Under the pieces are notes generated by a model that ran no database searches, was not told the origin of the DNA, and saw nothing but the letters and a program-made list of their open reading frames with translations. From positions 5,896,585 through 5,960,584 of the forward strand of contig NZ_CP055156.1 in the NCBI RefSeq assembly GCF_014217805.1: DNA of 64,000 nt. Direction: 5' to 3'. The position numbers and the translations under genes were made by a program. The stretch's first letter is position 1, and every line of letters begins with the position of its first letter. The DNA comes from Adhaeribacter swui (lineage in GTDB: Bacteria; Bacteroidota; Bacteroidia; Cytophagales; Hymenobacteraceae). Shown piece by piece: positions 1-64,000 of the stretch.

Positions 1-1
1 C

Positions 2-1021
2 GAAACGCCTACTATATCCGCCGTAGGTTATAATAGTTTACTAACCGGCACCTGGGTAAACAAACATAATGTTTGGGACAATGAAATTTCGGCTCCTAAC
101 TACTATTATCCTACTATTTTCCGGTTATTCAAAACGCAGTACCCCGAGAAAAAGACCGCTGTTTATTCTACCTGGCTCGATAACCGCACTAAATTAATCG
201 GCGAAGGCTTGCCCCAAACGCGAAATTTGCAATTAGATTATCACATCGATGGCTTTGAGCTGGATACAATTCAATTTCCGCACGATAAAGAACACAACTA
301 CATCCACCAGATTGATGAACATGTAGCCAACGAAGCCGCCCGTTATATTCGCGCTGAAGCCCCGGACTTATCCTGGGTGTACCTGGAGTATCCCGACGAT
401 ATGGGCCACCGCTACGGCGACGATGAAAAATTATACCAGGCTGTTGAAATAGCCGATAACCAGATCGGGCGCATTTGGCAGGCCATTGAACACCGCCAGC
501 AAAACTACCCCGAAGATTGGCTCATCGTAATTACCACCGACCACGGCCGCGATGCCCAGGGCAAGCACCACGGCGGGCAATCAGACCGCGAACGTACCAC
601 CTGGATCACCACCAACGCCAAAGATTTAAACGCGCACTTTAAGCAGCAACCCGGTATTGTAGATATTATGCCTAGCCTGGCCCGTTTTTTAAAAATTTCT
701 ATTCCCCAACAAAATGAAATGGAAGTAGATGGCGTCTCTTTTATTGGTAATGTTTCTATTGTCAAACCCACTGCTTCAGTGCAAAATAATAAACTGGATA
801 TAAGCTGGCAGATTTTGGACCCAAAGGGAGATGTTAAAATTTGGGTAAGCACCACTAACAACTATAAAACCGGGGGCCAAGATGAATATAAGCTTATGAA
901 AACAGTTCGCGTAAAAGACCAGAAAGCCACCATTAACTTAACTTCTAGGCCATCTAATTTTTACAAAATAGTACTGGAAGCCCCGTATAACATAGCTAAT
1001 ACCTGGCTGATAGTTAAATAA
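2..1021 (+). CDS. Alkaline-phosphatase-superfamily phosphodiesterase/phosphatase, 5' end outside window
   Basis: The frame is open from base 2 through a TAA at 1019-1021, so the gene is cut by the left edge; the TTG at 209 is an internal codon, not a start. The first visible residues (ETPTISAVGYNSLLTG) match the nucleophile region of nucleotide pyrophosphatase/phosphodiesterases, where the Thr near residue 4 would be the nucleophile. Metal-ligand motifs follow: LEYPDDMGHRYG (about residues 128-140), TTDHGRD (about 178-184) and HHGG (about 190). The last 80 or so residues look like a small beta-sandwich appended to the catalytic domain. The family hydrolyses phosphodiester or phosphomonoester bonds, usually in the periplasm or outside the cell. 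The signal peptide and first metal-binding Asp lie outside the window. The superfamily is secure; the substrate is unknown. Confidence 0.85.
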   Translation, partial: ETPTISAVGYNSLLTGTWVNKHNVWDNEISAPNYYYPTIFRLFKTQYPEKKTAVYSTWLDNRTKLIGEGLPQTRNLQLDYHIDGFELDTIQFPHDKEHNYIHQIDEHVANEAARYIRAEAPDLSWVYLEYPDDMGHRYGDDEKLYQAVEIADNQIGRIWQAIEHRQQNYPEDWLIVITTDHGRDAQGKHHGGQSDRERTTWITTNAKDLNAHFKQQPGIVDIMPSLARFLKISIPQQNEMEVDGVSFIGNVSIVKPTASVQNNKLDISWQILDPKGDVKIWVSTTNNYKTGGQDEYKLMKTVRVKDQKATINLTSRPSNFYKIVLEAPYNIANTWLIVK

Positions 1022-1052
1022 CTTAGTGATTACAAGCCAATACCAAACTATA

Positions 1053-1093
1053 AAACCAAGAACGCCGGTATTAAGTACCGGCGTTCTTGGTTT
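1053..1093. terminator. Bidirectional intrinsic terminator
   Basis: A perfect 18-bp inverted repeat (1053-1070 with 1076-1093) with a 5-nt loop lies between the convergent phosphatase gene and the hypothetical gene at 1131. Its ends are AAA and TTT, so it could serve both strands. Confidence 0.8.
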
Positions 1094-1130
1094 GTAACTA
1101 CAGGTTAGTTACTAATTTTAAAAATTAGTT

Positions 1131-1580
1131 TTAACAAACAGACTTTAACCATTCTTTAGCAACTGGTAATGATTGAAACGTACTAATTTGATTTTTAATG
1201 GCCAGACTAGTAGCTTCTAATGTTTGTTCGGTAGAGTATTGGCTGTACGGGTTAGGAGATTGAATCCAGGCCAAATAATTTAAGCCGGCCTCCGTAAGTT
1301 GCGGTAATAACTCGTCGGCCACATAATAACAGGCATCCAGCCACGGGCCTTTCACCTGGTGGTTATTATTTAAAATTTTACTGCAGTTTTTTTCTTTCAA
1401 AAAACCTAAAATTTTCTGACTCCCCTGTTGTATGGTATGTAAGTTTTGCGAACCTATCCAATCCACATAAATCCACTGATGCTCAGCATCATACCAAATC
1501 TCAACGTAATCAGAACAAAACAACAAATCTTTCGGTACCCGGGCGTTACTTCCTCGAATAGTATCCATTAAAACAACCAT
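1131..1580 (-). CDS. Hypothetical protein, 149 aa
   Basis: I do not recognise a characterised family with confidence. The protein has no signal peptide and no membrane segment. Its middle part (YVEIWYDAEHQWIYVDWIG, then a helix, then GPWLDACYYVADELLPQL) resembles the small alpha/beta STAS/SpoIIAA-like proteins common in Hymenobacteraceae, but this is an impression of fold, not a motif match. An alternative start is the Met five codons in. It is a single gene convergent with the phosphatase and separated from the next gene by 364 bp. The frame, length and codon use look like a real gene; the function is unknown. Confidence 0.6.
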   Translation of the reverse strand: MVVLMDTIRGSNARVPKDLLFCSDYVEIWYDAEHQWIYVDWIGSQNLHTIQQGSQKILGFLKEKNCSKILNNNHQVKGPWLDACYYVADELLPQLTEAGLNYLAWIQSPNPYSQYSTEQTLEATSLAIKNQISTFQSLPVAKEWLKSVC

Positions 1581-1944
1581 AAGCGTAGATTTAGAGCGTC
1601 GTAATTAGTTCATTATAAGTATTAATACTGTAAATATAAATTATTTGTTCTAATTAAACCACAATTTTTCTACGAAAAAGCCTAATAACTCATCCGTAAT
1701 TATGCGCTTCAGTATTTTTCACATATTATTTTTTTATTTTTCTAAGGAAATCAGTAAAACAATAAACGTAATTCATTAAAAGTTAGATTTTTAAAAAAGC
1801 AAAGTTTAGAGATCTAGAATCAGGCTTATCTTGCTTCATCACTGGTATGCAACTACTACTAAATGTTGTATCGAAAAACAAAAAATCCCCATTCTTGCTG
1901 TTAGCAAGAATGGGGATTTTTTAAATTTTTAAAATTTTAAATAA
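1581..1944. other. Intergenic, 364 bp, AT-rich
   Basis: Contains the terminator at 1881-1921 and an A/T palindrome at 1921-1943. I see nothing else that I can support. Confidence 0.5.
1881..1921. terminator. Intrinsic terminator for the metalloprotease gene
   Basis: A perfect 19-bp inverted repeat (1881-1899 with 1903-1921) with a 3-nt loop. It has an A-run on one end and a T-run on the other, and sits 23 bp beyond the stop codon of the minus-strand gene ending at 1945. Confidence 0.85.
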
Positions 1945-4900
1945 TTATTGCTGCAGAATAACTTTTTGCTGATAGCTTTTACCAGCGGTTGTTACCCGCA
2001 CAATATACATTCCGGAACTCATTTGCCCGGAAGGTTGCCAGGTGTAGGTGTAGTGCTTGCCAGCTACAGCTTCGCCTTGGTACAGGGTAGCTACCTGCCG
2101 GCCAAGGCCATTATACAACTGCACTTGAACCGGCCCGGATTGCTCCGGAACAAAGCTTACGGTTAATTGATCTGCAAAAGGGTTTGGATAAGCGGTTAAA
2201 CCAACAACGGCATTTTCTATCTGACCAAGCTTGTTTACAGGTGCCGCCGGCATGGCTGCTCCGGTATTTTGCGCTACGCTGTTAGCGTTTGGCATAATAG
2301 CATCCATTTTAATTAGCCAGTAATCACTGTTGCCGTAGCTGTTTTGTGTTTTATCGCCACTTATCCCTGATTCAGAGCGCCCACATAATAAATAATCGCT
2401 GTCGGCGGTTACCAGCACATTCCGGAGCTCTTCGGCCCCGCTACCACCAAAACGTCTATCCCATTGCTTGGTACCATCGCTGCTTGTTTTTACGACCCAG
2501 AAATCCGAATTTCCCTGGCTGCTCTGACTTTTATCGCCGCTGGCATTCGAAGAAGATTTACCGGCTAACAACAGGCTGCCGTCGGAGTTACGAACTACCG
2601 TCCGGAGTTCTTCGTCGCCACTGCCACCCAGGCGTTTATCCCACAGCTTCGTTCCGCTGCTGTTTACCTTCACCATCCAAAAATCTTTACCTCCCTGCGA
2701 AGCCTGGCTCTTATCTCCGTCTTTGCCGGAGGAGCTAAAACCAGCTATTAAATATTCATTGTTCGGTAAATTGCTAATAGAATACAGATGGTCGTCGCGG
2801 CTGCCCCCGTACCGTTTATCCCACAATTGATTGCCTTTTGCATCAGTCCGTACGAGCCAGAAATCTTCTCCACCTCTACCGGCCTGGCTTTTATTGCCGC
2901 TTTGCCCGGATAAAGATGCCCCCCTAGCAGAAATCCCCCGTCGCTGGTCAGCGCAAAGTTTTCCAGAACATCCGCTAAGTTACCGCCGTACCGCTTATCC
3001 CAGATTTTAGTACCCGCGTTACTCACTTTAACCAACCAGTAATCGCGACCACCTTGGCTTCCCTGGCTTTTATCGCCCCCAGCCGGCGAATCGCTGAAAC
3101 CACCCAGCACATACTCACCCGAAGAAAGTTGAATAACTTTTTTCAGTTCGTCGTACCCGCTACCGCCAAAGCGTTTGTCCCATTGCTTCGCCCCGGAACT
3201 AGATATTTTTACAATCCAGTAATCGCGGCCACCGCGGCTCGCCTGACTTTTATCGCCGTTTAATCCCGATTCGGAGCTACCAGCCAGCAGATACCCCCCA
3301 TCTTGGGTTTGAATAACCCGATTTAAATAATCGTGCCCGCTACCGCCGTACCGCTGATCCCAGAGTTTTTTACCGGCAGCATCTATTTTAATCACCCAAT
3401 AGTCGTTGTTGCCTCTACCCGCCTGACTTTTATCGCCACTAATACCAGAGTTGGAATAGCCCGCCAATAAATAACCGCCATCGGTGGTTTTAATAGTTTC
3501 GGATAGCCCTTCGGTACCGGAGCCGCCATACCGTAAATCCCATTGGGTAGCTACCACAGCATTGGCAATGGTAATGGTATAATCTTCGGTTTCCCCTACT
3601 TCAAATGGCGAGCAAAACTCATCTTTCTGCACCATTTCGTAGTATTTAGCCCGTACCCGCATCCGGCGCTTACCGGTAGTGGCGGTTTTCGGAATAGTAA
3701 TTTTGCCGTTATAAGTCACGCCAAATTCTGGATTAGGAGATTGGTATACAAATTCATCCGGATCATTAAAGTCGTTATCGTTGTTGTAATCAATCCAAAC
3801 CCCAAAACCTTCGGGGTAGTACGCCCCGCCTTTCATACTGATGGTGTACGTTTGCCCCCGGTAAACCTGCGTGGTTAAAGAACCGGTTGGTGCGTAAGCA
3901 GTATAAGCATTTTTTTGCCCGTTACAACCTGAATTGGTATTGGTTAAGGTATTAAACCGGAAATCATTAATGTAATCGCTTTTGCACCCACCCGTTACCA
4001 CCGGGGTACAATAGGTAGCCGACAAACTACCCGAAATAGCGTATTCGCCTAAAGAACTATAATCTGAATTAGCGCCTTGCTCGCCTTTAACGCCCGCCAC
4101 ATACAAATAATAAGTGCCCGCCGGGAGTAAAGGCGTTAATTCGGCCACTTGGTCCTGGGAGTTGTATGGCACGGTGGCTACGGTGGCGCCGCTGCTATTT
4201 TTAAGGGTGAGTAATAAATCTAAATTGGTGTACTCGGATGTGGGTTTTACCTGCAGGTTGATAGAACCACTCCCTACCGTAAACGAGAAAACATCCTGGT
4301 CGGATTGCGTGGTTATAATTCCTTTGTTATCGGAGGCCAACACCACTCCCGTGCTGGATGCTACCAATGGCCGGGCGTTGGCAGTAGAGTTTCCATGATC
4401 GTCGGTGCGGTAACCAAACCCGTTTTGGGTTGTAATTATTTTTAAATCGTCTTCCTTATTGTTAGCCTTGGCGTACTCGCCTTTACTCCACTGCACCTGG
4501 CTGCGGTAATAGCCTACACCCATAATAGGTGCCCAAGACTGTTGTCCTTCGTAATACTCTTCTGCCGGTGATGTTCTGCCATCGTGGCTTAGCCCTAAGG
4601 TATGGCCAATTTCGTGCGAACCAGCTTCGCCGGCGCCTTTAATGCCACTATTAAAAACCCAGCAAGGAGTATCATCGCCCCAGGTAAAAGAAGTTGGCCA
4701 TGCTACGCCACCTGCCCCGGGATAGGCCACATCGGTAGGCGTAAAAATAACGCGCATGCGGCGGTTAGCCGGGGCATTTTTATACACCGTTTTACTGGTA
4801 GTTATATTAATTACAAAAGGCCGGTAATCTTCGCTGATTAACTTCCATACTTCTACTATTTCTGCCTGCGATAAATTAGCTGGTTTAGCATCAATTGCTT

Positions 4901-5480
4901 TTCCATCGTTCCAGTACGGATTAATTTCTTTACCGCCATCAAAATCAAGGTAAACAACCGCTTTGGCCCCAGGGAAACTTTGCAAATCCGGAATAGCGGC
5001 AGCAGCAAGGGCAGCTGTTTGGCTCGGTACCGTGGTAGTTTTACTTTTAAAAGGCTCGTAGTCAAAGCAAATAACTTTATCTATATCTACCTCTTGCAGA
5101 TAAGCTGCGCCAGTAGAAGTGGAAGTATACTGGTAAGCTCTTTTTTCATCTTTTAAAACAACATATCCGAATAAGTTATTTTTACTCACTTTCAGAAAAA
5201 AACTATTGTTTTTACCTGTACCTGCAGAGCCCGTGAATAATTCACTTTCAGCTAGTTTGGCGGCGTTTTTCACCGACAAGAGCAAGGGGTGTTGACCAGG
5301 AATAACATAGCGGATATTATTAGCAGTAGCAGCGGTAAGCCGGGCTTTATTATTAGCTTTAAACGCCGCTTTTACCTCCTTAACCGAGCCTAGATAAATA
5401 TTTTTAGCAGTTTGAGCTTGCAAGGACAAACTGCTCAGAAGACAACCTAATAAGAATAAACAAGGGTAAATTTTTTTCAT
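1945..5480 (-). pseudogene. Secreted zinc metalloprotease with T9SS sorting domain, frameshifted
   Basis: One gene split by a single missing base. The upstream frame (5480 down to 2748) has a signal peptide (residues 1-22), a metzincin-type protease domain with HEIGHTLGLSHD near residue 290, a pre-peptidase C-terminal beta-domain and a GEVED-type domain. It then has repeats of about 60 residues starting WDKRYGG and containing GDKSQ. At the six-C run 2919-2924 (G run on the coding strand) the frame is lost. Reading one extra G continues the fourth repeat as ASLSGQSGNKSQAGRGG and joins the frame that runs to 1945. With one base added the length is 3537, exactly divisible by 3 (1178 aa). The downstream part holds the remaining repeats (seven in all) and a type A T9SS sorting domain (AYPNPFADQLTVSF to the C terminus). 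As read, the product has 910 aa with about 56 aberrant residues and lacks the sorting signal. It could be a true mutation, slippage or a homopolymer sequencing error. Confidence 0.85.
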
Positions 5481-5894
5481 ATTATTTAAAAATCACGTGA
5501 AGGCAAAACTTAATAACCAATGGAACAATTCCGGTGCTTTATTTACGCACAATGCGGGAACAGGGATAACAGCTATTAGAAGTTTTATTGCACAAAAAGT
5601 ATACTAAAATTGCTAAAATAATACAGATATGTAAATTATAAGGATTTTGATTTGATAGGTGTAATAAGAGTAAATTTAACAATAAATCCCGGAGATTCGC
5701 CTGAATAGATTAAAGGAAAAATGTAACAACAACCTGAGTGCTAAAACCTTGTTTGCGGGGAAGCTATTTTTACTCAAATATAAGCGATCTGTTAAGGATG
5801 CGCAACTAGCTATGTAAAGTATTATAAAAGAACACCAGTAACCCCCGCAGCAGATTTTTTAAAAATTTTAAGTACTAATTGCTTTTATTATTGA
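5481..5894. other. Intergenic, 414 bp
   Basis: Lies between the HTCS 3' end and the metalloprotease start. It holds an A/T palindrome at 5852-5872 just after the HTCS stop codon and a possible minus-strand promoter at 5775-5805. No ORF or RNA was recognised. Confidence 0.4.
5775..5805 (-). promoter_or_regulatory. Possible Bacteroidota-type promoter for the metalloprotease gene
   Basis: Read on the minus strand there is TTG, a 20-nt spacer, then TATATTTG, which fits the Bacteroidota -33 TTG / -7 TAnnTTTG pattern. It would leave a long leader of about 290 nt before the start at 5480, which weakens the call. Confidence 0.3.
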
Positions 5895-8800
5895 TTAAAC
5901 TTTTACGCGTTTTCCCGCCGCAAATGCCGAGGGCAACTCGTTAAACTCTTGTTTAAAGTACTTAGTAAAATATTTCGGATTGTTAAATCCTACTTCATAG
6001 GCTACTTCGGCTACGGTAAGCTGGCTTTGGCTTAAAAGCTGCGCGGCTCGTTTTAAACGTACCGTCCGGATAAATTCCAGGGGCGTTTTGCCCGTAATGG
6101 CCGTTAGTTTTTTATACAGGTAAACCCGGCTCATGCCTAGTTCGCGGCTAAGCTCTTCTACCGAAAAATCGGGGTTGGCAATATTCTTTTCGGTAAAGGC
6201 CACGGCTTTTTGAATCAGTTTTTCGTCGAGCGGCGTAATGGCAATATCCTGAGGTTTTACTTCTAATTTATGCTCTAAAGCCGTACGAAAAGCCGCTTGT
6301 TGCCCCATTAAATTCTTTATCCGGGAAAGTAAAATTTCAAAATTAAATGGCTTGGTTATGTAGTCGCTGGCACCGGTTTCGTAGCCAAGCAGGCGTTGTT
6401 CTTCGGTAGCGTTGGCCGTTAAAAGTATAACCGGAATATGGGCTGTGCGGGAATCTTTTTTTAATTTCCGGCTTAAAGCCATGCCATCCATTTCGGGCAT
6501 TATTACATCACTCACAATTAAATCCGGGAGCAGCGAAACAGCCTGGTTCCAGCCTTGTTTGCCGTTTGTTGCTTCTTCTACCCGGTAAAAAACCCGCAAA
6601 TTATCTTTTAGGTAAAACCGGAAATCTTCGTTATCCTCTACAAGTAGTACCACCGGTTTTTTCCGGTTATTTTCATTTTTAAAAGTTGTTTGATTTGCTG
6701 ATGCCAGGGCGCTTAAAACCCGAACCTCGCTGGCGGCCGGGCTAATTTCGGGTAAAATTACTTCTTCCTGTACTACTGGCAACATAATGGTAAAACAGGT
6801 TCCCTGGCCGGGCAAGCTTTGCATGGTAATCTGGCCGTGGTGCAGTTTCACGAATTCTTTGGTAATGGCCAAACCAATGCCACTGCCCTGATTAATGATA
6901 GAACCCGGTAAATCGCTTTGAAAAAAGCGCTGAAATACTTTTTCCTGATCTTCTGCCGGAATTCCAATACCGGTATCTTTTACCTGTATAACCAGATTTT
7001 TGCGTTCTACATCGGTAGTAAAATCGGCTACCGTTACTTCTATCGAAACTTTGCCGCCTTCAGGGGTAAACTTAAAGGCATTAGAAAGCAAGTTAAACAG
7101 TATTTTCTCTAGTTTATCCTGGTCCAGATGGGTTTGCAGGTGCGCTACCGTAGCCTGAAAAGTGAGTTGAATATTCTTATTTTCTGAAATGTCCGAGAAA
7201 GAATAAACAATATCGCGGATAAAAGGAATAACATCTACCGGCGTAGGATGTAAGGCAATTTCCTGAACTTCCATTTTCCGGAAATCGAGCAATTGATTAA
7301 CTAAATTTAACAACCGGCGGGCATTGCGGTAAATAAGTTGTAATTGTTTGTTTGGCTCGCCCGGGCTACTATTTTCTTTTAGTAATTTTTCTAAAGGTGA
7401 TAAAATTAAAGTAAGCGGCGTGCGAAACTCGTGGCTGATATTGGTAAAAAACCGAATTTTAAGCATATCCAGTTCATGGCGGCGCTGGCCTTCTAAGCGC
7501 TCCTGGGCTAATTTGTACTTCAGCCTTTCTTGTCCCAGTACTATTTGCCGGGCCAGCCACAAAGCCAATATTATCAGCAATATATATATCCCCAGTGCCA
7601 GGTTGGTTTTCCAGAACGGGGGCAGAATCGTAATTTTTAAAGCCGCGCCTTTGGGGTTCCAGAGGCCATCGTTGTTCGTAGCTTTAACCCGGAAAGTATA
7701 GGTACCAGGATCCAGGTTGGTAAAAGTAACCCGGTGCAATTTATTATCTACGGTTAACCATTGCTCATTAAAACCTTCTAGTTGGTAAGCATATTGATTT
7801 TTTTCGGGTTGCAAAAAGTTTAAAGCCGCAAAACCAATGGTAAACATATTCTCGTGATGATGCAAGGTTATTTCGGGCAGTTGGTTTATGGCCTTGGTTA
7901 AAAGTACCCGGTCATGAACTGTAGCGCCGGGCTTTACTGGTTGATTAAACAACTGAAAACTGGTTAAAACCACGGCCGGTGCTTGTTTGTTTACTCCCAG
8001 CTTACCCGGATGAAATAGGTTAAAACCGTTACTACCACCAAAAAGTAAATCGCCGGACCTGGTTTTCAGAAAAGCGTTGTCGTTAAAAGCTTTGTCCTGC
8101 AAGCCATCCGAAACATCGTAATTTTTAAATTGGAGGGTGTAGCCTGCGTTGGTTGTTGCTTTACAGACTTTTACGTTAGAGATACCGTTCTGCGTGGAAA
8201 GCCACATGGTTTGCTGATCGTCTTCTACTATACCCTGGATGGCATTATCGGGCAATCCGTTTTCCTGGCGGAAACTGTAAATCTTATTTTTAAGCGGGTC
8301 CAGAATATTTAATCCTTCGTTCGTGCCAATCCAGATTAAGCCGCGGCTATCTTCTTTAACCGTAACAACATTGTTGCTGCTTAAGCCCTGGGGGTTGTTG
8401 TTATTATTTACGTAGTGAGTAAACTTGCCCGTTCGATGGTCTTTTTTATCTACTCCGTAAGCGGTGCCCACCCATAAATTGCCAACTTTATCTTCGGTAA
8501 TAGAAAAAATATAATCCGAATGGATTGAACCCGGCGCGTTAGCCCGGCAATGTTGAAATTTCCCGGTTTGCCGGTCCAGTAAGTCCAGGCCGCCGCCCAA
8601 AGTACCTACCCACAAATTATTCTTAGAATCTTCGTAGATTTCCCAAACCCGGTCGTCGGCTAAGCTATGCGGGTCATCGGCCTGATGCTGGTAATGGGTG
8701 AAAGTTTTACCATCAAACTTATTTAAACCGCCGTAATAAGTACCCAACCACAAGTTTTGCTGCTTATCCAGGTGCATGCCTACAATTACGTTATTGCTTA

Positions 8801-10049
8801 AACTATTTTTATCGTGCGGGTTATGCGTAAACTGCGTAAAACGGTTGGTGGCCCGGTTAAAATAAAGCAAGCCGGCCCCGTTGGTGCCAATGTAAATATT
8901 GCCTTGAGCATCTTCTACAAACCGGTTCACATCGTTGTAAGGTAAACTGGCCGGGTTTGCTGCCTGATACCGGTAAACCGGAAACTTATTGCTGTTGGGA
9001 TGATAGTAACTAATGCCGGCCTTGTAAGTACCAATCCAGATAATATTGGCCTTGTCGCGGTACAAAGCATAAATGCTATTCTGGCTGATACTTTGTTCTT
9101 CGTCCAGGTTTTGCAGCAGGTACTCAATTGTATTTTTTTTCTTGTCAATCACGTTTACGCCACCATGATCAGTACCAATCCAGATTTTGCCATTTTGCTC
9201 CTGCACAATGCTGCGCACCAGGTCATTATTTAAAGGTAGGCTTTGCGATTGCCGATGGTAACGGCTAAATTTTAAATTTTTAGAATTTAAGTAAATAACT
9301 CCCAGGGGTACTTCTTCCTGGTAAATCCAAATATCGCCCGCATCGTCGGCGAAAAGCTTAAAGTTTTGTTCTGTTCCGGCGGTAGCGGGCCGCACGTAGT
9401 GCGAAGAGTAAAGCAATGCCCAATTGGAGCTACTTCGTTTTTCCAGCATACCATCGCGGTAAATTACCCAGAAATTTCCTTTATTGTCCTGAATTAAATC
9501 GGATAACTGGGAGGAGTGCAATGCCGATTGCGCGTTTGCCTGATTGGTAAAAGTCTGGGTTTGCTTATTTTTAGGATTGTATTGGTACAAGCCTTGCGTA
9601 TTGTGCACAAACCAAAAATTACCCGCCAGATCTTTTACTACTTTCGTAATCGCCGAATCGGGTAGGGCGTATTTTTGCATCCAGCGGCGCAGGTTAGGTT
9701 CAAACGATTCGGTTACGGGATTATAAATACTTAAACCCGCCCTAGTATTTACCCAAATAGTTTGCTCCGGCCCTTCATAAATCGAAAGGATGTAATTATT
9801 AGGCAGGGTTGTTTTATCCCGGCTATCGTGGCGAAATGTCTTAAAAGTAGTTCCATCGTACCGGTTTAAACCGGTCATGGTACCGAACCACAAAAAGCCC
9901 TGGCTGTCTTCTAAAATACAATTAATCTGATTATTGCTTAAACCTTTATCGTTGGCAATCCGGGTAAATTTATACTGGCCGGGTTGCGCCATTATAGGCT
10001 GGAAAGAGATTAAACCAAGTAGAAAAAACAGAAAAAATTTAAAATTCAT
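5895..10049 (-). CDS. Hybrid two-component system regulator (HTCS), 1384 aa
   Basis: A single-chain sensor kinase plus transcription factor that senses a glycan fragment in the periplasm and activates a polysaccharide utilization locus. In order it has a signal peptide (1-21), many Reg_prop repeats (signatures like GFLWFGT, NIWIGT and NLWVGT) forming two propellers to about residue 735, and a Y_Y_Y domain (about 750-805). A transmembrane helix follows at about 815-838. The HisKA motif ISHEFRTPLT has its His near 873, and the ATPase motifs are LLSNAFKFTPEGG and VKDTGIGIPAE. A receiver domain has its phospho-acceptor Asp in LIVSDVIMPEMDG near 1180, and a C-terminal AraC-type DNA-binding domain covers about 1285-1384. 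All key residues are present and the length is usual. It is the last gene of the minus-strand locus, 197 bp after the GH43-like gene, and is the natural regulator of the susCD operon. Confidence 0.95.
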   Translation of the reverse strand: MNFKFFLFFLLGLISFQPIMAQPGQYKFTRIANDKGLSNNQINCILEDSQGFLWFGTMTGLNRYDGTTFKTFRHDSRDKTTLPNNYILSIYEGPEQTIWVNTRAGLSIYNPVTESFEPNLRRWMQKYALPDSAITKVVKDLAGNFWFVHNTQGLYQYNPKNKQTQTFTNQANAQSALHSSQLSDLIQDNKGNFWVIYRDGMLEKRSSSNWALLYSSHYVRPATAGTEQNFKLFADDAGDIWIYQEEVPLGVIYLNSKNLKFSRYHRQSQSLPLNNDLVRSIVQEQNGKIWIGTDHGGVNVIDKKKNTIEYLLQNLDEEQSISQNSIYALYRDKANIIWIGTYKAGISYYHPNSNKFPVYRYQAANPASLPYNDVNRFVEDAQGNIYIGTNGAGLLYFNRATNRFTQFTHNPHDKNSLSNNVIVGMHLDKQQNLWLGTYYGGLNKFDGKTFTHYQHQADDPHSLADDRVWEIYEDSKNNLWVGTLGGGLDLLDRQTGKFQHCRANAPGSIHSDYIFSITEDKVGNLWVGTAYGVDKKDHRTGKFTHYVNNNNNPQGLSSNNVVTVKEDSRGLIWIGTNEGLNILDPLKNKIYSFRQENGLPDNAIQGIVEDDQQTMWLSTQNGISNVKVCKATTNAGYTLQFKNYDVSDGLQDKAFNDNAFLKTRSGDLLFGGSNGFNLFHPGKLGVNKQAPAVVLTSFQLFNQPVKPGATVHDRVLLTKAINQLPEITLHHHENMFTIGFAALNFLQPEKNQYAYQLEGFNEQWLTVDNKLHRVTFTNLDPGTYTFRVKATNNDGLWNPKGAALKITILPPFWKTNLALGIYILLIILALWLARQIVLGQERLKYKLAQERLEGQRRHELDMLKIRFFTNISHEFRTPLTLILSPLEKLLKENSSPGEPNKQLQLIYRNARRLLNLVNQLLDFRKMEVQEIALHPTPVDVIPFIRDIVYSFSDISENKNIQLTFQATVAHLQTHLDQDKLEKILFNLLSNAFKFTPEGGKVSIEVTVADFTTDVERKNLVIQVKDTGIGIPAEDQEKVFQRFFQSDLPGSIINQGSGIGLAITKEFVKLHHGQITMQSLPGQGTCFTIMLPVVQEEVILPEISPAASEVRVLSALASANQTTFKNENNRKKPVVLLVEDNEDFRFYLKDNLRVFYRVEEATNGKQGWNQAVSLLPDLIVSDVIMPEMDGMALSRKLKKDSRTAHIPVILLTANATEEQRLLGYETGASDYITKPFNFEILLSRIKNLMGQQAAFRTALEHKLEVKPQDIAITPLDEKLIQKAVAFTEKNIANPDFSVEELSRELGMSRVYLYKKLTAITGKTPLEFIRTVRLKRAAQLLSQSQLTVAEVAYEVGFNNPKYFTKYFKQEFNELPSAFAAGKRVKV

Positions 10050-10246
10050 GCTGAAGTAAGAAACGGGCTTTCCTTGCGGTTTACTTTGCCCAGGGCAACC
10101 AATCTTTGTGCGTGCATAAGTAAGTGCCAGAAAGTACTAGCGTAACGCGAATCTTTACCGGAAAGTGCGAAGCTAGCAACATGCACCCGCAAATTATAGC
10201 AGCCGATTTTAGATAGATAAAGCTTGCGCAGGAGTTTAAGCTAAAT

Positions 10247-11209
10247 TTACAGCTTTTTTAAATTTTCGTATTCTTGGCGGGTAACTTTAAAAACTGTTCC
10301 GTGTCGCACGCCCGCCGGAAAAGTAATTTTAGCTGAAACATCCGTCCAGTTTTTTAAATCCGGCGAGGTAACGGCGCCCATTTTGCCTTCAGTATATTTA
10401 TCGAAATACACCATCCAGTTTTTGCCTAATTTTAAAGCAGTAGGTCCTTCGGCCCAGTATTTACCGGTAATGGGTGGTCCGGCGGCACTGTAAGGCCCCG
10501 TCAGGTTTTTGCTCCGGGCAATCCGCAGATTCTTCCGGGGTGGTTCCCGGGTTTCATCTTTCAAAAACATCAGGTATTCGGTACCATTGGGTACAATGGT
10601 GGCATCAATTACGTTAAACCCTGGTTCGTATAACAGTTGGGTCGGACTAAATTTTTTAAAATCGGCGGTAGTGGTATAATACATCCGGTGATTGTACCCG
10701 TTTTCTTCTTTCGATTGGGTTTCCGGGTACAAACCGGTAATGGTAGTGGCCCAGTAGATAATGTATTGCTTTTGCCTGGGATCATAAGTTATTTCGGGAG
10801 CCCAACTGTTGCGGGCGCCTGCTTCGTGCTCCATCACCGGAATATACTGCTGCTCCGACCAATGAATTAAATCCGGAGAATTGGCATACCCAATTCCTTT
10901 GGCGTTCCAACTCACCGTCCAGACCATGTGGAACAAGTTATCCGGCCCTTTAATAATGCAGGGATCACGCAAGAGTTTATCCGGACTAAGCTGGGGTTTT
11001 AGAAAGATACTGTCGTTTTTTAAAGCCGACCAATGCAGGCCGTCGGTGCTGGCAGCAAAATGTAATCCGTCGCCGTTACCTTTAAAATATGCAAACAGCA
11101 AGGCTTCGTTTTTTGCTAGCTCCTGCGCCTGAACCTTAAACAAGACAGTAATAGTAAGAATAAAGCTTATAAAGGGTACAAAGAATATAATTTTTAAAAA
11201 ATTAGTCAT
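10247..11209 (-). CDS. GH43-like five-bladed propeller glycosidase
   Basis: Predicted extracytoplasmic glycoside hydrolase, 320 aa with an N-terminal signal/anchor (1-29, ending VQAQ). The pattern of the GH43/GH32 superfamily is visible. An early Asp lies in LLRDPCIIK (about residue 82), a second Asp in NVIDATIVPNG (about 202), and a Glu in YWAEGPTAL (about 250), placed like the base, pKa modulator and acid of that clan. Other blade motifs are HMVWTVSW, NSWAPEI and YIIYWATT. Known members act on arabinan, arabinoxylan or galactan side chains; the specificity here is not readable. It is the next-to-last gene of the locus, 75 bp after the PAP2-like gene, and would trim oligosaccharides produced by the GH9 enzyme. 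Its first codons (MTNFLK) and the DNA beneath them resemble the start of the PAP2-like gene. Confidence 0.8.
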   Translation of the reverse strand: MTNFLKIIFFVPFISFILTITVLFKVQAQELAKNEALLFAYFKGNGDGLHFAASTDGLHWSALKNDSIFLKPQLSPDKLLRDPCIIKGPDNLFHMVWTVSWNAKGIGYANSPDLIHWSEQQYIPVMEHEAGARNSWAPEITYDPRQKQYIIYWATTITGLYPETQSKEENGYNHRMYYTTTADFKKFSPTQLLYEPGFNVIDATIVPNGTEYLMFLKDETREPPRKNLRIARSKNLTGPYSAAGPPITGKYWAEGPTALKLGKNWMVYFDKYTEGKMGAVTSPDLKNWTDVSAKITFPAGVRHGTVFKVTRQEYENLKKL

Positions 11210-11284
11210 TCTAATAAGTAAGTTAAATTGCGAAAGATAACTTATTTATCAGATTTACCAATTCTACAATTTGGCTAAACGCAA

Positions 11285-12622
11285 CTATTTGGTTTTGGCC
11301 GCGGCTAATGTACCTGGCTTTTTATTTACCTTATTTACTACCCACTCGCCCACCTGTAAACCTTGCAAACGGCCATTATCGATGGCATCGCGAAAGTGAA
11401 TACCGCCATAAAACCGCGAAATACCGGCTTCATCGGCTGCCTGTTGAAAAGACTTAAACTCCCGGGCGGGCAAACCAAACCGCACTTCTACGGTATCGAT
11501 ATATTTAAAATTATCGCCTAAGTAATGCGTTAAAACCACCGCGGCCGCCGACGAAATAGTAGAATGGCCGCTTAAATATTCCGGAAAAGGTGGCGTTTGC
11601 AGAAGGGGTTTCCATTGCGGATCAATGTATTTGCGGATGGCCGTTTCCGGGCGAATGCGATTACTCCGGAATTTCTCGTCCCAGCAAGCTAAAAAACCGT
11701 CCATCAACGAAATAGAAACCAAGGTATTTATTTGCATGGCTTTGGCAAAAGGCACTTGGGCTTGTTGGCAGGCAATACCCGTAATCCCTAGCCAATGCGC
11801 TCCCGGTGATATTTTTTTCATGCCCACCAGCATGTGCCCGTTATCTTGCAACGCAAACGGATTGCAATCCCAGAAAGCCGCAACTTCCCGGTGGTCCTTG
11901 GGCAAGTCAACCCCTTCCTGGTAACATTCCTGCATCAATTTAAAAAACGCCGACGTTTTATCTGTGGAAAAAGCCACTGGAGGCGCGGGTTTAAACTGCA
12001 CGCAGGTATCCAGGGTAAACGAACGAATGGTGTTAAAATAAGGCTCTACCGGAGCAAAATAGCCGGGCGGTGTTGGGTACCAAGTACCATCCTGGTTTGA
12101 GGGCGTATACCGGGGATAATTACTGATGCGGTTGTATTTATCGGCTTTGGCATAGGCCAGCATATTTTTACTGATAGCCTGGGCATAATTTAACGAAGCG
12201 GTAATTACTTCTTCCGAAATGCCTTGCTGGCGACAAGAGTATAGGAATTGCTGTTCGTACTTATCTAACAAAGTGCCCGAAGGTTGCATCTTTTTGGCCG
12301 TTTCCATCATGGCCAATAAAGCGCTTAACTGGTACGAATAACCAGTTACCGCCGGTTTTTCTATTTGGGGGTATTTATTTAATATTCCGTGCATGTTGGG
12401 GCTGGCGCTATCATTTTGCGCCACTACCTCGTAACCGGCCAGACAAGCGTAAGAAAAAAAGCGGGCCGCCAAGGGCGGATTGGTAACATCGTGCACCATA
12501 ATATCCGTCATCTCGGCCAACACTTGGCTAATTTGCTGACTTTTAAACTGCGGTTCCGCTTGTTTCGGGGCGCATCCAAAAAGGAAAGTTAATGCAACAA
12601 GAAATTTTAAAAAATTTGTCAT
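11285..12622 (-). CDS. PAP2/vanadium-dependent haloperoxidase-like lipoprotein
   Basis: Helical-bundle protein of 445 aa with a lipoprotein signal (LTFLFGC, Cys about 17), so probably membrane-anchored outside the cytoplasm. The full oxyanion-binding signature of the PAP2/vanadium haloperoxidase superfamily is present. K-x6-RP occurs in KFRSNRIRPETA (about 317), the SGH motif in PEYLSGHSTIS (about 352), and SR-x5-H in SRFYGGIHFRD (about 403). The family includes acid phosphatases and vanadate-dependent haloperoxidases. The length and two-part helical layout favour the haloperoxidase-like branch, but the sequence alone does not separate the activities. It lies 115 bp after the ASPIC-domain gene on the same strand within the glycan locus. 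The role in glycan use is unknown; oxidation or dephosphorylation of a surface substrate are both possible. Confidence 0.8.
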   Translation of the reverse strand: MTNFLKFLVALTFLFGCAPKQAEPQFKSQQISQVLAEMTDIMVHDVTNPPLAARFFSYACLAGYEVVAQNDSASPNMHGILNKYPQIEKPAVTGYSYQLSALLAMMETAKKMQPSGTLLDKYEQQFLYSCRQQGISEEVITASLNYAQAISKNMLAYAKADKYNRISNYPRYTPSNQDGTWYPTPPGYFAPVEPYFNTIRSFTLDTCVQFKPAPPVAFSTDKTSAFFKLMQECYQEGVDLPKDHREVAAFWDCNPFALQDNGHMLVGMKKISPGAHWLGITGIACQQAQVPFAKAMQINTLVSISLMDGFLACWDEKFRSNRIRPETAIRKYIDPQWKPLLQTPPFPEYLSGHSTISSAAAVVLTHYLGDNFKYIDTVEVRFGLPAREFKSFQQAADEAGISRFYGGIHFRDAIDNGRLQGLQVGEWVVNKVNKKPGTLAAAKTK

Positions 12623-12737
12623 TTAAGCAATCAGTACAAGTAAAATTCTGAAGCCTGTATAATTAAATTTACCGGATTCTGCAGCCTTAAAGATACTAGT
12701 TTATTTGCAATCAATAATTTAAGACTTCATTCCGGGC

Positions 12738-15700
12738 TTACTTTTTTGCGGTAATAACCGGCGTTTTCCTATTTAACTTATAAGCCATAATGGGTTGTTG
12801 ATTTACCCCCACCAACATAGTTCCGTTTACCGTTATAATATTTCGTACATCGCCGCGTAACTGCAAACCCGATTGTGGCTGCGGCACATAGGCAAATTTC
12901 CCATACCCCAATCCTTGTAACAACACGCCATAATTGGCATCGGCTTTCCCAAACCGTAACCGGGCCTGGTTCTGATTACCGGCCAGCAACACATCTAATT
13001 GGCCATCGTGGTTATAATCCAAAGTACTGATAGCGTAAACCGGGGCAAACTGCGCTTCTATGGGCAAGGTAACTGGTTGCCAGGTATGTTGCGGACTGCT
13101 CAAAAACAAACTGGTGCTTAACCAATTAGCCTTTAACTTATTAGCGCCTTGTAGTTCTTCCGGGGTAAAGATATCCGATAAGCCGGCATCGGCGTAGCTT
13201 TTGTAATCCGGGAAGCGGGTGCGCATCATGCTGATTTGGTCGAGTAACTCGTCGCGACTCACGTAAGGGTAACTCTTACCTTGCAGGTACAAGCACAAAA
13301 TCGGATCTACCGAACCATTATCGTCAAAATCTTTGTAAACTAATTCGGCGGGTTGTTTTTCCGTAGCTTTACACTGGCTGTTAAGTCCCAGGTTGCCAAT
13401 AAGCAAATCGGGCTGTTGATCCTGATTAAAATCACCCACGACCAGCTTGTTCCACCAGCCCCGGTACGATTTTGTAAAAAACCTTGAGGTATTATCGGTG
13501 AGCTTGCCGTTTTTATTACTAAACACCGTTACCGGTAGCCACTCCCCCACCACCACCAATTCTGGCGTTTTATCCTGGTTTAAATCCACCCAGGCAGCAT
13601 CCGTAATTAAACCCAAACGTGCGAGTTGGGGCGCTATATTTCCGGTTTGGTCGGTGAACTGGCCCTTACCATTATTTATTAAAACGTAACTGCGGGGCGC
13701 TTCGGGGTACCGGCCCGGAATAACCCGGCCACCTACAAACAGATCCATGGCTCCATCGTGGTTGATATCGCTGGCCCGCACGCAACTGGTACTGGTAAGC
13801 ATAACCGGTAAAGCTTGTTCGCTTTTTTTAAAATTTCCGGTTCCATCACCTAAATACAGGCGGTCTTGGAGTAAAGGGTCGTCCGGTGTAAAGTTATTGT
13901 AGCCTCCGCTGCACACGTACAAGTCCAGTTTATTATCCTGGTTTACATCTACAAACAAAGCGTCTACGTCCTCGCTGTTCTTATCCGAAGCAAAATCCGG
14001 GTTGGGCTTCAGAATAAACTTACCACTTTTTTGCTGCAGGTATAATTGGCTGGCTTGTCCGGCACTGCCGCCAACAAATACATCTTCTAAACCATCGCCA
14101 TTTACATCGGCTTTTACCAGGCAAGGGCCACTAAAAGACAAAGGATTTACTAAAAGCGGCTGCCGTTTAAAATCGTTTAGGTTATTGGATTGATGCGTAA
14201 AAGCAAACGGCGAAGATACTGCTTGAAAAACAGGAGAAGTTTTTTCCGGAACTGGTACGTAACGGTTTAGGGCATCGCTTTCCTTTAAATTTAGTACCTG
14301 ATTAACTTTAACCTGGCGCAATACCTGCTGCTTACCACTTTGCCAAACTACCCGCACCGAATCTACCTTGGTGCTGGCTCCTAAACCTACGTGCAGCACC
14401 GGCGATACACTCGACTGAAATCCGCGGGAAGGCATTTGCTCTAAATATTGTTTTTTGCCTTGAGCATACACCCATATTTTTGCTCCTATGCCGGCTGTAT
14501 TTTTACCGCTGCCTTGTAGCTTAAGCTGTAAATAATTATTTTTTAAAAATTTCTCATTGTGATTCTGGTAAATAAAAGCCGGTTGGTTTACGTTATTCAC
14601 CACCAAATCCAAATCGCCGTCATTATCCAGGTCGGCGTAAGCGGCGCCATTGCTGTTAGAAGGTTTATTTAAACCCCAAGCCCAGCTTTTATTCTGAAAC
14701 TGCACGCCATTGGTATTCTGAAAAACATAGTTTACCACGTTCGATGCAGGCATGCTTTTTACCAGCGCCATCATATCTTGCTCGCTTACATTGCCGGCTT
14801 TTTGCTGCAAGAAATCGCCCCGGTACTTAATAAAATCCATGTTGGTAAAGTCGCGCAGAAAACCGTTGGTAACAAAAAGATCTTTCCAGCCATCGTTGTC
14901 GTAATCCGCAATTAAGGGTGCCCAGCTCCAGTCGGTGTTGGATATACCGCTTAACTGGCCCACTTCGCTAAAGGTACCATCGCCGTTATTGAGTTGCAGC
15001 ATGTTGCGCATGTACTGGTAATGAAACCCGACCCGTAAAAAGAGATTAAAATGTTCGTAGTTATCCGGGGCAAACAACAGCTTCTGCCGCCGGTTATCTT
15101 CGGGCAGCATATCCAGGGTAACAATATCAGCTAGCGCATCATTATTTAAATCGGCTACATCATTGCCCATGGAGTAGATGGGCGTATGCCCAATGCCGGA
15201 TTTTAATTTGTCGGTAAAGGTGCCATTGCCATTATTAATGTACAGGTAATCGGGGGCCGAATAATCGTTAGAAACGTAAATATCGGGCCAGCCATCCTGG
15301 TTGATGTCAGCCACTCCGGCGCCTAAGCCGTAAGTAAAGGCCGAGTTGACAAAACCGGCTTTATCGGAAATATCTTTAAAATGCCCCTTATCGTTTTGAA
15401 ATAATTTCACCCGCATGTTGGGCTCCGGGTGTTTTTTAATCTCCGCAATGGTAATATCGTCGAGGTTGCGAAATAACTGCGGATTATGGTTCAGCAGAAA
15501 TAAATCCAGGTCATTATCCCGGTCGTAGTCGAAAAAGGTAGCGTGGGTACTGAAAGAAGAATCGGCCAATCCATATTCCCGAGCTTGCTCCAGAAAACGT
15601 GGATTACCACTCGCATCCGGCCCCTGGTTGATAAATAGTTCGTTTATTCGGGCTTCGGGGGGCATGTTTCCGGAGTAGCAAACGTAAATATCCAATAGGT

Positions 15701-16124
15701 TATCCCCGTTCACATCGGCCATGGTCACCCCGGTTTTCCAGGTTTGGGGCCGGCCGGTCACCCCTGCTTGTTCGGTAACATCGTTAAACTGCAGGTTGCC
15801 TTTATTTAGGTACAAGCGGTTGGGTGTCATGTTACCCGTAAAGTAAATATCCTGTAAACCGTCGTTGTTTAGGTCGCCTATTGCTACGCCACCACCGTTG
15901 TAAAAGTACTGGTACATCAGCACATTGCCGTACATACTTTCGGTTAAAGAATTGGTAAAATGTACGTTGGTTTTTTCGGGCGCTAATAACGTAAATAATG
16001 GATTCTGAGGTACCTCCTGCTGGGTATTACGATCGGCTAAACTTTGCTCCTTTTTGGTACAACTACTTAAAAAGCCAACAATGCTTAATAAAACTAAAAA
16101 GGAGCTACGACTACTAAACGGCAT
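12738..16124 (-). CDS. FG-GAP/VCBS-repeat lipoprotein with ASPIC/UnbV domain (CRTAC1-like)
   Basis: Surface-type protein of 1128 aa with a lipoprotein signal (VGFLSSC, Cys about 22). It is built of repeated calcium-binding-like propeller blades with the pattern DLNNDGLQDIYFTGN, DVNGDNLLDIYV and DYDNDGWKDLFVTNG through the first 500 or so residues. An ASPIC/UnbV domain follows (about 545-611, IGAKIWVYAQGKKQYLEQM), then a second set of blades (for example DVNGDGLEDVFVGGSAG and DINHDGAMDLFVGG) to near the C terminus. Such proteins are thought to bind ligands or mediate surface contact; no enzymatic function is established. It lies 145 bp after the GH9 gene, beyond a hairpin, so it may start a separate transcript. 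A pairing with PAP2/haloperoxidase-like genes seems recurrent in Bacteroidota from memory, which should be checked. Confidence 0.88.
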   Translation of the reverse strand: MPFSSRSSFLVLLSIVGFLSSCTKKEQSLADRNTQQEVPQNPLFTLLAPEKTNVHFTNSLTESMYGNVLMYQYFYNGGGVAIGDLNNDGLQDIYFTGNMTPNRLYLNKGNLQFNDVTEQAGVTGRPQTWKTGVTMADVNGDNLLDIYVCYSGNMPPEARINELFINQGPDASGNPRFLEQAREYGLADSSFSTHATFFDYDRDNDLDLFLLNHNPQLFRNLDDITIAEIKKHPEPNMRVKLFQNDKGHFKDISDKAGFVNSAFTYGLGAGVADINQDGWPDIYVSNDYSAPDYLYINNGNGTFTDKLKSGIGHTPIYSMGNDVADLNNDALADIVTLDMLPEDNRRQKLLFAPDNYEHFNLFLRVGFHYQYMRNMLQLNNGDGTFSEVGQLSGISNTDWSWAPLIADYDNDGWKDLFVTNGFLRDFTNMDFIKYRGDFLQQKAGNVSEQDMMALVKSMPASNVVNYVFQNTNGVQFQNKSWAWGLNKPSNSNGAAYADLDNDGDLDLVVNNVNQPAFIYQNHNEKFLKNNYLQLKLQGSGKNTAGIGAKIWVYAQGKKQYLEQMPSRGFQSSVSPVLHVGLGASTKVDSVRVVWQSGKQQVLRQVKVNQVLNLKESDALNRYVPVPEKTSPVFQAVSSPFAFTHQSNNLNDFKRQPLLVNPLSFSGPCLVKADVNGDGLEDVFVGGSAGQASQLYLQQKSGKFILKPNPDFASDKNSEDVDALFVDVNQDNKLDLYVCSGGYNNFTPDDPLLQDRLYLGDGTGNFKKSEQALPVMLTSTSCVRASDINHDGAMDLFVGGRVIPGRYPEAPRSYVLINNGKGQFTDQTGNIAPQLARLGLITDAAWVDLNQDKTPELVVVGEWLPVTVFSNKNGKLTDNTSRFFTKSYRGWWNKLVVGDFNQDQQPDLLIGNLGLNSQCKATEKQPAELVYKDFDDNGSVDPILCLYLQGKSYPYVSRDELLDQISMMRTRFPDYKSYADAGLSDIFTPEELQGANKLKANWLSTSLFLSSPQHTWQPVTLPIEAQFAPVYAISTLDYNHDGQLDVLLAGNQNQARLRFGKADANYGVLLQGLGYGKFAYVPQPQSGLQLRGDVRNIITVNGTMLVGVNQQPIMAYKLNRKTPVITAKK

Positions 16125-16199
16125 TAAAAATCAGATAATTCGGGTTTCTTCTTTGCTAAATACTTTTCTGGACGGATTAATTCCCCGGAGCCGCTATAT

Positions 16200-16240
16200 A
16201 AATATACCCCTGATTGCGCGGATGAACCAGGGGTATATTT
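16200..16240. terminator. Hairpin after the GH9 gene
   Basis: A perfect 13-bp inverted repeat (16200-16212 with 16228-16240) with a 15-nt loop, 30 bp beyond the GH9 stop codon and next to an A/T palindrome (16238-16264). It is a probable terminator separating GH9 from the ASPIC gene. Confidence 0.6.
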
Positions 16241-16269
16241 TTAAAATTTTAAATTTTTAAATTTCTGGA

Positions 16270-18063
16270 TTACTTGGTGGCAACAGTACCTATTTGATTC
16301 TGTAAAGCATCGATTGCCGAAGCTAAGTACACAAACGGGGAATTCCAATTAATGGCAATTTCGTTGGAAGCGTAAGAGCAATCGTGGTCAATATACACCT
16401 CATCAGGCGATGTGGCGGTGTAGCCCGCGCATTTATCTTGTTCTTTGGCACGGGCGTTGGTGCCACCAGATAGTAAACCAGGTACAGGTTCCTCCACGCC
16501 ATCCGCTACGGAAAGCCGATGGTGCGGGTGCATGGTAGATTTCTTCCCGAAACCGGTTAAAAACGAATAGCCCACGGCATTGCGGCCCAACAAGTAATCG
16601 AGGTTCCCGAGTGCTCCTTGCAGGTATTTTTTGTCTGAAGTTAATTTATAAGCCTGAATCAGAGCAATCCCTTGGTTAGCCGCTACCGCACTGCTGCCCC
16701 AAATGTAATCTTTTTCGGTTTTACCCATTACTGTACGGTAGGTTCGCTCGGCGGCACCCGCTAATAAATCATCGGCGAACTGCACCAATTGCTTTTGTAT
16801 ACCCGGTACATCTTTTTGCGCTATCGGCGTTAGATTCTTGTTAAACCGGGCAAGCGTATAATAACCGAGCATTTTTACCTGCGGCCACGAAGGTAGGGTA
16901 AGCTGGTCAGCGGTGTTAATTTTAGCGGCAGTGTAGTAAGAGTCTTTTTTGGTAGTTACGTATAATTCGGCACCGGCCCAGGTAAGTTCGTCGTTAAATT
17001 CGCGGTCGCCGTAAGCGCCGGTGGTTACTTTGGGCTCAAACTGCTTGTTCATGGCTTCCTGGTCGTAAACTACGTTCGGGTTCTTTTGGGCCCACTCCCA
17101 GGCTTTTACCGCCGCATTTAAGCAAGAATCCGAAAGACCCGGAAGTTCTCGGTTAAAGTTTTTATAAATCCGGCTGGCCTGGGCCATAACGGCAGCAAAA
17201 TCTAAAGTTGCGGCGGTACCTTTTTGTACTACGTAGCGGGGTTTAACAGCTTTATCCGGCATAATCATCCCATCGAAAGCGGCATTGGTTAATTTATGGT
17301 ATACGCCGCCATCGTTCGGGTCTTGCATAGTCAGCATCCAGCGTAAGTTCCAGAGCACTTCGTCCAGAATATCGGGCACCTGATTGGTGCTTTCGGGAAT
17401 ATTTAATTTTTGGGTTTTAAAGTATGCCGAAAAATCTTCGTAAGCCGAGAGTAAAGTACCCATGGTAATGCCGCTGTTCACAATATATTTATTGTAATCG
17501 CCGGCATCATACCAACCCCGCGGCGAGGCGATTACCGTACCGGCTGGTCGCTGCGTCGAAACCGCCGATGGATGTACCTGAACTTCGTTATCAGTTTTAG
17601 CGTGACCTGCGGGCCGGTGCCATTTACCCGCATATTTTTCGGGCAACTCCGTAGAAACCCGCTGATAATAAAAACCTTTTAAAGAAGCCGCCGCTACCGC
17701 TTTATGTACGTCTTTCTGGATTTGAAAAGAATACGAGGAACCTACTCCCGGAATATCTACTACGTAATTGCCATTGGTTTTAAAAGCGCTAAAATCAGCT
17801 ATTCGGGTAGGCTTTTTAGAAAATTCGCCGGGTTTGCTGGGGGTTAATTTACCGGTATAAACCGTTTTTTTACCATCCGGAGTTTTTACGTAAAAAGTAT
17901 TACTGGTAGGCTCGCCCACCACCACGGCTAGCTTTTCGGCCTGCGGGTAAAAACCAACCTGGTTCAGGCGAATATTTTCCGAAGATTGTTGAGCCTGGAG
18001 GGTAAAGGCAGGCACTAACAAAAGTAAACTCCCCCCAAATTTAAGTTTTTTAAATTTATTCAT
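16270..18063 (-). CDS. Glycoside hydrolase family 9 endoglucanase
   Basis: Secreted inverting beta-1,4-glucanase candidate of 597 aa with a signal peptide (1-24, ending LQAQ). Residues about 28-110 form the CelD-type Ig-like N-terminal domain (IRLNQVGFYPQAEKLAVV). The (alpha/alpha)6 barrel follows. The nucleophilic-water Asp pair is in GWYDAGDYNKYIVNSG (about 185), HPHHR is at about 513 and the catalytic acid Glu is in NEIAINWNSPFVY (about 566). All signature residues are intact and the length is typical. The family acts on cellulose, mixed-linkage glucan, xyloglucan or glucomannan; the domain set does not decide which. It sits after the surface glycan-binding protein on the same strand, with a terminator on each side, so it is probably its own transcript or is read through. 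It is the backbone-cleaving enzyme of this locus. Confidence 0.93.
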   Translation of the reverse strand: MNKFKKLKFGGSLLLLVPAFTLQAQQSSENIRLNQVGFYPQAEKLAVVVGEPTSNTFYVKTPDGKKTVYTGKLTPSKPGEFSKKPTRIADFSAFKTNGNYVVDIPGVGSSYSFQIQKDVHKAVAAASLKGFYYQRVSTELPEKYAGKWHRPAGHAKTDNEVQVHPSAVSTQRPAGTVIASPRGWYDAGDYNKYIVNSGITMGTLLSAYEDFSAYFKTQKLNIPESTNQVPDILDEVLWNLRWMLTMQDPNDGGVYHKLTNAAFDGMIMPDKAVKPRYVVQKGTAATLDFAAVMAQASRIYKNFNRELPGLSDSCLNAAVKAWEWAQKNPNVVYDQEAMNKQFEPKVTTGAYGDREFNDELTWAGAELYVTTKKDSYYTAAKINTADQLTLPSWPQVKMLGYYTLARFNKNLTPIAQKDVPGIQKQLVQFADDLLAGAAERTYRTVMGKTEKDYIWGSSAVAANQGIALIQAYKLTSDKKYLQGALGNLDYLLGRNAVGYSFLTGFGKKSTMHPHHRLSVADGVEEPVPGLLSGGTNARAKEQDKCAGYTATSPDEVYIDHDCSYASNEIAINWNSPFVYLASAIDALQNQIGTVATK

Positions 18064-18216
18064 ATTGAAACAAGGTTCTTCTGTATAAATAATGTATTCC
18101 GGAATATTATACCAAGTGGCTGATCAGGAAGGAAAAACAATATTCTTTAAAATTTTAAATTTTTCAACCGGTTAATTAGCACAAAGTATTCCTATTCAAT
18201 TAATACAAGCTAAAAA

Positions 18217-18252
18217 TAAACTAGCCTTGATTCATGTACCAAGGCTAGTTTA
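18217..18252. terminator. Terminator after the glycan-binding protein gene
   Basis: A perfect 13-bp inverted repeat (18217-18229 with 18240-18252) with a 10-nt loop, about 95 bp beyond the stop codon at 18346. It marks the likely end of the susC-susD-SGBP transcript. Confidence 0.6.
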
Positions 18253-18345
18253 CTATTTAGATAAAAGTAGCTAAACCGCAGCTTCTGTCTTTTACTAGTT
18301 GCACGGCTTGGTTAGCTAAAAATCAAATTTTTAAAAATTAGATTA

Positions 18346-19596
18346 CTACTTAGTAATATTTACAATCCGCATGTTATCAATGGCAATGGTAGCAGGTACA
18401 TCCGCCGAATTGGTATTGATAATTACTGCCCGGTAATTTTTTACGCCTGCTTTATTTCCTTTTAATAAATCGCCGTACTTCGCCAGTTTGGTGCTACCAT
18501 TTACTAAGTCTGCCAAAGGCACAGCCACGGTATACCAACGGCCATCGGTGCTCCGCACGAAATCTTTTAAATCAATGTTCGCGGTAATTTCTTTATCGGT
18601 GGCTTCTTGGGTCATTACCTGCAATTGAATTCCTTCTAATGCTGTATTAGCTACTGCTACTTCCATACGCGCTTCGAAATTGGCAATCGGATCTTCCGGG
18701 TTATAATTGGAAGCCGGATCAGTCGGGAAAATTTGGCCTCCTCCAAAATCCGCCAGGTTAATTACTTTGTCGTTAGACCAGCCATATGCCCCCGGAAGAC
18801 TCATATTCACTAAAGCAAATTTTCCTTCTAAGGGGTTAATGCCCGGTGCCGAGTTTGTGATATTGCTGGCCGGTATGCCCCAGCCAAATGGATTTTTATC
18901 GTCGAAGTTACTTACCATGCCCACACTGTATAACTTGGTCCGGGCGTTCGCTAAAGATTTACCACTTTCGGAGGTAACAATTACATCTCCTTTTGTTGGG
19001 TCAAAACCGGTTGGTACAGTAACCGTTAAAGATAAACCATCTGGTAAAGTTGAAAAATTAGTACCTGATACGCCACCCGGAAAAGTTACTTCTTTTACAA
19101 AATAAAAGTATTTGCCATACAAGGTTAAGGGTTCGCCGGCTTTTACATATTCATTGCTCATGGCTTGAATCTCTGGAACCGGGGGTAGAACGGTAAAGTC
19201 GAAGGTAGCATCTCCTTTGGAATTGCTCACTACTAATTTGTTCGAAACAGTAGCTGCGGTAGCCACAGTTGGCGTTTGCTCCGGAATACGAACCATCAGG
19301 TAATTCTTAGAAGCGTAAGCCGTGTTAAAAGAAGCACTATACCCGTTGAAAGTAATAGACCGGGTATTTTCTAAATTTTGCCCTTTAATAACAATAGTTG
19401 AGCCTAAAGTAGATTGCGTAAAAGTGCTATCGGCTTTGTTGGGATCCATAGAACGGATAGCCTCAATTACCGGTGCCGCTTTTGCCTCGGCTGGCGTGGT
19501 GGGATCATCCTCCTGGCATGAAAACAAGACTCCTGCTACCAGTAACAGCAGCAAGGAACTTAGGCGATTGATGGAAAAAATGGTAAACTTCTTCAT
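18346..19596 (-). CDS. Surface glycan-binding protein with IPT/TIG domains
   Basis: Lipoprotein of 416 aa (LLVAGVLFSC, Cys about 27) in the SusE/SusF position. Two IPT/TIG-like Ig domains are visible. The first (about residues 60-138) has LGSTIVIKGQNLENTRSITFNG; the second (about 140-225) has AGEPLTLYGKYFYFVKEVTFPGG. The C-terminal half (about 228-416) is a beta-sandwich with a carbohydrate-binding-module-like ending (RMEVAVANTALEGIQLQVM, then NYRAVIINTN and AIDNMRIVN). Such proteins capture polysaccharide at the outer surface beside SusCD; there is no catalytic motif. It follows susD by 56 bp with a hairpin in the gap, so its expression may be lower than that of susCD. The assignment rests on position, lipobox and IPT pattern. 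Confidence 0.88.
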   Translation of the reverse strand: MKKFTIFSINRLSSLLLLLVAGVLFSCQEDDPTTPAEAKAAPVIEAIRSMDPNKADSTFTQSTLGSTIVIKGQNLENTRSITFNGYSASFNTAYASKNYLMVRIPEQTPTVATAATVSNKLVVSNSKGDATFDFTVLPPVPEIQAMSNEYVKAGEPLTLYGKYFYFVKEVTFPGGVSGTNFSTLPDGLSLTVTVPTGFDPTKGDVIVTSESGKSLANARTKLYSVGMVSNFDDKNPFGWGIPASNITNSAPGINPLEGKFALVNMSLPGAYGWSNDKVINLADFGGGQIFPTDPASNYNPEDPIANFEARMEVAVANTALEGIQLQVMTQEATDKEITANIDLKDFVRSTDGRWYTVAVPLADLVNGSTKLAKYGDLLKGNKAGVKNYRAVIINTNSADVPATIAIDNMRIVNITK

Positions 19597-19612
19597 ATAT
19601 CATTTATTTTAC

Positions 19613-19641
19613 CGGTCTGCCTTGAGTTATAAGGCAGACCG
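19613..19641. terminator. Hairpin in the susD-SGBP gap (attenuator or processing site)
   Basis: A perfect GC-rich 11-bp stem (19613-19623 with 19631-19641) with a 7-nt loop fills the 56-bp gap between susD and the surface glycan-binding protein gene. It could partially terminate or stabilise the 3' end of the susCD message. Confidence 0.65.
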
Positions 19642-19652
19642 ATTATTAGCTT

Positions 19653-21323
19653 TTATTGAAATTGATAGGGAACAGGTTCTTTCCGTAAGTTAGGAGCCCG
19701 GCTGAGTTCAGCGGCCGGATAAGGCACAAAGAAGCTAGACTCGTTCACCGAATAGAATTGTGGCGTAACTGATTCTATGGTCCAGGAAGTAGCGTTTACT
19801 TTGGCATTTGGCGTAATCCGGTAAGTTCCCCGGTCTTGCTTACTCAGTTTATCTAAAGCCAAAGTAGGGTTATAATAATGCAAGCGAACGATATCGTACC
19901 ACGATTGGCCTTCCATAGCTAACTCTACCCGTCTTTCTCTGTAAATATCTTCCCAGGTAATTTCGGTTTTCGCCGGTACACCTGCTCTTACCCGAACCGC
20001 ATTAAAGGCATTTAAAGCGCCGGCATCGGCGGTAGAAGCATTATTACCCAAAATAGCTTCTGCGTAAATTAACAGAACTTCTGAATAACGCATTAAATAG
20101 GTCTGAATTTCGGTACCCATCTGCACTACTTTACCATCGTTATCTTCCGGACGACCTACTACGTATTTTTTAATATTAGCCCGGGTTTTAAAGGCATCAG
20201 CACCATTGTTATCGGTAGTTACCTGCAATGGGCGTTTAATTTTAGCACCTGGCTTGTTCGGGTCGTTTACTTCTTCAGTAATATAAGAATACACATCGCC
20301 CGGGAACATGTAAGTAGCTTTTCTCCGCTTATCCCCTTCTTCGTACGACTTCAGGATATCCATGGTAGCCCCATGGTCACCGCCCCAACCATCGCCAAAA
20401 CCGGTAATGCTGGAAGAATAAGCCATGTACGCTTGTTGCGTATTTTGCGCTCCCCAGTAAGTGCTGCCACCGTTGTAAACCCACTGCAAAGCGGCTACAG
20501 TTTCTTCGTTGCCGTTGTTTTTGGTTAAATACAAATCTTCGTAGTTAGGCAACATATTAAATGAATTCGCATCTATTACCGACTTAGCATAGTACGCCGC
20601 ACTATCTAAATCAGACTGCCGACGGGTACCGTTTGAGCCAACACCGGCCCGGGTTAAAAACATCCGGGATAACATGGCCTGCGCCGAATATTTGGTAAGC
20701 CGGGATTTTTGCACCGGACTAGCCGGTAATACTTTAGAAGCATACCGGATATCGCGGATAATAAAGTCCCAAACACTTTCTACGGTATTGCGTGCAATTG
20801 AAGTGTCGGTGAGCACTTTGGTATTATCTTCTAATAACGGCACCGGACCAAAAGTTTGCACCAGGTAAGAGTAAGCTAAACCCCGGAAAAAACGGGCTTC
20901 GCCGATGGCGTGCAACTTAATATTTTCCGGTACGGCTGGGTCGGCAAACTTATTTACGTTGTTTATTACGGCATTAGATTGACCCACAATGTTAAAAAAC
21001 GATTGCCAGGCGCCATTTACCGATTCCTGGGTAGGAGAACTGGCCAGACGTACGTGTTCCATCTCGTAAGAAGGAGAAAAGAACGTTCCGCCCCGGCCAT
21101 CACCAATTCCTACGGCGGCCTTATCGTTGTAACCAAACCACACGCCACTGTACAAAGGCGCGGTAGCCATTAAAACCTGATCGGTAGTTTTATAATACTG
21201 TACATCCGTAATTCTATCCAATGGCGGACGGTCCAGAAATTCTTCGCTACAGCCGGTTAGTAAACCCAAAAGCATCAGGCCAACTGTATATTTTTTTAAA
21301 TTTATCTTCAACATTTTGCGCAT
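19653..21323 (-). CDS. SusD/RagB family outer-membrane lipoprotein
   Basis: Glycan-capturing lid of the SusCD importer, 556 aa. The lipobox (GLLTGC) places the acylated Cys near residue 25, followed by the usual EEFLDRPPLDRITDVQYYKT. The SusD-like N-terminal TPR-containing part has ARFFRGLAYSYLVQTFGPVPLL (about 140-160). The C-terminal SusD/RagB part has TYLMRYSEVLLIYAEA, then ALNAFNAVRVRAGVP and WEDIYRERRVELAMEGQSWYDIVR. The length is normal. A Met three codons downstream (MLKINLKKY) is an alternative start. It starts 9 bp after the susC stop codon, so the two are co-transcribed. Confidence 0.96.
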   Translation of the reverse strand: MRKMLKINLKKYTVGLMLLGLLTGCSEEFLDRPPLDRITDVQYYKTTDQVLMATAPLYSGVWFGYNDKAAVGIGDGRGGTFFSPSYEMEHVRLASSPTQESVNGAWQSFFNIVGQSNAVINNVNKFADPAVPENIKLHAIGEARFFRGLAYSYLVQTFGPVPLLEDNTKVLTDTSIARNTVESVWDFIIRDIRYASKVLPASPVQKSRLTKYSAQAMLSRMFLTRAGVGSNGTRRQSDLDSAAYYAKSVIDANSFNMLPNYEDLYLTKNNGNEETVAALQWVYNGGSTYWGAQNTQQAYMAYSSSITGFGDGWGGDHGATMDILKSYEEGDKRRKATYMFPGDVYSYITEEVNDPNKPGAKIKRPLQVTTDNNGADAFKTRANIKKYVVGRPEDNDGKVVQMGTEIQTYLMRYSEVLLIYAEAILGNNASTADAGALNAFNAVRVRAGVPAKTEITWEDIYRERRVELAMEGQSWYDIVRLHYYNPTLALDKLSKQDRGTYRITPNAKVNATSWTIESVTPQFYSVNESSFFVPYPAAELSRAPNLRKEPVPYQFQ

Positions 21324-21332
21324 TTTTAAAAA

Positions 21333-24300
21333 TTAAAAATCAACCCCTACACTAAAAGTGTACATCGGCGTAAGCGGATAACGGCCATAATCTACCCCAA
21401 TAGTTTGAGCACTTACCTGCGCATCACGGCCTACGTAAGCACCTACTTCCGGATCAAATCCTTTGTATTTGGTGAACGTGTATAGGTTCTGGATACCAAA
21501 AGTTAAGCGGGCACCTTGCACAATGCCTTGTTTTTGTAAAAAGGCTTTAGGGATATTATAACCAATCTGCACGTTTTTCAACCGCACATAAGAACCATCT
21601 TCCACGTATTTGCTGGTAATCCGCTGGAAGTTACCGTTAATGTTCGTAGCCGAAATCCGCGGTACATCGTAGCCGGGGTTTAATAATACCGGGTTAGCAG
21701 CATCGCCACCCACGCGGGCGTAGTTATAAGTATCTTTCATCATATTCTGACCCAGGTTGATGTTATTAGGATCGGAATTGTAGAAGCGCACGTAATTGTA
21801 AACATCATTACCGTAAGACCCGGTTAACAATACTGTTAAATCAAAACCTTTGTAGTTAAAAGTATTGGTCATACCAAAAGTGGTTTTGGGCCAAGGATTA
21901 CCAATAAAGGTTTGGTCTCTTTCGTCAATTACACCATTACCATCAATGTCGCGGTATTTAGTATCACCCACGGATACTCCCGGAGTGGTAACGGTCCCAT
22001 TTGCGTCTCTTACTTCAATAGGTAATTCTACACCATTTACGGTAGGCAAAGCGCTGGCTTCAATTTCTTCTCTGGTTTGGAAAATACCATCTTCGATGTA
22101 ACCATAGAATTGCCAAGGCGCCTGACCCGCTACTGCCCGTTGCGTAAAGTAATCCATAAACCAAGCCTGACGCTCTACAATGGCCGATGCCGAATAGAAC
22201 TCGGTTACTTTAGGGCGGAAGCCGGAAACGTTAATGTTGGTATTCCAGCTAAAGCCGCCTTTATTTATGTTTACCGAGTTTAAGCTTATAGCGTAGCCTT
22301 TATTTTCGAGAGAGCCGATGTTAACGGTTGGTTTACCAATACTGCCGTTTCCGGTAGCACCTAAATAATCCGGTAAAGGCAATGTCATTAACAAGTTGTC
22401 GGTTTTCTTGATGTAGAAATCACCTTCCAGTTGAATGCGATTCTGCAATAAGGCAATATTAAAGCCGATGTTGTTGGTTTTAGTTTCTTCCCACTGCAAA
22501 CCAGGGTTGCCGTATTGGCCTACCACAAAGCCCGATCCCCAGGTAGTTGGAATAGTAGTCATTGGCGAATAAATACCGCCGGTACCTTGGTTACCGGTTA
22601 AACCAGTTTCAAAACGAAGTTTAAAGTCGTTAATAATCGGCAGTGATTTCATGAAAGGTTCTTGGGAAATATTCCAGGCGGCAGAAACTGAGGGGAATAC
22701 GCCCCAACGGTTATCCGGACCAAAGTTAGAAGAACCGTCCGTGCGGATAGCACCTTGCAATACGTATTTCTCGTTAAAAGTATAAATCACCCGACCTAAG
22801 TAAGACTCCAAAGACCAGTCGCTTAAGTTACTGTTGTTGGTTTGGCCTTGCGTATTACCCGCTCTTAACACCGGAAAATCGTTAGATAAAAAGCCTTGTC
22901 TTTGACCCGACATATCTTCGTATCTACCAGACTGCGATTCGTGGCTGGCCATTGCATTAATAGCGTGCTTACCAATAGTAGTGTTGTATTGTAATAACTG
23001 GTTCCAGTTCCAGTAAGTATTAGTAGAGTTGCCGGCATTTAAAGTAGCCGTTGGGTTGTTACGGCCACCAATCTGGTAAGACGGCACAAAATAATTAGAT
23101 CTGCCAAAAGTAGCATTACCACTTACGGAAGTCCGGAAAGTTAATCCTTTAAAGATATTAACGTCGGCATTTAAACCTCCAATTACCCCTCTTCTGATTA
23201 AATCGTTCTGTACAATGTTAGCCATGGCAATCGGGTTTAAAGGCGTATATTGTACGGCAGCTCCGTTGGTTTCGTCAGCCCCGCCCCAAGTACCATTGGG
23301 ATTTACCACAGCAATACCCGGCGACATTTGCAAAGCAGTTAAGATAACATTTTCCTGAGTGGAAGACAGGTTTTCGTTGGTTTGGTTTACCGATAAGTTG
23401 GTAGATAATTTAAGCCATTTACGCGCCTGATTATCTACGTTTAAACGGAAAGAATAACGTTTGAAATCCGAACCAATCGCAATACCATCCTGATTAAAAT
23501 ACTCGCCGGAAACATAAACCTGGGTCTTTTCGCCACCGCCAGATAAACTTAATTGGTGCTTTTGCAAAGGGGCTCTTTTAAACAAAGCTTCCTGCCAGTT
23601 AGTACCAGGGCCCAAAATAGAAGGATCCTGAAAATCAAGGTTAGGAGTTGCCCCGGTTAATACCCGCATTTCGTTGGTCATTTGGGCGTATTCCTGCAAG
23701 CTCATTACTTCTACCTGTTTCGGTTTATCCTGCAAAGAGTAGGTATAACCGTAGTTAATCTTCATGTCGCCGGATTTACCTCTTTTGGTAGTAATTAAAA
23801 CTACCCCGTTGGTACCCCGGGAGCCATAAAGCGCCGTAGCCGAAGGCCCTTGCAAAATTTCCATGTTTTCAATATCAGCGGGGTTTAAGCCAGCTAATGG
23901 GTTAGAAGAACTGGTAGAGCCAAAACCAACGTTTCCGGGTTGAATCTGCACCCCATCTACTACGTAAAGCGGTTCGTTGGTACCATTAATGGAGTTAATA
24001 CCCCGGATATTTACCGAAACACCGCCACCTGGCTGACCAGTATTCTGGGTTACATAAACCCCGGCAGCCCGACCTTGAATGGCTTGTTCAATGGTAGTGT
24101 TTACAGTTTTTTGAATTGCTTCGGCACCGATGGTGGTTTGAGCACTGGTTAAATCACTGCGTTTAATTTCGCCGTAACCGGTAATTACTACCTCGTTTAA
24201 TGCTTTAGCATCTTCTTTTAAAGATATATTGATTTGCGTTTTGCTACCAACGGTAACCTCTTGGCTTACATAGCCAATATAAGAAATTACTAATACATCG

Positions 24301-24581
24301 GTGTTAGCGGCCTCCAAGGTAAAGTTACCATTTACGTCAGAAGCTACTCCATTGGAAGTACCTTTAATTAAGATACTTACACCGGGCAAACCTTGATTAT
24401 CGGTAGTCGAGATAACTTTACCGCTAACGGAGTGGCGCGTAGGCGCAGTCTGGGCAAAGCTGCTAAGAACGGGCATACTAATAAAAGCTATTAGAAACGC
24501 CAGTATCTGCCCTGCTTTGGTAAAGCTACCTTTTAGATTACTCATGAGGTAATCCTGGTACTGGTACTTGTTTTTCATCAT
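21333..24581 (-). CDS. SusC/RagA family TonB-linked outer-membrane transporter
   Basis: TonB-dependent importer for oligosaccharides, 1082 aa. The N-terminal signal (to about residue 44, ending SSFAQ) is preceded by a rather long positively charged stretch; Met13 (MSNLKGS) could be the real start. Then come a carboxypeptidase-D-like regulatory domain (about 50-130, SVSGKVISTTDNQGLPGVS) and the plug with SusC signatures (NEPLYVVDGVQI, then IENMEILQGPSATALYG and GTNGVVLITTKRGK). The 22-strand barrel runs to the terminal Phe (FSVGVDF). No anti-sigma-interacting (STN) domain is present, which agrees with regulation by an HTCS rather than by ECF sigma/anti-sigma. It is the first gene of the operon, preceded by 860 bp without genes. 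Confidence 0.96.
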   Translation of the reverse strand: MMKNKYQYQDYLMSNLKGSFTKAGQILAFLIAFISMPVLSSFAQTAPTRHSVSGKVISTTDNQGLPGVSILIKGTSNGVASDVNGNFTLEAANTDVLVISYIGYVSQEVTVGSKTQINISLKEDAKALNEVVITGYGEIKRSDLTSAQTTIGAEAIQKTVNTTIEQAIQGRAAGVYVTQNTGQPGGGVSVNIRGINSINGTNEPLYVVDGVQIQPGNVGFGSTSSSNPLAGLNPADIENMEILQGPSATALYGSRGTNGVVLITTKRGKSGDMKINYGYTYSLQDKPKQVEVMSLQEYAQMTNEMRVLTGATPNLDFQDPSILGPGTNWQEALFKRAPLQKHQLSLSGGGEKTQVYVSGEYFNQDGIAIGSDFKRYSFRLNVDNQARKWLKLSTNLSVNQTNENLSSTQENVILTALQMSPGIAVVNPNGTWGGADETNGAAVQYTPLNPIAMANIVQNDLIRRGVIGGLNADVNIFKGLTFRTSVSGNATFGRSNYFVPSYQIGGRNNPTATLNAGNSTNTYWNWNQLLQYNTTIGKHAINAMASHESQSGRYEDMSGQRQGFLSNDFPVLRAGNTQGQTNNSNLSDWSLESYLGRVIYTFNEKYVLQGAIRTDGSSNFGPDNRWGVFPSVSAAWNISQEPFMKSLPIINDFKLRFETGLTGNQGTGGIYSPMTTIPTTWGSGFVVGQYGNPGLQWEETKTNNIGFNIALLQNRIQLEGDFYIKKTDNLLMTLPLPDYLGATGNGSIGKPTVNIGSLENKGYAISLNSVNINKGGFSWNTNINVSGFRPKVTEFYSASAIVERQAWFMDYFTQRAVAGQAPWQFYGYIEDGIFQTREEIEASALPTVNGVELPIEVRDANGTVTTPGVSVGDTKYRDIDGNGVIDERDQTFIGNPWPKTTFGMTNTFNYKGFDLTVLLTGSYGNDVYNYVRFYNSDPNNINLGQNMMKDTYNYARVGGDAANPVLLNPGYDVPRISATNINGNFQRITSKYVEDGSYVRLKNVQIGYNIPKAFLQKQGIVQGARLTFGIQNLYTFTKYKGFDPEVGAYVGRDAQVSAQTIGVDYGRYPLTPMYTFSVGVDF

Positions 24582-25441
24582 AAATAGTTAAGTAGAAAAG
24601 TTTAATGTAATCGTAATAAAAGGGAGGGTGATCTGTAATGAGTAGCCCGTCGGTCTTAATTGGAGCGAACAGGCAATAAGTGCGCTGGTTTACTTCCTAT
24701 TTTTTATTTAATAAACATGTATTAAGGTGAACATTCAGTTTTTGCATTTTTGCCGTGGCTCCTGTTAATAGCAGCTGATTACGTTTGGCTTGTTCTGTTT
24801 TATTTAAAAAGTGATAAAACCAGTCAAGACTCTAGTAAATACCGATTGCAGAACAGTTTTATACAGGGTGACACTTTTTAAAATTAATGACAAAAACCGG
24901 ATGCCAAGGGTACATTTTGTTTCCAATATAGGGTTGTATTGTTAACTAAACGGTCTAAAATGTAACCTTTAGGCTGGTTTTTAGCTGTTTTTACCGCTAA
25001 ATATTCCTTATAGATTTTATATATGAATAAACACAGCAAATCGGCATTTTGTAAAAATTACATTAACCCCGCAAATAGCTTTTATAATCATTCCGGCTTT
25101 ATAATTAAAACAGTATAGTCAAACCTGATTATTCTTAAAAAATTGGCAAGACAACTAACGCTTTAATAAAGATTATCTATTAAGGTTAACGGAAAAGTAA
25201 ATTTTCAAAAAATCTTTAAAAACTACAATTAAAAACAAGCTTCAGGCTGGTAATTAAGTTTTAAATTAGTGCTGATTGGAACCTTATATTTAGGTAAAGT
25301 ATAGTTTAGTTTGCTTGCTCTAACGTAAGTTTAAGCACCAGCATGCCCGAGTAACTTTCATGCTTCCATAAGCATCGGCACGTTATTAAATTTTACCTCA
25401 TATTAATGGTAAATCAAATTCTAAACGAGTATATTTAAGGT
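24582..25441. other. Intergenic, 860 bp, divergent between susC and the Mpo1-like gene
   Basis: The longest gene-free stretch of the window and the place where the susC promoter and HTCS operator should lie. I find no perfect TAnnTTTG on the minus strand near susC. An imperfect inverted repeat (24909-24918 GGTACATTTT with 24957-24967 AAAATGTAACC) is the only structure I would single out. No ORF with coding character was seen. Confidence 0.4.
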
Positions 25442-25942
25442 ATGGCTTCTGCAAAAAGTAACCTGGATGCGTACTTTGCAACGTACGCCGAAAGTCACCG
25501 GAATAAGATTAACAAGCTTATTCATTGGGTGTGCGTACCCTTAATTGTATTTAGTATACTGGGTTTGGTGTGGGCAATCCCTTTTCCGCAGATTAGTGGC
25601 TTGGGTAGTGCACAGCGTTATTTAAACTGGGCTACCTTCCTCATTATTTTTTCGGTAATTTATTATTTACGCTTATCGGTGCCGCTGGCTTTCACCATGC
25701 TGGTAGTTATTTGTGTGTTCTCGGCCGTTATTATTACTTTGGAGAAGATGCACCGGATTGCGGGCTGGCCGCCTTTGTGGGAAATTTGCCTGTATATTTT
25801 TGTGATTGCCTGGATAGGTCAGTTTATCGGGCACAAGATTGAAGGAAAAAAGCCGTCGTTTTTGGATGATGTAAAGTTCTTGTTAATCGGCCCCATCTGG
25901 CTCCTGCATTTCATTTTTAAAAAACTGCACCTGAATTACTAA
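25442..25942 (+). CDS. Mpo1-like (DUF962) membrane protein
   Basis: Small integral membrane protein of 166 aa in the DUF962/Mpo1 family, whose yeast member is a dioxygenase of 2-hydroxy fatty acids. The start region (LDAYFATYAESHRNKINKLIHWVCVPL) carries the conserved H-x3-N-x5-H pattern. The C-terminal half has AWIGQFIGHKIEGKKPSFLDD, whose His matches the second conserved metal-binding site. There are four to five hydrophobic helices (about residues 31-48, 60-75, 78-97, 110-130 and 143-160). It is a lone gene facing the GH15 gene across a terminator. Family membership is clear; bacterial activity is inferred. Confidence 0.88.
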   Translation: MASAKSNLDAYFATYAESHRNKINKLIHWVCVPLIVFSILGLVWAIPFPQISGLGSAQRYLNWATFLIIFSVIYYLRLSVPLAFTMLVVICVFSAVIITLEKMHRIAGWPPLWEICLYIFVIAWIGQFIGHKIEGKKPSFLDDVKFLLIGPIWLLHFIFKKLHLNY

Positions 25943-26001
25943 GCTCACCCGAATTAGGAAAGGGTAATTTTTTAAATTTTTTCTTTTTACGACAAAAATA
26001 T

Positions 26002-26042
26002 ACCACCGAAGATTACCGCCATGCGCAGTAACCTTCGGTGGT
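26002..26042. terminator. Terminator between convergent genes
   Basis: A 15-bp inverted repeat with one mismatch (26002-26016 with 26028-26042) between the Mpo1-like gene and the GH15 gene. It is preceded on the left by an A/T palindrome (25966-25982). Confidence 0.7.
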
Positions 26043-26054
26043 GTAGTTCTGAAC

Positions 26055-27845
26055 TTAAATAAAATTAGGAATATCTAAACGTTTGGTAATGCGGTAAGCA
26101 GCATTCATTAAACCTACGTGGCTGTAGGCCTGCGGAAAGTTACCCCATTGGCTACCGGTAGTGGCATCTACGTCTTCGCTAAGTAAGCCCAAATGATTGG
26201 TATAGGCTAATAAGCGTTCAAACTCCCGGCTGGCATCTTGCAAGCGGCCCACGCAAGCCAGCGACTCTACGTACCAGAAAGAACATATCAGGAAAGTTGT
26301 TTCGGGCGTGCCAAAATCGTCCTGGTGACGGTAGCGGTAAAATAAACCGTTCGGGGTTCTTAACTCTTGTTCCAGGTTGCGCAAATGCGAGTGGGCCCGT
26401 TCGGAATTCGGGTCCAGGTAGCCCATCATAATTAATTGCAGGGTACTGGCATCCAGGTGCGGCGACCCAATAGCGTTGGTATACACGCCCCGTACCGGAT
26501 CGTAGCAGGCTTCTATTTTGCTGGCAGCTTCGTTCATTAAGCGTTCGGCCATGTTGGCCATTTCCTGGTTTTGCAGGTATTTAGCCACTTTAAGCGCCGC
26601 TTTGCTACCCGCCCAATGAAACAAATACGTGTAACAATGGTACTGGGCAAAATTTCGGAACTCCCACAAACCGGCATCCGGCATATCCAGGGTACGTTGG
26701 ATGTGATAGAGTGTTTTGTATATTAGCTTCTCCGATTCTACGCGTTCTTCCCCGATGAATCGCCTATCTACGTACAAAGGCAACAAGGCTACTAATACCT
26801 GACCGTACACGTCGTTTTGGATGTGGGTGTACGCATCATTGCCAATACGCACGGGTTTGTTACCTAGATAGCCTTCCAAATGGTCAAGTTCATGCTCTAT
26901 TAAGTCGGTACCGGTACTAATGGAATACAGTGGCTGAAACTTATCTTTGGCTTTGGCCGAAACGTTGGCGATGTAATGAAAGTAGCGTTCCAGTTCTTCA
27001 AAGTGGCCAATGTTGTTAAAAGCCGTTAATATGTAATAGGTATCACGCATCCAGCAAAAACGGTAATCCCAATTACGGGTACTGTCGGGGGCTTCGGGCA
27101 AACTAGTGGTAGTGGCGGCAATAATGGCCCCTGTATCTTCGTACTGGTGCAGCTTTAAAGCCAGCGCCGACCGGATAACCTGGGTTTGGTAAAAATTACT
27201 GATGCTGGTGTTTTTCACCCAATTTCGCCAGTATTTAATGGTTTTGGTCAGAAACTCTTCGGCGGTACTTTCCAGTGGCGCTTCCAAAGGAGCGCCATAG
27301 GTTAAAACCAGGTATTTGGTTTCGTTTAAAACAAAATATTCTTTTTCGAGCAGGTAGCTTAAGGCAATATTGGTAGTCAGGCGCATTTCTTCATCCAGCC
27401 CTAAATAAGCAATGTGGTTGCTGCTCCGGCGCTGATCTAATTTTTGCAGCCCATACTGCCCCACTGGTTCGCAACATACTTTTACGCGCGGCGAACCCGA
27501 TAAAGGCTCAATCTTCCGGATAAACATCAACGGCTTATAATAGCGGTCGTACTTTGAAAAACGCGGCGCAAAATCGGTTACCCGGTAACGGCCATCTTCG
27601 TTTTCTATTTCGGTACACAACACATTGGTGTTTTCGATGTAGTATTGGAAACTATTATAGGCGGATGTACTGGGCTGAATGGTAAAGCTGCCCCCTTTTT
27701 GGGTATCCAGCAAATTGCCAAATACAAAACTGGAATCGAAACGGGGCCAGCACAACCAGGCCACACTGGCATCTTTCCGAATTAGGGCCAGGTAAGCGCA
27801 ATTGCCAATCAGGCCCATATCGTACGTGTGTTTTTGAAGCATCAA
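26055..27845 (-). CDS. Glycoside hydrolase family 15 protein (glucoamylase or trehalase)
   Basis: Cytoplasmic enzyme of 596 aa with no signal peptide. The N-terminal beta-sandwich begins DMGLIGNCAYLALIRKDASVAWLCWPRFDSSFVFG in outline, the usual start of bacterial GH15. The catalytic (alpha/alpha)6 barrel has NWDYRFCWMRDTYYILTAF (about 260) and, near the C terminus, LSEDVDATTGSQWGNFPQAYSH. The Glu of LSED (about 557) fits the general base. The family contains glucoamylases, glucodextranases and trehalases. The neighbour upstream on the same strand, a fused trehalose-phosphate synthase/phosphatase, makes trehalose hydrolysis an attractive reading, but this is inference from context. The two genes are 505 bp apart with a hairpin between them. 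Confidence 0.88.
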   Translation of the reverse strand: MMLQKHTYDMGLIGNCAYLALIRKDASVAWLCWPRFDSSFVFGNLLDTQKGGSFTIQPSTSAYNSFQYYIENTNVLCTEIENEDGRYRVTDFAPRFSKYDRYYKPLMFIRKIEPLSGSPRVKVCCEPVGQYGLQKLDQRRSSNHIAYLGLDEEMRLTTNIALSYLLEKEYFVLNETKYLVLTYGAPLEAPLESTAEEFLTKTIKYWRNWVKNTSISNFYQTQVIRSALALKLHQYEDTGAIIAATTTSLPEAPDSTRNWDYRFCWMRDTYYILTAFNNIGHFEELERYFHYIANVSAKAKDKFQPLYSISTGTDLIEHELDHLEGYLGNKPVRIGNDAYTHIQNDVYGQVLVALLPLYVDRRFIGEERVESEKLIYKTLYHIQRTLDMPDAGLWEFRNFAQYHCYTYLFHWAGSKAALKVAKYLQNQEMANMAERLMNEAASKIEACYDPVRGVYTNAIGSPHLDASTLQLIMMGYLDPNSERAHSHLRNLEQELRTPNGLFYRYRHQDDFGTPETTFLICSFWYVESLACVGRLQDASREFERLLAYTNHLGLLSEDVDATTGSQWGNFPQAYSHVGLMNAAYRITKRLDIPNFI

Positions 27846-28350
27846 AGTTTTGGTTTAGGTACAAGAAAACAGAGCGCAGGTATTGCGCATCAATTAGTCG
27901 TTGTGACTGATACGCAGGTTCGGCATCAGGCGTTCGGATAACATGTTACCACTATTATGCTTTTCTGATTTAGTAAGTTGAAAAGCAAGCATCTTATAAA
28001 TGTTAGCGGAACCTTAGCTTACATTATCCAGAAAGCTAAAATTTTAAAAAATCAAGCTTTTATAAAGGAGGGATTAGAGGATCTGACAACAAGAACGAGC
28101 CGGATTGAAATAATGGAGAATCCTTAAAAATAAAGAAGCGCAAAGCTTTCTCATGAGCGTAAACCAGCCTTTGTTGCTTTTATAACCATGCATACTTTAC
28201 GAACCTGTTGCTTCGGAAGATTCGGGTATTTAAACGAACATCCAAATTCTTCCGAAGTAACAGCAATGCAGGTTATTAAGTATTTTCAAGAACGAAAACA
28301 GATTTTAAAATTTTAAATTTGTACTTACCTACCGATTTTTAAATTTTATA
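27846..28350. other. Intergenic, 505 bp
   Basis: Between the trehalose-synthesis gene and the GH15 gene, both on the minus strand. Next to the upstream stop codon it holds A/T palindromes (28301-28319 and 28336-28349) and a hairpin at 28206-28262. The GH15 promoter should lie in the left part; none could be singled out. Confidence 0.4.
28206..28262. terminator. Possible terminator after the trehalose synthesis gene
   Basis: A 15-bp inverted repeat with one mismatch (28206-28220 with 28248-28262) and a 27-nt loop, 90 bp beyond the stop codon. The loop is long, so the call is tentative. Confidence 0.4.
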
Positions 28351-30585
28351 TTATTCTGTATCCCTCCCGTTTTTTGAAGCTTCCAGTGTTTCCTGATCTA
28401 CGTTTATATCCAGATTACTAAATGTCCGCAGCAAATTACGAACATCTTTCACCGAGCCCAAATGGTATTGCGCTACAGATCGTTGGGCACCTACCTTGAT
28501 TGTAAAACTATCGGGAGGCATTAACCGGAACATGTCTTCGTCGGTGCGGTCGTCGCCAATGGCAATCACAAAGTTGGATGGGTAAAGCTCCAGCCAACGG
28601 GTAGCCGCAATTCCTTTATTTACTTCCAGGTTTTTAATTTCCACAATTTTGTTACCCTCCATTACCTGCAAATTTATATTAGAAGCAATGTACCCCAAAT
28701 GGTTAATTAAATCGCGGGACCGTAACTCGCCCAAGCCATTAGCTACGCGCCGGTAGTGCCACACTAGAGAATAATCTTTTTCTTCGATAAAGGAACCAGC
28801 CGTTCGGTGCACGTAGGCATCCATGATGGGGCGTATTTCCCGTTTCCAACTGTTGTTCAGGGTCAAAATCATTTCCCAATTTACTTCCCGCCGTTTTAAC
28901 CAAACGCCGTGTTCGGCAATTAAATCTACGGGCAAATGGCCGAGCCATTTCTCCAGGGTTTGGCGATCGCGGCCACTTATGATAACTACCCGGTTCTGCG
29001 GATCGGCAGTTAATTGCCCCAGAACGTTAAGTAATTCTTCATCAGGCCCAGCCTGCCGCGGATCTTTGGTAAATGGCGATAACGTGCCATCGTAATCCAG
29101 AAAGATTAAGCGTGGTGATTTTTCCTGGTATTGCCGGAGCAAGTTTTCCAGGGCTTCGCCAGCCAACGGATCGGTTGTAAAAGATTGTTGTTTTATTTTA
29201 ACGTAGCTTAATCGATCCATAAATACTTTAACCCACTGGTGAATGTCATAAGTTTTAATTAAGGTCTGCATGGCGCTCATCTGGGCAATCTGCTCTTGTT
29301 CCGGTAAGGATAAGGCTTCGTAAATAGCATCGGCCATACGGTCGATGTTATTGGGGTTAATCTGAATGGCATCGGCCAGTTCCTGAGCGGCACCCGCCAT
29401 CTCGCTTAAAATTAAAACACCTTTCTGATCATACTTCGAAGCAATAAATTCTTTACTTACCAGGTTCATGCCATCGCGCATGGGAGTAACTAAGCACACA
29501 TCGGCCAGGCGGTAAAACGCCGAAATTTCGGGTAGCGGAAAAGAGCGATAGAAGTATTGAATCGGGTTCCAACTGATGGTGCGGTAAGAGCTGTTGATCC
29601 GGCCAACTAATTCGTCTATTTCTTCTTTTAAGCGTTTGTACTTTTCTACGGTATCGCGCGAAGGCACCACAATCATTACCAACGATACTTTTTCCTGAAA
29701 CTCCGGGTAGCGTTTTAAAAATAATTCAAATGCATGCAACCGGTTCGGAATACCTTTAGAATAATCCAGCCGATCAATGGACACAATAACCCGCTGTGTA
29801 CCGATGGCTTGCCTAAAATCCTGTTCCAGTTTTATAGTTTCGGGGTCAACAGCTAAAGCCGCGTACTTTTCGTAATCAATGCCCATCGGAAAAGCATCTA
29901 CCAGCACGGCGCGCTTCCCGGTATCTACCAGACCGTGTAAGTTACCATACCCTAATAACCGGTTCGCCGAACTCAGAAAATGGCGCATGTCGTCGTAGGT
30001 ATGGAAACCAATTAAATCGGCACCCAGCAAACCTTGTATAATGCGACGTCGCCAGGGCAGTAACCGGAATATCTCGAACGATGGAAAAGGGATATGCTGA
30101 AAAAAACCAATGTTAGCGCCGGGTAATTGTTCCCGAAGCAACTGAGGCAGTAAAAGCAACTGGTAATCGTGCACCCAGATGGTATCTTCCGACTGGGCAA
30201 ACTTCATTACTTCGGTACAAAACTTTCTATTTACCGCTAAATAGGCTTCCCAAAGCTGTTGTTCGTAAACCGCGTACTGACTAAAATAATGAAACAAAGG
30301 CCATAAAGTTTCGTTGCTAAAACCTTCGTAGTATTCTTTAATTTCAGTTTCGGTTAAGAATACCGGCTGCATGTTTTCTTTAAGCAGCTCGGTCCGTACG
30401 TACTCCTGGTCTTGTTCTTCCTCCAGCCACAAGCCAGGCCAGCCAATCCAAAGATTATCTCCTTGCTTGTACACCGATCCCAGGCCAGTGGCTAAGCCTC
30501 CTTCGCTGGTTTCAAAGGTAATCCCTGTGTCTTTTTTCTGTACTTTTAAGGGAAGGCGATTAGATACAATAATTGTTTTTGCCAT
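28351..30585 (-). CDS. Fused trehalose-6-phosphate synthase/phosphatase (OtsA-OtsB)
   Basis: Bifunctional cytoplasmic enzyme of 744 aa making trehalose from UDP-glucose and glucose-6-phosphate. The GT20 synthase half (1 to about 465) shows the glycine-rich loop GGLATGLGS, WVHDYQLLLLP and FFQHIPFPS. It also has the donor-binding motif DRLDYSKGIPNRL and TPMRDGMNLVSKEF. The HAD phosphatase half (about 485-725) has LIFLDYDGTLSPF with the nucleophile Asp, VVIISGRDR, EHGVWLKRR and IGDDRTDEDMF. Both active sites look intact. Fused OtsA-OtsB is common in Bacteroidota. The promoter is expected in the 446-bp gap upstream. With the adjacent GH15 gene it may form a make-and-break pair for trehalose, a stress protectant. 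Confidence 0.95.
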   Translation of the reverse strand: MAKTIIVSNRLPLKVQKKDTGITFETSEGGLATGLGSVYKQGDNLWIGWPGLWLEEEQDQEYVRTELLKENMQPVFLTETEIKEYYEGFSNETLWPLFHYFSQYAVYEQQLWEAYLAVNRKFCTEVMKFAQSEDTIWVHDYQLLLLPQLLREQLPGANIGFFQHIPFPSFEIFRLLPWRRRIIQGLLGADLIGFHTYDDMRHFLSSANRLLGYGNLHGLVDTGKRAVLVDAFPMGIDYEKYAALAVDPETIKLEQDFRQAIGTQRVIVSIDRLDYSKGIPNRLHAFELFLKRYPEFQEKVSLVMIVVPSRDTVEKYKRLKEEIDELVGRINSSYRTISWNPIQYFYRSFPLPEISAFYRLADVCLVTPMRDGMNLVSKEFIASKYDQKGVLILSEMAGAAQELADAIQINPNNIDRMADAIYEALSLPEQEQIAQMSAMQTLIKTYDIHQWVKVFMDRLSYVKIKQQSFTTDPLAGEALENLLRQYQEKSPRLIFLDYDGTLSPFTKDPRQAGPDEELLNVLGQLTADPQNRVVIISGRDRQTLEKWLGHLPVDLIAEHGVWLKRREVNWEMILTLNNSWKREIRPIMDAYVHRTAGSFIEEKDYSLVWHYRRVANGLGELRSRDLINHLGYIASNINLQVMEGNKIVEIKNLEVNKGIAATRWLELYPSNFVIAIGDDRTDEDMFRLMPPDSFTIKVGAQRSVAQYHLGSVKDVRNLLRTFSNLDINVDQETLEASKNGRDTE

Positions 30586-31031
30586 AAGATAGTTTAGCAG
30601 TTTTTGGTGGGAGCAGCGTAATTAAAACAAATAAACAAGCCAGAAAGCATGCGTACTAACTTCTTTTTTGTTTAATCTGGTGTGCACCCAAAACAGGTTA
30701 GCGCTTCGTTTCATAGCCATTATACGCAGAAATTTTAACTTAGCTTTCATTTAACCCAAACTTCCCGGTGGTAATGAGCCTTTCCGCCTATTTTAAAACA
30801 AGAAACCCCATGGCCAAAACTCTGTCCATCAGCCACCTGTATTTACCCAAAAATTTGTTGTTTTTTTAATAGAATGTACTTCCGGGTTTTCTTACTTTGT
30901 ACGCAAACTGGCACCAGTAAAACTCAGGTTACTGGTTAACGAGTGCCTTTTTTGCCGTTTTTAAATTTAAACACTTAGTTTCGCGTACTAATTTTTAAAA
31001 ATTTTGTTTCTGGCTAACAGGCCTGTCGCAA
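30586..31031. other. Intergenic, 446 bp
   Basis: Upstream of the trehalose-synthesis gene. It contains a plus-strand hairpin with a T-run (30910-30950) and an A/T palindrome (30990-31006) next to the Fpg-type gene stop codon. No ORF was seen. Confidence 0.4.
30910..30950 (+). terminator. Terminator-like hairpin on the plus strand with no upstream gene
   Basis: The arms 30910-30920 (GGCACCAGTAA) pair with TTACTG (30929-30934) and GTGCC (30943-30947), with an 8-nt bulge, followed directly by a run of seven T. There is no plus-strand gene before it, so it may end a short RNA or be a chance structure. Confidence 0.35.
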
Positions 31032-31847
31032 TTAAAGCGGCTGACAAATAGAACAGAAATAAGTAGTGCGCCCTCCAACCTTGGTAATTGTTAATGGGGT
31101 GCGATGCCGCGGACACACTTGCCTTTCCGAAGCCGTTGTTTCTACTACTTCGTCCCAACCCCGGGCATGAATTAAAAATGATTTCGGGAAAGTTTGGTAA
31201 TTGGCCTCGTGGTCAATGGCCGTGTTTAATACCCATTGGATGGCCGCGTGTAACGCCTCGTATTCTGCCAGACTTAATGAATTGGCTAACCGCGCCGGAT
31301 TAATTTTTGCCTGAAACAAAACTTCGTCAGCAATCCAATTACCAATACCGGCCAATATTTTTTGATCGAGCAACAGCGGCTTAATGGGCGCTTTCCGTTT
31401 CACGAGTTTCAGTTTTAAATCTTCCAGGGTGATATCCAAGGCATCGGGTCCTAAAGCTTTGGCTTGTTGGTATGCTTCAATGGAATCTGCTAAACCCACA
31501 CGCCCGAACTTACGTGAATCAATAAAAGCTAACCGAAACCCATTCTGGAAATAAAAAACAATGCGGGCGAACCGGGGCGTATCTTCTTCGTCGCGGTAAT
31601 AAGCCAGATCGCCGGTCATGCCAAAGTGCAGAACCAACACTTTGCCGCTACTTAAATTGATTAAAAAATGCTTGCCAATACGGTGCGTACCTACAAACTT
31701 CGTTCCTTTTAGAGCCCGTACGAAGGTATCGTAATCGGTAGTTAATTGCCGACGCGGATCCTCGGCTTTTACATCCACTACGGTTTGGCCGAGGGCAGTT
31801 TCTTCAAAATAGCGGCGATAGGTTTCTACTTCGGGAAGTTCGGGCAT
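31032..31847 (-). CDS. Fpg/Nei family DNA glycosylase
   Basis: Base-excision repair glycosylase/AP lyase of 271 aa. The N terminus MPELPEVETYRRYF supplies the catalytic Pro2 and Glu3. A conserved Lys is in IGKHFLINL (about 60), and the helix-two-turn-helix is at ILAGIGNWIADEVLFQAKINP (about 163-183). The C-terminal zinc finger is CPRH-x16-CSIC with the intercalating Arg in GGRTTYF. The first finger pair is C-x2-H rather than the usual C-x2-C, so zinc would be held by three Cys and one His. The length is normal. Whether it prefers 8-oxoguanine (MutM) or oxidised pyrimidines (Nei) is not decided, so no symbol is given. It is a monocistronic minus-strand gene. Confidence 0.92.
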   Translation of the reverse strand: MPELPEVETYRRYFEETALGQTVVDVKAEDPRRQLTTDYDTFVRALKGTKFVGTHRIGKHFLINLSSGKVLVLHFGMTGDLAYYRDEEDTPRFARIVFYFQNGFRLAFIDSRKFGRVGLADSIEAYQQAKALGPDALDITLEDLKLKLVKRKAPIKPLLLDQKILAGIGNWIADEVLFQAKINPARLANSLSLAEYEALHAAIQWVLNTAIDHEANYQTFPKSFLIHARGWDEVVETTASERQVCPRHRTPLTITKVGGRTTYFCSICQPL

Positions 31848-32254
31848 AAGCAGTTTTTTGGTAAATAACCAGCTAGCACGTGTTTGGTTTTAGCTTACCC
31901 GCAAATTGTTATAAATTAAAATACCATTCTATTTTGGTTCAGTGGCCGTTCTTATGAATTCGTTGCCGTTTTCAGGCGTTGGTGTATTTTTTCTGGCGCA
32001 AGTTTTCCAACTTGGGTCTTCGTACAAAGTAAAGTCTCTGACTTTACTCCGGCTAAAAGCCGGAACCCGTATCGGCTTACATAAGCTATTAAAAGGTACT
32101 TTAAATAGTAAAAATTTTAAAAGTAAGGTAAAGCTTATTTGATTGTGCTTCTTTGGAGCCTTGAAAAGGCTATAAAGAAAAGCCGTAAAGGATGCTATAC
32201 GCCCCTTAACGAGCAACGAACAACTAATAACGAGTAACCACTTAATTTTAGTAA
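31848..32254. other. Intergenic, 407 bp, repeat-bearing
   Basis: Between the gamma-glutamyltransferase and Fpg-type genes. It holds one copy of the dispersed palindromic element (31992-32076) and a smaller imperfect palindrome near 32149-32180. A frame of 95 codons here overlies the repeat and is not credible as a gene. Confidence 0.5.
31992..32076 (+). repeat. Dispersed palindromic element, copy 1
   Basis: 85 nt that match 40479-40562 in inverse orientation at roughly 85% identity by hand alignment. It contains two internal hairpins: GTAAAGTC-TCT-GACTTTAC, and CCGGCT followed by AGCCGG. It is intergenic in both places. Confidence 0.75.
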
Positions 32255-33970
32255 CTAATACCCAGTAGCGGTATCATCGCCGCGGGGATCGGCGCCACCT
32301 TCCAGTTTGCCATCAGGTAACACCAGAATAGCGTCTACCCGGCCAATGGCGCGGGTATCTTTTAAAGTGTGCCCCATTTTTTTAAGTTTTTTAATTTCTG
32401 TCGCGCTCAAAGCATCGTCTTCGTACCGGATTTCGTCGGGCAACCACTGCGAGTGTACTCGTTTGGCATTTACGGCTTCCTGCATGCTCATGTCGTGATC
32501 CAGCACGTTTAAGATAGTCTGAAATACCGAAGTAATAATAGTAGAACCGCCCGGTGTGCCCACGACCATGAATAATTTTCCGTCGCGCTCCAGAATGGTG
32601 GGTGTCATGGAGCTGAGCATGCGTTTACCCGGGGCAATGGCATTGGCAGAAGTTCCGACCAAACCAAACATGTTGGGCACGCCCGGCTTGGCACTAAAAT
32701 CATCCATCTCGTTATTTAATAAAAAACCGGCGCCATCTACCACCACGTGGCTGCCATAGCCCCCGTTTAAGGTAGTAGTTACCGATACCGCATTGCCGGC
32801 TTTATCAACCACCGAATAATGGGTGGTTTCTTCGTGTTCGTAGGGGGTTAAGTTGCCGGGTTTTATACTGGCACTTGGAGTAGCTTGTTTGGCATTGAAA
32901 TCTTGCATGCGCGAAGCCAGGTAAACGGTATCGAGCAAAGCTTTGGCGGGTACCTTAAAAAAATCAGGATCGCCCAGGTATTCCGAGCGGTCGGCGTATA
33001 CGCGGCGCTCGGCCTCGGTTAATAAATGCACCGACTTTACAGAGTTCCAACCATACTTCCGGAGATTATAAGGTTCTACTAAGCGTAAGAGTTGCATCAG
33101 CGCGATGCCGCCGCTGGATGGCGGGGGCATGGAAATAACGCGGTAACCTTTGTAAGAACCAAACACCGGATCGCGCCATTTGGAGTTATAATTTTGTAAA
33201 TCTTCCTGGGTAATTAAGCCTTTGCCTTGCTGCATTTCGGCTACGATTAAACGGGCCGTTTCGCCTTCGTAAAAGCCGGCCCGGCCATTATCGCGAATGC
33301 GCGCCAAGGTTTGGCCTAAATCTGTTTGTACCAGCAAATCGCCATTTTTCCAGGGATTTTGCCGGATAAACGCGCAGCTAGAATTATTAAATTTTAAAAA
33401 ATTCGCCTGATTGTTGTTTAAACCATTCGCTTCTTTTTCGGTAATGGCAAAGCCTTTGGTGGCTAAATCTACGGCTGGTTGTACCAATTTGGCCCAAGGC
33501 AACGAACCGTATTTCTGATGCGCCTGCACCATGCCATCTACCGTGCCCGGAACACCAGCCGCCAAATGTCCCTGAATACTTAAGTTGGGAACTACGTTGC
33601 CTTGCGCGTCCAGGTACATGTCGCGGTGCGCCTGGCCGGGCGCTTTTTCGCGATAATCCAGGGTATTGGTGGCGCCATCTTGCTGCCGGATCACCATAAA
33701 GCCACCCCCGCCAATATTACCGGCTGCGGGCAGTACCACCGCCAAAGCAAACTGCACCCCAATTGCGGCATCCACGGCATTGCCGCCTGCTTTTAAAATA
33801 TCGGCTCCTACCCGGCTGGCTTCGGGGTGCGCACTAACCACCATGCCGTTTTCCGCCACCGGTCCCCGGCTGATAGACTTTGGCCCGGAACAAGCTTGCA
33901 GCAAAAACAAGATGATTATCCAACCAATACTGCTTTTTTTAAATTGCCCGGAGTAAAACGCTGTTATCAT
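32255..33970 (-). CDS. ggt: Gamma-glutamyltransferase
   Basis: Periplasmic N-terminal-nucleophile hydrolase of 571 aa that cleaves gamma-glutamyl bonds of glutathione and related peptides. The N terminus is a signal with a possible lipobox (FLLQAC). The large subunit runs from [17 protein letters not shown], with GGNAVDAAI and [10 protein letters not shown]. The autocatalytic cleavage site and nucleophile Thr lie in [18 protein letters not shown] (Thr about 381). The small subunit contains [13 protein letters not shown] and the oxyanion-hole region [11 protein letters not shown]. The length is typical and all motifs are intact. It is a monocistronic gene. In Bacteroidota this enzyme feeds amino acids from extracellular gamma-glutamyl compounds. 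Confidence 0.95.
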
Positions 33971-34052
33971 AAAATTGATGGTTTACTTTTTTTAATGAAG
34001 TAAATAGAAAGTACGCAACCTTGGCCCCGGAGTAACGCCATTTTTTTAATTT

Positions 34053-36416
34053 TTAATCGAGAAACCGCACCGTTATAAAACTATCGGTGTTGCGCCCCTG
34101 GTCGTCGAGGCACGAAATCTTGTACTTTCCTTCTTTTTTAGGGGTAAAAAATAAATTTTGGTTTACCGGTGTGGCCTGCAACAACTGATCATTAATGTAC
34201 CAGTATACTTGTTTTACTTCGTTATGAGCATTGCAGTGCAGCATTAATTTTTGTTTTTCGGCGCGTTCCATCAAATACTCCATATTGGATGCCGGCGCGG
34301 TAATAATGGGTGCAAATTCCTGAAAAATGCGCGGGCACTGCGGATTGTGGGCCGGAATTTTCTCGTAAGGGATGTGTTCGGCTTCGTAAAAAGTTAAAAT
34401 TTCCGGCGAATAGTTAGGGTACCATTTTTCCTGGTAACCGCTCTCGGGCAAACAGGTAGTACAATAAGAAAACTGCTGATTTAATGACACGTTTACCGGT
34501 TTCAAGTGCGTGCATTTAACTACCGGTGAAACACCGGGTAAATAAGCATCCAACACCCGGTTCTGGCAAAAAGTATTGGCGGGCTGTCCGGTAACCGTAC
34601 ACACACTGCGTTGGGCCAAACCTGACGGCGGCGCAAACCATTCGTTGGCGGAGTTATAATCAATGGTGTTAAAAATATCGAACAGTAAGGGCGTAGCCGT
34701 ATCGGTGCCGTTGAGTTCGGGCACGCCCTCACCCGAAAAATTACCAACCCATACGCCTACCGTATACTTTTTATTATAACCGATACTCCAGGCATCTTTG
34801 CGGCCGTACGAGGTGCCGGTTTTCCAGGCTATTTTGGGTAAATGGCCGCTATTCTGGAAATTATGCGGTAAGTCGGGGCGCTGCAGTTGCGTTAAAATCT
34901 GGTTTACCATATAAGTGGCCGCCGGCGAAACGAGTTGCTGCTGGTATTTTAACGAATCTTGTTTTTGCCACCGCAAAGGTGCGTATTTTCCGCCACTGGC
35001 AAAGGCCGCGTACAAGGCCGTTAATTCTTCGAGTTTTACGTCGCAACCACCCAGTATCACCGATAAACCTAATTGATCGCCCGTTTTTTTAATCTGCGTA
35101 AATTGTGCTTGCTTTAGTTTATTTACAAAAACCGGCACGCCTAGTTGATCCAAAATTTTTACGGCCGGAATGTTTAAAGACGTAGCCAAAGCGTATTCCA
35201 CCGTAATGTTACCGTTGTAATTGCCAAAGTAGTTTTCGGGCCGGTAACCCGCGTAATCTACGGGCACATCGCTGATTACGGTACGGGGTGTTAGTAAACC
35301 TTTATCGAAAGCCAAGGCATATAAAAGCGGCTTTAAAGTACTGCCCGGGGAGCGGTTAGCCCGGATACCATCAACTTGTCCGCCGTGTTGCTGGTCGGAG
35401 AAATCGGCGGAGCCTAAATACGCTTCCACAGCTTTAGTTTGGTTATTGATGACCAGCACCGAAGCATTCCGGATATTTTTGGCCCGCAAAGTACCCAGGT
35501 AGTTATAAGCCAGTTGCGCCACTTTATCCTGAATAACCCGGTTTAAGTTAGTTTGAATAATAGCCTGCTGCGGAAATTGTCGCCAAAGCCGGTACGCTAA
35601 ATGCGGTGCAATTTGCGGAGCCTCGCTCCGAACGGCTACCAGCGGTTCGTTGAGCGCATCCGTAATTTCTTTCGCCGGGAAAGCAGCTTCTTCGGCAAAA
35701 TACCTGAGCCACTTGTTCCGGAAACCCACAATACGGTCGTTTTTCGCGCCAATGCGTAACGAAGAAGGTTTATTGGGAATTACCGTTAACGTTACAGCCT
35801 GAGCCAAACTTAACTGGCTGGGTGCTTGCTGAAAATACAAAACCGAAGCTGCTTTTACGCCCTCAATGTTGCCGCCAAAGGGCACCAGGTTTAAGTATAA
35901 AGTTAAAATTTCGTCTTTGCTGAAGTACCACTCCAGTTGCCCGGCCCGGAATAGTTCTTTTATTTTGTTCGCTACAGTTCTTTCTTTGGGGTAAAGCAGC
36001 CGCGCCACCTGCATGGTAATTGTAGAAGCCCCCGAAGTAGTTTTGCCCGAGATCAGGTTATTCACGAAAGCCCGGCCAAGCGCCACGGGGTTCACGCCCA
36101 AGTGATAATAAAAATACCGGTCTTCTTTCAGCAGAATGGCCTTTTTGAGTAAAGGATTAATCTCGGAAGTTTGCAACTGCATGCGCCACTTATCATCCGG
36201 ACTCAAAAAAGCGTGCACCACACTGCTGTCGCTGGCCGTAATTACCGGCGAATAAGAAATTTTTACTTGGAGCGGAAATAAAAAATTTAAAAAAATGAGA
36301 GTACTAAGTAAACCTAAACCAACTCCCACACCCCACTTCCACCAACCCGCATTTTTAAGCAAATTGGTAAAGCGGGAATAATGCAAGGACTTAAAATGGG
36401 CTAAGGTTCGCCACAT
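34053..36416 (-). CDS. pbpC: Penicillin-binding protein 1C
   Basis: Bifunctional class A peptidoglycan synthase of 787 aa, anchored in the inner membrane by one helix (about residues 28-47). The GT51 transglycosylase domain shows LKEDRYFYYHLGVNP (catalytic Glu about 98) and TSGASTITMQVARLL. The transpeptidase has RSPGSTLKPLLYA (nucleophile Ser about 357) and WKTGTSYG (about 531). A C-terminal BiPBP_C domain (about 700-787) with IITAPASNMEYLM identifies the 1C type. In proteobacteria pbpC is next to an alpha-2-macroglobulin gene; here that partner lies 10 kb away (46841-52267) on the same strand. It is monocistronic. Confidence 0.94.
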   Translation of the reverse strand: MWRTLAHFKSLHYSRFTNLLKNAGWWKWGVGVGLGLLSTLIFLNFLFPLQVKISYSPVITASDSSVVHAFLSPDDKWRMQLQTSEINPLLKKAILLKEDRYFYYHLGVNPVALGRAFVNNLISGKTTSGASTITMQVARLLYPKERTVANKIKELFRAGQLEWYFSKDEILTLYLNLVPFGGNIEGVKAASVLYFQQAPSQLSLAQAVTLTVIPNKPSSLRIGAKNDRIVGFRNKWLRYFAEEAAFPAKEITDALNEPLVAVRSEAPQIAPHLAYRLWRQFPQQAIIQTNLNRVIQDKVAQLAYNYLGTLRAKNIRNASVLVINNQTKAVEAYLGSADFSDQQHGGQVDGIRANRSPGSTLKPLLYALAFDKGLLTPRTVISDVPVDYAGYRPENYFGNYNGNITVEYALATSLNIPAVKILDQLGVPVFVNKLKQAQFTQIKKTGDQLGLSVILGGCDVKLEELTALYAAFASGGKYAPLRWQKQDSLKYQQQLVSPAATYMVNQILTQLQRPDLPHNFQNSGHLPKIAWKTGTSYGRKDAWSIGYNKKYTVGVWVGNFSGEGVPELNGTDTATPLLFDIFNTIDYNSANEWFAPPSGLAQRSVCTVTGQPANTFCQNRVLDAYLPGVSPVVKCTHLKPVNVSLNQQFSYCTTCLPESGYQEKWYPNYSPEILTFYEAEHIPYEKIPAHNPQCPRIFQEFAPIITAPASNMEYLMERAEKQKLMLHCNAHNEVKQVYWYINDQLLQATPVNQNLFFTPKKEGKYKISCLDDQGRNTDSFITVRFLD

Positions 36417-36883
36417 AGGTTTGGTAAACTAAAGATTAAAACGTAGGCTATTTTAAATTATTACGGTTTTGTTTGCGGCTAATTTATATCCATTTTAAAA
36501 CTTATTCTCTGATAGTTTTACTTACTAATAGGCCATTCTTCCGTCGCTGAGTAAGCATTTCACTTTTGATTTATAATGAAGCTGAATTTTTAAATTTTTA
36601 ATTTTAGGTTTCATCCAACGGCATTCCACACTCGCGTCTAAACACCTGGTAGGCCTCTAGTCGGGAGAAGCGATTTACCATTTCTTTAAAGCAAATCAGC
36701 AACAAATCTCAACTGGCCGGAGGCCGGACGATAAGCATCACGAGCGTGGACGCTCGCGATAGTACCGATCCACTACAGAGCCCCCCTATAAAAAATTTGT
36801 AATCATTTGTAAAGTTAAAATATTCCAGATATTCATGCAGTTTGCCGGTAAATACCTATCTTCCTTTTTTACTTTGGCCAACT
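36417..36883. other. Intergenic, 467 bp, palindrome-bearing
   Basis: Divergent region between pbpC and the esterase gene. It contains an A/T palindrome (36587-36605), a CTGGCCGGAGGCCGG-type hairpin near 36712-36726, and a tight palindrome CGAGCGT-GG-ACGCTCG at 36741-36756. The last two resemble REP-like elements. No ORF was seen. Confidence 0.45.
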
Positions 36884-38179
36884 ATGAGAAAATCAGCAGT
36901 CATTTTTGTAATAGGCGTATTTAGCTTTGCAGGTTTATCTTTTACCACCCAGGCGCAGGAACCCGAAAAATTTAACTACGACGAATCGCAGGTAGGCACC
37001 TATATCCTGCCGCCCTTATTGCAAACCCCAGATGGTAAAAAAATAACATCATCTACCCAATGGAACACGCAACAACGGCCAGCGTTATTAAAATTGTTTG
37101 CCGATAATGTATACGGCCGGTTGCCGGGCAAACCCACCGGCATGCATTATAAAGTAATTTCCGAAGATAAATCAGCCCTGGGCGGTAAAGCCATTCTGAA
37201 ACAAGTTACCATCTACTTTACACCGGCCGACACCGGGGCCAGCATGGATGTTTTGCTATACCTTCCCAAACAAGCCAAAGGTCCGGTGCCGGTTTTTGCA
37301 GGTCTAAATTTTAAAGGCAACCACACCGTGCATCCTGATCCGCAAATTAAAATTACTTCGCGCTGGGTAGCCAATGATAAAAATGCCGGCATAACAGGGA
37401 ACCGGGCCAACAAACAAACGCGGGGTTTGCAAGCCAGCCGCTGGGTAGTGGAAGAAATTATCGCGCGTGGTTACGGTTTAGCCACGGCTTATTACGGCGA
37501 CCTGGAACCCGATCATCCGGAAGGGTACAAAACCGGCATCCGGACGCAGCTTAGTAAAAATTTAAAAATTCAGCCAAACGAGTGGGGAGCTATTGGAGCC
37601 TGGGCATGGGGCATGAGCCGCATGCTGGATTATCTGGAAACCGAACCCGCGGTTAACGTTAAAAAAGTAGCCTTACAAGGCCATTCGCGAATTGGCAAAG
37701 CCGCTTTATGGGCGGGAGCAAACGATACCCGTTTTGCGATGGTTATTTCTAATGAATCCGGCGAAGGGGGAGCCGCTTTAGCCCGGCGATGGTACGGTGA
37801 AACTGTAGCCCGCTTAAATGAAGCTTTTCCGCATTGGTTTAGCCCCAATTACAAGAAATTTGATAATAAGCCCAACCAAATGCCCGTAGATCAGCATCAG
37901 TTACTAGCCCTGGTGGCGCCCCGGCCCTTGTACGTGGCCAGCGCCCAGGAAGACCAATGGTCTGACCCGAAAGGAGAATTTTTAAGCGCCCAGGCCACTA
38001 ATCCTGTTTATGCTTTATTTGGCAAATCCGGGATTACTGCCGCTGAAATGCCCGGCCTGAACCAGCCGGTAGGTGAAACGGTTCGTTACCATAACCGCAG
38101 CGGCAAACACGATGTAACGCTCTACGATTGGCAGCAATACCTCGACTTTGCGGATAAACACTTCCGTCAGACGCAGTAA
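36884..38179 (+). CDS. CE15-type glucuronoyl esterase / acetylxylan-esterase-like hydrolase
   Basis: Secreted alpha/beta-hydrolase of 431 aa. I place the start at the ATG of MRKSAVIFVIG because it begins a proper signal peptide (ending TTQAQ); the frame is open 14 codons further up to a TTG at 36842. The nucleophile motif GHSRIGKAALW (Ser about 270) corresponds to the GCSRxGKGA motif of CE15 esterases. SNESGEGGAALARR follows where the acid loop lies, and the catalytic His is in RSGKHDVTLYDW (about 409). CE15 enzymes cleave the ester between xylan glucuronic acid and lignin alcohols, which suits a plant-biomass organism. The nearest glycan genes are in the GH9 locus 12 kb upstream, so a link is only suggestive. 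Confidence 0.85.
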   Translation: MRKSAVIFVIGVFSFAGLSFTTQAQEPEKFNYDESQVGTYILPPLLQTPDGKKITSSTQWNTQQRPALLKLFADNVYGRLPGKPTGMHYKVISEDKSALGGKAILKQVTIYFTPADTGASMDVLLYLPKQAKGPVPVFAGLNFKGNHTVHPDPQIKITSRWVANDKNAGITGNRANKQTRGLQASRWVVEEIIARGYGLATAYYGDLEPDHPEGYKTGIRTQLSKNLKIQPNEWGAIGAWAWGMSRMLDYLETEPAVNVKKVALQGHSRIGKAALWAGANDTRFAMVISNESGEGGAALARRWYGETVARLNEAFPHWFSPNYKKFDNKPNQMPVDQHQLLALVAPRPLYVASAQEDQWSDPKGEFLSAQATNPVYALFGKSGITAAEMPGLNQPVGETVRYHNRSGKHDVTLYDWQQYLDFADKHFRQTQ

Positions 38180-38201
38180 ACGATTTAATTAAATAGTCCC
38201 T

Positions 38202-38224
38202 GTTCCAAGCTTTCAGCTTGGAAC
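38202..38224. terminator. Hairpin after the esterase gene
   Basis: A perfect 10-bp stem (38202-38211 with 38215-38224) with a 3-nt loop, 23 bp after the stop codon. It has no T-run, so it may be a palindromic repeat rather than a terminator. Confidence 0.45.
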
Positions 38225-38309
38225 CAGCAATAATTGTCAGTTTTCAACTGGCGAATCAACCTTAGTAGAATCGGGGTTTTGGTAAATTTGCCATTTTCAC
38301 CAGAAGTTA

Positions 38310-38390
38310 TGTTGAGCCAGTCGAAAAATCTAAAACATACCAATTTGTAATATAATTTGGTGTTTCATAGATGTTTCGATAGGCTCAACA
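38310..38390. repeat. Imperfect inverted repeat, 81 nt
   Basis: Arms of about 38 nt (ends TGTTGAGCC and GGCTCAACA) pair with roughly 80% complementarity across the whole element. It resembles the TCGA-AGGCTCAAC palindromes scattered in many Bacteroidota genomes and lies between the convergent esterase and MEKHLA genes. Confidence 0.65.
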
Positions 38391-38468
38391 TTGCTCTAAA
38401 ATTGATTATCTAAGTAAATTTTAAATTTTCTTCCCTACCAAAAGTCCAATATCCTTATACCTTTGTCC

Positions 38469-38945
38469 TCAATTCTTCTCCAAAAACTCCCATTCTTTAA
38501 AAGTAGCGGCTTGCCCCTGGTACGTTCCGGCTGCATCGTGGATGTTCCAGAGAATCGCATTTTTAATAATAAATCGTTTACCGGTACTCGAAATACGCAC
38601 GCCATTGTAGTTCGAGATAAATCCTTTTTGTTTGGCTTCTTCCAACATGGCTTGTCTTTCGGCTACAGCTATAGGTTCAGCGGAAAGTCGGGAAGGTAAT
38701 TGCGTAAAATCGGACCAGGGCATTTCCCATAGGTTTTGGGCCGTTTGGTTGGCGTAATTAAAAACGGGATCAGCCTGGGTACCGTGCGAGAGCAACACAA
38801 ACGGCGCTTGATACAGATTTTGCGCTAAAGCTTCCGGCGATAAATCACCGGGGAGCAAGAACTGACCGGTTACTTTCCGGAACGATTCCGCTAACAACAA
38901 ACTGTGCTGGACAATAAAAGACGATGATAAATCCATGGTAAACAA
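38469..38945 (-). CDS. MEKHLA domain-containing protein
   Basis: Soluble 158-aa protein matching the MEKHLA family, a PAS-like domain first described at the end of plant HD-ZIP III regulators and found alone in bacteria. Typical segments are HGTQADPVFNYANQTAQNLWEM (about 56-77), LPSRLSAEPIAVAERQAML (about 84-102), GFISNYNGVRISSTGKRFIIKNAILWN (about 107-133) and the ending QGQAATFKEWEF. The ligand and partner are unknown. It is monocistronic; the second Met (residue 4) is an equally possible start. On the minus strand TAAATTTG (38954-38947) lies only 1 bp before the chosen ATG, which hints that the downstream Met may be used. Confidence 0.85.
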   Translation of the reverse strand: MFTMDLSSSFIVQHSLLLAESFRKVTGQFLLPGDLSPEALAQNLYQAPFVLLSHGTQADPVFNYANQTAQNLWEMPWSDFTQLPSRLSAEPIAVAERQAMLEEAKQKGFISNYNGVRISSTGKRFIIKNAILWNIHDAAGTYQGQAATFKEWEFLEKN

Positions 38946-39044
38946 ACAAATTTAAAACAGTAAAGTAGCCGAAAATTACGCAATTCGGGCAAATGCCGAA
39001 AACCATGCAACATTATTCCGCAGAAACACTTAACATTGCTGCCA

Positions 39045-39052
39045 TAAATTTG
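39045..39052 (+). promoter_or_regulatory. -7 element (TAAATTTG) of the proB promoter
   Basis: A perfect match to the Bacteroidota -7 consensus TAnnTTTG, 12 bp before the ATG at 39065. It implies a very short leader and supports 39065 over any earlier start. No clear -33 TTG at standard spacing was seen. Confidence 0.4.
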
Positions 39053-39064
39053 TGCATCTTTTTT

Positions 39065-40153
39065 ATGTCGCTCGCTTACCGTCGTATAATTGTTAAAATT
39101 GGTTCTAACGTACTAACCCAGGAAAATGGCATGCCCGATGTAGCCCGCATGCAGCATCTGGTGGAACAAATTACCCAACTCAAAAAACAAGGCAAAGAAG
39201 TAATTGTGGTTTCCTCCGGGGCAGTAGCTTCGGGTCGTAGCTTAATTAGCATTTCCGAAAAAGCTGATGCGGTAACCAGCCGGCAGTTGCTGGCCGCCGT
39301 AGGTCAGGTAAAACTTATCAATACGTATTCCGAGCTGTTCAGTCAGCACGAATTAATTTGCGCCCAGGTTTTGGTTACCAAAGAAGATTTCCGGGACCGT
39401 CAGCATTACTTAAATTTAAAAAATTGCTTCCAGGTTTTACTCCAGAACAACGTTATCCCGATTGTAAACGAGAACGACGTGATTTCGGTAACCGAGCTGA
39501 TGTTTACCGACAACGACGAGCTGGCCGGCTTAATTGCTTCGATGCTAAACGCCGACGCCTTAATCATTCTGAGCAACGTAAACGGCATCTACAACGGCGA
39601 CCCCAAAAACCCGGATTCTGAAGTTATTACGGATGTACAACCCGAGGCTACTGGTTTTGGGGCTTTTGTCACTACCCAGCGGTCGCAGTTTGGTCGGGGC
39701 GGCATGCTTACCAAGAGCCACATGGCCCACAAAGTAGCGCAGTTGGGCATTGCCGTACATATTGCCAACGGCAAAACCGAAAATATTATCCCGAAAGTAT
39801 TACAACAGGAAGTAATAAACACTCGCTTTATTCCGAGCAAAATTAAATCGGGCCGCAAAAAATGGATTGCCCACTCCGAGAATTACGCCAAAGGTGCCGT
39901 GCAGATTAATGCCGGTGCTAAAACTGCCTTAACCTCCCCCAAAGCTACGAGTTTACTACCGGTGGGCATTGTGCAAATTATCGGCGCTTTCCAAAAAGGC
40001 GATATCATTAAAATTTTAGACGAAAATCAAAAACTAATCGGCCAGGGCATTGCCGAATACAGCTCCGACAAAGCCCAGGAACGCCTCGGCCAAAAAAATC
40101 AAAAACCTTTGGTACATTACGATTATTTATACTTAAACGCGGAAATTGGTTAA
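39065..40153 (+). CDS. proB: Glutamate 5-kinase
   Basis: First enzyme of proline synthesis: phosphorylates glutamate to gamma-glutamyl phosphate in the cytoplasm. It is 362 aa from the chosen ATG (MSLAYRRIIVKIGSNVL). The frame extends 24 codons further up, but that part has no family resemblance and overlaps the putative promoter. The amino-acid-kinase domain (1 to about 255) has IIVKIGSNVLT, VVSSGAVASGR, PIVNENDVIS, FTDNDELAGLIA and GRGGMLTKSHMA. A PUA domain (about 275-360) follows. It is paired with proA 558 bp downstream on the same strand; the gap is repeat-filled, so co-transcription is uncertain. Confidence 0.95.
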   Translation: MSLAYRRIIVKIGSNVLTQENGMPDVARMQHLVEQITQLKKQGKEVIVVSSGAVASGRSLISISEKADAVTSRQLLAAVGQVKLINTYSELFSQHELICAQVLVTKEDFRDRQHYLNLKNCFQVLLQNNVIPIVNENDVISVTELMFTDNDELAGLIASMLNADALIILSNVNGIYNGDPKNPDSEVITDVQPEATGFGAFVTTQRSQFGRGGMLTKSHMAHKVAQLGIAVHIANGKTENIIPKVLQQEVINTRFIPSKIKSGRKKWIAHSENYAKGAVQINAGAKTALTSPKATSLLPVGIVQIIGAFQKGDIIKILDENQKLIGQGIAEYSSDKAQERLGQKNQKPLVHYDYLYLNAEIG

Positions 40154-40711
40154 ACAGGAAATTAGGTTAATTATATTACTTTAAAATTCTAATTTTAAAA
40201 AATTGAAAACAACAAGCAGTAGCTAAAAGAAACTGACACCAGTTTGGCTATCGAGCACCTGCTAGGGTTCTGGTTTTGCGCAGCAAAATTCCGCAGACGG
40301 AGTCGAGGAAAGGAAGGCTAGCCCGTGCGAGAGAGCTAAACGAGGCCCGCCGGCCATGAGGCAAAACTTGAAGTTCGCAAGCTAGAAAGCACCCCAACCT
40401 GGAGGCTTGAAAAGACTCCAAGTAAGTACAGAAAACATTCTAAATTTTTAAAAATTTACATTTTAGCAGCTTATTAAAGCCGATGCAGGTCCGGGCTTAA
40501 GCCGGAGTAAAGTCAGAGACTTTACATTGTACGAAGTCCCAAGTTTGAAAATTTGCGCCAGAGTATTGGGAAGATGATAAATTAAAAATACAGAAAACGA
40601 AAAATTTAAAAACTACCTAAAGCCGACATCAGGAACCAGCTCCAGGTAGTTACCAATATTAAACAGCTTAAAACAAATAGATTTTGCGTAATTTGTTTTA
40701 ATTTAAATAGA
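40154..40711. other. Intergenic, 558 bp between proB and proA, repeat-rich
   Basis: Contains A/T palindromes (40187-40202, and a perfect 18-nt one at 40441-40458), an imperfect hairpin near 40403-40424 and the second copy of the dispersed element (40479-40562). A relatively GC-rich stretch without obvious coding character lies at 40250-40400. No credible ORF was seen. Confidence 0.5.
40479..40562 (-). repeat. Dispersed palindromic element, copy 2
   Basis: 84 nt, the inverse-orientation partner of 31992-32076. The hairpin core GTAAAGTC-AGA-GACTTTAC is fully conserved; most differences are at the CCGG end. Confidence 0.75.
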
Positions 40712-41959
40712 ATGAACTTAGACCATATTTTTAAAAATACCCAAAAAGCCAGTCAAACCTTAGGCCTGGTAGCCGCCGAAAAAGTAAACGCGGTACTACT
40801 GGACTTGGCCCATGCCACTGTGGAACAAACGCCTTTTCTACTCACCGAAAATGAGAAAGACCTAGCCCGCATGGATGCCGCCGACCCTAAGTACGACCGC
40901 TTAAAACTGACCGCCAAGCGCCTGGAAGATATTGCCCAGGATTTACGCAATGTAGCCAGTTTACCGACCCCACTAGGCCGCACTTTGTTGCAAAAAGACT
41001 TACCGAATGGTTTAGAAATAACTAAAATAAGTGTGCCGCTGGGCGTGGTGGGTATTATCTACGAAGCCCGGCCCAACGTAACGTTCGATGTATTTTCGTT
41101 GTGTTTTAAAACCGGCAATGCCTGCATCTTAAAAGGCGGCAGCGATGCCGCTGATTCCAATGAGGCAATTTTAAAAATTATTCATCAGGTTTTAGCCCAG
41201 CATCAACTGGATACCAACATAGTGGCCCTGCTCCCCCCCGACCGCTCCGCTACCGAAGCGTTACTGCAAGCCCGCGGTTACGTGGATGTGCTGATTCCGC
41301 GGGGTAGCCAAGGATTAATTGATATGGTACGGCAAAACGCCAAAATTCCGGTTATCGAAACCGGTGCCGGTATTGTGCACACGTTCTTCGACGAAACCGG
41401 GAACCTCGACAAAGGCAAAGCCATTATTGCCAATGCTAAAACCCGCCGGGTAAGTGTTTGCAATGCCCTGGATTGTTTGCTCATCCACCAGAATCGTTTA
41501 TCCGATTTGCCCGCCATAGCCGCCCCTTTAGCCGAGAAGCAGGTAGAAATTTACGCCGATGCGGATGCCTATGCCGCTTTGCAGGAAACTTACCCCGCCG
41601 AATTGTTGAACCCAGCCCAGGAAGAACACTTTGGCACGGAGTTTTTAGCTTTAAAATTGGCTATTAAAACCGTAAAAGATTTAGATCATGCCATCGAGCA
41701 TATTGCGGCTCATTCTTCCAAACACAGCGAAGCCATTATTTCGGAGGATGCAGCGCATGTGGCGCAATTTTTAAATACCGTGGATGCGGCTGCCGTTTTT
41801 GCCAACACTTCTACCGCTTTTACCGATGGCGCTCAGTTTGGTTTAGGTGCCGAAATTGGCATTAGCACGCAAAAACTGCATGCCCGTGGGCCCATGGGCC
41901 TGGAAGAACTGACTAGTTATAAATGGGTGGTAAAAGGCAACGGCCAGGTACGCGCTTAG
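40712..41959 (+). CDS. proA: Glutamate-5-semialdehyde dehydrogenase
   Basis: Second enzyme of proline synthesis, reducing gamma-glutamyl phosphate with NADPH. It is 415 aa with the aldehyde-dehydrogenase fold. Visible motifs are [41 protein letters not shown] and the catalytic Cys region [13 protein letters not shown] (Cys about 250). The C-terminal [17 protein letters not shown] is typical. The start [14 protein letters not shown] fits the family N terminus. It follows proB on the same strand. The order and products together define the proline route from glutamate. Confidence 0.96.
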
Positions 41960-42020
41960 TAAGTTTCAGTTTTTTATCAGCCGTTACGCCTTTAAACAAC
42001 AGGTTCTAATTAACAATGCG

Positions 42021-42674
42021 ATGCCGCTCGACGGGAAAAATCAGCCACATATTTTGATTCTAAACGGGTCCATCCGGGGAGTACAAGGAAATTCTTACGC
42101 GCTGGCGAAATTGGCCGAAAACTTTTTAACCACGAAACTTTCCGTCAATGCTTCTATCCTGAACCTCGCGGAACCAAAACCCAGCACGAAAGAAGTGTAT
42201 GATTTGCTGTTGCGCAGCGCTGGTTTTCTGGTGGTATCGGGCACTTACTGGAGTAGCTGGGGTTCGCCGTTGCAGCGGTTTCTCGAAGTAGCCACTACTT
42301 TCGAGAACTCGCCGGCTTTTTTTGGTAAACCGGTGGCTTGCGCCGTTAGTATGGATTCGGTGGGTGGCGCCGAGGTGGCTTCCCGGATGCACGCGGCCTT
42401 TGCCGGTCTGGGTTGTTGGAGTCCGCCTTGCGCTACTTTAGCGGTATCGCGGGTGGGGCAAGAAGCCATCACGGCTTCGCTGGGCCAAACCGATGACCCC
42501 AACGAAGATGTGTGGCGCATCGCGGATCTGGAAATAATTTTAAAAAATTTAATTACGGCTACTACTTTACACCAGAATCTGTGGGTATCCTGGCCTCATG
42601 TAACGCTTAGCATGCCGGATGGTCCGTGGCCCGAAACGGGCACTATAGATTTAAATACGCCCCGGTTTATTTAA
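42021..42674 (+). CDS. NAD(P)H-dependent flavin reductase-like protein (flavodoxin fold)
   Basis: Cytoplasmic protein of 217 aa matching the NADPH-dependent FMN reductase family. The N-terminal strand and phosphate loop ILILNGSIRGVQGNSYALAK (about 10-29) and the flavin-contact motif VVSGTYWSSWGSPLQRFLE (about 71-89) are visible. After these come CAVSMDSVGGAEVASRM and a longer than usual C-terminal tail ending in NTPRFI. It starts 61 bp after proA on the same strand, so it may be co-transcribed, but no functional link to proline synthesis is evident. The substrate is unknown. Confidence 0.85.
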   Translation: MPLDGKNQPHILILNGSIRGVQGNSYALAKLAENFLTTKLSVNASILNLAEPKPSTKEVYDLLLRSAGFLVVSGTYWSSWGSPLQRFLEVATTFENSPAFFGKPVACAVSMDSVGGAEVASRMHAAFAGLGCWSPPCATLAVSRVGQEAITASLGQTDDPNEDVWRIADLEIILKNLITATTLHQNLWVSWPHVTLSMPDGPWPETGTIDLNTPRFI

Positions 42675-42805
42675 GCTACCCGCCAGTATTTTTAAAATTT
42701 AAAAATTCGTGGTTTTATCCCGAATAATTGTTAGCGGGTAAACTAAATAAAAATCGCGGGTAACTTGTATATTGGCCGCTGTAACCTTCTACCTAAATCT
42801 TAAAA

Positions 42806-43570
42806 ATGAAAAAACAATTTATTCTGGCAAGTTTATTTGCTTTGGGCAGCGCCGTTGTGAGCTGTAACCAGGGCACAAAAACCGAGTCTACTGAAACGCC
42901 TACTACCGAAACTGCCCCTGCGGGTGATTCCACGGCTACCACTAACACCTCGGGCGAGGCCGTAGATTTGTTCGATGGAAAATCTTTGGCCGGCTGGCAT
43001 GGCTACAACAAAACCGGAGAAGTTAAAAATTGGACCGTAGAAGATGGTGCTTTGGTTTGCCTGGGTGCCGCCAAAGACGCCCACGGTGGCGACTTAGTGA
43101 GCGATAAACAATACAGCAATTTTGAGCTTACCTGGGAATGGAAAGTAGATAAAGGCAGCAATAGCGGGGTAATGTACCACGTAGTAGAAGATAAAAAATA
43201 CCAGGCGCCTTACGAAACCGGCCCCGAATACCAGGTAATGGATGACATTGGATTTCCGGAGAAATTAGAAAACTGGCAACTGGCTGGTGCCGATTACGCG
43301 ATGTTCCCGGCCAACGAAAAGAAAAAATTAAAGCCTGTGGGCGAGTGGAATACCAGCAAGATTATTTACAACAACGGCCACGTAGAACATTGGCTTAACG
43401 GCGAAAAAATTGTAGAATTTGACCGCAATAGCGAAGCCTGGAAAAAACAACGGGCCGAAGGCAAATGGAAAGATTATCCGGATTACGCCAAAGCCACCAC
43501 CGGTTATATTGCTTTACAAGACCACGGTAATAAAGCCTACTATCGTAACATGAAAATTAAAGAGCTATAA
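42806..43570 (+). CDS. 3-keto-disaccharide hydrolase (DUF1080) domain lipoprotein
   Basis: Extracytoplasmic lipoprotein of 254 aa (lipobox GSAVVSC, Cys 20) with a Thr/Glu/Ser-rich linker (about 22-52). A concanavalin-like DUF1080 domain runs from DLFDGKSLAGWHG to the C terminus. Characteristic segments are NFELTWEWKVDKGSNSGVMYH, GPEYQVMDD, GEWNTSKIIYNNGHVEHWLNG and TTGYIALQDHG. Members of this family have been assigned 3-keto-disaccharide hydrolase activity; many are uncharacterised. It is monocistronic, followed 30 bp on by a strong terminator. Confidence 0.92.
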   Translation: MKKQFILASLFALGSAVVSCNQGTKTESTETPTTETAPAGDSTATTNTSGEAVDLFDGKSLAGWHGYNKTGEVKNWTVEDGALVCLGAAKDAHGGDLVSDKQYSNFELTWEWKVDKGSNSGVMYHVVEDKKYQAPYETGPEYQVMDDIGFPEKLENWQLAGADYAMFPANEKKKLKPVGEWNTSKIIYNNGHVEHWLNGEKIVEFDRNSEAWKKQRAEGKWKDYPDYAKATTGYIALQDHGNKAYYRNMKIKEL

Positions 43571-43600
43571 GCCTTAGCTAATTCTATTAATACATCTGAA

Positions 43601-43648
43601 AAAAGTTGGCCGGTAGCTTCAAAACTATAAAGCTACCGGCCAACTTTT
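43601..43648. terminator. Terminator after the DUF1080 gene
   Basis: A perfect 19-bp inverted repeat (43601-43619 with 43630-43648) with a 10-nt loop, A-run before and T-run after, 30 bp beyond the stop codon. Confidence 0.85.
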
Positions 43649-43743
43649 TAAATTTTCATAAATTTAAAATCTCGCAAAAGTTGTTAGTGAAGACATTAAC
43701 AACGGCAAATGACGTTTCATTTTCCTATTCTGCCGCTTGTGCC

Positions 43744-43772
43744 GCCGTTTGTTTCTTCACAAACGGCTTTTT
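43744..43772 (+). terminator. Hairpin with T-run, first of a tandem pair
   Basis: A 9-bp stem (GCCGTTTGT with ACAAACGGC, 43744-43752 and 43759-43767), loop TTCTTC, then five T. It has terminator form but no gene lies directly before it. Confidence 0.5.
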
Positions 43773-43789
43773 GCCTAATTTCTTATGCC

Positions 43790-43813
43790 ACCGTTTGTGT
43801 CTTCACAAACGGT
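43790..43813 (+). repeat. Second hairpin of the tandem pair
   Basis: A near-copy of the preceding hairpin, 46 bp downstream: stem ACCGTTTGT with ACAAACGGT, loop GTCTTC, no T-run. The bases before the two stems also match (CTTRTGCC), so this is a short tandem duplication. Confidence 0.6.
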
Positions 43814-43849
43814 ATTCTGCTTCTTATTGGGGAAGTCCAACTATTTTAT

Positions 43850-44218
43850 TTATCCCAAACCGGGTACCTCGGCTAGGTTATAGAAAATTAACTTACCTTG
43901 TTCCTGCCCTACTTTCACCATTTCGTCGGCGCCGTTTGAAGATCCGCCAATGCGCAACACGGCATCACATTTACTAATTAACCGGATAGCTACCGGGTGA
44001 AAAATAGCTTTAAATATTTCATCACCGGTTTGTTTGGAGCCGGCAGCTTCTACTAAAGGCAAAGCAAACCATTCGCCGAGCACCGGTAAATGGCCACATT
44101 GGTAAAGTTCCAAGGCTACGTCGGTCATGTGTTTTACGTTGGCGGCTATTTTTTCCGGTTCGTCGTTCGTGCCGGAGCGGTACGGCCCGGCTACCAATAT
44201 CATTAAAGGCTTTTCCAT
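43850..44218 (-). CDS. DUF4406 / nucleoside 2-deoxyribosyltransferase-like protein
   Basis: Small cytoplasmic protein of 122 aa with the Rossmann-like fold of DUF4406. The N-terminal MILVAGPYRSGTNDEPEKI, central GHLPVLGEWFALPL and the strand CDAVLRIGGSSNGADEMV resemble nucleoside 2-deoxyribosyltransferase-type pockets. The activity is unproven. It starts 2 bp after nudK, so the two form an operon and may work together on nucleotide or nucleotide-sugar turnover (inference). Confidence 0.85.
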   Translation of the reverse strand: MEKPLMILVAGPYRSGTNDEPEKIAANVKHMTDVALELYQCGHLPVLGEWFALPLVEAAGSKQTGDEIFKAIFHPVAIRLISKCDAVLRIGGSSNGADEMVKVGQEQGKLIFYNLAEVPGLG

Positions 44219-44220
44219 TT

Positions 44221-44802
44221 TTAGGCGAGCAAATTTTCGAGTTTGGCGTATTGCAACAGCATAATGGTTTTAGCATCTTTTATTTCGCCGGTTTTAATCA
44301 TTGCCAAAGCTTCATCCAGGCCCAGCTCCAGTACTTCAATATTTTCCTGTTCGTGTTCTACGCCGCCGCCCTCGTTTACTTTCATTTCTTTAGCGTATTC
44401 GGCCACAAAAAAATACAAGATTTCGGTAACCGAACCCGGCGACATGTAGGCTTCAAAAATTTTGCGCACTTCTGTTACTTTATAACCGGTTTCTTCTTCG
44501 GTTTCGCGCTTAATGCAATCTTCGGGGTTGTCTTTATCCAGTAAACCGGCGCAAGCCTCAATGAGCATGCCGCTGGGGTTGCCGTTCACAAAAGTGGGTA
44601 AGCGAAACTGGCGCGTTAAGATTACGGTTTTCTGCGCTGGGTTGTACAATAAAATGGTAGCGCCGTTGCCCCGGTCATAAGCTTCGCGGCTCTGCGTTTG
44701 CCAGGTGCCGGCGGGGGTTAAATAATCATAGGTTACTTTGCACAAGGTGTACCAATTATCCGACAACACTTCGGTTTGCCGGATTTTTACGTGATCGTTC
44801 AT
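44221..44802 (-). CDS. nudK: Nudix hydrolase, GDP-mannose pyrophosphatase NudK type
   Basis: Cytoplasmic Nudix enzyme of 193 aa. The Nudix box is GLLDKDNPEDCIKRETEEET-GY (about 88-109), with the two-residue insertion typical of NudK and ADP-ribose pyrophosphatases. The first strands (QSREAYDRGNGATILLYN) and the late Glu-rich loop (GGGVEHEQENIEVLEL) match NudK, which hydrolyses GDP-mannose and related nucleotide sugars. It is the first gene of a two-gene operon with the DUF4406 protein. The family is sure; the substrate is inferred by resemblance. Confidence 0.9.
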   Translation of the reverse strand: MNDHVKIRQTEVLSDNWYTLCKVTYDYLTPAGTWQTQSREAYDRGNGATILLYNPAQKTVILTRQFRLPTFVNGNPSGMLIEACAGLLDKDNPEDCIKRETEEETGYKVTEVRKIFEAYMSPGSVTEILYFFVAEYAKEMKVNEGGGVEHEQENIEVLELGLDEALAMIKTGEIKDAKTIMLLQYAKLENLLA

Positions 44803-44997
44803 GGATTGATTTGGTTTAAGTAATGGCTTGGAGCAGGCAAATTTAAATTTTCCGGTGAATTTACCCCAACCTAGAAAATTTTATAATAAAAACTTAACCA
44901 GGAAAATCAATCCTCCAACAGGGAACAGGCCCTAAAAACCTACGCGTAGCTTAATTAGGCAGGAATGATACCGATCAAAATAAAAAAATTTAAAAAA

Positions 44998-45354
44998 TCA
45001 GGATTGGGATTCGGCCTGGATAGTATGTAGCAATTGAATAATCTGGTCGGCTCTTTCTTCTAAACCCGCTAAACCATTAATGGCTTCTTCGTCTTTGCCG
45101 CTTTTTTTTAAATTCACCAGGTAAGTAGCGTACTCGTGAATTTCTTCGTGCACTTTATTGAGTTGCAGCATGGCCGGAATATGGCCGTATAACGGAAATC
45201 CGTAATCTTTAATCCAGATCCCGAAATTACATTGCCGATGGTCCAGAATGGGAGCTAAAGCAGTATCTACCCCGTAAACGTACGATTTAACTTTAGATTT
45301 AAATAAGAAATGTTTGGTAATGGCGGCCTTAAATTCGTGGTCGAGATACTGCAT
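44998..45354 (-). CDS. Stand-alone CZB (chemoreceptor zinc-binding) domain protein
   Basis: Soluble four-helix protein of 118 aa. The CZB zinc ligands are visible: a His in the first helix (DHEFKAAITKHFLFK), HRQCNFGIWI (about 39-48) and HEEIHEYATYL (about 69-79), giving the usual 3His/1Cys set. In other proteins this domain senses zinc or hypochlorite within chemoreceptors and diguanylate cyclases; here it is the whole protein, with no output domain. Neighbours give no hint of a partner. It is monocistronic. Confidence 0.82.
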   Translation of the reverse strand: MQYLDHEFKAAITKHFLFKSKVKSYVYGVDTALAPILDHRQCNFGIWIKDYGFPLYGHIPAMLQLNKVHEEIHEYATYLVNLKKSGKDEEAINGLAGLEERADQIIQLLHTIQAESQS

Positions 45355-45494
45355 ATATGTTTTAGCGGTCCTTGAAAAACATCAAAGCACCGAAATAGAT
45401 TCAAAGGTACGGAATTGCTTTTAATTATTTTCAAGAAGAAGCTATTAGTATTAATGCTCTAGCTATTAGCATTTTATCTAAAATAACCCACTTT

Positions 45495-45698
45495 CTAGCG
45501 GTATACTATGGCAGCGCTCGCCCCATCCATCAGATTAATTTCATTTTGCCTGGATACTTCTCCGGGCAGTTCCAGGTTAATTTCGCTGGGTAGATTTGCA
45601 ACTATGGTGCTGGTAAAAATTAAAAAATTTAAAAATCGTAGTAGAATTTACTCTACTTGCTGCCGGGTAAAAGTCGTTATCTTTGCTTTCATTTTCAT
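45495..45698 (-). pseudogene. Possible relic of a small protein gene
   Basis: From the ATG at 45698 the minus strand reads MKMKAKITTFTRQQVE, then TAA (45650-45648), then stays open in the same frame for about 50 codons to TAG at 45495. The second part (for example ANLPSEINLELPGEVSRQ and MDGASAAIVYR) has coding-like composition. No family was recognised. It could be a decayed gene, a chance frame, or antisense to nothing; low confidence. Confidence 0.25.
45657..45685 (+). promoter_or_regulatory. Putative elaA promoter
   Basis: TTG (45657-45659), 18-nt spacer, TATCTTTG (45678-45685): close to the Bacteroidota -33/-7 consensus, 46 bp before the ATG at 45732. Confidence 0.45.
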
Positions 45699-45731
45699 GC
45701 GCCGGATTGCCTTTAATTAATATACTCCCCG

Positions 45732-46178
45732 ATGTTATTTACTGCCCTTTGTAAATCTTTTGCCGACCTTTCCCCCTTTGAACTGTACGACTTGCTGTGC
45801 TTGCGGAGCGAAGTTTTTGTGGTTGAACAAAACTGCGTTTTCCTGGAAATGGATAACAAAGACCAGGCTTGCCACCACTTGCTGCTTTACCAGCATAATA
45901 AAATAGCTGCCTGCGCCCGTTTGCTGCCGCCGGGTTTATATTACGAACAAATGTCTATCGGCCGGATTGTAACCGGGGCAGCCGCCCGTGGTACTGGTTT
46001 AGGGAAAGAACTCGTAACCCTTGCCTTAGCGGAGTGTTACCGGTTATTTGGCCCAGGCCCGATTAAAATTGGGGCGCAGCTTTACGCTAAGGCCTTTTAC
46101 GAACGATTTGGTTTTGTTCAATCGGGCAACGTGTACGACGAAGATGGCATTGACCATATCCACATGATAAAACCCTAA
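45732..46178 (+). CDS. elaA: GNAT family N-acetyltransferase, ElaA type
   Basis: Cytoplasmic acetyltransferase of 148 aa. ElaA-type features are LYDLLCLRSEVFVVEQNCVFLEMD (about 19-42) followed by ACARLLPPG. The acetyl-CoA-binding loop is IGRIVTGAAARGTGLGKELV (about 77-96) and the C-terminal pattern is QLYAKAFYERFGF with DEDGIDHIHM. The length matches ElaA. The substrate is unknown. It has its own promoter and lies 134 bp before the DUF3820 gene on the same strand. Confidence 0.92.
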   Translation: MLFTALCKSFADLSPFELYDLLCLRSEVFVVEQNCVFLEMDNKDQACHHLLLYQHNKIAACARLLPPGLYYEQMSIGRIVTGAAARGTGLGKELVTLALAECYRLFGPGPIKIGAQLYAKAFYERFGFVQSGNVYDEDGIDHIHMIKP

Positions 46179-46312
46179 AAACAAAATACCCAAACCAGCC
46201 GGATGGCAAATCGTAGCTCCGGAAAAATTAAAAATTTTAAAAATTCCTTCTGATTTACCGGGTGTATTTCCCGACGGTAAATTTAAGTTTATCCTACTTT
46301 TAAATCTTACTC

Positions 46313-46555
46313 ATGTTAGAACCTACCCAACCTAACTCCGATATATTACTGGATTTGGTCCGCCAGAAAATGCCTTTCGGCAAATACAAAGGCACGCTGC
46401 TCTGCGACTTACCCATCTCGTACCTGGAGTGGTTCCATAAAGAAGGCTTTCCAACGGGCAAACTGGGGATGCAATTAAGTACCATTTACGAGATAAAAGT
46501 TAACGGCTTAACTTATTTGCTGGAACCAATAAAAAAGCAATTAGATCAACGATAA
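46313..46555 (+). CDS. DUF3820 family protein
   Basis: Small soluble protein of 80 aa. The core MPFGKYKGTLLCDLPISYLEWF (about 20-41) is the DUF3820 signature, in which a FGKYKG turn precedes PxxYLxW; the same motif occurs in phage-related and quorum-regulated small proteins of unknown role. It is on the same strand as elaA with a 134-bp gap. Confidence 0.82.
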   Translation: MLEPTQPNSDILLDLVRQKMPFGKYKGTLLCDLPISYLEWFHKEGFPTGKLGMQLSTIYEIKVNGLTYLLEPIKKQLDQR

Positions 46556-46650
46556 TAAAATTTGCTCCTTTCCGGAAAGTTCTATTTTAAATTTAGGTAG
46601 CGTCACCAACCAGGATAAGTAAGTAAAAAGCTATTGTTCACTTTCTCTTA

Positions 46651-46685
46651 CAACCGCCAGTTTCACGCAGAGTAACTGGTGGTTG
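46651..46685. terminator. Terminator between DUF3820 and alpha-2-macroglobulin genes
   Basis: A 12-bp inverted repeat with one mismatch (46651-46662 with 46674-46685) and an 11-nt loop in the 285-bp convergent gap. Confidence 0.5.
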
Positions 46686-46840
46686 CAATTAAAGAGCAAG
46701 CTTGCCTAACATAAGTATTACTCAATGAGCCGTAACTGCAAAATAAACGACCAAAATGCGCTGTATTTTGTAACTTTCAGTGTAGTGCAATGGATCGATG
46801 TGTTTACACGCCCTTTGTATAAAGATATTTTACTAGAGCA

Positions 46841-49800
46841 TTACCTTACCCGTACAACTCCCCCGCCACTATAAGAATGGTACTCGGCGTTATACATGGC
46901 ATCGGCACCAACGGGGCCCATTTGGAAGGTACCCGGTGAAACCGCCCGAACCTGATAATAGAAATATTTAGGCTTAGCCGTGGCCGTCGTGTAAATGTTG
47001 ATGCGGTCGTCGCGAATGTCGGTGTGGTCGGTAACGGATACTTCTTTGGCCCAGGTTATTTCCCGTTCCGAAGTTAAGCGTGGGTTCTCGATTTCAAAGC
47101 CGGCGGGTAGTAAATCGGTAATGGCTACGTTCGGGATGTTGCGGCCATCCTGGGTTTGTAAAGCAATCCGTACTACCACTAAATCATTTTGTCGGAAAAT
47201 ATTTTGGGTAATTTGCTTGCCGTTGCGGTCGAAGAATGCTTTGCGCACTTGCAGGAAACTATCTTCTCCTTTGGTACTACCGTTTTGCGGAATGCCTTCC
47301 ACGTCCCAGAAATAATACAGGATACCTTGCCCCGTGGTGCGAATAGAAATATTATCGCGGTTAATTTTATTTAACAAGGTAACATCTTTGCCCGCGAAAG
47401 AACCTATTACCTTGTTATTCTGGTAAATTTTAGCCGTTACGTTTCCCTGGTCACGGCGCGACAACTTACCTAAAGCCAGTAAGGCAAAAGCCCGTTCCTG
47501 GGTATTAAACCAGCGGTTAGACCGTAATTCCTGTGATAAGTGCCGAGCCAGTATGCCCACTTGCGGATTATCCGGATCTGCTTCGATTAAACCATTCAGG
47601 GCTAATGCCCTATCGCGCAGAGCCGAGTAAAAACTACCACTTAAAGCGCGTACGGCCGTTTGGCTGGTAAAATTAGATGGTAGCAATTGCGTAAAGCTTT
47701 CGCGGTTGCCACTTAGGGCAAAAGTGCTGGCCAGCACGTATTTTTCGTCGAGGGCAAGTAAATCCGGTTTGGATTTGTAATAGTTCATGGTGGCCCAATC
47801 GGTTTTACCTGCTACGCTGAGTACGTACAGCGAATAAGTAATTTCGTGGGCCGCGATAAACTTGCTTTGCAACTGGCGTTTGGTGTCGTAGAACCGGTAT
47901 TCTTCCATGGACCGGCCTTTTACTTTACGTTGTAAATACACCAATACTTTATCCAGTACGGCAGCATTTACCGCATAGCCAGCTTTGCGGGCTTCAAGTA
48001 AAAAATGGGTGGCGTAGGCACTCGTCCACCAATGGGTTTCGGCTTCGCCGGGCCAGTAAGTAAAACCCCCGTCGTACTGCTGCATGCCTTCTATTTTGGT
48101 TATAGCTTCCTGCACCAGGTAATTCGGGTTAAACGTCCGGGTATTTCGGTCCTGGTTTAAAGCTCGGGCTAAATCAGAATAATACAACAGCGGAAAAGCC
48201 GTAGAAACAGTTTGCTCCAGGCAGCCATACGGGTATTGCAGCAAATACGTGATATCGTCGGTAAACTCAGCAACCGGTGATTTACTGATAACCAGCCGCG
48301 AAGCCACCGAAGTCGGCAGAAAGTCGTGGGCAGGTTTGATATCGGCGGTAGTGCCTCCTTTTAAAGAACCGGAACCGGTAATTTTGGTCAACGAGGCCGG
48401 TGGCCGAACGGTAATATCCGTGCGGTTGCTAAACGACTCACCCAAGGCTTTCACGTTTACCGTAACCGAAGCCTGACCAATGGCCGGCGTTGCTACTACT
48501 TTATAAACCACTCTGGCTTCCTGGTTAGCTCCCAGGTTGGTTGGTAAAGTACTGGTTCCTACTACCCGCAAAGGTCCGGTTACAGTTAGGGCACTGCTGG
48601 CCGAAGTAGCTTTAGCGGTAGTATTGCTCAAAGTAACCGGCACCAAAATCGTATCTTTCGGACTCACAAACCGCGGCAAAGCCGTTGAGATAACCACCGG
48701 GTCCGCCACGCGCATTATTTTATCGGCGGAGCCAAAAGCATTTTCTTTGTAGGCCACCGCCATTACCCGCAACGAACCCGAGAACTGCGGAATATTTACT
48801 TTTACGGTAGCTTCGCCGTTAGAACTTGTTTTTAAATGTCCGCTCCACTGGGCCACCAGTTTTACTCTTTTGGAGGTAAGCGGATTAATGCGTTTTTCCA
48901 GATCATAACCATCTCCCCCGAAACTGGAACGTTTACCGCTTAGCTCCGGAAACAAAAACGGATACAAATCATAGGCATTTACTTCAAGGGCCCGTTTCTG
49001 GTAAAAGAATCCGTAAGGATCGGGGGTTTGGTAATCTTTTAACTGCAAAATTCCTTCGTCAACTACGGCCAGGGTTACTTCGGTATTAGGGAGGGTACGT
49101 ACTTTAATTTCCTGGGTGCGCTGTGACCGGGAGGTTTCGGTGGCGGTAATGGCTACGTCAAGCTTCGTGCTTTTTTTGGTAACGGTTACCGGCATAAACC
49201 CGCGGGCTACAGTAAGCGGCAAACTATTATCTTTTACCGGGCGCAGGGCCGTGGCCGTAATGTACAGGGTAGGTAAATAATTTTCTTTGATGGGCAACGT
49301 GAGCGAAGCCGCTTTTTTATCCGTGTTTAAATAATAATAGCTCAGCACCTGGTCGCGCTCTACGGTTATCAGAATTTTACCGGCAAACGGGGCTTTAAAT
49401 AAAACTTTGGCTTCGTCGCCCACTTCGTAGCTAGGTTTATCCAAGGTAATGTCTATTTCTCCTTCGTTGTTTACTTCAAAAGAAGTACTCTCGGTATCGC
49501 CAAAACCATAGGCGTAAAATTCCTGGGCGACGTAATTGCTGGCTCCGGGCCGCATTACCCGGATTTCGTAATCGCCGGACACAACGGGCGTAAACTCAAA
49601 CGGAGCACCACCGGCCGGAATAGAAATGGTGCGGCTGCTCACAACGCTTTCTTTGCGCTGCGATTTGTAATTATAAGCCGCATCCGGCGAACGTTCAATC
49701 ACCGATTCGTAGGTAAACCGCACCAGTTGCACGGTAGCCTGGGCCGCTGTGGCCTGCCCCGTTTTATTTACCGCGATCAGCGGAATGCGCATGGGTTGGC

Positions 49801-52267
49801 GGGTACTCACGTATTCCTCAAAATCACGAATGCCGTAAAATACCGGTTGGGTGCTTACTTCAAACTTAGAAAGCCGATTAACCGGTCGGCCGGTTTCGTC
49901 AAAAACCGTGGTATATACCGAGCCATCCAATAAGCCAATGTCGTGGTAATCGGCTAAAGTAAAGCTTTCCTGACCTTCGCCCTGCGCGTTCGTCTGACCT
50001 TGCCGCACGCTGTTCTGAATATCCACGGAGCCGGAGGTAACTAAATTAAAAATATACTCGGGGTATTTCTTGGCTTCAAATACTTTCTTTTTAAGGCTAA
50101 GCTGCACTTCGTAATTCCGCCCGGCGGCCGGCGGACCGAATAAGTTGAGCGCGGTAAACTTGGTAACTACGCTTTCGCCGGCGTTAAAACTGGGTTTGTT
50201 TAAGGCGGCGGTAACTTTTAAGCGGTCTGGGATAAACTCTTCTACGCCAATTTTTTGCGAGTTCAAAAGCACATCGTTACCCGAATAAACTTCTACGGTA
50301 TAGGTACCAGTTACGGCAGCAGTGGGCAAAGTAAAGCTGGTTTCGGCTGCCCCGCTTGAGTTGAGTTTGGCTTTGGCGCTGCGGTATTCTTTGCCGTTAG
50401 GTAATAATAATTTTAGTTTTATGGGCAAGCCTGCTACTGTTTTCCAGTCGGGTGTACGCACTACGGTGTTCAGGTGAATGACGTCGCCGGGGCGGTATAA
50501 ATCGCGGTCGCCGTAAATAAAAGCATCATAAGGAATATCGTTCAGGCGCTTGCCGCCTACCTCGAACCGCGAGGTATTTACTTGCGTCTGGCTGTAAGGT
50601 AAATACGTAAAATCCTGACCTAAACGGGCGGTTATTAAGCCCACTTTAAAATCCGGCGCTTGTTTATCGATGTTCGCAAACCGCACCACGCCATCTTTAT
50701 CGGTAGTACCCTTATAAATTACCTGGTTACTGGTACTAATAAACCGGACTTCTACCCCCGACTGCACTTTAGCTTCGCGGATGGAATTGGCAAATACGAT
50801 CACGTCATTCTTCCCTTGTTTGGCAATTAATCCAATATCCGAAACAGAGATTAATTTAGAATCGCGCAGCCATTTTTGTTCGGTACTGGTAACGGTAAGC
50901 ACGTACAAACCTTTAAATTCACTATCAAAATCCAGATCGTCGAGGTTTAGGTTAAGCAGGTAGGCATTGCCTTGTTTTTTTAAATTTTTTGTATCGTACT
51001 CGCGTTCGAAAATTGTATTGCCGTTGGTTTCGTTTACTGGGTAAGCGCTGCTGGAGTAATATTCTTCGGCAGCTTCGTCGTACTCGCCTTCGTACATCTT
51101 GCCTTCCTGCAAAGCGCGTAAAATATTGTTTTCGTAAATTTTGCCAATGCTTACTTTAAAACGGGGCACCTTGTTAATGTTGAGGGCAACGTTGCGGGCA
51201 CCCTGGCTGCTGAGGTACACGCTGCGAGTATTGGCAAAAGCAATACCCGGCCGCACCGCAGCAAACGAAACCGGGTGCACGTAATCCTGGCCCAGCTTGG
51301 CTCCTTCCAGGCCGGTTAAATTTTTAGAAATTACTAAGTCGTAGGTAGTTTGCTGGGGTAAGTTTCCGCGCAGCACAAAACCGCCTTCCATCTCTTCTAC
51401 GGTAAACGCATATTCCGGCCGCAGCTTTACCCATTGGCGCAGGTTCTCGGTTTGTACGGGTTGGGTAGTCGCCACGTAAATTTGTTCTTCGCCGTTTTCC
51501 ACGCCGGTAGTAACTTCTGATACCTGTAAGATTTGCCGGTTAGGCAAGGTCACTTCTCTTTCGAGTAATTGGTTCGTGCGGTATTGGCTACCGGGGGTTA
51601 CTAATCCGGGTTTTACCTGAATGCGCAAGGGCTGGGCACTATTCTTTAATTGTTTAATCCGTAACGAAATAAAATCCGGGCTGCTGTTTACCAATTCTAC
51701 CGGCACAGGTGTAAGGCTAGGCCCTTGAAATACTTGTAAATAGCGACGTAAGGCGGCATAAGTAACCGGGTAATTAAAGGCGACCCGCACCCGGGCTTCT
51801 AACTGATCCGGAGAGTTTTGGGAACGCCCCCAGAAAGCCTGGGCTTCAATTAAATTCAGGTAAGGTGTATGAAACCGGATATTCTGCCCGCTAGGTATGC
51901 TGTATTTCTTGGGACTATGCCGGAGTAATTGGTCGGTTAATTCGGCTTGAAAATCGGTGCTGGGGGCAAAAGGTTGCATTGGCGAAAATACCAGTTCGTT
52001 CGGGGCGGTCCATTTAAATCGGCCTTTTACTTTAGGGGTAAAATTCAGGTAATTTACCGTATCCCATTTTTGCAGGATGGCAGCCGGGGCTAATTCTTTA
52101 TCAAAAGTAAATACCAGGTTCTGCTCTTGTTCAATTTGCTCTTCAAAGTTTTTACTTTCTAACCGGAGTTCGTTCTGGTTGCCCCGGCAACTCACGAGTA
52201 AGCATAAAACAACCACAAACCAGGCCGATAAGGCTTGGGTACCACGAAAAAAGCACGGAAATTTCAT
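46841..52267 (-). CDS. Bacterial alpha-2-macroglobulin lipoprotein
   Basis: Very large extracytoplasmic protease trap, 1808 aa. A lipoprotein signal (VVLCLLVSC, Cys about 27) suggests anchoring. Many macroglobulin-type beta-sandwich domains fill the first 1100 residues (for example AFIYGDRDLYRPGDVIHLN at about 575-595). A helical thioester domain carries the intact thioester motif YGCLEQ near residue 1346, followed by YDGGFTYWPGEAETHWWTSAYATHFLLEA. The C terminus is a receptor-binding-like domain. Its likely role is defence of the envelope against foreign proteases. In proteobacteria it pairs with PBP1C, which repairs peptidoglycan after damage; pbpC is in this window but not adjacent. Confidence 0.93.
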   Translation of the reverse strand: MKFPCFFRGTQALSAWFVVVLCLLVSCRGNQNELRLESKNFEEQIEQEQNLVFTFDKELAPAAILQKWDTVNYLNFTPKVKGRFKWTAPNELVFSPMQPFAPSTDFQAELTDQLLRHSPKKYSIPSGQNIRFHTPYLNLIEAQAFWGRSQNSPDQLEARVRVAFNYPVTYAALRRYLQVFQGPSLTPVPVELVNSSPDFISLRIKQLKNSAQPLRIQVKPGLVTPGSQYRTNQLLEREVTLPNRQILQVSEVTTGVENGEEQIYVATTQPVQTENLRQWVKLRPEYAFTVEEMEGGFVLRGNLPQQTTYDLVISKNLTGLEGAKLGQDYVHPVSFAAVRPGIAFANTRSVYLSSQGARNVALNINKVPRFKVSIGKIYENNILRALQEGKMYEGEYDEAAEEYYSSSAYPVNETNGNTIFEREYDTKNLKKQGNAYLLNLNLDDLDFDSEFKGLYVLTVTSTEQKWLRDSKLISVSDIGLIAKQGKNDVIVFANSIREAKVQSGVEVRFISTSNQVIYKGTTDKDGVVRFANIDKQAPDFKVGLITARLGQDFTYLPYSQTQVNTSRFEVGGKRLNDIPYDAFIYGDRDLYRPGDVIHLNTVVRTPDWKTVAGLPIKLKLLLPNGKEYRSAKAKLNSSGAAETSFTLPTAAVTGTYTVEVYSGNDVLLNSQKIGVEEFIPDRLKVTAALNKPSFNAGESVVTKFTALNLFGPPAAGRNYEVQLSLKKKVFEAKKYPEYIFNLVTSGSVDIQNSVRQGQTNAQGEGQESFTLADYHDIGLLDGSVYTTVFDETGRPVNRLSKFEVSTQPVFYGIRDFEEYVSTRQPMRIPLIAVNKTGQATAAQATVQLVRFTYESVIERSPDAAYNYKSQRKESVVSSRTISIPAGGAPFEFTPVVSGDYEIRVMRPGASNYVAQEFYAYGFGDTESTSFEVNNEGEIDITLDKPSYEVGDEAKVLFKAPFAGKILITVERDQVLSYYYLNTDKKAASLTLPIKENYLPTLYITATALRPVKDNSLPLTVARGFMPVTVTKKSTKLDVAITATETSRSQRTQEIKVRTLPNTEVTLAVVDEGILQLKDYQTPDPYGFFYQKRALEVNAYDLYPFLFPELSGKRSSFGGDGYDLEKRINPLTSKRVKLVAQWSGHLKTSSNGEATVKVNIPQFSGSLRVMAVAYKENAFGSADKIMRVADPVVISTALPRFVSPKDTILVPVTLSNTTAKATSASSALTVTGPLRVVGTSTLPTNLGANQEARVVYKVVATPAIGQASVTVNVKALGESFSNRTDITVRPPASLTKITGSGSLKGGTTADIKPAHDFLPTSVASRLVISKSPVAEFTDDITYLLQYPYGCLEQTVSTAFPLLYYSDLARALNQDRNTRTFNPNYLVQEAITKIEGMQQYDGGFTYWPGEAETHWWTSAYATHFLLEARKAGYAVNAAVLDKVLVYLQRKVKGRSMEEYRFYDTKRQLQSKFIAAHEITYSLYVLSVAGKTDWATMNYYKSKPDLLALDEKYVLASTFALSGNRESFTQLLPSNFTSQTAVRALSGSFYSALRDRALALNGLIEADPDNPQVGILARHLSQELRSNRWFNTQERAFALLALGKLSRRDQGNVTAKIYQNNKVIGSFAGKDVTLLNKINRDNISIRTTGQGILYYFWDVEGIPQNGSTKGEDSFLQVRKAFFDRNGKQITQNIFRQNDLVVVRIALQTQDGRNIPNVAITDLLPAGFEIENPRLTSEREITWAKEVSVTDHTDIRDDRINIYTTATAKPKYFYYQVRAVSPGTFQMGPVGADAMYNAEYHSYSGGGVVRVR

Positions 52268-52631
52268 AGATAGGCTGAGAAAAAGAGTTTGGTAAACAGC
52301 AACGGAAACTTACAAAATAGTTATTTCTCTAACGTTAATACCCCATATTTTATTTAGGTAATATTCAATCCTGATTTATAATTAAACTGTACTGGGTTAG
52401 AGAAACCGCAATTTTTAAATTTTTGCTATTTACCAACTGCCGGAAGCTACTAGCTACACGGTCCAAAATTTAAAAATATACCTGGCTGCCAGGTATTATT
52501 TTTTACAAGGTGGCCGAATTACGCAACTTACTATCTGGTAAATTCTTATATTTAAGACTGTTTACTTGGGGGCTTCGATCTGGGAGCTGGTCTTTATTGT
52601 TTTTGGGTTTATTTTAAAAATTCTATCTTTT
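52268..52631. other. Intergenic, 364 bp, divergent
   Basis: Between the alpha-2-macroglobulin and DUF3500 genes. It contains an A/T palindrome with flanking GCAA/TTGC (52409-52425). Promoters for both genes must lie here; none stands out. Confidence 0.4.
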
Positions 52632-53696
52632 ATGATTAGAACTTACCTGATTGCCTGCCTGCTGTGTTTTGTTACCGCATTCAGTTTTGCTCAAACTACG
52701 GCTACTACCAGAAAAACCACGCTTTCCGCGCCTAAGAATAAAGACATGTTACGCGCGGTAAATGCTTTTTTAAATGCCTTAACCCCAGAGCAACGCCAAA
52801 AAGCCACCTTCCCTTTCGGTGACGAAGAACGGTTTAACTGGCATTTTGTACCCCGCGACCGCAAAGGAGTACCGTTAAAAGAAATGACGGCCGAGCAACA
52901 GAAAATGGCCATGGCCATCTTGCAAACTGCCCTTAGCACCCAGGGTTACCAGAAAGCAAAATCCATTATGGAGCTGGAAGTAATTTTAAAAGCCCTGGAA
53001 AAACAACCCGCCGAAAGCAACTACCGCGACCCAGGCAAATACTATTTCTCGGTTTTTGGTCAGCCGGCGGCGCAGGAGCCCTGGGGTTGCCGCATCGAAG
53101 GCCATCATTTATCTCTGAATTTTACCTCTTCCACCGGAGCGCTGGTGGCCGAAACCCCGGCTTTTATGGGCTCTAACCCGGCTATTGTGCCCGAAGGCCC
53201 CGAAAAAGGCAAGCAAATTTTAAAAGAAGAGGCCAACCTGGGGATTGCACTAGTGCAATCCTTTACGCCGGAACAGCTTAAAAAAGTAGTAATAAACGAA
53301 GTAGCTCCGAATGACATTGTTACCGGTAATAAACGAAAAGCCATGCTGGAAAAACCCGAAGGAATTTTGTATACGGAAATGACACCTCAGCAGCAACAGC
53401 ATCTAAAAGCTTTACTAAACGTGTATTTAAACAAGTATAACCCTGAATTAGCGGCTGATTTGCGTGGCAAAGTAGAAAAAGCTGGTTTAGCTAAAACGTA
53501 TTTTGCCTGGGCCGGCAGCCAAACGCAAGAAATTGGTAAAGCTCATTACTACCGCATCCACAACCCGGTACTGTTAATTGAGTACGACAACTCGCAGAAC
53601 AATGCCAACCACGTACATACCGTAATCCGCGACCTAACCAACGATTTTGGCGAAGATGCTTTACAAGCACATTACCAGAAACACCCGCACGAGTAA
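52632..53696 (+). CDS. DUF3500 domain-containing secreted protein
   Basis: Extracytoplasmic protein of 354 aa from the ATG of MIRTYLIACLLCF, chosen because it starts a clean signal peptide (ending FSFAQ); the frame is open 22 codons upstream to a TTG at 52566. DUF3500 motifs are FLNALTPEQRQKATFPFGDEER (about 47-68), WHFVPRDRKGVPLKEM, DPGKYYFSVFG and EPWGCRIEGHHLSLN. They continue with HYYRIHNPVLLIEYDN and NHVHTVIRD near the C terminus. Conserved His and Glu residues suggest a metal site, but the function is unknown. It is monocistronic, followed by a hairpin. Confidence 0.9.
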   Translation: MIRTYLIACLLCFVTAFSFAQTTATTRKTTLSAPKNKDMLRAVNAFLNALTPEQRQKATFPFGDEERFNWHFVPRDRKGVPLKEMTAEQQKMAMAILQTALSTQGYQKAKSIMELEVILKALEKQPAESNYRDPGKYYFSVFGQPAAQEPWGCRIEGHHLSLNFTSSTGALVAETPAFMGSNPAIVPEGPEKGKQILKEEANLGIALVQSFTPEQLKKVVINEVAPNDIVTGNKRKAMLEKPEGILYTEMTPQQQQHLKALLNVYLNKYNPELAADLRGKVEKAGLAKTYFAWAGSQTQEIGKAHYYRIHNPVLLIEYDNSQNNANHVHTVIRDLTNDFGEDALQAHYQKHPHE

Positions 53697-53826
53697 AATT
53701 AAAAAACGCTAAAACTATATCCGAAGCAGCTAGCCTGGCCGCTAAAATTAACGCCTTATTACGCCATTTAACCGACTGAGCAACCCGGAGTAACTCGCCC
53801 CAAAATTTTTAATTTTTTCTTTTTTC

Positions 53827-53879
53827 AAACCTGCTAGCCGCAAGTTTTATCACGGGTAAAGTTTGCGGCTAGCAGGTTT
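53827..53879. terminator. Terminator after the DUF3500 gene
   Basis: A perfect 17-bp inverted repeat (53827-53843 with 53863-53879) with a 19-nt loop, 130 bp beyond the stop codon. Confidence 0.65.
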
Positions 53880-53993
53880 CATTTCAACATTTTCTTTTCC
53901 AGAAAAAATCATATCCAAAAGCTTTAATCCACGTAATGCAGTACAATTCGGTAAACTGTTTGCTGAAAAACCCTATTCCTTCTATACACTCTA

Positions 53994-55109
53994 ATGACAC
54001 AATCAGAACCTTTTTATAAGAAGAGCACGCTTATTCTGCTCGGTATTATACTATTCGTGTACGTGCTGTACATTCTGGCCGATGTACTGGTACCTATTGC
54101 CTTTTCCATATTGCTGGCAATTCTGCTCAACCCGCTGTATTCCCGCTTAATCCGCCTCCGAATTCCGAAGGTGCTGGCAATTATATTAACCTTGTTAATT
54201 GCCTTTATTGTTTTGGCTGGTTTAATGTACTTTTTATCGTCGCAGATTGTTCAGTTTGGCGACATGGCGCCACTTTTAAAACAAAAGTTCAGCGAGATAC
54301 TTACCAACTTACAAACCTGGGTAGAAAAAACCTTTGGCATTACCCTGCAAAAGCAAATGCAGCTTTTACGCGAAACCGCCAACAGCGGTAAAGCGTTAGC
54401 AGGTCGCACGGTTTCGAGCGTGCTGGGTATATTCAGTATCCTTTTTTTGATTCCGGTTTATGTGTTTTTGCTGTTGTTTTACAAGCCCTTAATTTTAAAT
54501 TTTATTTTCGAAGCTTTTTCCCGGGAAAATACAGGTCCAATCGCGGATATTTTGCAGGAAACCAAATCGGCCATTCAGAGTTACATTGTGGGTTTGTTGA
54601 TTGAGGCTTCTATTGTAGCAGCATTGAACTCCATTGCTTTAACAATTTTAGGCGTAAAATACGGCATTTTGCTGGGGGTAATCGGGGCCATTTTAAATTT
54701 AATTCCCTACATCGGCGGTATTATTGCCATTATATTACCGGTACTCATGGCCACTTTAACCAAAGATGGATACACCACGCAACTATTAATAGTGGGTGCT
54801 TATGCCCTTATCCAATTTATCGATAATAATATTTTAGTACCACGGATTGTATCGTCTAAAGTAAAAATTAACGCTTTGGCTTCTATTTTGGCAGTGTTAT
54901 TTGGCGGTGCCTTGTGGGGCGTTTCGGGTATGTTTTTATCGATTCCGGTGGTAGCTGTTTTAAAAATCATCTTCGACCGGATTGATTCGTTAAAGCCCTG
55001 GGGAAAATTACTCGGCGACGAGATTCCGGATTATTACGGCACCATGCAGGCCAAAACCCAACACAAAGAGATAAAAACTCCAGCGAAAGACGAAGAGCAA
55101 AAATCGTAA
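53994..55109 (+). CDS. AI-2E (PerM/TqsA) family transporter
   Basis: Inner-membrane permease of 371 aa. It shows the family layout: two N-terminal helices (about 11-45), a helix near 60-82, an extracytoplasmic segment (about 85-140), a helix pair at 143-165 and four or five C-terminal helices (about 200-335). The family signature is GLLIEASIVAALNSIALTILGV, then GAILNLIPYIGGIIA and IQFIDNNILVPRIVSSK. Members export AI-2 or act as sodium/proton antiporters or other permeases; the substrate here is unknown. The C-terminal 30 residues are charged and cytoplasmic. Confidence 0.92.
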   Translation: MTQSEPFYKKSTLILLGIILFVYVLYILADVLVPIAFSILLAILLNPLYSRLIRLRIPKVLAIILTLLIAFIVLAGLMYFLSSQIVQFGDMAPLLKQKFSEILTNLQTWVEKTFGITLQKQMQLLRETANSGKALAGRTVSSVLGIFSILFLIPVYVFLLLFYKPLILNFIFEAFSRENTGPIADILQETKSAIQSYIVGLLIEASIVAALNSIALTILGVKYGILLGVIGAILNLIPYIGGIIAIILPVLMATLTKDGYTTQLLIVGAYALIQFIDNNILVPRIVSSKVKINALASILAVLFGGALWGVSGMFLSIPVVAVLKIIFDRIDSLKPWGKLLGDEIPDYYGTMQAKTQHKEIKTPAKDEEQKS

Positions 55110-55493
55110 CTCCAGCTTGGGATATTTGTAGTGCTGGGTTGGCTGTTGAAATTCTAAATTTTTAAAAATTTTAAATTTAAGCTGCCAGCAAGACAAGTTC
55201 CCGGAGCAAATCAGGACAGATCTTATTTTAGGTAATACCGTTAACAACTTACCTGTTGAGGTTGGTAAAAGAAACAAAATGGTAGTTTAAATCTGTTTAA
55301 AAGATTAGAATTACCATTTTTAAGTTTAATAAGTAATTTTAAAAAGTAAACCGGCCACCGGGTAATTTGCTCCTTAGGCGGGTTTATTTTACGTTCTAGT
55401 TTTAAGCTAGAATAAAGCCCGGATACAGTTTACTTCGGGTCGCTGCTTACGTATTAACTTTCCTGAATGGGTGAATAAAAACGCTGATGAACC
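55110..55493. other. Intergenic, 384 bp
   Basis: Contains an A/T palindrome (55155-55180) just after the permease gene and a palindrome at 55380-55420 (inner arms TTCTAG and CTAGAA, outer arms GGGTTTATT and AATAAAGCCC with one bulge). No ORF of coding character was seen. Confidence 0.45.
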
Positions 55494-56414
55494 GTGGAAT
55501 ACAAAGATTATTATAAAATTTTAGAGGTGGATAAAAAAGCCTCGAAAGAAGAAATAAAAAAACAATACAAGAAACTGGCGCGCAAGTACCACCCCGATGT
55601 AAACCCTGGCAACAAAGAGGCTGAAGAAAAATTTAAAGCCATTAACGAAGCTCACGAGGTATTATCGGACGACGAAAAACGGCAAAAGTACGACTCCTTG
55701 GGCGCCGATTGGCAACGCTACCAGCAAACGGGTGGCCGCACCGGTGGTTTTGATTGGGCGCAATACGCTCAAGACGCAAACGCAGGCGGAGGTCGATATA
55801 CCTACCAAACCGAAGAAGAAGGCAGCGATTTCTCCGATTTTTTCAGTTCTATTTTCGGGAGTATGGGGGGCGGTGGTCGCCGGAGCAGCATGCGTTCGAA
55901 GGGACAGGATTACTCGGCCGAACTAACCGTATTTATGGAAGAAGCTTTTCATGGGGTAAAAAAAACCTTTACCCTGCACGATAAAAGTTTGCGCATCAAC
56001 ATAAAACCCGGTGTAGAAGACGGTCAGGTAATCCGGTTAAAAGGCAACGGTGGACCTGGTCGGAACGGTGCCGAGCCGGGCGATTTGTACATTACCTTAC
56101 GCGTACCAGCCGACCCGCGTTTTACCCGCCAAGGCAATGATATTTATATTGATGCCCAGGTACCCGTTTACCGCGCAGCTCTGGGGGGCGATTTTTTTGT
56201 GGATACCCTGGATGGTCAGTTAAAACTTAAAATAAAACCCGAAACTAAAAATGGCACCTTGCTGCGTTTAAAAGGCAAAGGTTTTCCGGTGTATAACCAG
56301 CCGGGGCAGTTCGGCGATTTATACGTAAAGGTAGTGCTGCAATTACCCGAAGCGCTCACGGATAAAGAAAAAGAATTATTTCAACAACTGGCCCAGTTGC
56401 GGAACGACAAATAA
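55494..56414 (+). CDS. cbpA: J-domain co-chaperone, CbpA type
   Basis: Cytoplasmic DnaJ-like protein of 306 aa that stimulates DnaK. It starts with GTG, and the N terminus [17 protein letters not shown] aligns with CbpA, which supports that codon. The J domain covers about 4-70 with the HPD motif in [10 protein letters not shown] Gly/Phe-rich linker (about 80-135) is followed by the two C-terminal beta-domains ([22 protein letters not shown] and [21 protein letters not shown]). The DnaJ zinc finger is absent, as expected for CbpA. It forms a unit with cbpM 84 bp downstream. Confidence 0.94.
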
Positions 56415-56498
56415 GCTTTGAGAAATATCAATTTTTAAAATTTTCTCAACTTTCAGCTATAAAAGTAGTACGTGGTAATTAGTAAATAAAGTAAAGTT

Positions 56499-56840
56499 AT
56501 GAACTACATCGCCATTGAAGAATTTTGCCGGCAGAACGGCGTTGAGGTGCGGTTAATTCAGGAGTTTGCCGATTTTGGTTTGGTGCAGTTGCAAACCAGT
56601 GAAAAAGGCCAAACCATAGCGGCCGCCGAAGTAAAGCAACTGGAACGCATGTTACGGCTGGCCCTGGATTTGGATTTAAATCCGGAAGGCATTGATGTAA
56701 TCTTACACATGCGCCAGCAAATGCAACGCCTGCGCCGCAAAGCTCAAAAACTGGAAAACCGTCTGCGCCAACTCGAACAAGAACGCTACTGGCGCTTAGT
56801 AGAAGGCCCGCAAAGCCGCGGGCATATTGTTGATTTATAA
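56499..56840 (+). CDS. cbpM: Chaperone modulator CbpM
   Basis: Small cytoplasmic MerR-like helix-turn-helix protein of 113 aa that inhibits CbpA in enterobacteria by binding its J domain. Visible segments are YIAIEEFCRQNGVEVRLIQEF (about 3-23), the winged part GLVQLQ and AAAEVKQLERMLRLALDL. A C-terminal coiled-coil-like helix follows (about 73-97, MRQQMQRLRRKAQKLENRL). The position right after cbpA confirms the call. The C-terminal tail (RGHIVDL) is not typical. Confidence 0.9.
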   Translation: MNYIAIEEFCRQNGVEVRLIQEFADFGLVQLQTSEKGQTIAAAEVKQLERMLRLALDLDLNPEGIDVILHMRQQMQRLRRKAQKLENRLRQLEQERYWRLVEGPQSRGHIVDL

Positions 56841-57045
56841 ATTTAGTTGCGGCTGCCAGGCAAGTATAACAAGCAAACAAACCTAAATCTGGGTTAAAAA
56901 TTTAAAATTTTAAAAATTTACTTACCGTTGCCGCTTTAATTTTGGCTGCTGCCACATTCCCAGCGTTTGCAATTGCAACAGGCAACAACAACGTATCAAA
57001 GCAAACCTCTCGTATTTACGAAACATGATTAGCTATCACAACTTG

Positions 57046-58281
57046 TTACTGACGTTCTAAGCCCAGGGCGTATTCCTGCAGATAGGCGTAACGCTCCGTT
57101 AATTTTCCGTTTTGCGTTATTGTGGCCCGGGCCAGAATACCTTGCGGATCGCCGTTTACTAAATGCGGAAAAACTTCGTCGATGAGTTGGCGGCCAAAAT
57201 CGCGGGAAGCGCTGCGGGGCAGTTCGCATGGTAAATTATCCACGGCCATTACCGTTATATTTTCCGGGCGACTAAACGCTGGTTCGAGTTGCTGGGTAAA
57301 TGGGTTGTAATCGTAAACCGGGTCCGGAATGCTGCTGGCCCGTTTGGTACAGGGTATGGAGCCATCCACGTCGCAGGTTACATCGGCAATGGTGTTTATT
57401 TTAAAATCTGGTCGCTGCATGTCAGCAACCGCAAATAACCTGGGAGCGGCGGGGTTCCAATAAGCGCCGGCCATTAACACATCTGTAACCGGTATAAATT
57501 TCTCAAAGGTAGATTCGTATTCGTGCGGGTTCCGGTAAAAATCCACATTGTCCCACACGCGGCCATCGCGGCGGCGGTTATAATCCGACGAATGCAGTTG
57601 CGTGTACACCGGTTGGGTAAATGCATGATACAAGTAATCATAAACGCTCACTTTCCGGATGCCCATTTTATCGAGCACTTCCATAATGCCCTGGGCTACC
57701 CTTCCCCCACCGGTAACGGCAATTTTAATCGGCGGTAAGGCTTTTACTTTAAAATATTCTTCTTCCATATCCTCAATATCCAAACACAGATGGGCCGGGT
57801 GCAACTCGAATAATTTCATTTTTTTGCCGTAGGTCATCATACCATTATAAGCTCCCACAATGCCGGCGTAGCGCCCAAAAGCCACCGTACGCTCGCCTTT
57901 GGCATTGGTGAGGGTTTCATAATCAATCAGGGTAATGTTTTTTTTTAAAATTGCTTGAAGCAGCGGTTGGTTATGCGGTTGCTTTTTAATAGTATGGGAG
58001 AAAAAAAAGTATGTTTTGTCGGGTATTAAATCCGGCACAGGCACTTCTTTCACGCCCATCAAAACGTCGCATTCCGATAAATCTTCCTGCACCCGGATAT
58101 GTAAATCGCGGTATTCCTGGTCGGTGTAGCTCCGGATGGCGCTGGGCTGCACGATAATTTCGAGTTCCGGAAATACGGTTACTGCTTCCTGGCATTTTAA
58201 AGGCGTTAAGGGCACCCGTTTATCCGGCGGATTTTTTCCTTCGCGGATAATTCCTACAACTAGTTTTTTCATTTTGGGCAT
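57046..58281 (-). CDS. Alanine dehydrogenase/saccharopine dehydrogenase-like oxidoreductase
   Basis: NAD(P)-dependent cytoplasmic enzyme of 411 aa with an AlaDH/PNT N-terminal domain (KLVVGIIREGKNPPDKRVPL, with the conserved REGKNPPDxRVPLTP pattern). The nucleotide-binding Rossmann motif is IKIAVTGGGRVAQGIMEVLDKMG (about 198-220). The closest general resemblance is to lysine-forming saccharopine dehydrogenase (LYS1) and its bacterial relatives; alanine dehydrogenase is less likely because of the shorter N-terminal substrate loop. The substrate remains open. The second Met (MKKLVVG, three codons in) is an alternative start. It is transcribed divergently from gcvP. Confidence 0.85.
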   Translation of the reverse strand: MPKMKKLVVGIIREGKNPPDKRVPLTPLKCQEAVTVFPELEIIVQPSAIRSYTDQEYRDLHIRVQEDLSECDVLMGVKEVPVPDLIPDKTYFFFSHTIKKQPHNQPLLQAILKKNITLIDYETLTNAKGERTVAFGRYAGIVGAYNGMMTYGKKMKLFELHPAHLCLDIEDMEEEYFKVKALPPIKIAVTGGGRVAQGIMEVLDKMGIRKVSVYDYLYHAFTQPVYTQLHSSDYNRRRDGRVWDNVDFYRNPHEYESTFEKFIPVTDVLMAGAYWNPAAPRLFAVADMQRPDFKINTIADVTCDVDGSIPCTKRASSIPDPVYDYNPFTQQLEPAFSRPENITVMAVDNLPCELPRSASRDFGRQLIDEVFPHLVNGDPQGILARATITQNGKLTERYAYLQEYALGLERQ

Positions 58282-58392
58282 TTCTTGCGTTTTCTAAAAT
58301 ACGAATTATTCTGAATACTTATTCTTTCAGCACGAGCTGGGCAATGCTTCGAAATAAGCCGGAGGAGTATAGCGTAGTTGCCGGAATAAGAG

Positions 58393-58400
58393 TACCTTTG
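58393..58400 (+). promoter_or_regulatory. Possible -7 element (TACCTTTG) upstream of gcvP
   Basis: A perfect TAnnTTTG match 78 bp before the gcvP ATG; no -33 TTG at the usual distance. It is weak without expression data. Confidence 0.3.
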
Positions 58401-58478
58401 CGGCATTATTATAACCGAACTTTTTAAGCAAACTTCGTGGTTTAAAAAGTACCACTTGAATACTTCTAAAAAGCAACT

Positions 58479-61403
58479 ATGTTGATAAAAACCAAGCCCG
58501 CCGATATTTTTAAGGAACGCCACAATGGTCCGGTAAAACAATCCATGCAGGATATGTTTCAAACCATTGGGGTTAGTTCTTTGGATCAGTTGATTGATGA
58601 AACCGTTCCGGCGGCTATCCGCCTGAAAAAACCTTTAAATATACCTACGGCCTTAACCGAACGTGATTTTTTAAAAAAATTCAGTTCTATCGCTAAAAAG
58701 AATAAAGTCTATAAATCGTACATTGGTTTAGGTTATCACGATACCGTTTTACCACCCGTTATTCAGCGTAATATTTTTGAAAATCCGGGTTGGTACACGG
58801 CCTACACGCCTTACCAGGCCGAAATTGCCCAGGGTCGTTTAGAAGCGCTGATTAATTACCAAACCATGGTAATGGACTTGACCGCCATGGAAATTGCTAA
58901 TGCGTCGCTGCTCGATGAGGCCACCGCCGCTGCCGAAGCCATGAACATGTTTTACGGTCTACGGAAAGGCACCCGCAAAAACGCCACCCGTTTCTTTGTA
59001 TCGGATCAGGTATTACCCCAAACCCTGGATGTCTTAAAAACCCGCGCTACCCCGTTAGGCTGGGAATTGGTTATTGGTGACCACCGCACCGTTGATTTAA
59101 CCGATACTACTTTATTTGGCGCTTTAGTGCAGTATCCGGCCGCTGACGGCGAACTGTTTGACTATTCCGATTTTATATCCACCGCGCACCAGCAGGATAT
59201 TTTAGTAGCCGTCGCCGCCGATTTATTAAGCTTGACTTTATTAACTCCTCCCGGCGAAATGGGAGCCGATGCCGTAGTAGGTAACAGCCAGCGTTTTGGC
59301 GTACCCATGGGCTACGGTGGTCCGCATGCCGGTTTCCTGGCTACCCGCGATGCGTATAAGCGTTCTTTACCGGGCCGCATTATCGGTCAATCGGTAGATG
59401 TGCACGGCAATAAAGCCTACCGCATGGCTTTGCAAACCCGCGAGCAGCATATTCGCCGCGAAAAAGCAACGTCCAATATTTGTACTGCCCAGGTTTTATT
59501 AGCCGTTATCGCGGGCATGTACGCGGTTTATCACGGTCCGCGCCGTTTAAAATACATTGCCCTGAACATTCATTTACTAAGCCAACTACTGGAACAAGGT
59601 TTAACCGAACTCGGCCTGGAACAAGTAAACGAAAACTATTTCGATACTTTAAAAATTAAAGTTGAAAGCGCCGAATTAAAAGCTGCTATTCGCCAGGAAG
59701 CCGAAGCTGCTCAAATAAATTTCCGATATTTTGCCGATAACTTTATCGGAATTTCTTTAAACGAGAATACCGATTTAAACGACTTAAAGGCTATTCTGGC
59801 GGTATTTACCAAGGTAATGAACCAACAAACTGCGGTAACTAACCTAAGCGAATTGCCCCACGAAACTGATGTAACCTGGCCGGAAAACCTGTTACGTACC
59901 AGCAGCTTTTTGCAACACGACGTATTTAACCAGCACCACTCCGAGTTAGAAATTTTGCGCTACATGAAACATCTGGAAAACAAAGACATTTCCTTAGTGC
60001 ACAGCATGATTCCGCTGGGCTCATGTACCATGAAATTAAATGCGACCGCCGAAATGCTGCCGGTAACCTGGCCGGAAATTGGCGGCTTGCACCCGTTTGT
60101 TCCTGCCGAACAAGCCGAAGGTTACAAACAAATATTTACCGACCTGGAAAGCTGGCTTTGTGAGATTACCGGTTTTGCGGGCATATCATTGCAACCCAAC
60201 TCGGGCGCGCAAGGCGAATACGCCGGTTTAATGGTTATCCGGGCCTACCACGAAGCGCAAGGGCATCATCACCGCAATGTATCTTTAATTCCTTCTTCGG
60301 CGCACGGTACCAATCCGGCTTCAGCGGTTATGGCCGGCATGAAGGTGGTTATTGTAAAATGCGATGAACGCGGCAATATTGATGTAGCTGATCTACGCGC
60401 CAAAGCCGAACAACATAAAGAAGATCTTTCGTGTTTGATGGTTACTTACCCTTCTACGCACGGTGTGTACGAAGAAAGCATCATTGAAATTTGCAATATT
60501 ATTCACGAAAATGGCGGCCGCGTGTACATGGACGGCGCCAACATGAACGCACAGGTAGGCCTCACCAGCCCGGCCAATATTGGAGCCGATGTGTGCCACT
60601 TAAACCTACATAAAACATTTTGTATTCCGCACGGTGGCGGTGGACCCGGCGTAGGGCCTATTGGTGTAGTAGCTGATTTAGTACCTTATTTACCGGGTCA
60701 TGCGGTGGTAAAAACCGGCGGCGAGCAAGCCATTTCGGCGATATCGGCGGCGCCTTGGGGTTCGGCGAGCATTTTACCTATTTCGTACGCGTATATTGCC
60801 ATGATGGGCGGCGAAGGACTTACCGAAGCTACCAAAATGGCTATTTTAAACGCCAATTACATCAAAGCCCGATTACAAGACCATTACCCGGTTTTATACA
60901 CCGGCACCAATGGCCGCTGCGCCCACGAAATGATTCTGGATTGCCGGGCCTTTAAAAAAGTAGGCGTTGAGGTAGAAGATATTGCTAAGCGTTTAATGGA
61001 TTATTGCTTCCACGCGCCCACCGTATCTTTCCCGGTAGCCGGCACTTTAATGGTAGAACCCACCGAAAGCGAATCAAAAGAAGAAATTGATCGTTTCTGC
61101 GATGCCATGATTTCAATCCGAGCTGAAATACAGGAAGTAGAAGAAGGTACTGCCGACCAGAAAAACAACGTACTTAAAAATGCGCCCCATTCCATGGCCA
61201 TAGGTTTAGCTGATAACTGGACGTACCCTTATAGCCGGGAAAAAGCGGTGTTCCCTTATTCCTTTGCCCGCACGCATAAAGTTTGGCCAACCGTTAGCCG
61301 CATCGATTCGGCGTACGGCGACCGGAATTTAATTTGCTCCTGCACCCCGCTGGAAGCCTACGCCCAACCAGAAGTAGCCCAAACCGCTACCGGGATTGAG
61401 TAA
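58479..61403 (+). CDS. gcvP: Glycine dehydrogenase (decarboxylating), P protein
   Basis: PLP-dependent first component of the glycine cleavage system, 974 aa and full length as an undivided alpha-chain-plus-beta-chain protein. The N-terminal half has [44 protein letters not shown] and [15 protein letters not shown]. The C-terminal half has [30 protein letters not shown] and [17 protein letters not shown]. The Schiff-base Lys is in [18 protein letters not shown] (about 711). It works with GcvT, GcvH and Lpd, none of which is in the window. It is monocistronic with a strong terminator. Confidence 0.97.
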
Positions 61404-61708
61404 ATTTTAAAAAATAAAAATCCCGCGTAGTCAATCGCGGGATTTTTATTTTCACCCATCCTGCCAGCAATCTGCCATTCTGACAATTCTTCCTTTTAGT
61501 ATATTTAAGCGGGTCATAAAAAACAAAACGCATTCGGTAAAAAGATATTACAAAACTGCTTAAACAGAATAATTTCTTAGAAACAATGCAAGATTAAGCA
61601 GTAAATACCGTTAAAATTTCAGCAAGGTTAATACTTAAAAAATCACATAATTTGGTATTAAAATTGCCACGTTTCTATTACCAACAATTAAAAATTATAT
61701 AATTAAAG
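61404..61708. other. Intergenic, 305 bp
   Basis: Holds the gcvP terminator and an AT-rich upstream region of the DUF4136 gene. Nothing else was recognised. Confidence 0.4.
61413..61450. terminator. Terminator after gcvP
   Basis: A perfect 15-bp inverted repeat (61413-61427 with 61436-61450) with an 8-nt loop and a T-rich tail, 10 bp after the stop codon. Confidence 0.88.
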
Positions 61709-62236
61709 ATGAAATTAGTTAAGTATATAAGCTTTGTAATGTTACTTGGTTTGGTTGCAGCTTGTGCTCCTTACGTAAATGTAAGCACCGACTACGACCA
61801 CTCTATCAATTTTCAAGAGTACAAATCTTTTAATTGGTACAGTAATAAAGCAGGCATAAAAAAGGATTCTTTGCAGTACGACACTTTCTTTGATAAGCGC
61901 ATGCAAAACGCGATTAAAGCTAATTTATCGCAACGTGGCATTGAATTCTCTGACAGACCAGAATTTTACGTAAACTACAACGTGAGCTTTGCCAACCAAA
62001 CGACGTCTAACGTTGGTCCGTTTTATCCTTATGGTTACTATGGCGGCTACAGCCGGTTTAACAATACCAGCCAGTATAAAGAAGGCACCATTATCGTGGA
62101 TTTAATTGACGCCCGTAACAACCAATTATTATGGCGGGGTGTAGGCGAATCAGAAGTACGGAGCCGCAACATTCCCGAGGACAAAGTAATTGAGATTGTG
62201 AACAGCATCTTAAGCAAATTCCCTCCGAAAAGATAG
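61709..62236 (+). CDS. DUF4136 lipoprotein
   Basis: Outer-envelope lipoprotein of 175 aa (lipobox GLVAAC, Cys 19). The DUF4136 pattern is clear: VNVSTDYDHSINFQEYKSFNWY (about 23-44), FFDKRMQNAIKANLSQRGIE, DRPEFYVNYNVSF and GTIIVDLIDARNNQLLWRGVGES. The end is IVNSILSKFPPK. The middle has a Gly/Tyr-rich stretch (YPYGYYGGYSRF). The family is of unknown function and common in Bacteroidota envelopes. It is monocistronic. Confidence 0.93.
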   Translation: MKLVKYISFVMLLGLVAACAPYVNVSTDYDHSINFQEYKSFNWYSNKAGIKKDSLQYDTFFDKRMQNAIKANLSQRGIEFSDRPEFYVNYNVSFANQTTSNVGPFYPYGYYGGYSRFNNTSQYKEGTIIVDLIDARNNQLLWRGVGESEVRSRNIPEDKVIEIVNSILSKFPPKR

Positions 62237-62260
62237 AGTTTGATTTAGCAAATCTGATGC

Positions 62261-62288
62261 AAAAAGCCCGGTAATTGCCGGGCTTTTT
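62261..62288. terminator. Terminator after the DUF4136 gene
   Basis: A perfect 11-bp GC-rich stem (62261-62271 with 62278-62288) with a 6-nt loop, A-run before and T-run after, 24 bp after the stop codon. Confidence 0.9.
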
Positions 62289-62521
62289 TGTTTTCCGAAT
62301 TTTAAATTTTATACCAACTAGTATATGCTGCCTTCGATAGCATCAATCTAAAAGAAAAGCAAACCCGGTAGTTTTGGAAACCTATCAGGTTTAAACCCAG
62401 TTGTTATGGCAGTTAGCTTATGTGATTAAGTATTATAAATCTTCTTCTTCAAAAATCAGCTTAATTGTTTATTCAATCTTCTAAATTTTAAACCTTCAAA
62501 CTTTTCAACCTTACAATTAAA

Positions 62522-64000
62522 TTACTGATATCCTTTGGCTTGTAGCCTGAATAATTCGGCGTAGCGTCCGTTTTTAGCCAACAGTTCGGTGTGCGAACCA
62601 ATTTCAAGCAGTTGGCCGTGTTCAATAACTAAAATGCGATCGGCCATGCGAACAGTAGAAAAACGGTGCGAAATCAATACAGCCGTTTTGCCTTGGGTAA
62701 GTTCGGCAAATCGCTGAAATACCTCGTGCTCGGCGCGGGCATCCAGGGCGGCAGTAGGTTCATCCAGAATAAGTAATTGTGCATCGCGCATATACGCCCG
62801 GCCTAATGCCATTTTTTGCCACTCACCACCCGATAAATCTACGCCTTTGGCAAACCGCCTACCAATCATTTGTTCGTAGCCACCCGGTAATTTCTGGATA
62901 ACCGTATCGGCCAAGCTTTGCGCGGCCGAGGTTTGAATGCGGTTAAAGTTTTCTTTTTCCTCAATGCGCCCCACAGCAATGTTATTTGAAGCCGTCATTT
63001 GAAACCGGACAAAATCCTGGAAAATTACCCCAATTTCTTTGCGTAAATCTTCGGGATTATACTCCCGTAAATCGTAGCCATCGAGCAAAATGCGACCCTC
63101 CGTAGGATCGTAGAGGCGGGATAATAATTTTACCAGAGTAGTTTTACCGGCTCCGTTTTCTCCTACTAAGGCTAGTTTTTCGCCGGCGGCTAAAGTAAAA
63201 TTTAAATGCCGGATGGCCCATTTATCCGGGGAGTTGGCGTATTTAAAACCCACATTTTCAAAGGTATATCCCTGGCGAATAGGCTTAGGAAACGGTCGCG
63301 CTTCTGGATGGTTTTCGATGTAAGGCCTAATTTTAAAAAAATCAAAAAAATCCTGCAAGTACAAAGCACCTTCAGCAATACCCGAAAACCGGTTTAAAAT
63401 ACCTTCCAGTAAAGCGCGCAAACGCCCGAACGACCCGGCCAGAAATGTTAATTGCCCAATGCTAATCTGGCGGTTAATGGTTTGGTAAATGATAAATAAG
63501 TAAGCCCCGTAGTAGCCAATGCTGCCTACCGCTGCAAACACGCTCCCCCAGCTAGCCCTTTTAATTGCCAGCTTTTTGTTATCGTTATAAAATTTATCGG
63601 ATAATTCTTTAAACCGGCTAATGAGAAAACCAGCTAAACCAAAAATTTTAATCTCCTTGGCGGTTTCGTCGCTGGCACCGGTTAAACGCAGGTAATCCAA
63701 TTCGCGCCGCTCGGGCGTCCAGCCGTGTACTAAAGAATAGCTACGTTCGTTAAAGTGCGATTCGCCCAGAAAAGCCGGCACAACGGCCACCAGCAACAAC
63801 AAAATCAACCACGAATTAAAAGCAACCAATCCTACCGCCAGAAAAATCATGGTAATAACATCCTGCATCTGGCTAAGCACCTGCGACATTAAGATTGTGC
63901 GGCTTAAGGTTTGGCGGCGGGCCCGTTCGAGTTTATCATAAAAAACAGAATCTTCGAATTGCGCCATATCCAGGGTGGCGGCGTGTTGCATCAGGTCTAC
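62522..64000 (-). CDS. ABC exporter (fused membrane and ATPase domains), 5' end outside window
   Basis: The frame is open to the right edge (three codons, VDL, precede the Met at 63991), so the N-terminal part of the membrane domain lies beyond the window. Visible are helices near residues 48-72 and 150-172 of the fragment. The ATPase domain has Walker A GENGAGKTTLVKLL (about 275), Q-loop VIFQDFVRF, signature LSGGEWQKMALGRAY, Walker B LLILDEPTAALDA and the H-loop ISHRFST. It resembles lipid A/multidrug-type half-transporters. The substrate is unknown. Confidence 0.92.
   Translation of the reverse strand, partial: VDLMQHAATLDMAQFEDSVFYDKLERARRQTLSRTILMSQVLSQMQDVITMIFLAVGLVAFNSWLILLLLVAVVPAFLGESHFNERSYSLVHGWTPERRELDYLRLTGASDETAKEIKIFGLAGFLISRFKELSDKFYNDNKKLAIKRASWGSVFAAVGSIGYYGAYLFIIYQTINRQISIGQLTFLAGSFGRLRALLEGILNRFSGIAEGALYLQDFFDFFKIRPYIENHPEARPFPKPIRQGYTFENVGFKYANSPDKWAIRHLNFTLAAGEKLALVGENGAGKTTLVKLLSRLYDPTEGRILLDGYDLREYNPEDLRKEIGVIFQDFVRFQMTASNNIAVGRIEEKENFNRIQTSAAQSLADTVIQKLPGGYEQMIGRRFAKGVDLSGGEWQKMALGRAYMRDAQLLILDEPTAALDARAEHEVFQRFAELTQGKTAVLISHRFSTVRMADRILVIEHGQLLEIGSHTELLAKNGRYAELFRLQAKGYQ

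Follow-up and report, generated by a model that had tools for sequence, protein, structure and literature searches.

A putative vanadium haloperoxidase and an ASPIC double-propeller lipoprotein as a recurrent pair beside SusCD genes in Bacteroidota, as seen from a plant-type polysaccharide utilization locus of Adhaeribacter swui

Descriptions of polysaccharide utilization loci (PULs) have so far centred on their hydrolases, lyases and binding proteins. What do an ASPIC/FG-GAP lipoprotein and a PAP2-like lipoprotein do in the middle of such a locus in Adhaeribacter swui? A preliminary description of the window (i.e. the whole stretch of 64,000 nucleotides analysed) had proposed that these two genes may add an oxidative step, phosphate removal or surface adhesion to glucan use. 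The locus comprises the following features, given in order of transcription.

21333..24581, minus strand: SusC/RagA TonB-dependent outer-membrane transporter, 1082 aa (TIGR04056, 857 bits; PF13715, PF07715)
19653..21323, minus strand: SusD-family surface lipoprotein, 556 aa (PF07980, 2.6e-34; PF14322)
18346..19596, minus strand: SGBP-B-like surface glycan-binding protein, 416 aa (PF18329 xyloglucan-binding domain, E=9e-25; TIG)
18215..18254, minus strand: terminator-like hairpin with T-rich tail in the SGBP-GH9 gap, possible attenuator (17-pair stem; stretch z=-4.35)
16270..18063, minus strand: GH9 endoglucanase-type enzyme with CelD_N Ig domain, 597 aa (PF00759, E=5.5e-87; PF02927)
12738..16124, minus strand: ASPIC/FG-GAP double beta-propeller lipoprotein, 1128 aa (PF13517, PF07593)
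11285..12622, minus strand: predicted vanadium-dependent haloperoxidase (VHPO, 4cit family) lipoprotein, 445 aa (PF01569, E=7.1e-8; phmmer match to 4cit_A, 1.7e-115)
10247..11209, minus strand: GH43-like enzyme with BT_3657-like N-terminal domain, 320 aa (PF22847, E=6.8e-8)
5895..10049, minus strand: HTCS hybrid two-component regulator, 1384 aa (Reg_prop, Y_Y_Y, HisKA, HATPase_c, Response_reg, HTH_18)

All eight open reading frames are intact and lie on the minus strand between 5895 and 24581, in agreement with the preliminary description, and the successive intergenic gaps from SusC to HTCS measure 9, 56, 282, 145, 115, 75 and 197 bp. The domain matches confirmed the standard set previously recognised (SusC, SusD, glycan-binding protein, GH9, GH43-like enzyme and HTCS), and the locus is organised as a SusCD-type PUL: susC and susD are adjacent (9 bp apart), GH9, GH43-like and SGBP_B_XBD proteins are encoded in the cluster, and the HTCS is a dedicated regulator. 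The GH43-like protein scored 102 bits against NF052546 (cut-off 500) and gave no clear match in a PDB sequence search (best 0.05). The xyloglucan-binding domain of the SGBP makes xyloglucan a predicted ligand only. A full xyloglucan PUL set includes GH31, GH2 (or GH35), GH74 and others; none of the eight genes here encodes a xyloglucan side-chain enzyme (alpha-xylosidase GH31, beta-galactosidase GH2/35). Likewise, no H2O2-producing enzyme was recognised within the locus.

Because a hairpin occupies the SGBP-GH9 gap, SusC-SusD-SGBP and GH9-ASPIC-VHPO-GH43 may differ in transcription level. The same gap holds a different strong hairpin in one close relative (G493, L161; z=-5.41), and in another (G503, L157) the aligned stem differs from that of the window and is still self-complementary by eye (outside the piece folded). 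A Bacteroidota-type promoter pattern occurred 4 times in the window against 3.6 expected and never upstream of susC, so we claim no promoter; sigma-70-like sites were also at chance level in the window (40 found against 37.3 expected).

The label 'PAP2/haloperoxidase-like' could be sharpened: the PAP2 part stands, although PF01569 is a match to the fold domain at superfamily level only, and the protein can be placed in the vanadium haloperoxidase family of PDB 4cit and 4usz, the entries of the Zobellia galactanivorans vanadium iodoperoxidase. The match to 4cit_A covers residues 4-433 and was the sole PDB sequence match at E<=0.01; phosphatases, which should be the closest relatives of solved structure for a PAP2 acid phosphatase, did not appear as such in this search. 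The vanadate-binding residues K317, R324, S351, G352, H353, R403 and H409 (S351-G352-H353 forming one run) align with identical residues in 4cit; all seven are kept in 116 of 117 ASPIC-linked VHPOs, and W314 and F346 are conserved in all 117. In the tree, 4cit nests within a group of mostly ASPIC-linked VHPOs; genome G085 has a gene with 98% identity to 4cit, placed behind three ASPIC genes (ASPIC-ASPIC-ASPIC-VHPO). Judged by its sequence, the window protein is a member of the 4cit vanadium haloperoxidase family with its vanadate site intact. The ASPIC protein and the VHPO each begin with a lipobox-like motif (LFGC and LSSC among the two), which agrees with their earlier description as adjacent, co-directional lipoproteins.

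The roles first offered for the two proteins can be weighed in this light. An oxidative step is favoured because the protein falls in a large clade with the crystallised haloperoxidase 4cit and has a complete vanadate site. The PAP2-fold protein could instead dephosphorylate a substrate imported by SusCD, in the manner of the low-phosphate PusCD clusters with phosphatases described in Flavobacterium (PMC8115612), and the PF01569 domain would fit such processing of phospho-esters; the full-length similarity, however, is to a crystallised haloperoxidase nested in an ASPIC-linked group, and the main text of that article contains neither PAP2 nor haloperoxidase nor ASPIC. We consider this reading improbable, since the PDB sequence search yielded a haloperoxidase as its single match and the recognised neighbours are mostly glycosidases. 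A VHPO-type vanadate pocket can bind phosphate, and for this reason phosphate removal, though disfavoured, keeps some of its probability.

The ASPIC protein combines a CRTAC1-like FG-GAP propeller and a following ASPIC domain (about residues 40-615) with a second propeller (about 629-1122). It matches CRTAC1 in sequence (9e-17), and its AlphaFold2 model (mean pLDDT 90.8) superimposes on CRTAC1 (9etn) over residues about 39-615 with Z=36.5, 463 aligned positions and an rmsd of 2.6; the alignment supplied for the fold was drawn from every second of 131 complete ASPIC proteins (66), 46 of which were aligned together with the window protein. With these two propellers, the ASPIC protein may act in adhesion, as initially suggested, or in binding. 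Foldseek/VIA comparisons of the second propeller returned many WD and EPTP propellers as well as aldos-2-ulose dehydratase (Z=26.8). We rejected these matches as a specific identity and took them as generic propeller similarity, so that an enzymatic role for this propeller is a lead only.

How closely are the two genes associated elsewhere? The named loci considered below are the best 80 of at least 585 confirmed matches and are biased to close relatives; a VHPO was counted as linked if no more than 1.5 kb separated it from an ASPIC gene on its own strand. In 79 of these 80 best loci the ASPIC gene is directly upstream of the VHPO gene, the 80th ending at a contig edge. Linkage was found for 84 of their 87 VHPO genes; of the three others, two are the second members of tandem pairs and one lies at a contig edge. 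The median ASPIC-VHPO gap is 0 bp (102 pairs). Protein distances of ASPIC and VHPO correlate (r=0.947) as those of SusC and SusD do (0.948), against 0.751-0.820 for the cross pairs (n=50); after thinning to 39, the values were 0.930 and 0.943, respectively, against 0.760-0.818. Lipobox-like motifs occur in 95/143 VHPO, 68/102 ASPIC, 39/55 SusD and 5/54 SusC proteins, with shuffled rates of 0.09-0.15.

Beyond the named loci, three of the six VHPO genes of the strain's own genome are linked, and four of its five long VHPO copies have an ASPIC gene, on either strand, no farther than 5 kb away. Within its family, 11 of the 13 VHPO genes in the stretches inspected are linked, the misses being a contig-end gene and one with ASPIC three genes upstream (L175). 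The class sample comprised 80 genomes, 12 of them with a VHPO match (own genome included); the 17 matches from the other genomes were all inspected and four are linked to ASPIC. These four are among the six matches above 380 bits on the VHPO model, and the remaining two have ASPIC farther off (on the same strand in L112, on the opposite strand in L116); for the 11 low scorers, no ASPIC gene was seen in the stretches inspected. Among Flavobacteriaceae, 15 of 20 are linked, this sample having been hand-picked among the matches listed from 174 positive genomes, with long contigs preferred. ASPIC and VHPO are, on the evidence of gene order and protein distances, a near-obligate and apparently co-evolving pair in the sampled subfamily.

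The recurrent linkage of such a pair with susCD, which the preliminary description proposed to look for, was found across Bacteroidota genomes. In the 70 named loci (from the best 80 of at least 585) for which 8 kb or more of upstream sequence was available, SusC lies on the VHPO strand within 9 kb in 58 and SusD on the same strand in 57. Within 8 kb of the VHPO, SusC was counted in 62 of 87 cases from these best 80 loci, in 2 of 6 in the own genome and in 1 of 17 in the class sample; the count is 0 of 13 for own-family VHPOs, where genes lying farther off escape the SusC model and the short flanks. Among the 20 Flavobacteriaceae taken from the matches listed, a same-strand SusC occurs within 8 kb in one and SusD within 6 kb in none; these stretches end about 9 kb out and are filled by extra ASPIC genes. 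In G085, no SusC or SusD was recognised in a further 14 kb examined. Of the eight ASPIC clusters of the own genome, seven have a PF07980 SusD gene no more than 10 kb away, a number reached by 0 of 200,000 random placements; SusC and a SusD-like_2 gene follow downstream of the remaining one. The pair is recurrently linked to SusCD, and this linkage, together with co-evolution at SusC/SusD strength, supports the earlier view that the two genes probably belong functionally to the SusCD system.

Their assignment to glucan use specifically did not hold up. A lean SusC-SusD-ASPIC-VHPO unit is common, and many loci have no adjacent glycosidases; some of the four-gene units are preceded by a FecR gene or have an ECF sigma gene in their vicinity. 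In the best 80 loci of at least 585, the gene after the VHPO is on the opposite strand for 35 of the 84 linked VHPOs, and a glycoside hydrolase is the next co-directional gene in at least 9 of the 84, a count resting on 25 of 51 matched families.

Lean units of this kind, with their FecR or ECF sigma genes, would also suit a system for the binding, oxidation and uptake of iodine or of some halogenated organic compound, its placement in glycan loci being secondary. The enzyme is present in 174/397 genomes of the family of Aestuariivivens, many of them presumably marine. Against this, many carriers belong by name to soil or freshwater genera (Mucilaginibacter, Dyadobacter, Adhaeribacter), and the pair has repeatedly been joined to plant-glycan hydrolases, so that we hold halogen acquisition to be unlikely.

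The lean units, lacking adjacent glycosidases in many loci, are also compatible with defence against peroxide, in which the VHPO, turning halides over, would mainly remove H2O2 released by the attacked plant or alga and the link with SusCD would reflect co-regulation with feeding and not substrate processing. VHPOs use H2O2 (PMC11871015), and in Zobellia grown on fresh algae one vanadium iodoperoxidase (vIPO3) is reported to be upregulated with Ascophyllum, in an article that also discusses detoxification of reactive oxygen species (PMC9296495). Such a defence leaves unexplained the near-fixed propeller partner, the distance correlation at SusC/SusD level and the usual SusCD neighbour (the 58 of 70 loci above). 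VHPOs are also not known as efficient bulk peroxide scavengers, which counts against peroxide defence; we give this reading a modest minority share of the probability.

In relatives, the pair is repeatedly found in plant-wall surroundings. The whole window locus is conserved in G503, and GH9-ASPIC-VHPO-GH43L-HTCS in G483 and G488. Since the SusD and SGBP beside GH9-ASPIC-VHPO in the latter two are just 26-40% identical to those of the window, the pair seems tied more closely to GH9 than to any one SusCD. GH26-CBM35 and GH74 are added at relatives' loci, and elsewhere the pair is accompanied by GH35, GH2, GH43, GH30 and GH5. A GH9 orthologue (>850 bits) is present in 26 of 27 genomes with a VHPO orthologue (>700 bits) against 32 of 150 overall, with thresholds chosen after the scores were seen; without a bit threshold, a hand count gave 31 of 44 VHPO genomes against 41 of 150, and these are raw counts over 150 genomes that include shared ancestry. 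All ten g70 genomes (a genus) that have both the pair and GH9 carry them apart, with no linkage. As far as gene neighbourhoods tell, the pair is recurrently linked to plant-wall glycoside hydrolases in relatives.

Two close relatives of the same genus (G493 and G498) keep the SusC-SusD-SGBP-GH9-GH43 locus without the inserted pair, which is elsewhere or divergent; the locus thus does not need the pair inside it, as would be expected of passengers dropped into the locus and having no link with it. Yet the place of the pair is kept in three same-genus genomes, and ASPIC-VHPO-GH9 adjacency recurs in a different genus. Upstream of the SusC of this same locus, G493 has a partial, divergent ASPIC gene, with a VHPO gene at the end of another contig. 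With the 79 of 80 pairing among the best loci, linkage and co-evolution led us to reject the passenger reading, which we regard as very improbable.

We therefore propose, with a probability of about one half, that the locus is a plant cell-wall beta-glucan/hemicellulose PUL (xyloglucan-like or cellulose-associated), controlled by the HTCS, that has taken in a portable ASPIC-VHPO oxidation module. Both proteins would sit on the outer membrane beside SusCD, the propeller protein docking the haloperoxidase and/or holding substrate. The VHPO would use H2O2 and iodide or bromide to form hypohalous species. Decorated wall material, phenolic or other, that is retained on the cell surface may be oxidised by these species, and/or the enzyme may consume peroxide met during feeding, so that SusCD and glycosidases could work. 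Between the two, substrate conditioning is placed slightly ahead of peroxide removal. More tentatively, and with the odds against it, ASPIC and VHPO might form one surface complex in a SusCD-linked halogenating module widespread in Bacteroidota, oxidising or halogenating glycan-bound (phenolic or lignin-carbohydrate) material before uptake; the Zobellia iodoperoxidase would then be one member and not a free-standing halogen enzyme.

The recurrence of the pair beside sugar-uptake genes suggests an overlooked oxidation step in feeding: one bacterial VHPO family, including 4cit, has a near-obligate ASPIC double-propeller partner, often beside SusCD, in several Bacteroidota orders. If the proposal is true, a halide-dependent oxidation step is added to polysaccharide utilization loci, ASPIC/UnbV proteins gain a testable partner, and halogen chemistry is tied to plant and algal biomass turnover. 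We found no description of a SusCD/PUL linkage of ASPIC-VHPO in the open-licence full-text literature; in the portions considered, PMC12188728 has haloperoxidase in its reference list only and PMC9296495 does not describe the linkage.

Compared with known systems, the locus shares with the PusCD clusters of Flavobacterium a SusCD pair accompanied by a non-CAZy enzyme; these are phosphomono- and diesterases there (PMC8115612), and a VHPO with glycosidases here. It resembles xyloglucan/beta-glucan-type HTCS-controlled SusCD PULs in its SusC, SusD, SGBP-B with xyloglucan-binding domain, GH9, GH43-like enzyme and HTCS, and differs from them by the ASPIC-VHPO genes in its middle and by the absence of GH31, GH2 and GH74, relatives having GH74 and GH26. 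Like CRTAC1/ASPIC-UnbV proteins, the ASPIC protein matches CRTAC1 in sequence and, over the region given above, in predicted fold; unlike them, it is a bacterial lipoprotein, contains another complete propeller and has the VHPO as its fixed genetic partner. Finally, the VHPO shares with the Zobellia iodoperoxidase (4cit, 4usz) full-length homology, the same vanadate-site residues and, through the nearly identical gene of G085, an ASPIC cluster, whereas the gene in the window is located inside a GH9/HTCS plant-type polysaccharide locus.

All eight genes assigned to the locus in the preliminary description were recovered intact, co-directional and at the positions it proposed. Domain calls (Pfam, NCBIfam) identified them as SusC, SusD, an SGBP-B-like protein with a xyloglucan-binding domain, GH9, FG-GAP/ASPIC, a PAP2-superfamily protein, a GH43-like protein and HTCS, in the order in which they are transcribed. 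The features considered in the window were the following.

5895-24581, minus strand: the eight-gene locus
16124-12738, minus strand: double-propeller FG-GAP/ASPIC protein (hereafter ASPIC)
12622-11285, minus strand: PAP2-superfamily protein, a vanadium-dependent haloperoxidase by family (hereafter VHPO)
26055-30585: trehalose genes, encoding a GH15 protein whose N-terminus is trehalase-like and, next to it, a fused GT20-trehalose phosphatase
34053-36416: bifunctional penicillin-binding protein, BiPBP_C type, about 10 kb from the alpha-2-macroglobulin gene
36842-38179: protein resembling glucuronyl esterases (PF22244, E=9e-36), at a distance of some 12 kb from the locus
46841-52267: bacterial alpha-2-macroglobulin, 1808 aa

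Glucuronyl esterases cut lignin-carbohydrate esters, and the pairing of alpha-2-macroglobulin with a bifunctional penicillin-binding protein occurs in other bacteria. Intergenic gaps within the locus ranged from 9 to 282 bp, the longest, between SGBP and GH9, containing a strong hairpin followed by a T-rich tail. Another strong hairpin (z=-5.41) lies in this gap in genome G493, and in genome G503 the aligned stem is changed, yet self-complementary as judged by eye. This hairpin is possibly an attenuator separating SusC-SusD-SGBP from GH9-ASPIC-VHPO-GH43.

Searched against PDB sequences, the PAP2-like protein had a single match at E≤0.01, the 'vanadium-dependent haloperoxidase' 4cit/4usz (E=1.7e-115), which we take to come from Zobellia galactanivorans and to belong to the 2014 iodoperoxidase paper. 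By family, the window protein is a vanadium haloperoxidase. The aligned vanadate-site residues, seven positions presumed to be the vanadate ligands, are identical in both proteins, and all seven are kept in 116 of 117 ASPIC-linked homologues (the exception being L117_6). Since all seven are likewise retained in 20 of 26 homologues without ASPIC linkage, the site marks the wider family rather than the linkage.

ASPIC and VHPO belong together. A genome contig scan using five haloperoxidases of the own genome as queries yielded 80 named loci (the best 80 of at least 585 confirmed matches), whose genera, known from titles, we place in Cytophagales, Sphingobacteriales, Chitinophagales, Saprospiraceae and Flavobacteriaceae. 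ASPIC lies directly upstream of VHPO on the same strand in 79 of these best 80 loci, the 80th beginning at a contig end. The median gap was 0 bp over the 102 pairs in which a complete ASPIC gene lay no more than 400 bp away. Where 8 kb or more of upstream sequence was available (70 loci), ASPIC was always present; 58 of these loci had same-strand SusC no more than 9 kb away and 57 had SusD. In the class-wide sample, ASPIC linkage was confined to the high-scoring VHPO subfamily (4/6 high scorers vs 0/11 low scorers). In the tree, 4cit and the majority of ASPIC-linked enzymes share one large group and the low scorers lie outside it, with exceptions; linkage labels changed 14 times vs a shuffled mean of 25.2. 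In six loci (L072, L073, L074, L076, L077, L085), ASPIC precedes a tandem pair of haloperoxidase genes, whose first and second members fall in different parts of the tree.

Pairwise distances across 50 full cassettes were correlated at r=0.947 for VHPO-ASPIC and 0.948 for SusC-SusD, cross pairs giving 0.751-0.820; in a thinned set of 39 loci, the corresponding figures were 0.930, 0.943 and 0.760-0.818. VHPO-ASPIC came out above VHPO-SusC and ASPIC-SusC in every one of 1000 subsamples of 60%, the smallest margins being 0.023 and 0.015, respectively. The AlphaFold2 model of ASPIC (mean pLDDT 90.8) comprises a CRTAC1-like propeller with an ASPIC domain (9etn, Z=36.5, 463 aligned, rmsd 2.6), then a second propeller. 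The own genome also holds irregular ASPIC copies (L015, L021) at G000:C3:61720-63126 and 4685458-4688606, one divergent (748 aa) and one divided between two neighbouring frames of 811 and 368 aa.

The crystallised enzyme has an ASPIC partner too. Among 397 genomes of the family of Aestuariivivens (L075), 174 contained a 4cit match at the threshold of E≤1e-80; the best match listed (98% identical, genome G085) follows three consecutive ASPIC genes. Beyond this ASPIC-ASPIC-ASPIC-VHPO cluster lies a sodium:solute symporter gene in divergent orientation, and SusCD is not adjacent. Across 20 Flavobacteriaceae stretches (ending about 9 kb away), same-strand SusC occurred within 8 kb in one and SusD within 6 kb in none; thus, pairing with ASPIC extends beyond the SusCD link demonstrated here. 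In one locus, L145, symporter-ASPIC-ASPIC-VHPO comes after a SusD gene. In L145, L137/L176 and other loci of this family, VHPO is accompanied by a sodium:solute symporter (PF00474 in both cases tested) and by two or three ASPIC genes; the gene downstream codes for about 300 aa and has a GyrI-like domain in L137, the one case tested.

Closer to the window, an Adhaeribacter MAG nests among members of genus g1 in the tree, so that g1 is probably Adhaeribacter. Genome G503 carries all eight genes with their order unchanged. GH9-ASPIC-VHPO-GH43L-HTCS is kept in G483 and G488, preceded by two extra genes (a TIG protein and GH26-CBM35 in G483, same-size genes in G488), their SusD and SGBP being only 26-40% identical to those of the window. 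G493 and G498 carry SusC-SusD-SGBP-GH9-GH43 plus two additional genes (of GT87 and GH5 type in G493) but not the pair. G493 does have an incomplete ASPIC gene, oriented divergently upstream of SusC where a contig begins, and its VHPO is located at the end of another contig. ASPIC-VHPO-GH9 recurs in genus g68, probably Pontibacter, accompanied in G595 by an 801-aa GH74 xyloglucanase-family protein (best match 6p2m, 2.4e-224; 1e-174 against the beta-1,4-xyloglucan hydrolase 2cn2) and in Pontibacter diazotrophicus (L025) by GH26 and a BNR/sortilin-type protein similar in size to the GH74 protein. At L166:2100-4247, a PQQ-dependent dehydrogenase with a cytochrome domain, a second redox enzyme there, lies directly upstream of ASPIC-VHPO-GH9. 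Using orthologue thresholds of >700 bits (VHPO) and >850 bits (GH9) in 150 family genomes, VHPO was found in 27, GH9 in 32 and both in 26 (Fisher p=2.5e-22, ancestry uncorrected); without thresholds, a hand count gave 44, 41 and 31. Of the 26 genomes with both orthologues, 12 have them no more than about 10 kb apart; the two were not seen together in 10/10 genus g70 genomes and four others.

At other loci, the pair is accompanied by GH35, GH2, GH43, GH30 and GH5. The gene following 84 linked VHPOs of the named loci was on the other strand (35), a core gene (6), a contig end (2) or another co-directional gene (41). These 41, tallied for 25 of 51 families, included at least two GH9, two GH35, two GH2, one alpha-L-fucosidase, one GH43 and three 3-keto-disaccharide hydrolases, as well as GH97 in L079. 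The 3-keto-disaccharide hydrolase downstream of VHPO hints at oxidised sugars as substrates. It occurs directly downstream in L080, L083 and L084 (about 11271-12162), which share a cluster, L080 having been tested by itself.

Lipobox-like motifs were found in 95/143 VHPO (linked and unlinked), 68/102 ASPIC, 39/55 SusD and 5/54 SusC proteins (shuffled rates 0.09-0.15). As they are about as common in VHPO and ASPIC as in SusD, and rare in SusC, we infer two outer-membrane lipoproteins beside SusCD. ASPIC would serve as a dock or binder, and the haloperoxidase would act as an oxidant that depends on peroxide and halide. Such a module might benefit the cell by conditioning wall polymers decorated with phenolics, by removing peroxide, or in both ways. 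None of the genes of the window locus was recognised as a source of peroxide. No description of the recurrent ASPIC-VHPO-SusCD link was found in searches of the open-licence full-text literature; the parts of the module are themselves known families.
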